A DNA stretch of 23,982 bases, taken from positions 1-23,982 of the forward strand of contig JAJRTK010000113.1 in assembly GCA_024278345.1 (NCBI GenBank), given 5' to 3'. Origin of the DNA: a bacterium (GTDB taxonomy: Bacteria > CSSED10-310 > JAJRTK01). The position numbers and the translations under genes are program-made. Positions 1-23,982 of this stretch are shown one piece after another. The notes beneath the pieces are model-generated. The model was given only the letters and a program-made list of their open reading frames with translations, did no database searches and was not told the DNA's origin. Numbering within the stretch: position 1 is the first letter of the stretch; the number at the start of each line of letters is the position of its first letter.

Positions 1-97
1 GAGAGACCCTACCGACTGGAGAGCCGTATGCGGGAGAACCGCACGTACGGTTCGGAGGGAGGGGAGGCGCAAACCAATGCGCTTTCCCTACCCCTAT
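1..97 (+). mobile_element. 3' end of a group II intron (domains V and VI), partial
   Basis: Positions 21-53 fold as a group II intron domain V. GAGCCGTA (21-28) pairs with TACGGTTC (46-53), a CG bulge sits at 44-45, and TGCGG (29-33) pairs with CCGCA (39-43) around a GAGAA loop. The bases that follow (about 54-94) fold as domain VI, with a GCGCA/TGCGC inner stem and a G-rich strand facing TTTCCCTACCCC. A90 is the likely branch-point adenosine. It lies eight bases from an AT end at 96-97, the usual branch-to-splice-site distance. The domain V helix, the GGAGGGAGGGGAGGCGCAA run and the CCTACCCCTAT end match my memory of bacterial group II introns. The catalytic domains I-IV and the reverse transcriptase would lie upstream of the window. 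The exact 3' splice site is inferred. Confidence 0.85.
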
Positions 98-127
98 CCA
101 CATCTTTGTGCGCTGCGCGCTTTTTTC

Positions 128-186
128 GGGTGGCCGGTACTATGACCAAGGCCGGGTAGGGGCCTCGGTCATCGTTTCGGCCACCC
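128..186. repeat. Long imperfect inverted repeat
   Basis: GGGTGGCCG (128-136) pairs with CGGCCACCC (178-186). ATGACC (142-147) pairs with GGTCAT (167-172), and AGGCC (149-153) with GGCCT (161-165). That gives 20 base pairs broken by one 5x5 internal loop and one mismatch, with a 7-base loop. It starts 30 bases after the predicted intron end. It could be an RNA hairpin or the end of another element. Confidence 0.7.
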
Positions 187-493
187 TGCAGAATCTCAGG
201 CGCCGCCCCAGGGCCTCCGGCCCTGGAACCCGGCGGAGGCTCCGCCTCCGGACCTCCGCTGGGAGCTTGCGCTGCGGCCCCTTGGGCTGCGTCTCGCTTA
301 CGCTCGGCATCAGACCCACGCCAGGGAGCGCGCTCATCTTCCCGGTGCAACTTGCGGGCAACGGAATCTGGACCCACATTCATTTACGCCGCGTTGCGTC
401 TTTTTTTGGGGCGGGTGTCCCGGCTTACGTTGATACCCGCATCGAACTGTCCCGTCTTGAGTGGATACCCTCGTTCACAGATAGTCTTTTACG

Positions 494-528
494 GGCTGTG
501 AGGACCGCCCAAGGCGGCCCTCACAGCC
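494..528. terminator. Hairpin just downstream of the activase stop, possible terminator
   Basis: GGCTGTGAGG (494-503) pairs with CCTCACAGCC (519-528) and CCGCC (505-509) with GGCGG (513-517), leaving one A/C mismatch and a CAA loop. It lies about 10 bases past the stop codon of the minus-strand activase gene, where a terminator would be expected. No T-run follows on either strand, so it is not a canonical intrinsic terminator. It may instead be a 3'-end stabilising or transcription-attenuating hairpin. Confidence 0.45.
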
Positions 529-538
529 GATGGTATGG

Positions 539-3500
539 CTAGCCCGCGGCGGCCGTCAGACCTGTGTCGGCTGCGGCGGCACCTCTTCTTTTCTTGCACC
601 TGGACGGGTTGCTTTGGAGACGGAAGGCGAAGGAGTCAAGGCGGGTTTCGTCCAGAGGCGAACCGTCACTGTAAATGAACAGGATGGGGATCCGCTTCTG
701 GTGACGGAGCAGGCTTTCGGCCACCAGCGAAGGCCCGCACCCCCACGGGGCCACAGCCACGACGCCGTCACAGCGCTCTTCTTTCCAGGAAAGAAGAGTG
801 TTGCCAAGGGTGATGGGGGCTTCGCCCACGGGATAACGATCCAGCAGCGTCCGTGCCTGCTTTCCCATTTCCTCGATATCGGGCGAGAGCAACCATGGGT
901 GCCATCTCTGGGCGCGCCTGTAGATCTCCTTGCGCACTCCGGCCAGCAGCGCACGCATGACCGTATTGTCGGCAAAGCTGGTGGGCAGCATGAGCAGCTC
1001 GTCGGAGCCTTCAGAAGCCAAATACTCCACAAGGGTGCTCAACGGCTCTAAAAGAACTTGGAGACCGCGATCATTGAGCCTTCGGATAAGATCGCCGCTC
1101 CCGAATTCGTCCAGACGCAGGTAGACATCTCCAGTGAGTAGAACGGTCCGGAGCTGGTCGCTGCCGGTTCTCCCTTCCACCAGCTTGGCGAAGGCCTCGC
1201 AAGCCCGCTCCATGAGAGCGAACAGATCCCGGAACCAGATCCCGTCGGACCAGATCCGTGTCAACCCGCCTTGGCTGGGTTTGGCCACGTGCTGCTCTAG
1301 TTCCTGGCAGAAGTGGTGATAATAATGATCAACCTGCCCGGGCATCGGTTCCTGGGGGCGAAAGTAGACCGCCATCTGGTGAAGAATGTCCCAGCTCACC
1401 ATGGCAGCCCAGAACTTCGTGATGAAATGGAGCCCGAATTCAGGCTCCGGCTGCAGCTCCCGGAGCTCCACGAGATTGTCCAGCCCCATCCGCCAAAGGG
1501 AATGCCGGTCCTTCACCATAAACATGCAGTTGCGGCACATGGCGCCACTGCCGGAAAGCTGGACCAAGCGGGTCCGGCCCTTGGGCGGCTGCTCTTCCAG
1601 GTGCTTTCGGAAGCTACCCCAGATGAGCTGGTACGGCAGGCACTCCTTACCGGAGCAGTCCCTGCGTCCCGCAGCCAGGCTTTCGTTGGTGTTTGGGCCG
1701 GCAGCAACTGCATCGTACCCGAAAGATCGGTAAAAGGCGGCCGTCAGTGATGAAAAGTATTTCGACATGGAGAAGATCACCAGCCGCGAATCCTTTTCTT
1801 CTTCGATCTGGACGGGCGGCCGAGGCGTGAGAAGCTCGATCCGCTCCTCCGATGCTGGATTTGGGCGCATCCCGTGCTGGCGCACGGCGTGCAAAAAGGC
1901 CTGAACCCGCGTCACATAACCGGCGGAACCACCGTGACCGTCGCTCTCAAGAACGGTTTGCGGATAGCCCTCCATAAGAGACTGGAAGAACTGTTCCACA
2001 AACGAAGCCGGCCCACAACCAAAGCTGGAGAGCATGAGAGGAAAAACGCCGCCTCGCTGCCGCGCCGCCAGCGCAACCCGAAGCGCCCGACTGGAATCGT
2101 TCCAGACGATTCTGGGGAGCGGGTCGATCTCTTCTGGCACGGGAAAGCAGTCCATAGGCAAGGCAAGGACGCCGTTCTGGCGCAAGATCCTCGGAACCTG
2201 CGCGTTGGTCGCCGGATCGTGGATCGCGTGGATCATCCCACAGACGACGACCACGGGAATCCGGTGCTCGGCGCCGTAGCGAAGCGTCACAGCGCCGATC
2301 TTCGCCAGCTTTTGCTCGTACTCCTGTTGCCGCCGGGCTGCGGTCCAAATCGCCCTGGCTGCCCGGAATGGCGAGGCCCCTAGGTCCTGAAGGAGGCCGT
2401 GCATCCGGAGAGCGGTCCCGGGGTTCAAAAAGCCGTTCTTCAAGGTAATTACGGGTCGGAAAACAGGTAGTTTCCGTCCCCGGGCCTCCAAGGAGCGCTG
2501 GATCATCTCGGGCAAGGCTTGTTCCATGGGGCAAGTGTTGCCGCCCTGGCCATCCCGATCCGGCAGGTCCACGATCTTCGGCATCAACAGGAGATCAACA
2601 TCGGCGTCCGCGACACCGTGGGCCACTTTCACCGGGGCGCAGGTGTCGTAGGAGTGGCAGCGTTCCTCTCCCAGGCCAAGGGACCGGCTTCCCGACCGCA
2701 AGATCCGCACGCCCAGGCCGGCTTCGGTGAGGAGGGTGGCCAGCCAGGGGATCACTCCATGGAGCGGCCCCACCACTGGCAGCCCCACTACGGGAGTTCC
2801 AGGGCGGTCCTGAAAATAGGGAGCCAAAAGGGCCAGCCGCTCCTCGAAGGCGTCGGGCGCTTCTTTGGCAAGTTTTGGCCTGGTGGCCGTGGAAACCTCG
2901 AACTTGGGGCAGGCGCCTCCCGAGAGGACGCTGTGGCGGTTGCCGCCGATTTCCACTGTCGTCTTGTCGATGATGCAGAGTGTGGCGCAGCGGGAATCGC
3001 GGCAACGGATCTCGCCGCGACCGACGACGGCGGCCTGGAGAAGCGCGTTCAGATCGAAGGGCGAAGCCGCTTCAAGCGATTCCCTGCCAGCTTCGGAGAT
3101 AGCGCAAAGGCCGATGCCCCAGGCGCCCATGGCGCCGGGATTCGGCGGAACCAGCACCTCCCGTCCGGTGACGGCGGCCAGCGTCCAGGCCAAGGAGGGG
3201 CTGGTGGCCGGCTTGCCCTGGAAGAAGATCCGGTCACCGAAGGTCCGCTGTCCCATGACCCGGTTGATGTAGTTATGGATGACCGAATACTGGAATCCAG
3301 AGAAGATGTCGGGGATGCTGAAGCCCTCATTCAGAGCCTGTGCGGCGGTTTCCGCCACAAAGACGGTACACATCTGGCCGAGGTCGGGGGGACGGCTCGC
3401 TTGTCTGGCCATGCGGGTGAACTCGGTAATATCGTCCACGCCGTAGAAAATGGCCTGTTCTTCCAAGAACGAGCCCGTGCCTGCGCTGCAAGCCTTGTTC

Positions 3501-4915
3501 ATGTCGCTCTCGACGATCCGGCCGCCTGCGATCTGGATGAACTTGGCGTCCTGCCCTCCGATCTCCACTACGGAGAGGCTCTGGCCACCGGAGTCATCGC
3601 ATTCCAGAGCCGCCGTGGCGTGGGCCACGATCTCGTTGATCACGACGATGCGATCCTCCATCTCGGGGTAGGTGGCCCGGAGCACGGTGGCCACGGCTTC
3701 CCGCCCCGATCCGGTGACGCCGATGGCCCGAATGTCGGGATCAACCTGCCCCAGAATTGCGTCCACAAGCCGGCGCGCCGCATCCACGGGGTTTCCCCGC
3801 GTCCTGTCATACACGTCCAGGACCGACCTTCCAGTGGCGATGGAGGTGAGGACGGCCTTGCTCCCAGTGGACCCCAAATCGAGGCCCAGGATGGCCGGCT
3901 CCCTCTTCTCTTCTTCCTGTACGGGAACCGCCTCCAGCAGCCGCACCCTGTGCGCCCATTGCCGAGCCGGTTCCAGGACCGCGATCCGCTTGCTTTTGGG
4001 TTGCACCAGAGCCGCCGGATTGGCAGGTAGCCGTTCCACAGGTTCGGAAGAAAGCCGTTTCGCCGCCAGGTGCGTGGCTCCAAGGGCCTCCATGAGCGGT
4101 CCGTCCTCAAAGACCAGAACCTCTGCATCCACCAGCCGGGAAAAGGCGTCCACCAGCGCCTGGATACGGCTCCCGCCGCCGATGAGCACGATAGGGCCCG
4201 GAACCTGGGTCCGCGCCAGCAGCGCAACGGCATACCGGGCTACGGACTCGAAGTAGCCTCGGAAAAGCTCGGCGGCTGGCTTGCCTTGGTTTCCGAAATG
4301 GGTCATCTCGCTCTTGGCGAAAACTGAGCAGCGTGCCGTGATGGGAATGCTCCGCTTTGCGACCGTGGCCAGTTTTCCCGCCTCTTCCACTGAAAGGCCG
4401 AAGCGGCCGGCGATCTTCACCATGGTCTCGCCGGTGCCCGAAGAACACTTGTCGTTTTCCAGAAACTCGATCTGGCCCTCCTGGCTACGGCTGATGACTG
4501 AGTAGCCCCGAGCCCCGATGGAGACCAGGTTCACCGACTGTGGCAGATCCGGGCGTTGGGCCAGGGCCATTTTCAAGCAGGCGTCTTCGGGAAGGGGCGA
4601 ATACACTGGGGACAAGGGCCTACCGGGTCCGAAATCCAGGGACAATCCTCTCTTTCCGGAACCATTCGCTCCACGCCGTACCGGGAAAGACAAGTCGCCA
4701 GAGTAGAATCCGGTGGCGCCCAAGACGGAGCACTGGGCGATCTTCTGCTCCCTATACCAATTCCCGAAGACAGCGAACGGCTGCCCCTCGTGGGGGATGA
4801 CCCACGTTTGGTCGATTTTAAGATCTCCGTCATCACGTACCGTCCCAACTACAAACTTAGCTGTCGCTTTTCCAAGGTCGCAGCCGGCGACCCGTCGAAA
4901 ACCATCTTGCTGCAT
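539..4915 (-). CDS. Fused acyl-CoA dehydratase activase (two BadF/HgdC-type ATPase modules plus DUF2229/HgdB-like region)
   Basis: This 1458-residue protein carries two ASKHA-fold ATPase modules. The first has CDLGKATAK (12-20), Cys157 in DKCSSGTGE and Cys196. The second has LDLGSTGSK (345-353), IGGQDAK (452-458), Cys476 in KACSAGTGS and Cys516. In 2-hydroxyglutaryl-CoA dehydratase activator HgdC a [4Fe-4S] cluster bridges the homodimer through two cysteines per subunit about 39 residues apart. Here the spacings are 39 and 40, so one chain could supply all four ligands. Residues about 700-1030 resemble DUF2229 (CHSYDTC, then GYVTRVQAFL). The remainder is HgdB-like, with CSGKEC and CRNC motifs. 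The family role is ATP-driven transfer of low-potential electrons to radical dehydratases or reductases; the partner here is unknown. The start has a good site (GAGGA, six bases before ATG). Length is normal for this fused family. It is last in its strand block. Confidence 0.9.
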   Translation of the reverse strand: MQQDGFRRVAGCDLGKATAKFVVGTVRDDGDLKIDQTWVIPHEGQPFAVFGNWYREQKIAQCSVLGATGFYSGDLSFPVRRGANGSGKRGLSLDFGPGRPLSPVYSPLPEDACLKMALAQRPDLPQSVNLVSIGARGYSVISRSQEGQIEFLENDKCSSGTGETMVKIAGRFGLSVEEAGKLATVAKRSIPITARCSVFAKSEMTHFGNQGKPAAELFRGYFESVARYAVALLARTQVPGPIVLIGGGSRIQALVDAFSRLVDAEVLVFEDGPLMEALGATHLAAKRLSSEPVERLPANPAALVQPKSKRIAVLEPARQWAHRVRLLEAVPVQEEEKREPAILGLDLGSTGSKAVLTSIATGRSVLDVYDRTRGNPVDAARRLVDAILGQVDPDIRAIGVTGSGREAVATVLRATYPEMEDRIVVINEIVAHATAALECDDSGGQSLSVVEIGGQDAKFIQIAGGRIVESDMNKACSAGTGSFLEEQAIFYGVDDITEFTRMARQASRPPDLGQMCTVFVAETAAQALNEGFSIPDIFSGFQYSVIHNYINRVMGQRTFGDRIFFQGKPATSPSLAWTLAAVTGREVLVPPNPGAMGAWGIGLCAISEAGRESLEAASPFDLNALLQAAVVGRGEIRCRDSRCATLCIIDKTTVEIGGNRHSVLSGGACPKFEVSTATRPKLAKEAPDAFEERLALLAPYFQDRPGTPVVGLPVVGPLHGVIPWLATLLTEAGLGVRILRSGSRSLGLGEERCHSYDTCAPVKVAHGVADADVDLLLMPKIVDLPDRDGQGGNTCPMEQALPEMIQRSLEARGRKLPVFRPVITLKNGFLNPGTALRMHGLLQDLGASPFRAARAIWTAARRQQEYEQKLAKIGAVTLRYGAEHRIPVVVVCGMIHAIHDPATNAQVPRILRQNGVLALPMDCFPVPEEIDPLPRIVWNDSSRALRVALAARQRGGVFPLMLSSFGCGPASFVEQFFQSLMEGYPQTVLESDGHGGSAGYVTRVQAFLHAVRQHGMRPNPASEERIELLTPRPPVQIEEEKDSRLVIFSMSKYFSSLTAAFYRSFGYDAVAAGPNTNESLAAGRRDCSGKECLPYQLIWGSFRKHLEEQPPKGRTRLVQLSGSGAMCRNCMFMVKDRHSLWRMGLDNLVELRELQPEPEFGLHFITKFWAAMVSWDILHQMAVYFRPQEPMPGQVDHYYHHFCQELEQHVAKPSQGGLTRIWSDGIWFRDLFALMERACEAFAKLVEGRTGSDQLRTVLLTGDVYLRLDEFGSGDLIRRLNDRGLQVLLEPLSTLVEYLASEGSDELLMLPTSFADNTVMRALLAGVRKEIYRRAQRWHPWLLSPDIEEMGKQARTLLDRYPVGEAPITLGNTLLSWKEERCDGVVAVAPWGCGPSLVAESLLRHQKRIPILFIYSDGSPLDETRLDSFAFRLQSNPSRCKKRRGAAAADTGLTAAAG

Positions 4916-5026
4916 GACCGTTCCTCGTGAGCTTCCGGAACTCGGGCTCCCCGTCCCGAATCTCCGGGTGAAAAATTCGCTTGAGAGCTGGCGTCGTAGC
5001 CTTCCCGTATATGAAACTTCCCGATT

Positions 5027-6871
5027 CTAAAAGCCCAACCCCAGCCACCCCGTTTCCAGGCGGCTGATCAGATAGTCGTCGATCTCCGGATCTCCCTTTT
5101 GCGCCAAGGTGAACCGGGCCGTCTTCATCGCCATGGCCAGCGTCGATGAAACCATGTCCGCCTGGAGCTTCCCCGCCCGAACGGAGACCGGCTGGTGAGG
5201 CATCTCGGTCCGGTAGGGAATCGGGCTGCCGTTGTTTCCGTTCTTGCTGTAGATGTACCGCTTGTACGGCTCCTCTTTGGGGTGGCGGTTCATGGGATCG
5301 AAAGACTCCTTGGCCTGGAACAGCGTCGCTAATACCTCGGTGGCCCGGCCAAGAACTTTCATGGTGGGAGTCGGCTCCCCGAGCAAGCTCCGGTACTTTT
5401 CGTCGATCTTACGGACCCGCCGCCGGACCACGCCGTTGGGCGCAAAGCGGTCCAGGGCATAGAGATTGGTCCAAAGAATGGCCGAATGACGCTTGAACAG
5501 GCGGGATCGGTGGCGCCGGAGCAGCGGGCTCGACGAGCGCATGGAGTAAGAATAGCCCGAAAGCTCCACGTCCAGCCTCCGGAGCAGGCTCGGCCCCCAC
5601 GTCTGGTGCAAAAGATCGTAACCGTACTCCGTGAAGTTCAGTGTCTCATGAGCCTCAAGGGCCACGTTCTTTTGAGCGCCACTCCAGAAGTGAACATCTT
5701 CCCACGGAACCTCGCGGACCCTGTCTTGCGCTTGGAGCTTCTCCCAAAGAGGCGTTCCCGGGAAGGGCGAAACCCTGGTGAGCTGTTGGTACGTGGGGTA
5801 AAGGGAGATCAAGTAGTTCAGGTCCTCGTGGATGTTTCCGTGGTGGTGGAAGTCCCAACCGCACATCCAGGCGCCCACGGTGCGGATCCCCATGGCATGG
5901 AGCCGATCGAACACCACCCGGGCGTCCACTTCGGATCGCTTCTCGTAGCCATGCTCGCCGGCAAATTTTGATTCCACGCCGATAAAAATCGTGCCGATGC
6001 CGATCTCGGCGATGGCATCCCACCCATATTTCTGGGCGAACTTCCCGATGTAATCCACCGACCCGAAGCCGAACCAGTCCAGGCGCTCCACGATCTCGGG
6101 GTTCTCCTTCCAATACTCCCGAATGTTGATGAGATACCTCGGGTGCCGGAAATGGTCCTCTTCGATGACGAAAACCTGCGAAATCTCTGGAAAATGGTCG
6201 TAGTAGAGCCGAATGTGCTCCACCAGCTCTTTCGACGACAAGAGCTGGAGCCGCTTCTGGTCGAAGAGTGACGTCGTCGAGCAAAAATTGCACCCGCCGA
6301 TACAACCCAGCCCCGAAACCAAAAAACCAATGTTCCCACGTGGATAGCGGCTGATGTAGGCGGGTGCGGAGCCCGCCTTAGGCATGAGCGCCTGGCGAAT
6401 CGGCCGCCCAGTGGGCTCCCCAAGAAAGCTCCGCAAGAACCGGACTCCCTCGCCATGGACGATCTGGTCCACATATTTCTTGACCGTCTCCGGCGGATAA
6501 GCAGCGCGGAACGCCATTCCACCATACGATCCCAGAAGAATCTGCGTCGCTGGAGACCGCTTCCGGACGTAAAGGCACATCTCCTTCACCCGCTCCAGAT
6601 GCGGCGGGTAGGCACTGATCCCAAGAACGGGATACCCCTTGTCCACCTCATCGGTAAAGTCCTTCCACCGCGGATATTCCAATACGATGGAAGGCACATT
6701 CACGTTCTGCGCCAGGATGTGGTTAGCGTAACAGTGTGTATGCGAGATCATCGTGAAAATCTCGCCGCCCTTGGTGAAACGCTGGGCCGTGGCGTCGGTG
6801 ATCGACTCGTTGGCCGGAAGCGTCGGATAGGGATAGGTGGGAGTCGTGAGAAGAATCGTATTCTCCAACAT
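5027..6871 (-). CDS. B12-binding-type radical SAM protein
   Basis: The protein has 614 residues. An N-terminal Rossmann-like region (about 1-150, including GISAY and LLGSYGG) resembles the cobalamin-binding domain of B12 radical SAM enzymes. It is followed by the cluster motif GCIGGCNFC (Cys190, Cys194, Cys197; CX3CX2C). The SAM barrel continues through EEDHF, GIGTIFIGVES and SPFPGTPLWEKL. About 200 further residues follow the barrel and contain no motif I recognise. Such enzymes methylate or rearrange unactivated carbons; the substrate here is unknown. The start is well supported: GGAGGT lies six bases before ATG. It sits between an alpha/beta hydrolase and the dehydratase activase on the same strand, which hints at a shared pathway. 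A copy of the window's dispersed repeat lies 56 bases upstream of its start. Confidence 0.88.
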   Translation of the reverse strand: MLENTILLTTPTYPYPTLPANESITDATAQRFTKGGEIFTMISHTHCYANHILAQNVNVPSIVLEYPRWKDFTDEVDKGYPVLGISAYPPHLERVKEMCLYVRKRSPATQILLGSYGGMAFRAAYPPETVKKYVDQIVHGEGVRFLRSFLGEPTGRPIRQALMPKAGSAPAYISRYPRGNIGFLVSGLGCIGGCNFCSTTSLFDQKRLQLLSSKELVEHIRLYYDHFPEISQVFVIEEDHFRHPRYLINIREYWKENPEIVERLDWFGFGSVDYIGKFAQKYGWDAIAEIGIGTIFIGVESKFAGEHGYEKRSEVDARVVFDRLHAMGIRTVGAWMCGWDFHHHGNIHEDLNYLISLYPTYQQLTRVSPFPGTPLWEKLQAQDRVREVPWEDVHFWSGAQKNVALEAHETLNFTEYGYDLLHQTWGPSLLRRLDVELSGYSYSMRSSSPLLRRHRSRLFKRHSAILWTNLYALDRFAPNGVVRRRVRKIDEKYRSLLGEPTPTMKVLGRATEVLATLFQAKESFDPMNRHPKEEPYKRYIYSKNGNNGSPIPYRTEMPHQPVSVRAGKLQADMVSSTLAMAMKTARFTLAQKGDPEIDDYLISRLETGWLGLGF

Positions 6872-6920
6872 GGGTCACCTCCGTGTGAGGAATTTCGGGA
6901 ATGCAGGCAGTCAGCTCTTT

Positions 6921-6983
6921 TTGGGAGTTGCGTTCCGCTCCCATCACTCGCGGCCGCTCGCGCTGGTCGCCCTGTTTCAGCGG
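6921..6983 (-). repeat. Dispersed hairpin repeat, copy R1
   Basis: Read on the minus strand this copy has the core GATGGGAGCGGAACGCAAC (reverse complement at about 6927-6945). Just before it is a short CGCG...CGCG hairpin containing GCGGCCGC. Further upstream comes CTGAAACAGGGCGACCAGCG, which aligns with the 5' half of copies R2 and R3. It fills most of the gap between the hydrolase stop and the radical SAM start and faces the radical SAM gene. Confidence 0.75.
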
Positions 6984-6986
6984 ATC

Positions 6987-7928
6987 TCAGGCTACTTCCG
7001 AAATGCTGGGCGGCGGGGAAGACTCTTCTTGGATCTCGGCAGCAGAACTCTCTTTCACCAGATGCGCCACCAAAAATTCGCCGAAAATCGACGAAAACTC
7101 CGAAGGACGCTCTTCCTGCCAAAAATGGCCGCAGAAGGGCACCAGCTCGAACCGCTCCGCGCCGGGAATATCTTCGTAGAGACGCCGGCCCCAGGACGGG
7201 GAAAGATAATAGTCGTCGCCTGCCCAAATGACCATGGTCGGGTTCGTGAACTTCTTGAGGTCGGGTACGATGAGCTCCGTGTAGCGAGGATGGCCCGCCA
7301 TCAAAAATCGCTCGAAACGCTCCTGACCCTCACCACTTGAACTCATGGGACGCAGATACTCCCGGATCGACTCGTTGCTGAGCTTCGACCGGTCGTGGAC
7401 TCCCCTGCGGAAGTTGGAGAAGGGGGTGAAAAGCTCGATCCATTCCAAGACTCCCAAGGCTGCCAGGATCTTGGGAAGGAACGGTATCCGGGTCAACCGC
7501 TGGAGGCGCAAGATCGCCGGCACGGGCCAGTTATCGTAACAAACGCAGTCGGTGAGGACGAAAGCCCGGACCCGATCCGGAAACCGGCCTGCAAGAATCT
7601 GTGCCGCGGCGCCACCCTGGTCGTGGCAAACCAGCCCAAATTCCTCGTGGCCAAGCGCAGTCATGAAACTGCCCAGCATCTCGGCTTGCGCCTCCATGTC
7701 GAACCGGGTGGAAGCCGCTGGCCGGGTGTCGCCAAGCCCCATCAGATCCGGCGCGTAGCAATGAAGAGCGTTCTGCAAGAACCGCATGGGATGCCGCCAA
7801 AGGTAGCTCGACGTGGGGATCCCATGGACGAAGAGAACTGGAGGCTTCTCCGAAGAACCGGTCTCCAGGTAGGCGATATCGCCAAAGGAAGTGGAGACGA
7901 ATTTCTTGTCAAGGGCCGGTGAGCTCAT
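6987..7928 (-). CDS. Alpha/beta hydrolase, haloalkane dehalogenase/epoxide hydrolase-like
   Basis: The 313-residue alpha/beta hydrolase has a nucleophile elbow CHDQGG, making Asp103 the likely nucleophile. The acid candidate lies in WAGDDYY (Asp238 or Asp239) and the base is His268 in PFCGHFWQE. The oxyanion strip HGIPTSSYLWR (36-46) is almost that of haloalkane dehalogenases (HGNPTSSYLWR). However, the halide-holding Asn is Ile37 and the Trp that normally follows the nucleophile is Gln104. A dehalogenase role is therefore doubtful, and epoxide or ester hydrolysis is as likely. No signal peptide is seen, so it should be cytoplasmic. AGGA lies six bases before ATG. It lies 63 bases after the MerR-type regulator and upstream of the radical SAM gene on the same strand. 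Confidence 0.85.
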   Translation of the reverse strand: MSSPALDKKFVSTSFGDIAYLETGSSEKPPVLFVHGIPTSSYLWRHPMRFLQNALHCYAPDLMGLGDTRPAASTRFDMEAQAEMLGSFMTALGHEEFGLVCHDQGGAAAQILAGRFPDRVRAFVLTDCVCYDNWPVPAILRLQRLTRIPFLPKILAALGVLEWIELFTPFSNFRRGVHDRSKLSNESIREYLRPMSSSGEGQERFERFLMAGHPRYTELIVPDLKKFTNPTMVIWAGDDYYLSPSWGRRLYEDIPGAERFELVPFCGHFWQEERPSEFSSIFGEFLVAHLVKESSAAEIQEESSPPPSISEVA

Positions 7929-7991
7929 GGCAGATCCTTCCGTAAAGGGTTGTGGTTAATGGTTAGTTCTTAGTTTCTTGCTGCCCGCTAT

Positions 7992-9686
7992 TCAATCCCT
8001 GGAAAGCTCTCCTTTGAGATAGACGGATTCGGCGAAGGCCGAGCCGGGATCGGCCAGGCAGATGGTTCGGCGAAGCTCGTCCAGACTGGGGCTCTCCATC
8101 TCTGAAGCCAATGGGGAGGATCCAGTCCTGGTGAGGGCTTCGAAAAGCAGATAGGCGGTATTGATGAGACGACGCTCGGAAAGGCCGGACAGCGGCACTT
8201 TTTCCGGTGGGAGCTCGCGGGACCCGCTGCCATGAAAGGCAACGGGAGGAAACAGAGAAGAGGAAGCGTCCGGTGGACGGTTCCGCCGTTTCCCACCCAC
8301 ATTTTTGAGCGCGGCCTGCTTTTCCCTTTGTTTCTTCTCTGTCCTGCCTTGAGTGGATGCCCCTCTCCCTTGAAGAGCGCGCAGGACACGAACCAGTAAC
8401 TGGAGCCCCCGAGAGCGCGTCCCAAGGACTGACGGCATGGCCGTGTACACCCAACCGCCGAAGGCCTGGATTTCCAGCTCTTCCCCCGGGGTCTTGGCGG
8501 CCTTGGAGAGGGCGTTTTCCACGTGGGCCAAAATGGTGCCGGCCGTCGTCAAAGCCTGCTCTGGGTGGCCGCCGGCACGATCCCGGCCAAACAGGGCCAG
8601 GGCCAGGCAAATATGGGCTACCGCCGACTGGGGATCGAGATCCAGGGCACGTTGCAAGCTCGCCATGGCCAGCTCCAGATCACCCACCAGAAGAGCCGCC
8701 TTGCCGTGCGCCGCCGCCAAAATCGGATCGCCTTTCCACTTTCTCACCGCCTGCTCAAGGAAAAAGACCGCCTCGTGGTAGCGACCCGTATGGAGCAGCA
8801 AAGCCGCCGCCCTACGCCACTGGCCCGGAGAATCCGGTTCTTCCGACAATTGGATCAAGGCCTCGTCAACGGCGGCACCAAGACCATGACGAGCTACAAA
8901 AGCACGGCTCGGCCGGTAGATGATTCCATCCGGCTCGAAATGGGTTACCGCCCCTTCACCCAAGGTTTCCCGAAAGCGGTGCTCCGTCAGGTTGTGGAGG
9001 ACGTTCTGCACAAAGCTCCCCACCAGCTCGCGCCGGACAAAAAGCTCGCCCAGAAGATGCTCTCCCGCCGTGCCGAAAGCCGACTGAGCCCCGAAGAAGA
9101 CCTGTTGCTCGAGCTCGAAGGCGATCCGAATATAGGAGGCGATGGTCTGAAACGACTCGAAGGATATCCCAAGCTCCATGCCCCGCTCGCAAAGTCCGAT
9201 GATCTTCGCGTCGTACCCGGTAAAAAGAGCTTCCCCACCCTCCTCCAACGGCTCCACCAATCGCGATTCCCGGTATTCCGCCAAATGCTCCGAACCAATC
9301 CCCGTCCGCCTCAGGAGCTCCCCGGCTGGGATCCGCGGTGCATGGAGCCGCCCGGGGTTCGAGGCCAACCGCATCATTCGGCGGCCCAGAGATTCTGAAA
9401 GGGTGAGAGACTCGATGCGGCCCAGATCGAACTCGAACACTTCGAAAACCTGCCGGATCGTCTCCAGCGGAAGGTGGTGCTCTTCACGAAGAAGCCGGAT
9501 CTGGCGCAGCAATCGAACCTGCTCCGGAGTGTAGAGGCCTCGGGCTGGGGATTTGGGGACGAGTCCCTGCCGGACGTAGTGATGTATAAGCTCCTTGGAG
9601 ACGCCGCTCTGATCGGCGACCTCGCTGATCTTGAGAGCCGGCGCCACAGAAGTCGGATTCGCGGTTGCGTGATGGAGCATCGCCAT
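7992..9686 (-). CDS. MerR-family transcriptional regulator fused to TPR region
   Basis: From the chosen ATG this is 564 residues. A MerR-type winged helix lies near the N-terminus (about 18-85: LKISEVADQSGVSKELIHHY, then GLYTPEQVRLLRQI). A middle region follows without a known effector motif. Then come TPR-like helices (AAALLLHTGRYHEAVFFLEQA and AMASLQRALDLDPQSAVAH) and a basic, proline-rich insert before a last helical segment. The reading frame stays open upstream to 9935 but runs through a repeat copy and a promoter, so I chose 9686; 9680 is also possible and has better spacing to AGGGAA. No effector-binding cysteine set is seen, so the signal could be a protein or small molecule read by the TPRs. 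It heads a minus-strand block and probably controls itself and the genes after it. Confidence 0.85.
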   Translation of the reverse strand: MAMLHHATANPTSVAPALKISEVADQSGVSKELIHHYVRQGLVPKSPARGLYTPEQVRLLRQIRLLREEHHLPLETIRQVFEVFEFDLGRIESLTLSESLGRRMMRLASNPGRLHAPRIPAGELLRRTGIGSEHLAEYRESRLVEPLEEGGEALFTGYDAKIIGLCERGMELGISFESFQTIASYIRIAFELEQQVFFGAQSAFGTAGEHLLGELFVRRELVGSFVQNVLHNLTEHRFRETLGEGAVTHFEPDGIIYRPSRAFVARHGLGAAVDEALIQLSEEPDSPGQWRRAAALLLHTGRYHEAVFFLEQAVRKWKGDPILAAAHGKAALLVGDLELAMASLQRALDLDPQSAVAHICLALALFGRDRAGGHPEQALTTAGTILAHVENALSKAAKTPGEELEIQAFGGWVYTAMPSVLGTRSRGLQLLVRVLRALQGRGASTQGRTEKKQREKQAALKNVGGKRRNRPPDASSSLFPPVAFHGSGSRELPPEKVPLSGLSERRLINTAYLLFEALTRTGSSPLASEMESPSLDELRRTICLADPGSAFAESVYLKGELSRD

Positions 9687-9724
9687 TGCTTCCCTGTTGC
9701 ATAACGCATTACATGATTCTGGGT

Positions 9725-9755
9725 AATCTATTTCACGAACGTTTCTTTCTGTCAA
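9725..9755 (-). promoter_or_regulatory. Putative MerR-type promoter (19-base spacer)
   Basis: On the minus strand TTGACA (9750-9755) is separated by 19 bases from TAGATT (9725-9730), about 40 bases upstream of the regulator's ATG. MerR-controlled promoters typically have an over-long 19-20 base spacer that the regulator untwists. The spacer is centred near AACGTT but has no clean dyad. The -35 match is perfect and the -10 match moderate. Confidence 0.5.
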
Positions 9756-9879
9756 TAGCGGGGAGAGGATTCTTTTTTTCACTGGCAGGGCATTTTGGGA
9801 ATTTCGGGCGCTGGGATTCCAGGAACCACAAGAATCAGAGCCAGCGGGCAACGGGATCGTGTCGGTGGATGATTCGTTC

Positions 9880-9943
9880 GCAGCGGTGAATTTGGCGAGC
9901 AGCGGGAGCGGACGCGACCGATGGGAGCGGAACACAACACAAG
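9880..9943 (+). repeat. Dispersed hairpin repeat, copy R2
   Basis: The core GATGGGAGCGGAACACAAC lies at about 9919-9938. It is preceded by AGCGGTGAATTTGGCGAGC and AGCGGGAGCGGACGCGACC, nearly matching copy R3. Only a weak CGG...CCG pairing is seen at the hairpin position. It lies between the divergent regulator and MMPL exporter genes and faces the exporter, 89 bases before its start. Confidence 0.8.
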
Positions 9944-10027
9944 AGAAGATGGCGTCTTTCCAATTGCGCGTTGCAGCACGTGGGAGTAGGGTTTCACCGT
10001 TTTGAAATTCTCTCCTAGGACGAACGC

Positions 10028-12382
10028 ATGTTGAACCGGATCCTGGAAATCATCTGTCGCTCCTCGGCCCGTCATCCATTCCGTTGGCTTCTGGTCACGG
10101 CGCTATTGTCGATTCCCGCTGTCAGTGAATTGGGACGGCTGAAGATCGATACCAACCTCAAGAGGCTGTTGCCGGAGGAGAGTCGGGCGGTTCTCGCCAG
10201 CGAGGAGCTTGAGAAGCTCGTGGGCGATGGTGGCCATTTCAGCATGATCTTTGCCGGGTCCGATCACGAGGTTGTTTTCACGGCCTTGAAGGAAGCGGCC
10301 AAGCAGGTGGAGGCCATGGGGGAGGTTCAGTCGGTGACCTACCGTTATCCGCTGGATTTCATTGAGCGTTTCAAGTATTTACTCCTGCCGTCGGAGAGTC
10401 TTCAAAAGCTGTTTGACACGCTGGTGCGGTGGAAGGATGAGGCAAGCCCCTTTGGGTTGAAGCTGGATTCCGGAGGTGGTGGTGCGTCCGATGACGAGGC
10501 CCGGGAGCGCCTGGACGACTACGAGTCGTTTACGGAGTTTCATCAGAGCGAGGATGGCACCCAGATGGGGATGCTGATTCGTGCAAAGAAGGGTGCGACA
10601 AGCTTGGGAGCCACCAGGAAGCTGTTTCGGAAGCTCGATGCATTGGCGCAAAAGGTGGCGAAGTCCCACGCTGTTTGGGGCGGAGTGAGCGGTTCGCTCA
10701 GAAACAAGGTGGACATATACGATCAGATTATCCGCGATCTGAATGTTTCAGGGACGTTTGCCCTCATCGCGATTCTGGCGACGCTTTTGGTGAGTTTTCG
10801 GAGCTTCACGGTTTTGCCGGTTCTTGTTTATCCGCTGGTCACGGGTCTTCTTTGGTCGTTCGCGCTGGTTCCGAGTCTGGTGGGCTCGTTGAACCTCATA
10901 ACGTCGTTTCTTCTGATGGTTCTTTTCGGAATGGGGATCGATTATTCGATCCACCTTGTGAAGCGTTTCCAGCAGGAGCTTTTGGATCGCGGTACGGAAG
11001 CGGCTTTGTTTGAGACCTATCGCTCCACGGGTTATTCGGTGGGCACATCGGGCCTCACGACGGCGCTATCTCTGTCGATTCTATCTTTTTCTGGTTTTCG
11101 GGGGTTTTCTGAGTTTGGCATCATCAGTGGGACGTCGCTCATGATGATCCTTGGGAGCATGTTCTTGGTCTTGCCGTCGGCACTGGTGGTGGGCGCCCGG
11201 TGGGGGCTCGTCAAGGCGTACAAATCCCACAAGCCTCAAAGCTGGAAGCTGATGCCGCCTCTCTGGTTCACCTGGGCCCTGGCGGCGGTAGTCCTAGTCG
11301 CCGCGGTTTACGCTGTCACGGGTCTGGAGTTCGATTACGATTTCGGGAACCTCAAAGTGAAGGTGGCGGCCTCCCAGGAAGTGAAAAGGCACCACCAGAA
11401 GGTGTACCATCGCGGTTCCATGTCTCCCGCGGCCCTCTATGTTGCGAAGGATATGGATGCTTTGGATAGGGGCTTGGATCTCCTTGAAGAAACGAGAAAA
11501 GAGCAGGGGGAAGACTCCATTATCGGGCGCGTTGGCAGCCTTCGGGACTATGTTCCCGGGCGGGAGGAGGCCGCCAAGCGGGTAGAGCTCTTTTCCGAGC
11601 TTCAGGATCGTCTCAAGGGTCGTTGGATTCGCCGGGTCAAGGAGGAGGACCGGAGGCGCTGGATCGAGGATGCCCGGGACTTCAAGGCGCCGCCGGCCCC
11701 GCCCACCCGTGAGGATCTGCCTGCTATGGTCCGGCGGGGACTTGAGACACGGGACGGCTCGGGAGGCTTGGTCATCGCGGTCTTTCCATCCAGGGAACGG
11801 AAGCATGGGAAGAACGCCATGGCCTTCACCAAAACCCTGTATTCCATGAAGATGCCGGCTGGAGTTCGCGGTCCCACGGGAGAAACCCCTATTTTCGCCG
11901 AAGTTTTGTGGCTTGTGACCAGTGAAGGTCCCTGGCTGGTGGCCATCACATTCTTGGGGATCTTTTTGCTCGTTCTTTTGGATCGGCGGTCGTTTTTTCA
12001 GACTCTTTGGGTGCTGATGCCCCTAGTGGCCGGCCTTCTACTGACTTTAGGAAGCATGGTGGCCCTGGGTTGGAAGCTCAATTTTTTCAATATCGTTGTG
12101 TTGCCGGCTTTATTAGGCATCTCCGTGGATCAGGGCATCCATTTCTACCGCCGGTGGCGAGAATTGGGCTGTGTGGAGACGACGCAGGATGAGCTTCTGG
12201 AACCGATCACCGCTTGTACCTTTACAACGATCATGGGGTATGCCGGCATGACGCTGGCTCATCATCCAGGATTGGAAGCCATTGGCAAGCTCGCGCTTTT
12301 GGGACTGAGCTGTTGTTGGCTCACGGCGGTGGTGCTTTTGCCGGGGCTCTTAGCTTTGCGGGAGCGCAGGCGTGACACGTGA
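10028..12382 (+). CDS. MMPL/RND-superfamily exporter
   Basis: This 784-residue protein has the duplicated RND layout. There is one N-terminal membrane segment (about 17-35), a periplasmic domain (36-240), five or six membrane segments (240-432), a second periplasmic domain (433-633) and five more segments (634-778). The proton-relay aspartates of the family are Asp305 in GMGIDYSIHLVKRF and Asp701 in LLGISVDQGIHFYRR. The overall form is like the MMPL and hopanoid-exporter (HpnN-like) group, which moves lipids to the outer membrane using the proton gradient. The cargo is not evident. AGGA lies seven bases before ATG. It is divergent from the MerR-type gene, with a repeat copy between them. The nearest downstream genes are a small broken gene and a PAP2/GtrA pair, so a lipid or envelope role is plausible. 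Confidence 0.9.
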   Translation: MLNRILEIICRSSARHPFRWLLVTALLSIPAVSELGRLKIDTNLKRLLPEESRAVLASEELEKLVGDGGHFSMIFAGSDHEVVFTALKEAAKQVEAMGEVQSVTYRYPLDFIERFKYLLLPSESLQKLFDTLVRWKDEASPFGLKLDSGGGGASDDEARERLDDYESFTEFHQSEDGTQMGMLIRAKKGATSLGATRKLFRKLDALAQKVAKSHAVWGGVSGSLRNKVDIYDQIIRDLNVSGTFALIAILATLLVSFRSFTVLPVLVYPLVTGLLWSFALVPSLVGSLNLITSFLLMVLFGMGIDYSIHLVKRFQQELLDRGTEAALFETYRSTGYSVGTSGLTTALSLSILSFSGFRGFSEFGIISGTSLMMILGSMFLVLPSALVVGARWGLVKAYKSHKPQSWKLMPPLWFTWALAAVVLVAAVYAVTGLEFDYDFGNLKVKVAASQEVKRHHQKVYHRGSMSPAALYVAKDMDALDRGLDLLEETRKEQGEDSIIGRVGSLRDYVPGREEAAKRVELFSELQDRLKGRWIRRVKEEDRRRWIEDARDFKAPPAPPTREDLPAMVRRGLETRDGSGGLVIAVFPSRERKHGKNAMAFTKTLYSMKMPAGVRGPTGETPIFAEVLWLVTSEGPWLVAITFLGIFLLVLLDRRSFFQTLWVLMPLVAGLLLTLGSMVALGWKLNFFNIVVLPALLGISVDQGIHFYRRWRELGCVETTQDELLEPITACTFTTIMGYAGMTLAHHPGLEAIGKLALLGLSCCWLTAVVLLPGLLALRERRRDT

Positions 12383-12474
12383 GCGAGATCGGTGGCGAAG
12401 AGAGTGGACTTTCGGCCTGTGGCAACCTTAGGGGAGGATCGGTCTGTCCTTCGAGTGGGACGATTTGCAGGTCG

Positions 12475-12483
12475 AAAGGAGGT
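12475..12483 (+). promoter_or_regulatory. Strong ribosome binding site for the small broken gene
   Basis: AAAGGAGGT ends seven bases before ATG at 12491. It is one of the best Shine-Dalgarno matches in the window and fixes the start of the small gene, rather than GTG starts at 12379 or 12392. Confidence 0.7.
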
Positions 12484-12490
12484 CTTGAGA

Positions 12491-12696
12491 ATGAAAGGGA
12501 AGGACGCGGGCGCCTTAACCATCGATATCCGAGGCGCCGTAGAGGATCTCGGAACCCGTCGGGTCGTGGAGGAAGTAGGGCTCGCGGGTTGCTAGAAGTA
12601 GGGCTTTCGCGCTTCGTGGAAGAGGTCGGCGTTGAACGGATGGAGCGAGAGTTGAGTCGGCTTCGTCAGGAGCCAGGGGACCCGAAAAAAGAGTGA
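12491..12696 (+). pseudogene. Small helical-repeat gene, apparently frameshifted
   Basis: The first frame starts MKGKDAGALTIDIRGAVEDL, reads RRVVEEVGLA and stops at TAG 12593-12595. The -1 frame then continues the same kind of sequence: LLEVGLSRFVEEVGVERMER, then ELSRLRQEPGDPKKE, ending at 12696. Put together, these form nine-residue units like RxVEEVGLx, with one Glu missing at the joint. This is what loss of about four bases near 12583-12592 would leave. Such repeated VEEVG helices are seen at the tails of Rpn/PD-(D/E)XK-type transposase proteins, but the match is only a resemblance. No slippery heptamer is seen, so programmed frameshifting is unlikely. It follows the exporter by 108 bases. 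Confidence 0.55.
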
Positions 12697-12741
12697 ACGG
12701 GCGAGGGCTGGGGTGGTGGCGAATATTGCGGAGACTGTAAG

Positions 12742-13704
12742 TTGAAAGTTGTTGGGTGTTTAAAGAATTCACAGGACCGTTGGCCTTGGATCGCTCTTGT
12801 TCTCTTTCCGGGGCACCTGCTTTTTGCCGCGGTCACTGTAGGAGCGCGACCGGAGCATCTGGTCATCGATGCTCTTTTCCTGGTTCTTGCATGGTCTGGG
12901 AAGTGGGGGAGAAAGGTCTCTCTGGGAACCCTTCCTATCTGGCTCGTGGCTGTTGCCTATGAGAACCAGATCTTTCTTTTGCCTTTTCGAGGTTCTATTC
13001 ACATCGGCAGCCTCCATTCCCTGGAGCTCCTGTTCTTCGGCGTTCCTTTTGAAGGTCATCGACAGATCCTCGCGGACTTTTTTTTAAGGCACACTTGGCC
13101 CTCAGTGGACCTCGTTACGGGGTTCGCCTACATGACCTACCTGTTCGAGCCGATGCTCTTGACTCTCTACTTCCTGTGGCGGGCTCCGGTACGGGCGGCT
13201 CGGCTCGCGTGGGCCTTTTTGCTGGTCAATCTCATGGGGATCGCCACGTACATCCTGCTCCCGGCGGCACCTCCTTGGTATGTCCAGCAGTACGGCATGG
13301 GGCCGGCCATCTTGACGGCACCCCCAAGTCCGGCCGGCGCCGCGGCCTTCGATGCGCTTGTGGGGATTCCCTACTTCGCCTCATTCTACGCAAGGAGCGC
13401 CAACGTCTTTGGTGCGCTGCCTTCTCTCCACGCGGCCTATCCGGTACTTTGCCTGCTTTCGGTTTGGGGGCTGGGGGTCTCCTGGCTCGTAGGGACTTCG
13501 CTCTTTGCCCTTCTTGTGGGCTTCTCGGCAGTCTATCTTCGGCACCACTACGTCATCGACGTCTTGATGGGGTGGGCTTACGCCGGCGTGGCCTTTGCCG
13601 TGGTGTGGCAACTTGTGCGTCGCTTTGCCATGGTCAATCCCGAAGGACCGTCTGCTGCCGCCATCGATGACCCAGCCATGCAACTGACGGGGGAAGAGAG
13701 ATGA
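12742..13704 (+). CDS. PAP2-superfamily membrane protein, inositol phosphorylceramide synthase (AUR1)-like
   Basis: The 320-residue integral membrane protein has about seven or eight hydrophobic segments. It carries PAP2-family catalytic motifs: LLPAAPPWY (172-180), ALPSLHAAYP (225-234, His230) and YLRHHYVIDVLMG (265-277, His269 and Asp273). In AUR1 and relatives these residues transfer a phospho-alcohol head group between lipids. In simple PAP2 enzymes they hydrolyse lipid phosphates. The PPW motif and length favour the AUR1-like branch. The start codon is TTG, with GGAGA seven bases upstream. The stop overlaps the next gene's start as ATGA, so the GtrA gene is translationally coupled. A role in making or recycling an envelope glycolipid is inferred. 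Confidence 0.85.
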   Translation: MKVVGCLKNSQDRWPWIALVLFPGHLLFAAVTVGARPEHLVIDALFLVLAWSGKWGRKVSLGTLPIWLVAVAYENQIFLLPFRGSIHIGSLHSLELLFFGVPFEGHRQILADFFLRHTWPSVDLVTGFAYMTYLFEPMLLTLYFLWRAPVRAARLAWAFLLVNLMGIATYILLPAAPPWYVQQYGMGPAILTAPPSPAGAAAFDALVGIPYFASFYARSANVFGALPSLHAAYPVLCLLSVWGLGVSWLVGTSLFALLVGFSAVYLRHHYVIDVLMGWAYAGVAFAVVWQLVRRFAMVNPEGPSAAAIDDPAMQLTGEER

Positions 13705-14180
13705 AAGGCCTGGCCCGGCAAGATCTTCCCACGGAGGAACAGGGGGAACAGGGGCTATGGCTCTTGGTGAAGAATGCGATCTCCGCCGTGACGGCGACGG
13801 GAAGCGACTTCGCTCTGGTTGTCGTCCTGGTTTCCGGCGCGAAGTTCCAGCCTGCCACGGCCACGGCCTTGGGCTGTGTGCTGGGGGCGGTGGTCAACTA
13901 CTCCATGAACCGGACTTGGACCTTCCAGACTTCGGGCTCGGTTCGTCTCGAAGCCATACGCTATGCCCTGGTCAGCGGATCGAGCCTGCTTCTCAACGCA
14001 AGTGGCGTGCAGCTTCTCTGGAAGGCGGGGACCGACTATCGCGTGGCCTGGTGGCTGACCAGAATCGTGGTTTTCCTGGGCTGGAACTACCCCCTCCACC
14101 GCTATTACGTCTTCAACGACTCCCGCTGGAGTGGAAAAGTGGCTCGTGCTTTTCGCCTAGGACGTAATTTTCAGAAATAG
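13701..14180 (+). CDS. GtrA-family membrane protein
   Basis: At 159 residues this has the usual GtrA length, with four membrane segments (roughly 32-48, 54-70, 88-110, 118-138). It carries the family signature VNYSMNRTWTF near the end of segment 2. GtrA-like proteins are thought to flip polyprenyl-linked sugars or otherwise help surface polysaccharide and teichoic-acid glycosylation. Its start overlaps the PAP2 stop (ATGA) and GAAGAGAG lies just upstream. It converges on the ATP-grasp gene, overlapping its 3' end by 10 bases. No glycosyltransferase partner is in the window. Confidence 0.85.
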   Translation: MKGLARQDLPTEEQGEQGLWLLVKNAISAVTATGSDFALVVVLVSGAKFQPATATALGCVLGAVVNYSMNRTWTFQTSGSVRLEAIRYALVSGSSLLLNASGVQLLWKAGTDYRVAWWLTRIVVFLGWNYPLHRYYVFNDSRWSGKVARAFRLGRNFQK

Positions 14181-15415
14181 TGGAGCAACTCCCGGACCTG
14201 CCGGGCGTCGTGGGCAATTTGGTCAGGGTTGGCGTGGAGCAAGTAGATTTCGTAGCTCTTGGTATCCATGTCCCGCGTTTTGGGAAGAGGCAGGCCAGGA
14301 GGCTTGATGAAGCCCACGTCGAAGAAGGATGGCAGGGCTTGAACTTCGTCAATGCCGTGAACCCCCGAAATATGTGGCAAATTTTTGGGCTGGATACCGC
14401 TGATGATCCGCGCCTGAAGGCGGTCGTACTTTTCGTAGGAGAGATCGTCGATGCTTAGGGGAAGCTCAGCCATGTAGTGGCAAGCAGCCAACTCGAAGAG
14501 GCTCCGCTCGTGGAGTGCCGAGGCGAGCATCGGCTGGTTTCCTCCGGCGAACCGGGCGCCCACTTCGATGAGGCACGGCCCCAGCTCATCCAGCTTGAGC
14601 TCCACGTGGACCGGAGCGCGGCGGAGACCCAGGTCTTCCACAACTTGCCCGGCATACTTGGCCAGAGGCCAAAAAACCGGATCGTAGGTGTTGACCTTGA
14701 TGGTCTCGTAATAGAGGTTTTCGATGCCGTGGCTCTCCCGCTTGTCGTAGAACCAGACATCGGTGACAAGCATCCTGCGCTCGGCATCGACGATGCCGTT
14801 GACGACGAATTCGTCGCCACCCACGTACTCTTCAAGGAGCACTTGCCCACCACCGCGACGGAAGACTTCGGCTCCTCTTAGGATCAGCTCTTCGATGTCA
14901 CGGACAAAATAGACATTTTGCGATCCGGCACCTTCCGTGGGCTTGACGACGATGGGCCACCGGCCAAGTTGCGCCTGAAACTCAAGAGCCTCTTCCTCGT
15001 TTCCCGCCAGGCGCGATGCGTTGATCCGAACGCTGGACTGCTCCCTGAGCCAGGATTTCATGTCCCACTTATTCCGGAAGCGGTGGATGACTTCCGGGCT
15101 ATTCCAATCAAGGCCCAGGGCTTCGCCGACGCGGGCGCCAATCTCGATGGTCATTTCATCCCAGGGAACGATTCCCTCAAGAGGCTCCGGCCAATCGATC
15201 CGGATCCGATTCGCCAGTGCTTCGACGCTGGGGAACTCCGCCAGGAGATACTCGTCAATGAAGTAGCTACCCAAAGATTCGGCAAAGATGTGGTGAAAGC
15301 CGTGGTAGTATTTCTCCGAGGTGAAGATAGCGATGGCCTGCCGCTCGTAGCGGCCCAGGAACTCAATGATGGCCGAACAATAGTTCGAAACGGGGTCGAG
15401 AACGATGTATGCCAT
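14171..15415 (-). CDS. ATP-grasp carboxylate-amine ligase-like protein
   Basis: This 414-residue protein has an N-terminal pre-ATP-grasp Rossmann-like domain (1-110) and then an ATP-grasp fold. ATP-binding lysines are likely Lys116 or Lys120 and Lys158 in IVVKPTEGAGSQNV. The hinge is LLEEYVGGDEFVVNG (193-207). Metal ligands are Glu272 in HVELKL and Glu284 in LIEVGARFAGGNQ. The family joins a carboxylate to an amine through an acyl phosphate, as in L-amino-acid ligases of the BacD type. The substrates cannot be read from the sequence. It lies 72 bases after the release-factor-like gene on the same strand and may end that operon. A repeat copy sits directly before its ATG, so GGCGGAAG is the probable ribosome site. 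Confidence 0.85.
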   Translation of the reverse strand: MAYIVLDPVSNYCSAIIEFLGRYERQAIAIFTSEKYYHGFHHIFAESLGSYFIDEYLLAEFPSVEALANRIRIDWPEPLEGIVPWDEMTIEIGARVGEALGLDWNSPEVIHRFRNKWDMKSWLREQSSVRINASRLAGNEEEALEFQAQLGRWPIVVKPTEGAGSQNVYFVRDIEELILRGAEVFRRGGGQVLLEEYVGGDEFVVNGIVDAERRMLVTDVWFYDKRESHGIENLYYETIKVNTYDPVFWPLAKYAGQVVEDLGLRRAPVHVELKLDELGPCLIEVGARFAGGNQPMLASALHERSLFELAACHYMAELPLSIDDLSYEKYDRLQARIISGIQPKNLPHISGVHGIDEVQALPSFFDVGFIKPPGLPLPKTRDMDTKSYEIYLLHANPDQIAHDARQVRELLHYF

Positions 15416-15427
15416 GGATCTTCCGCC

Positions 15428-15475
15428 GGGTTGGATTCCGCTCCTATCTCTCGCCCTCTCTTCGGCAGCGAAAAC
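15428..15475 (-). repeat. Dispersed hairpin repeat, copy R4 (degenerate)
   Basis: On the minus strand it reads TCGCTGCCGAAGAGAGGGCG, then GATAGGAGCGGAATCCAAC (core reverse complement about 15430-15447). It diverges from the other copies (GATAGGAGCGG, then AATCCAAC), and only a weak TCGC...GCGA pairing is possible. It faces the ATP-grasp gene, 15 bases from its ATG. Confidence 0.55.
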
Positions 15476-15487
15476 TAGGACGTCTGG

Positions 15488-15967
15488 CTATTGAGGAAAC
15501 TGGCGAATGGGTTGCCTCTGTTTCTTTTTTTCGGAGTGATGTTTCTTGCCCTGAAGCCGCCGCTCCCGACTGGCCCGGCTCGGGCGGGTCGGCCGCCGCT
15601 TCTTGGGAACGAAGTTGAGTTCTTTGAGTTTGCGGATGAGTCGATGGAAAGCCTCTCGGAGATTCGCTTCCCGGCTCGCCCGGCGGGTTGCTACGACGAT
15701 CGTGCCGCTGGGAGGGTGAACCAGCCGCACCCCGGTTTCAACCTTGTTCCGCCGCTGGCCTCCGGGCCCACTCCCCCGGGTCGCTTCCACGGAGACGATC
15801 TTCTGGAGCGCCTCAAGGGATGTTTCGTATGGCGGTCTTTTTGCGGAAAGAGCCACGGCATTGGGCTTTTTTTTTGAGGCTGCCGCCCACTCCCGGTCGG
15901 CTTTGGCGGGGGGTTGGACCTGGCAGTCGCGGATTGTTTCCCGTTGGTTGCCGGAAGCGCGGGTCAT
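15488..15967 (-). CDS. Peptide chain release factor-like protein (GGQ domain, ArfB-like)
   Basis: The 159-residue protein has the class I release-factor catalytic motif SGPGGQRRNK (66-75, GGQ at 69-71). It is followed by VETGVRLVHPPSGTIV and a very basic tail (KKRRPTRPSRASRERR, then KKHHSEKKKQRQ). There is no stop-codon-reading domain, so it should act like ArfB/YaeJ. That protein hydrolyses peptidyl-tRNA on stalled ribosomes using the basic tail to sense an empty mRNA channel. The frame is open upstream to 16492, but a longer form would run through the neighbouring small gene. ATG 15967 has AGGA eight bases upstream and is the likely start. The first 40 residues are not part of the domain. 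It lies 46 bases after the small membrane gene. Confidence 0.85.
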   Translation of the reverse strand: MTRASGNQRETIRDCQVQPPAKADREWAAASKKKPNAVALSAKRPPYETSLEALQKIVSVEATRGSGPGGQRRNKVETGVRLVHPPSGTIVVATRRASREANLREAFHRLIRKLKELNFVPKKRRPTRPSRASRERRLQGKKHHSEKKKQRQPIRQFPQ

Positions 15968-16013
15968 ACCCTGTTCCTCATAAGCTCTGCCAGTGGGGTG
16001 AGAGGCCCCCAGA

Positions 16014-16280
16014 TCATTTCTTTCGCCTTCTCTTGTGGCGGTATCGGCTCCCGCCTTTCCAGCCTCGGGAACCGGATTTTGAGGCGGATTTTTGCTTCTT
16101 GGGTGGCCGCTTTTTCTGGACGGGAGCCTCCGCTGGCATCGGGAGCTCTTCCGGGACGGGAAGGAGCTCCTTGGGTGGCGGTCGCAGAAATTCCAGGATC
16201 TTGACCCAGGTTTCGTTTGGCAAGAGGACGGCAATGATAAGAGCGATTCCCAGGAAAAAAGTTGCGAGGATACTAGGCAT
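16014..16280 (-). CDS. Small membrane-anchored basic protein, unknown
   Basis: The 88-residue protein begins with one hydrophobic segment (ILATFFLGIALIIAVLL, 4-20). A proline- and glutamate-rich stretch follows (about 33-55), and it ends in a strongly basic tail (KKRPPKKQKSASKSG, then RYRHKRRRKK). I do not recognise the family. The layout suggests an inner-membrane anchor with a cytoplasmic nucleic-acid- or ribosome-binding tail, which is inference only. GGGAG lies ten bases before ATG. It sits between phosphofructokinase and the release-factor-like gene, all on the same strand. Both it and the release-factor-like protein end in basic tails. Confidence 0.6.
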   Translation of the reverse strand: MPSILATFFLGIALIIAVLLPNETWVKILEFLRPPPKELLPVPEELPMPAEAPVQKKRPPKKQKSASKSGSRGWKGGSRYRHKRRRKK

Positions 16281-16337
16281 CGGGTGAGCACTCCCTGTGT
16301 TTTCAAAGCTCCACGAAAAAACAAACGGTTTGCGAAG

Positions 16338-17456
16338 TCAGTCCCCGAAGGCTGTTCCCACCTGCCGCGCACTGCGGATCCAGGGATGGTCGATGGGAAC
16401 GGTCTTCCGCCTTCCCACAATCTCTTCCAAAGGAACGGCGACGGTACCTTGGCCTTGGACACCGACCATGATTCCATACCGTCCTTCCGCAATGAAGTCG
16501 ATACAGGCGGATCCTATCCGCGTTGCAAGAAGCCGATCGGCGGCTGAAGGCGCGCCTCCTCTTTGTAAGTGCCCCAGAATCGTCAATCTAGATTCCAGGT
16601 CCGTGAGGCGCTCGAGTCGGCGGGTAAGGCGGAGTGTATGCTCTGATCGGTGCGACCGGAGTTCCGTGAGGTGGTTCTTGATCTTTCTGCGTTCCTTGCC
16701 CTTCGCTTGGTCTTTCTTTTCAAGCAGCACCTGGACTTTGGCCGCGAGATCCAGAGGCATGGCTCCTTCGGAAACGGCGACGATGCTGAACCTCTTGCCG
16801 TCGCGGCTCCGGGATCGGATGGCGGCGGCGACCTTTTCAACGTTGTAGGGGATCTCCGGAATCAGAATGACATCGGCGCCTCCGGCCAGCCCCGCCCCCA
16901 AAGCCAGCCAGCCAGTATTGTGCCCCATGATCTCCACAACAATAATCCGGTGGTGGCTGTGGGCGGTACTGTGAAGGCGGTCGAGGGCCTCGGTAGCAAT
17001 GCCCAGGGCCGTATCGAAGCCGAATGTCACGTCTGTTCCCGCCACGTCGTTGTCGATGGTCTTGGGCAGCGTGATGATGTTCAGCCCCTTTTCCGCCAAC
17101 AGATGAGCATTTTTCTGCGTGCCGCCGCCGCCCAGACAGACCAGCACATCGAGTTGATGTTTTCGGTAAGTCTCTACCATGCTGTCCGTCATGTCCAGGA
17201 GCTTGCCACCGACGGGCATCTTGTGCGGCTTGTCGCGGCTGGTGCCCAGGATCGTGCCTCCTCGGGTCAAAATCCCCGAAAGCTGGCCCATGCCGAGGCG
17301 GATGGACCTGTTGGACATGAGCCCGCGAAACCCTTCGTAAAAACCCACGATGTCCGTGCCGAACACCTTGTGAGCTCCTTTGCCTACAGCCCGGATCGCC
17401 GCGTTGAGACCAGGACTGTCTCCACCCGAAGTCAGGATCCCGATATGTTTGGTCAT
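16338..17456 (-). CDS. pfkA: 6-phosphofructokinase (group III-like)
   Basis: The 372-residue enzyme phosphorylates fructose 6-phosphate in glycolysis. It has [13 protein letters not shown] (6-18), [10 protein letters not shown] (108-117), LPKTIDND (130-137; Asp135 is the catalytic base), [16 protein letters not shown] (177-185) and LGHLQRGG (294-301). At the phosphoryl-donor site, Gly112 corresponds to E. coli Gly104, which favours ATP. Lys132 corresponds to position 124, where Lys is typical of pyrophosphate enzymes. This G/K mix is known in the group III clade. The metal-binding Asp103 position is Gly111. GGAGGGAAG lies just upstream of ATG. It is followed by three same-strand genes that may be cotranscribed. 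A linker at about 245-285 is rich in charged residues. Confidence 0.93.
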
Positions 17457-17647
17457 CCGTCTTCCCTCCAGTTCTACCGGCCTAGCTCAAGGAATCCCGT
17501 CGAATCGCTGCTTTTCCACCGGCGGCGGTTCCGCGCCAAGGGCTAGATAGCGCTATGGATAGCATAGATTGCTCGACTTCTCGGCCTCTCCACCGAAAAA
17601 AACCGGACCTTTCAAATTTGTGAGCCCGAAGCCTTCCCATCGCCAGC

Positions 17648-18280
17648 TCACAAAAAGTAGACTCCTGTCAGGACAAGCCAATAGACTCCCACGACGAAGA
17701 AGATCGACAGTGTGGTGCGAACTCCCAGAAGCCCAAGGTTATGGATGGGGAAAGGAAACCCCCCAGGGAGCCGCACGGCGGCGAAGCGAAAGAATAGGGC
17801 GACCGAAAGGACGGAGAGGGCTACCAAACCGCGAAAGAGAGCCTGGCGAAGCTCAAGGGAGATGGGTTCGATTCCTGCCAGAGCTAGAAAACCAAGGATA
17901 AAATACCCCAAAGTCGGAAGCAAAATGCCAACCCGAAGAGGCCAGGCCGCGGAGTCACAAAAGCTCAGGAATTGAAGCAATTGCCCTTTCTCCTTTTCAC
18001 AGACCGCGAAGGAGGGTAGCTCTTGGAGGGTTATTTGGGCGGGATCTTCCGCGGTTTTGCCGCACCAGAGGCAGCGGCGGTTGCTTCGAGAGTAGATCCA
18101 TCGGCTCGCCAGCGGCCGGTGGAGGCCGATCATCGCCGCTGCAAGGAGAAGGCTCAAACCTGTCCCCAACGGTAGTTTCAGCATCATGATGAGGGTCAAT
18201 GGGATGAAGGCGAAAAGCAGAAATCCCACGAACCGGTCTCCCAGTTTGCTGGCCAAAGTGGTGTTTTGACCTGTTTTCAC
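17648..18280 (-). CDS. Membrane protein with CxxC motif, unknown
   Basis: From GTG 18280 the protein has 210 residues with five or six hydrophobic segments (for example VGFLLFAFIPLTLIMML, LLPTLGYFILGFLAL, SIFFVVGVYWLVLTGVYFL). A loop after the second segment holds RCLWCGK, then a Cys in FAVCEKEKG and another in FCDSAAW, a possible zinc- or metal-binding site. I do not recognise the family. The frame is open to 18427, but GTG 18280 has GGGAG eight bases upstream. The extra N-terminus would overlap the control region of the divergent gene. It lies 191 bases upstream of phosphofructokinase on the same strand. That gap shows no gene, only a 9-bp inverted repeat (17617-17654) and a T-tract. Confidence 0.65.
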   Translation of the reverse strand: MKTGQNTTLASKLGDRFVGFLLFAFIPLTLIMMLKLPLGTGLSLLLAAAMIGLHRPLASRWIYSRSNRRCLWCGKTAEDPAQITLQELPSFAVCEKEKGQLLQFLSFCDSAAWPLRVGILLPTLGYFILGFLALAGIEPISLELRQALFRGLVALSVLSVALFFRFAAVRLPGGFPFPIHNLGLLGVRTTLSIFFVVGVYWLVLTGVYFL

Positions 18281-18414
18281 AGCGAAGATCTCCCGTCGAA
18301 GTCGGCGCGTGACCGATCCTGGCGGCCATGACCAGACCCGGCTCTGGCCGCCGCTTTGAACCGGTGTCCACTCCTGAAAGTGCCGCGAATGATTTTTTTG
18401 GTAAACTGAACAGT

Positions 18415-19053
18415 ATGATGAAGTCAAGTCAGCTCAGATGGAAGCTCCCTAAAATCCACCGTTCAAGAATTGGGCTGGTCTTTGCCTATGGGTTGGCCTG
18501 CCTGGCATTCCCCTTTTCGGCTCTGTGTGGGAACCCGGCGGCTCTGGACCAAGAGACCGGTTTTTGCGGTGCCATCTTCGGAATGTCGCCCCACCAGGTG
18601 GGGGTGGCAGCGCTCGCGGGACAGCGTGAGGGATTGGAAATGGGGCGCCGGCCCGGAGATCAGGCCAACTTTCGAGGGGTTGTGGTCGAGGCTGTCGAGT
18701 ACGGATTCCAGAATGGCCGGCTCGGTGTTATCTGGCTTCGCGTGGATGATCCCAAGAGAGCCTCGAAGCTCTACCGCCTCCTGGTCCAAGTGTACGGCAA
18801 ACCGAAAGCCGACCCTTACCGGCCCTGGATCAGGGAGTGGGCCGGCACCCGAAACCGGATTCGCTTCGAGGTGCTAGACGGCGAAGGCCGAGCAAAAATT
18901 CGGATCTCGGGCTCCAAGCACTCACTCATGTTGTTCGGGGGGCTTCGAAAAGTTCGGCGGCCTAGGCGGGGGGCGGCCGATCCAGCCCTCGACCCATCGC
19001 GGCAGCAAGTGAAACCGCAACGGGATAAATACGGCTACTTTTCCGAAGACTGA
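18415..19053 (+). CDS. Putative secreted protein, unknown
   Basis: From ATG 18415 (or 18418) this is 212 residues. The N-terminus looks like a signal peptide: a basic stretch (KLPKIHRSR), a hydrophobic core (IGLVFAYGLACLAFPFSA) and a likely cut after ALCG or nearby. The mature part holds GFCGAIFGMSPHQVG and VEYGFQNGRLGVIWLRVDD, then LYRLLVQVYGKP. This resembles small periplasmic proteins whose FGMS...Y.F.(D/N)GRL pattern compares two states, but I cannot name a family. The C-terminal 40 residues are charged and probably disordered. The frame opens earlier (18328) but lacks a ribosome site there, and none is obvious at 18415 either. It converges on the kinase gene, with 13 bases between stops. 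Confidence 0.65.
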   Translation: MMKSSQLRWKLPKIHRSRIGLVFAYGLACLAFPFSALCGNPAALDQETGFCGAIFGMSPHQVGVAALAGQREGLEMGRRPGDQANFRGVVVEAVEYGFQNGRLGVIWLRVDDPKRASKLYRLLVQVYGKPKADPYRPWIREWAGTRNRIRFEVLDGEGRAKIRISGSKHSLMLFGGLRKVRRPRRGAADPALDPSRQQVKPQRDKYGYFSED

Positions 19054-19066
19054 CGGGCTCGGTTCA

Positions 19067-22000
19067 TCAAATTTTCGGGCCGGCCCAACTCGAACCCGGG
19101 GTTCCCGGCCCGCTGGGATCCGGGTCCAGAAGAAGCCGGAGCCGGCGCGGGATGTCGTCCTTGATTTGCCCGCGGATCAGTTGCTTGGGGCCGCCAGTCA
19201 CGAAAGCGGCCTGAGCCCGCTCAAGACCGTTGATGGCCTGGCATAGTGGGCTTTCGGTAAGGAGGTCGAGGGGGGAAGCCAGCTCTTTGGCGCGAGCAAG
19301 ACAAGGGTTGCCGTCCCTTCCTTGAGCCAAAAGAGCGTGGCCCTGCTCGCAAAGGCAGAGAGCCTGGGAATAGCGGTCATCAAGGGAATCGAACAGCCTC
19401 GCTGCCCGACGCGTCATTTCATCGCCGCGGGATGCATTGTTGGCCGCGAGCCTTTCCAGGCGAGACATCTGGAGCAAGGTACGCGCCTCAAATCTTCTAT
19501 CTCCAGTCTCCCGGTGAACAGCGAGCGCCTGTTCCAGAAGGCGCCGGGCCATGAGGGGATCACCCTGATCCAGAAGAAGAGCGGACAGATTGCACCGGGT
19601 GATCGCCTCGGTATAGCGGTCCCCTATTTTTCTGCTTAGCTCCAGGGCCTCGTGAAAGAGAAGCTGCGCCTTGTCCAGCTTGCCCTGGTGGTGGTGCAAC
19701 CGGGCCAGGTTTCCGGTGACGAGAGCGGCGGATCGGTAATCGCTGGCCTCCCGGGCCAAGGAGAGAGCCAGCTCCCATCGGCTGACGGCTCCGGAGAAGT
19801 CCCCGGTGAGGAAGAGATCTTCACCAAGATTGGCATGCTGAACGGCTTCACCTCGAAGGTAGCCCACACTCCGGTGGATCTTCAGCGCCTTTTCGTACAG
19901 GGGCCTCGCCAGATCCAGGCGGCTCTCGGTGCTGTGCAGGACCGCCAAGCTTCCAAGAATGTTCCCCTCGTTGATGGGGTCTCCCACTTGGCGTGTCAGT
20001 TTCAGGGCCTCGTCGAAGAGCTTTCGGGCCTTGTTTCTCCGACCCTGTTGCTTTTGGAGAGATGCGAGATTGGCCAAGTTGAAGGCCTGGGACCGCAGAT
20101 TTCCAGTTGTTTGGTGGATCTCCAGTGAGCGCTCGTAATGTTCCCGCGCTTCAATGAAGTGGCCCCGTCGATGCTCCAGGGTTCCCAGTGCCATGAGGAT
20201 CTGGCCCTCCTGGCCAAGATCGCCGGCCCGTCGGGAGAGATTTAGGGCCTGCTCCAGGCAGCTTTGGCCTTCCGCCGACTCTCCCGCCGCATCGCGAGCG
20301 GCTCCAAGGCGAAAGAGCCCTTCGATTTCCAGACTGCCGTCGCAGAGGTCCCGTGCCTCTTGCAGTGCCGTTTTGTGCAGCTCGATGGCCTCCTCGATCT
20401 TGCCCTGGCTCTGCAAAAGGAGTTTCGCCAATTCATTGCGGGCCTTCACCGATTGGGAAGAGGGCCCTGGCCGCAGATGGAAATAGGCACGATAAAGGCG
20501 AATCGCTTCACTGTTGAGATGGCGGTGCCTGGCGACAACAGCGGCCCGAAGATAGGCATCTAGGGCTCGATCCCGGTCTTCCGCCAGTTCCCAATGATGT
20601 CCCATGGATGCCAGTCGTTCACTTTCGAGCCCGAGCCCGCCGGCCTCCAGCAGCTCCGCGGCTCGTCGGTGCAGACTTTGGCGTTCCTCCAAGGGGATCG
20701 CGCCATAGGCCATGGAACGAAAATGGTCGTGAACAAACCTCAACCGCCCGGCCTTCGGTTCCACCAGAATCTGTCTGTTCAGCAACTCTTCCAAGGCATC
20801 GAGAGCCGAGATTTTCTCCGGCTTGAGGAGGCGCTCCAGGAGTTCGGCATCAATTTCGGCGCCGAGGACCGAGCAACAAGTGATGGTTTTTCGTGCCTTG
20901 GTGCCGACGCCGTCGAGCCTCCGACGCATCAACTCCTGTAGGGAGCGCGGAAGGGGAAGGGCCTCGTAGATCGCCTCGTAAGAGCTGTCCTCTCCGCTCA
21001 CTGAAACCTGCCAACAACCCACTTCATCTCTAGAAAGAAGGCCGTCGGCCACCATGGCGTGGAGATACTCGGCGACGAAGAAAGGATTGCCTTCCGCCTG
21101 CTGTGCCAGTAACCGGACGAAAAGCTCAGGCGGCGCGGAAAGGCCGAGCATGTCCGCCACAATCCGGCCGATCCCGTTTTCGTCCAGGGGCTCGAGAAGA
21201 AGCTTGGAGCAGCGGCGCGAGCTTTCCAGAGCCTCGAGCTCTGGAAGAGCATTCTCCGTGCGATAGAGACAGACGACCAGGAGACGGCTTCGTTCCAGGC
21301 GGCCGGAGTCCAGAAGAAGGCGTAAGAAACCCAGGGCAAGATCGTCCGCCCACTGGAAATCGTCGAGAATCAGTAAGACGGGATCCGCCATTGCCAGGTT
21401 CAAGAAGGTCTCCGCCAAGTAACTGAGAAGCCTGAGCCTGGCTGCCCGCGGGGGAAGATCTACCGGCTCCGGGTAGAGCTCCTGGCCCGGGAGCTTCTCT
21501 AGCGCGGGCTCATAGAGGGCAAGAATCTTACCGCGGTTGCCCAGCAGCAGGTTTGTTTCCTGGAAACCGAGTTCCCGGCAGCGGTCGGCAATGGACTGCA
21601 GAGGGCGCCGGAGTGCCTGGAGTGGCGCCATGGTTGGAGCTTCCCCCGGGATACCACCAGCCAATGGACGAGCCTCGCCCGTCAAGATTAGAAGACCTGT
21701 TCGGGCCGTTGCCGAGGCTAATTCCAGGGCGAGCCTCGTCTTGCCTACGCCCCGTTCGCCACCTATCAGAAGCACTTCACCTTTGGGCGTCGCCGCAAGG
21801 GCGCCGGCCCGGTTTCGCAATCGGCCGAACAGCTTTTCGCGGCCTGTGAACCCCGGGCGGTAAAGAAAGGCCCGTGGCTGCGGAGATGGTTCCGCAACCG
21901 CCGAATCCGCGCCCAGGAGCAAGAGATCCGAAGCTACGTCACCCGCGTATCCCGGCCGCGCTCGGGGATGTTTGGCCAACAACCGCAGCACCAGATCGTC

Positions 22001-22894
22001 AAGCTTCTTAGAGATCCCTTCCACGTAGCGTGACGGAGGGGCGGGCATTTTCTGCAAGTGGGCCTCCAGCAGCTCTTTTTTAGTCCGGCCACGGAAGGGT
22101 GGTTTCCCCGTGAGCAGCTCGTACAGCAGGCAGCCAAGGCCATAGAGATCGGCTCTTGCATCCACGGGCGAGCCCAGGATTTGCTCCGGCGACATGTAGG
22201 CCACCGTTCCGCCGCCCTCGCTTCGAAGAGCCAGGGAGTCGCGGCCAAGGCGTCCGCCAAATTGAGACATCAAGCCAAAATCCACGACCACCGGTCGCCC
22301 TCCGGTGGTGACCAGGATATTCTCCGGCTTGAGATCCAGGTGAACCAGCCCCTCTCCATGAAGAAAAGCCAGAGGTCCGCAGAGCCGACGAACCACGGTC
22401 AGAACCTTGAGAATCTCTGGGTTGTCAGTGGTCGCTTCCCCTTCGGAAACGGGCAGCTCTCCGCCGGTGGAAAAGCCGTCCACGGCTTGGTCGGCGACAG
22501 GAAAAGTGTTGGCGACCTCCCCATCGAGTGCCCCCCCGATACTGCTTTGTTGTACCGACAAGGTCCACCAATCCGAATGCTTCCCCGAATCCACCGGGAG
22601 CCCACAATATCGCCGAAGGGACTGACCCCTTACGATCTCCATGGCGTACCATGGAACTCCTTCTTCGACGCCTTCTCCCAAAACCCGTGCGATCCCGGGA
22701 TGCCGAATCCTGGAGAGTGCCCTCAATTCTCGCCGGAGCCCTTGAAGAAAAGAGACATGAGGCACGAGTACCGTCTTGAGAGCGACTTCGCTCCCCGACT
22801 CCAGATGTCTGGCGCGGTACACAATGCCCATTCCGCCTCGGCCAAGAGCTTCGAGAATCCGGTAGGGCCCGATTTGCGTCGGTAGTCGTGTCAT
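19067..22894 (-). CDS. Serine/threonine protein kinase with AAA ATPase and TPR repeats (STAND-like sensor)
   Basis: From ATG 22894 the protein has 1275 residues. The kinase domain (10-330) has GRGGMG (18-23), Lys40 in VALK, HLDLKPEN (185-192), DFG (205-207) and SPEQ (235-238). Residues about 100-158 are a low-complexity insert before the catalytic loop. The catalytic loop has Leu instead of Arg before the Asp, so it is a non-RD kinase. An AAA module follows with Walker A GERGVGKT (379-386) and Walker B VLLILDDFQWAD (506-517). Many TPRs follow from about 770 to 1240 (AFNLANLASLQKQQGRRNKA, ALVTGNLARLHHHQGKLDKA). This PknK/AfsR-like design is common in Myxococcota and relatives and is thought to sense signals by oligomerising. 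The frame is open to 23206, but that part carries a repeat copy, so the shorter start is preferred although its ribosome site is weak. Confidence 0.9.
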   Translation of the reverse strand: MTRLPTQIGPYRILEALGRGGMGIVYRARHLESGSEVALKTVLVPHVSFLQGLRRELRALSRIRHPGIARVLGEGVEEGVPWYAMEIVRGQSLRRYCGLPVDSGKHSDWWTLSVQQSSIGGALDGEVANTFPVADQAVDGFSTGGELPVSEGEATTDNPEILKVLTVVRRLCGPLAFLHGEGLVHLDLKPENILVTTGGRPVVVDFGLMSQFGGRLGRDSLALRSEGGGTVAYMSPEQILGSPVDARADLYGLGCLLYELLTGKPPFRGRTKKELLEAHLQKMPAPPSRYVEGISKKLDDLVLRLLAKHPRARPGYAGDVASDLLLLGADSAVAEPSPQPRAFLYRPGFTGREKLFGRLRNRAGALAATPKGEVLLIGGERGVGKTRLALELASATARTGLLILTGEARPLAGGIPGEAPTMAPLQALRRPLQSIADRCRELGFQETNLLLGNRGKILALYEPALEKLPGQELYPEPVDLPPRAARLRLLSYLAETFLNLAMADPVLLILDDFQWADDLALGFLRLLLDSGRLERSRLLVVCLYRTENALPELEALESSRRCSKLLLEPLDENGIGRIVADMLGLSAPPELFVRLLAQQAEGNPFFVAEYLHAMVADGLLSRDEVGCWQVSVSGEDSSYEAIYEALPLPRSLQELMRRRLDGVGTKARKTITCCSVLGAEIDAELLERLLKPEKISALDALEELLNRQILVEPKAGRLRFVHDHFRSMAYGAIPLEERQSLHRRAAELLEAGGLGLESERLASMGHHWELAEDRDRALDAYLRAAVVARHRHLNSEAIRLYRAYFHLRPGPSSQSVKARNELAKLLLQSQGKIEEAIELHKTALQEARDLCDGSLEIEGLFRLGAARDAAGESAEGQSCLEQALNLSRRAGDLGQEGQILMALGTLEHRRGHFIEAREHYERSLEIHQTTGNLRSQAFNLANLASLQKQQGRRNKARKLFDEALKLTRQVGDPINEGNILGSLAVLHSTESRLDLARPLYEKALKIHRSVGYLRGEAVQHANLGEDLFLTGDFSGAVSRWELALSLAREASDYRSAALVTGNLARLHHHQGKLDKAQLLFHEALELSRKIGDRYTEAITRCNLSALLLDQGDPLMARRLLEQALAVHRETGDRRFEARTLLQMSRLERLAANNASRGDEMTRRAARLFDSLDDRYSQALCLCEQGHALLAQGRDGNPCLARAKELASPLDLLTESPLCQAINGLERAQAAFVTGGPKQLIRGQIKDDIPRRLRLLLDPDPSGPGTPGSSWAGPKI

Positions 22895-23334
22895 AAGCTG
22901 AGAAAGAGGAAGATTCAGAAAGATACGATTTCCATCAACCTCCAGCTTAACCGATGAACACCCCCACGGTCCATGACGACAAAACCCGGGATCTCTTTCG
23001 GTCACTTTCCCGCGACCCATTGTCCCGCTTTGCGTGGATACCCCCGAAACTGAAGGGTGTGGCCGCGGGATACCGCGGTGCAAAGGAGCGTCGAACTGGG
23101 GTGGTGCTCCGGCCTTCGGGCAATGAATGGCGAGAGCGGTGACAATGGCGAGCAGCGGGTGCCGGATGGCGCCTGATGGGAGCGGAACGCAACACAAAGA
23201 AAGCAAAGGGATTACCGAAGACTACGCCCTGGACGAAGACCGCGATCCGAACTGGCCCACCTTCCGTAGATGCCCGAGGAGAAAAAATTGCACGACGGCC
23301 TCAGACTGCCGCCAAAACCATCGAAATACATCTC
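22895..23334. other. Intergenic region between kinase and Flp pilin genes
   Basis: About 440 bases separate the kinase start from the pilin promoter. An open frame continuing the kinase upstream crosses repeat copy R3 and has no family resemblance. Apart from R3 I see no gene, RNA or clear promoter for the kinase here. Confidence 0.55.
23131..23200 (+). repeat. Dispersed hairpin repeat, copy R3
   Basis: The core GATGGGAGCGGAACGCAAC lies at about 23175-23193. Just before it is an 8-bp stem with two G-U pairs and a GGAT loop (CGGGTGCC 23156-23163, GGCGCCTG 23168-23175). Upstream, GAGCGGTGACAATGGCGAGC matches copy R2 closely, and the AATGGCGAG motif is itself repeated at 23125 and 23144. It lies upstream of the pilin genes in the same orientation. 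Confidence 0.8.
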
Positions 23335-23364
23335 TTGACAGATGGCCTAGCTCTTCTCTACAAT
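23335..23364 (+). promoter_or_regulatory. Sigma-70 promoter for the Flp pilin genes
   Basis: TTGACA (23335-23340) is separated by 18 bases from TACAAT (23359-23364). This is the closest match to the sigma-70 consensus in the window. Transcription would start near 23371, leaving a leader of about 35 bases before the GTG start of the first pilin. Confidence 0.75.
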
Positions 23365-23405
23365 CCTTCTCCAAACGGGGCCGAAACTGGCAAAGGGGCC
23401 GAAAA

Positions 23406-23630
23406 GTGCGTGGGTTATTGATTCGGATCAACAAGACCCTCAGGGATCGAACGGGGCAAGGGATGACGGAGTATATTCTCATCGTCGTCCTTGTGGCGAT
23501 TCTGGCGATCTTCAGCATTCGGATGTTCGGCGGAAAAGTTGGGGAAGCCGCCCGCCGTGCCGGGGATGCCGTGACCAATGGATCCTGCTGCACGGGGCAT
23601 CCACCCTATGTTGGGAAGTCAACAAATTGA
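23406..23630 (+). CDS. Flp-type prepilin 1
   Basis: The 74-residue type IVb prepilin begins at GTG, with AAAGGGG seven bases upstream. The longer open frame upstream crosses the promoter and a repeat. A 17-residue basic leader ends in Gly, followed by QGMTEY. This matches the Flp processing rule (cut after Gly, then XXXXEY) for the TadV/FppA peptidase. The hydrophobic assembly helix follows (ILIVVLVAILAIFSIRMF). The mature pilin is 57 residues and ends in a CC pair (SCCTGHPP), which is unusual for Flp pilins and could form disulfides or a surface contact. It would be exported to the inner membrane and assembled by a Tad machine, which is not in the window. Confidence 0.88.
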   Translation: MRGLLIRINKTLRDRTGQGMTEYILIVVLVAILAIFSIRMFGGKVGEAARRAGDAVTNGSCCTGHPPYVGKSTN

Positions 23631-23812
23631 AGTGGATCACTGAGATCATCAGGGATGAGTCGGGGCAGACGATGACCGAGTACGCGCTACTGGTGGCATT
23701 GATCGCCGTGGCACTCATCGTTGTCTACCAGTACTATGGCTCCGCCATCCAGAACCGTTTCATCGGCTCGGGCAATACTCTCTACGGGGCGACCAACAAC
23801 TGCGGTCACTGA
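23627..23812 (+). CDS. flp: Flp-type prepilin 2
   Basis: The 61-residue Flp prepilin starts at TTG, which overlaps the stop of the first pilin as TTGA. GGGAAG lies eight bases upstream, so the two are probably translated together. The 13-residue leader MKWITEIIRDESG is followed by QTMTEY, a standard Flp cut site, and a hydrophobic helix (ALLVALIAVALIVVYQYYG). The mature product is 48 residues. It is closer to the classic Flp major pilin than its partner, with a single Cys near the C-terminus (NNCGH). Tad assembly genes may lie beyond the right edge. Confidence 0.9.
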   Translation: MKWITEIIRDESGQTMTEYALLVALIAVALIVVYQYYGSAIQNRFIGSGNTLYGATNNCGH

Positions 23813-23880
23813 TGCCGGACAAGCCTCGGGTGTGGGACGCATGAAGGAGGGCAAGGTGTCAGGGAACCGCTCTCTTTTCC

Positions 23881-23945
23881 TTGGGTTGTCTTCCGCTCCC
23901 GTCGGCGGCAGTCCGTCCGCCGACACTCGCCTTTCAGCGACCACC
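23881..23945 (-). repeat. Dispersed hairpin repeat, copy R5
   Basis: On the minus strand the core reads GACGGGAGCGGAAGACAACC. Just before it is a perfect 8-bp stem (GTCGGCGG 23901-23908, CCGCCGAC 23917-23924, 8-base loop), and before that GCTGAAAGGCGAGTG, as in copies R1-R3. It lies after the pilin genes and points back towards them, the only copy not facing a following gene in the window. Nothing else is seen from 23813 to the edge. Confidence 0.75.
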
Positions 23946-23982
23946 GGATCGGGCTTGTCTCCCTGAAGCCGTACCCCGAGTA

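Follow-up and report, generated by a model that had tools for sequence, protein, structure and literature searches.

A stretch of 23,982 nt from the contig JAJRTK010000113.1 (the window) carries five intergenic copies of a repeat, R1 to R5, which combine a conserved core with a hairpin of changing sequence. From the sequence alone, an initial annotation proposed selection on the hairpin and named REP elements, MITEs and structured RNAs as possible explanations. This raises the question what kind of element the repeat is, how it reached its positions, and whether the hairpin itself is being kept.

The repeat in the window and in the genome

The five repeats are real, as all of them were matched by a covariance model (model R1, built from R4 and copies outside the window in the gapless alignment A1 of 58 copies). 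Their positions are collected in Table 1. R1 is located just upstream of the gene at 5027-6871 (-). For R3, the match comprises 45 nt compared with the usual 66; the conserved 3' part is kept, the variable hairpin is gone, and the fold energy of the match is just -4.7 kcal/mol. The 8-bp stem formerly attributed to R3 is therefore not the stem of the family. The weak pairing described for R2 and R4 was also incorrect: both are well paired when aligned, and the apical stem of R4 is perfect. The R4 core consists of basal GC pairs, a GAG/GGA purine internal loop, the variable stem and a GGNN loop, followed by GGAACGCAAC and an A-rich tail.

Table 1. Coordinates of the repeat copies and associated features in the window
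Feature	Positions	Strand	Evidence
R1 core	6913-6976	-	covariance model 49.2 bits; tandem G·A stem class
R2 core	9889-9952	+	covariance model 57.7 bits; tandem G·A stem class
R3, degenerate	15416-15460	-	covariance model 23.8 bits, E 1.4e-4
R4 left target-site duplication CGAACTGG	23092-23099		8/8 match to 23248-23255
R4 complete MITE, 148 bp	23100-23247	+	young-subfamily alignment; ends and duplication by script
R4 core	23142-23207	+	covariance model 81.7 bits and structure
R4 right target-site duplication CGAACTGG	23248-23255		8/8 match to 23092-23099
R5 core	23871-23936	-	covariance model 75.4 bits; fold -21.7 kcal/mol

The assembly which contains the window comprises 6.06 Mb in 550 contigs. 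The shared core GGGAGCGGAACNCAAC is abundant in this genome and occurs 468 times with at most one mismatch, compared with 2 occurrences of the reversed control. The genome-wide covariance-model search proposed in the initial annotation revealed about 190 matches in 1.22 Mb at E < 0.001. The density in unselected contigs, about 148 copies per Mb, corresponds to an estimated 900 copies in the 6.06-Mb genome, far more than the five in the window. Based on gene calls from a hexamer-based caller made for this analysis, 184 of the 190 matches are essentially intergenic.

No match to the repeat was found with the covariance model in 7 other genomes of the phylum, which is sparsely sampled, and none in viral contigs. 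In 59 other genomes the core pattern occurs 0-2 times per genome, which is the level expected by chance. Among the GTDB genomes, 11 exact matches to the core pattern were detected, one per record. These scattered matches look like chance; one of them, L089, reaches 25.7 bits with the covariance model.

Other repeated sequences were noticed as well. Compared with 0 occurrences of the reversed control, 1.44 Mb contain 113 copies of a second, very abundant repeat, TGTCCCGNNTTNNGTGGATACCC, among them window positions 416-438, 448-470, 8340-8362 and 23021-23043, L057 at about 400 and L038:617 (-). It is sometimes fused directly to the edge of the hairpin core. At the start of the contig (window 19-97), Rfam gives a match to a group II intron, namely its 3' portion (RF00029, 58 bits). 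The Flp-pilin-like region bearing R5 (window 23406-23982) recurs almost unchanged at the start of contig C460 (L147:1-200); a few bases differ, and the recurrence is seen as either a duplication or variation between strains within the assembly.

Covariation and folding of one strand

In the middle of the element, a hairpin of about 45 nt precedes GGAACNCAAC and an A-rich tail. A covariation test on the 58-copy alignment gives this hairpin strong support. Twelve of the 16 stem pairs change on both sides. Over the whole 16-pair helix, 72.7% of the cells are paired compared with 61.8% in shuffles, and 115 cells show double changes compared with 50. The same helix was recovered by RNAalifold with the alignment as sole input. 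It is composed of two basal GC pairs, the internal loop, a Y-G and an R-Y pair, one mismatch and the variable stem. The R-Y pair is A-U in 31 copies and G-C in 25. In rare copies the GAG/GGA internal loop is replaced by a perfect complement (GGCTCCC/GGGAGC, GGCAACC/GGTTGC or GGCGCCT/AGGCGC), and one class of copies contains tandem G·A mismatches within the variable stem. Rfam matched no core in the window at the gathering cut-off, nor the cores L045, L059 and L061 at E ≤ 1.

The stem pairs include 90 G·T but 0 A·C combinations, and for each of the 58 copies the fold of the given strand is better than that of the complement. It is thus one particular strand that folds. RNA fits this best, a single DNA strand less well. 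Matching arms can also arise without selection, through strand-switch repair (quasi-palindrome correction) or gene conversion, and such processes might in principle have kept the pairing here. However, they are blind to the strand and do not account for 90 G·T pairs next to 0 A·C; in addition, many pairs show changes that pass through G·U intermediates, and conserved unpaired bases are kept too. An origin of the pairing without selection is therefore highly improbable. A sponge of the CsrA/RsmA type would use the GGA of the loop, which is present in about 90% of the aligned copies, and the GGA of GGAAC as protein sites. Yet CsrA (PF02599) was not found in the assembly, which is 87.9% complete and in which control families were detected, and we consider this function extremely improbable. 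Two further candidates were dismissed: no R'/R'' boxes matching an integron attC site were seen, and the hairpin is followed by A-rich rather than T-rich sequence, which does not correspond to an intrinsic terminator.

About 16 cores per 1.44 Mb carry an extra hairpin in the loop, GGGGAACTCGCGCCGAAGGCGYGGGTC, for example L117:6739-6827, L125:11758-11846, L046, L063 and L155. As L155 is a young MITE copy, the apical part is exchangeable.

Element ends, target duplications and the likely mobiliser

A 100-nt query derived from near-identical copies yielded 40 matches with 82-100% identity, and the limits of the unit, from GGTGGTGCTCCAGCCCTAGGGC... to ...GCCCTAAAAGAAGAGCACGACC, were read from their flanks. 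The repeat core is the centre of a unit 146-148 bp long, which is bounded by terminal inverted repeats and flanked by target duplications of 8 bp. The repeat is thus a MITE, one of the options named in the initial annotation; at this length the unit is too short to encode a transposase of its own. In subfamily A, both ends carry the inverted repeat GGTSGTGCTC(N6)TAGGGC, which is imperfect in R4 and in subfamily B. This pattern occurs at 111 places compared with 1 in the control. R4 starts with GGTGGTGCTCCGGCCTTCGGGC and ends with ...GCCCTGGACGAAGACCGCGATC, and the pattern was matched at C32:23100. The second subfamily shares the core but has other ends.

The 8-mers flanking the elements are identical at 0.685 of positions compared with 0.385 expected (z = 8.8), and the signal appears solely at length 8. 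It was obtained with the ends of the young subfamily fixed, as an unconstrained search around all copies was not discriminating. Exact duplications were found at R4 and further copies; at L123, the perfect duplication is ACAAAACC. In R2, MITE ends are not recognisable. Those of R5 seem to have decayed, and comparison with subfamily B and L147 suggests an approximate span of 23837-23971.

Terminal inverted repeats together with 8-bp duplications are indicative of an IS1-like DDE transposase. IS1 elements have the ends GGTGATGCTG... and duplicate 8-9 bp of their target; the MITE ends GGTGGTGCTC and the 8-bp duplication would agree with these values. Some sites with the end pattern border longer elements which lack the core, with reading frames of the IS1-transposase type beside them. 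At C58, C548 and C273 the terminal inverted repeat of the MITE adjoins IS1 transposase fragments, and PF03400 scores above its cut-off at C548 and C400. The IS1-family elements are known here as fragments, since the assembly breaks at them and copies are cut at contig ends. As these fragments share the ends of the MITE, IS1 is the likely mobiliser, and the MITE is probably moved by an IS1-family transposase of the same genome. Another repeated element with the end GGTGGTGCTCTACCCCTAGGGCATTGACAATTGC is cut at three contig ends (L188:4436-end, L189:2013-end and L193:1531-end); it is probably another insertion sequence with ends of the same kind.

Many intergenic copies with a hairpin would likewise be expected of a REP element moved by a RAYT, a Y1 transposase for which the initial annotation had recommended a search nearby. 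Searches with the Y1_Tnp family and for RAYTs indeed revealed one RAYT-like gene in the genome (C390:22510-23232; NF047646, 67 bits, below the 80-bit cut-off), and a divergent core overlaps its 3' end. However, a core is located next to about every sixth gene, and no close core is present on the other side of the RAYT-like gene. The repeat has no conserved GTAG/CGTC tag; GYRG occurs at that place, with R paired with Y across the stem. The RAYT-like gene is present as a single copy and has its own, different palindrome with a GTAG tag, which has 4 exact matches in the genome. The terminal inverted repeats and 8-bp target duplications contradict the REP reading, and the duplications argue against a Y1 enzyme. 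A RAYT-like gene is present in the genome, but it was rejected as the mobiliser, and the REP reading is very unlikely. Within this gene (L085:1012-1737 in local numbering), the tagged palindrome GTAGGGGCGGGTTCCGAACCCGCCC occurs in two in-frame copies.

Preservation of the core, gene context and known systems

The MITE has not been preserved evenly. In 107 of the 185 copies with enough flank, the outer sequence is no more alike than random intergenic DNA. The cores of these copies differ by only 3.8% from the consensus at 17 conserved positions, and their nearest neighbours share 91% identity; both values rest on the 43 of 107 copies with the gapless 66-nt core class. Faint traces of the left part of the MITE remain where they would be expected (63% G at position -29). 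While 15 of the 17 subfamily-A ends found have a core, only 22 of the 190 cores have a recognisable end, or, under other limits, family similarity in 63 of 185 copies. Even in young subfamily-A copies the core changes less (0.058 per site) than the outer parts (0.079 and 0.104), with some ascertainment bias since the core was required. No duplications were found at the core edges of the end-less copies. Instead of having decayed, the outer parts of these orphan copies might also derive from different MITE subfamilies. That the 107 copies without ends keep such little-diverged cores argues for selection on the hairpin itself. Together with the covariation, this supports the selection proposed in the initial annotation, and we infer, with good support, that purifying selection maintains the hairpin in old, immobile copies. 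Preservation of the centre instead of the ends is unusual for a MITE and the reverse of the normal situation.

The orientation of the copies may bear on what the hairpin does. The initial observation that four of five copies face the following gene holds in the window; genome-wide the bias is mild, with 66 co-oriented and 44 antisense copies in tandem gaps (p = 0.045). Copies lie nearer to the 3' ends of genes; for those co-oriented with the upstream gene, the median distance from its stop codon is 75 nt. The stems contain 0.34 mispairs per ten pairs when the upstream gene is co-oriented and 0.96 otherwise (p = 0.017), with p = 0.24 for the orientation of the downstream gene; all of these orientation effects are weak and the p values are given without correction for multiple tests. 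They hint, without proving it, that the hairpin may work in the 3' part of upstream transcripts. No replication-strand bias was detected when GC skew was compared with the strand of the element (21/21 and 17/26).

The main difficulty for a cis role in mRNA is posed by 44 of the 185 placed copies, which lie antisense to the genes on both sides, so that such a role cannot apply throughout. Such copies would be expected from a purely selfish MITE, whose hairpin serves transposition alone, for example bound as single-stranded DNA by the transposase or bound by a host factor, and whose copies are all recent enough to look intact. The density of the repeat, which is about even across tandem, divergent and convergent gaps, and the young, near-identical copies with intact duplications would fit as well. 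However, most copies with an intact core lack recognisable ends and duplications, stems differ widely among copies, and IS1-type transposases act on the ends, which should then be the best conserved part. We therefore regard the purely selfish MITE as rather unlikely.

The explanation we favour is exaptation of the hairpin as an RNA element, which may reside in 3' untranslated regions. An IS1-type MITE would have spread to about 900 intergenic places by use of the transposase of resident IS1-family elements with matching ends. Old copies would then have stopped moving and lost their ends to decay, while the hairpin stayed under purifying selection. It may function at the RNA level in transcripts, for the most part downstream of gene 3' ends, where it could for instance mark the upstream mRNA for protein binding, processing or stability. 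We consider this account as a whole reasonably likely; the role in transcripts is its weakly indicated part. A more specific version is put forward tentatively: the MITE could have seeded several hundred structured RNA elements, whose end-less copies would be kept singly, mainly in 3' untranslated regions, and would bind a putative RNA-binding protein or nuclease.

Conserved ends are the usual means of identifying bacterial MITEs, which are commonly regarded as parasites. The roughly 900 copies in this one genome show the opposite, since the ends decay and the central hairpin stays, with compensatory changes and the signature of one folding strand. Whether bacterial MITEs get recruited as RNA regulators thus becomes a question that can be tested by sequence at hundreds of sites in one organism.

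Several known systems are similar in part. REPs, which are defined by GTAG or CGTC tags (PMC3733652), and REPINs with their RAYTs occur as hundreds of intergenic palindromes, mostly near the 3' ends of genes (PMC3733652, PMC2817692), and one RAYT-like gene is present here too. In contrast to them, the repeat lacks the tag, has terminal inverted repeats and 8-bp duplications, and its stems vary freely within one genome. The BOX elements of Streptococcus pneumoniae are likewise modular MITEs with internal modules, whose RNA structure was derived by RNAalifold and which were proposed to act when co-transcribed (PMC3049150). No sequence relation to them was shown, and the terminal inverted repeats of BOX pair together, while the unit conserved in the present repeat is an internal hairpin separate from the ends. 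The closest likeness is to bacterial MITEs such as Correia/NEMIS, ERIC, Nezha, MITEAba12 and IS1-derived elements, which are 100-200 bp long and intergenic, have terminal inverted repeats and target duplications, share their ends with resident insertion sequences and are predicted to form folded transcripts. Among them, ERIC and Correia elements alter mRNA processing (PMC2229807, PMC10969869). The repeat described here differs from these MITEs in its apparently IS1-like ends and duplication, in being GC-rich rather than AT-rich, in its strict strand asymmetry, and in a centre which, instead of the ends, is the most conserved part and shows extensive compensatory change.
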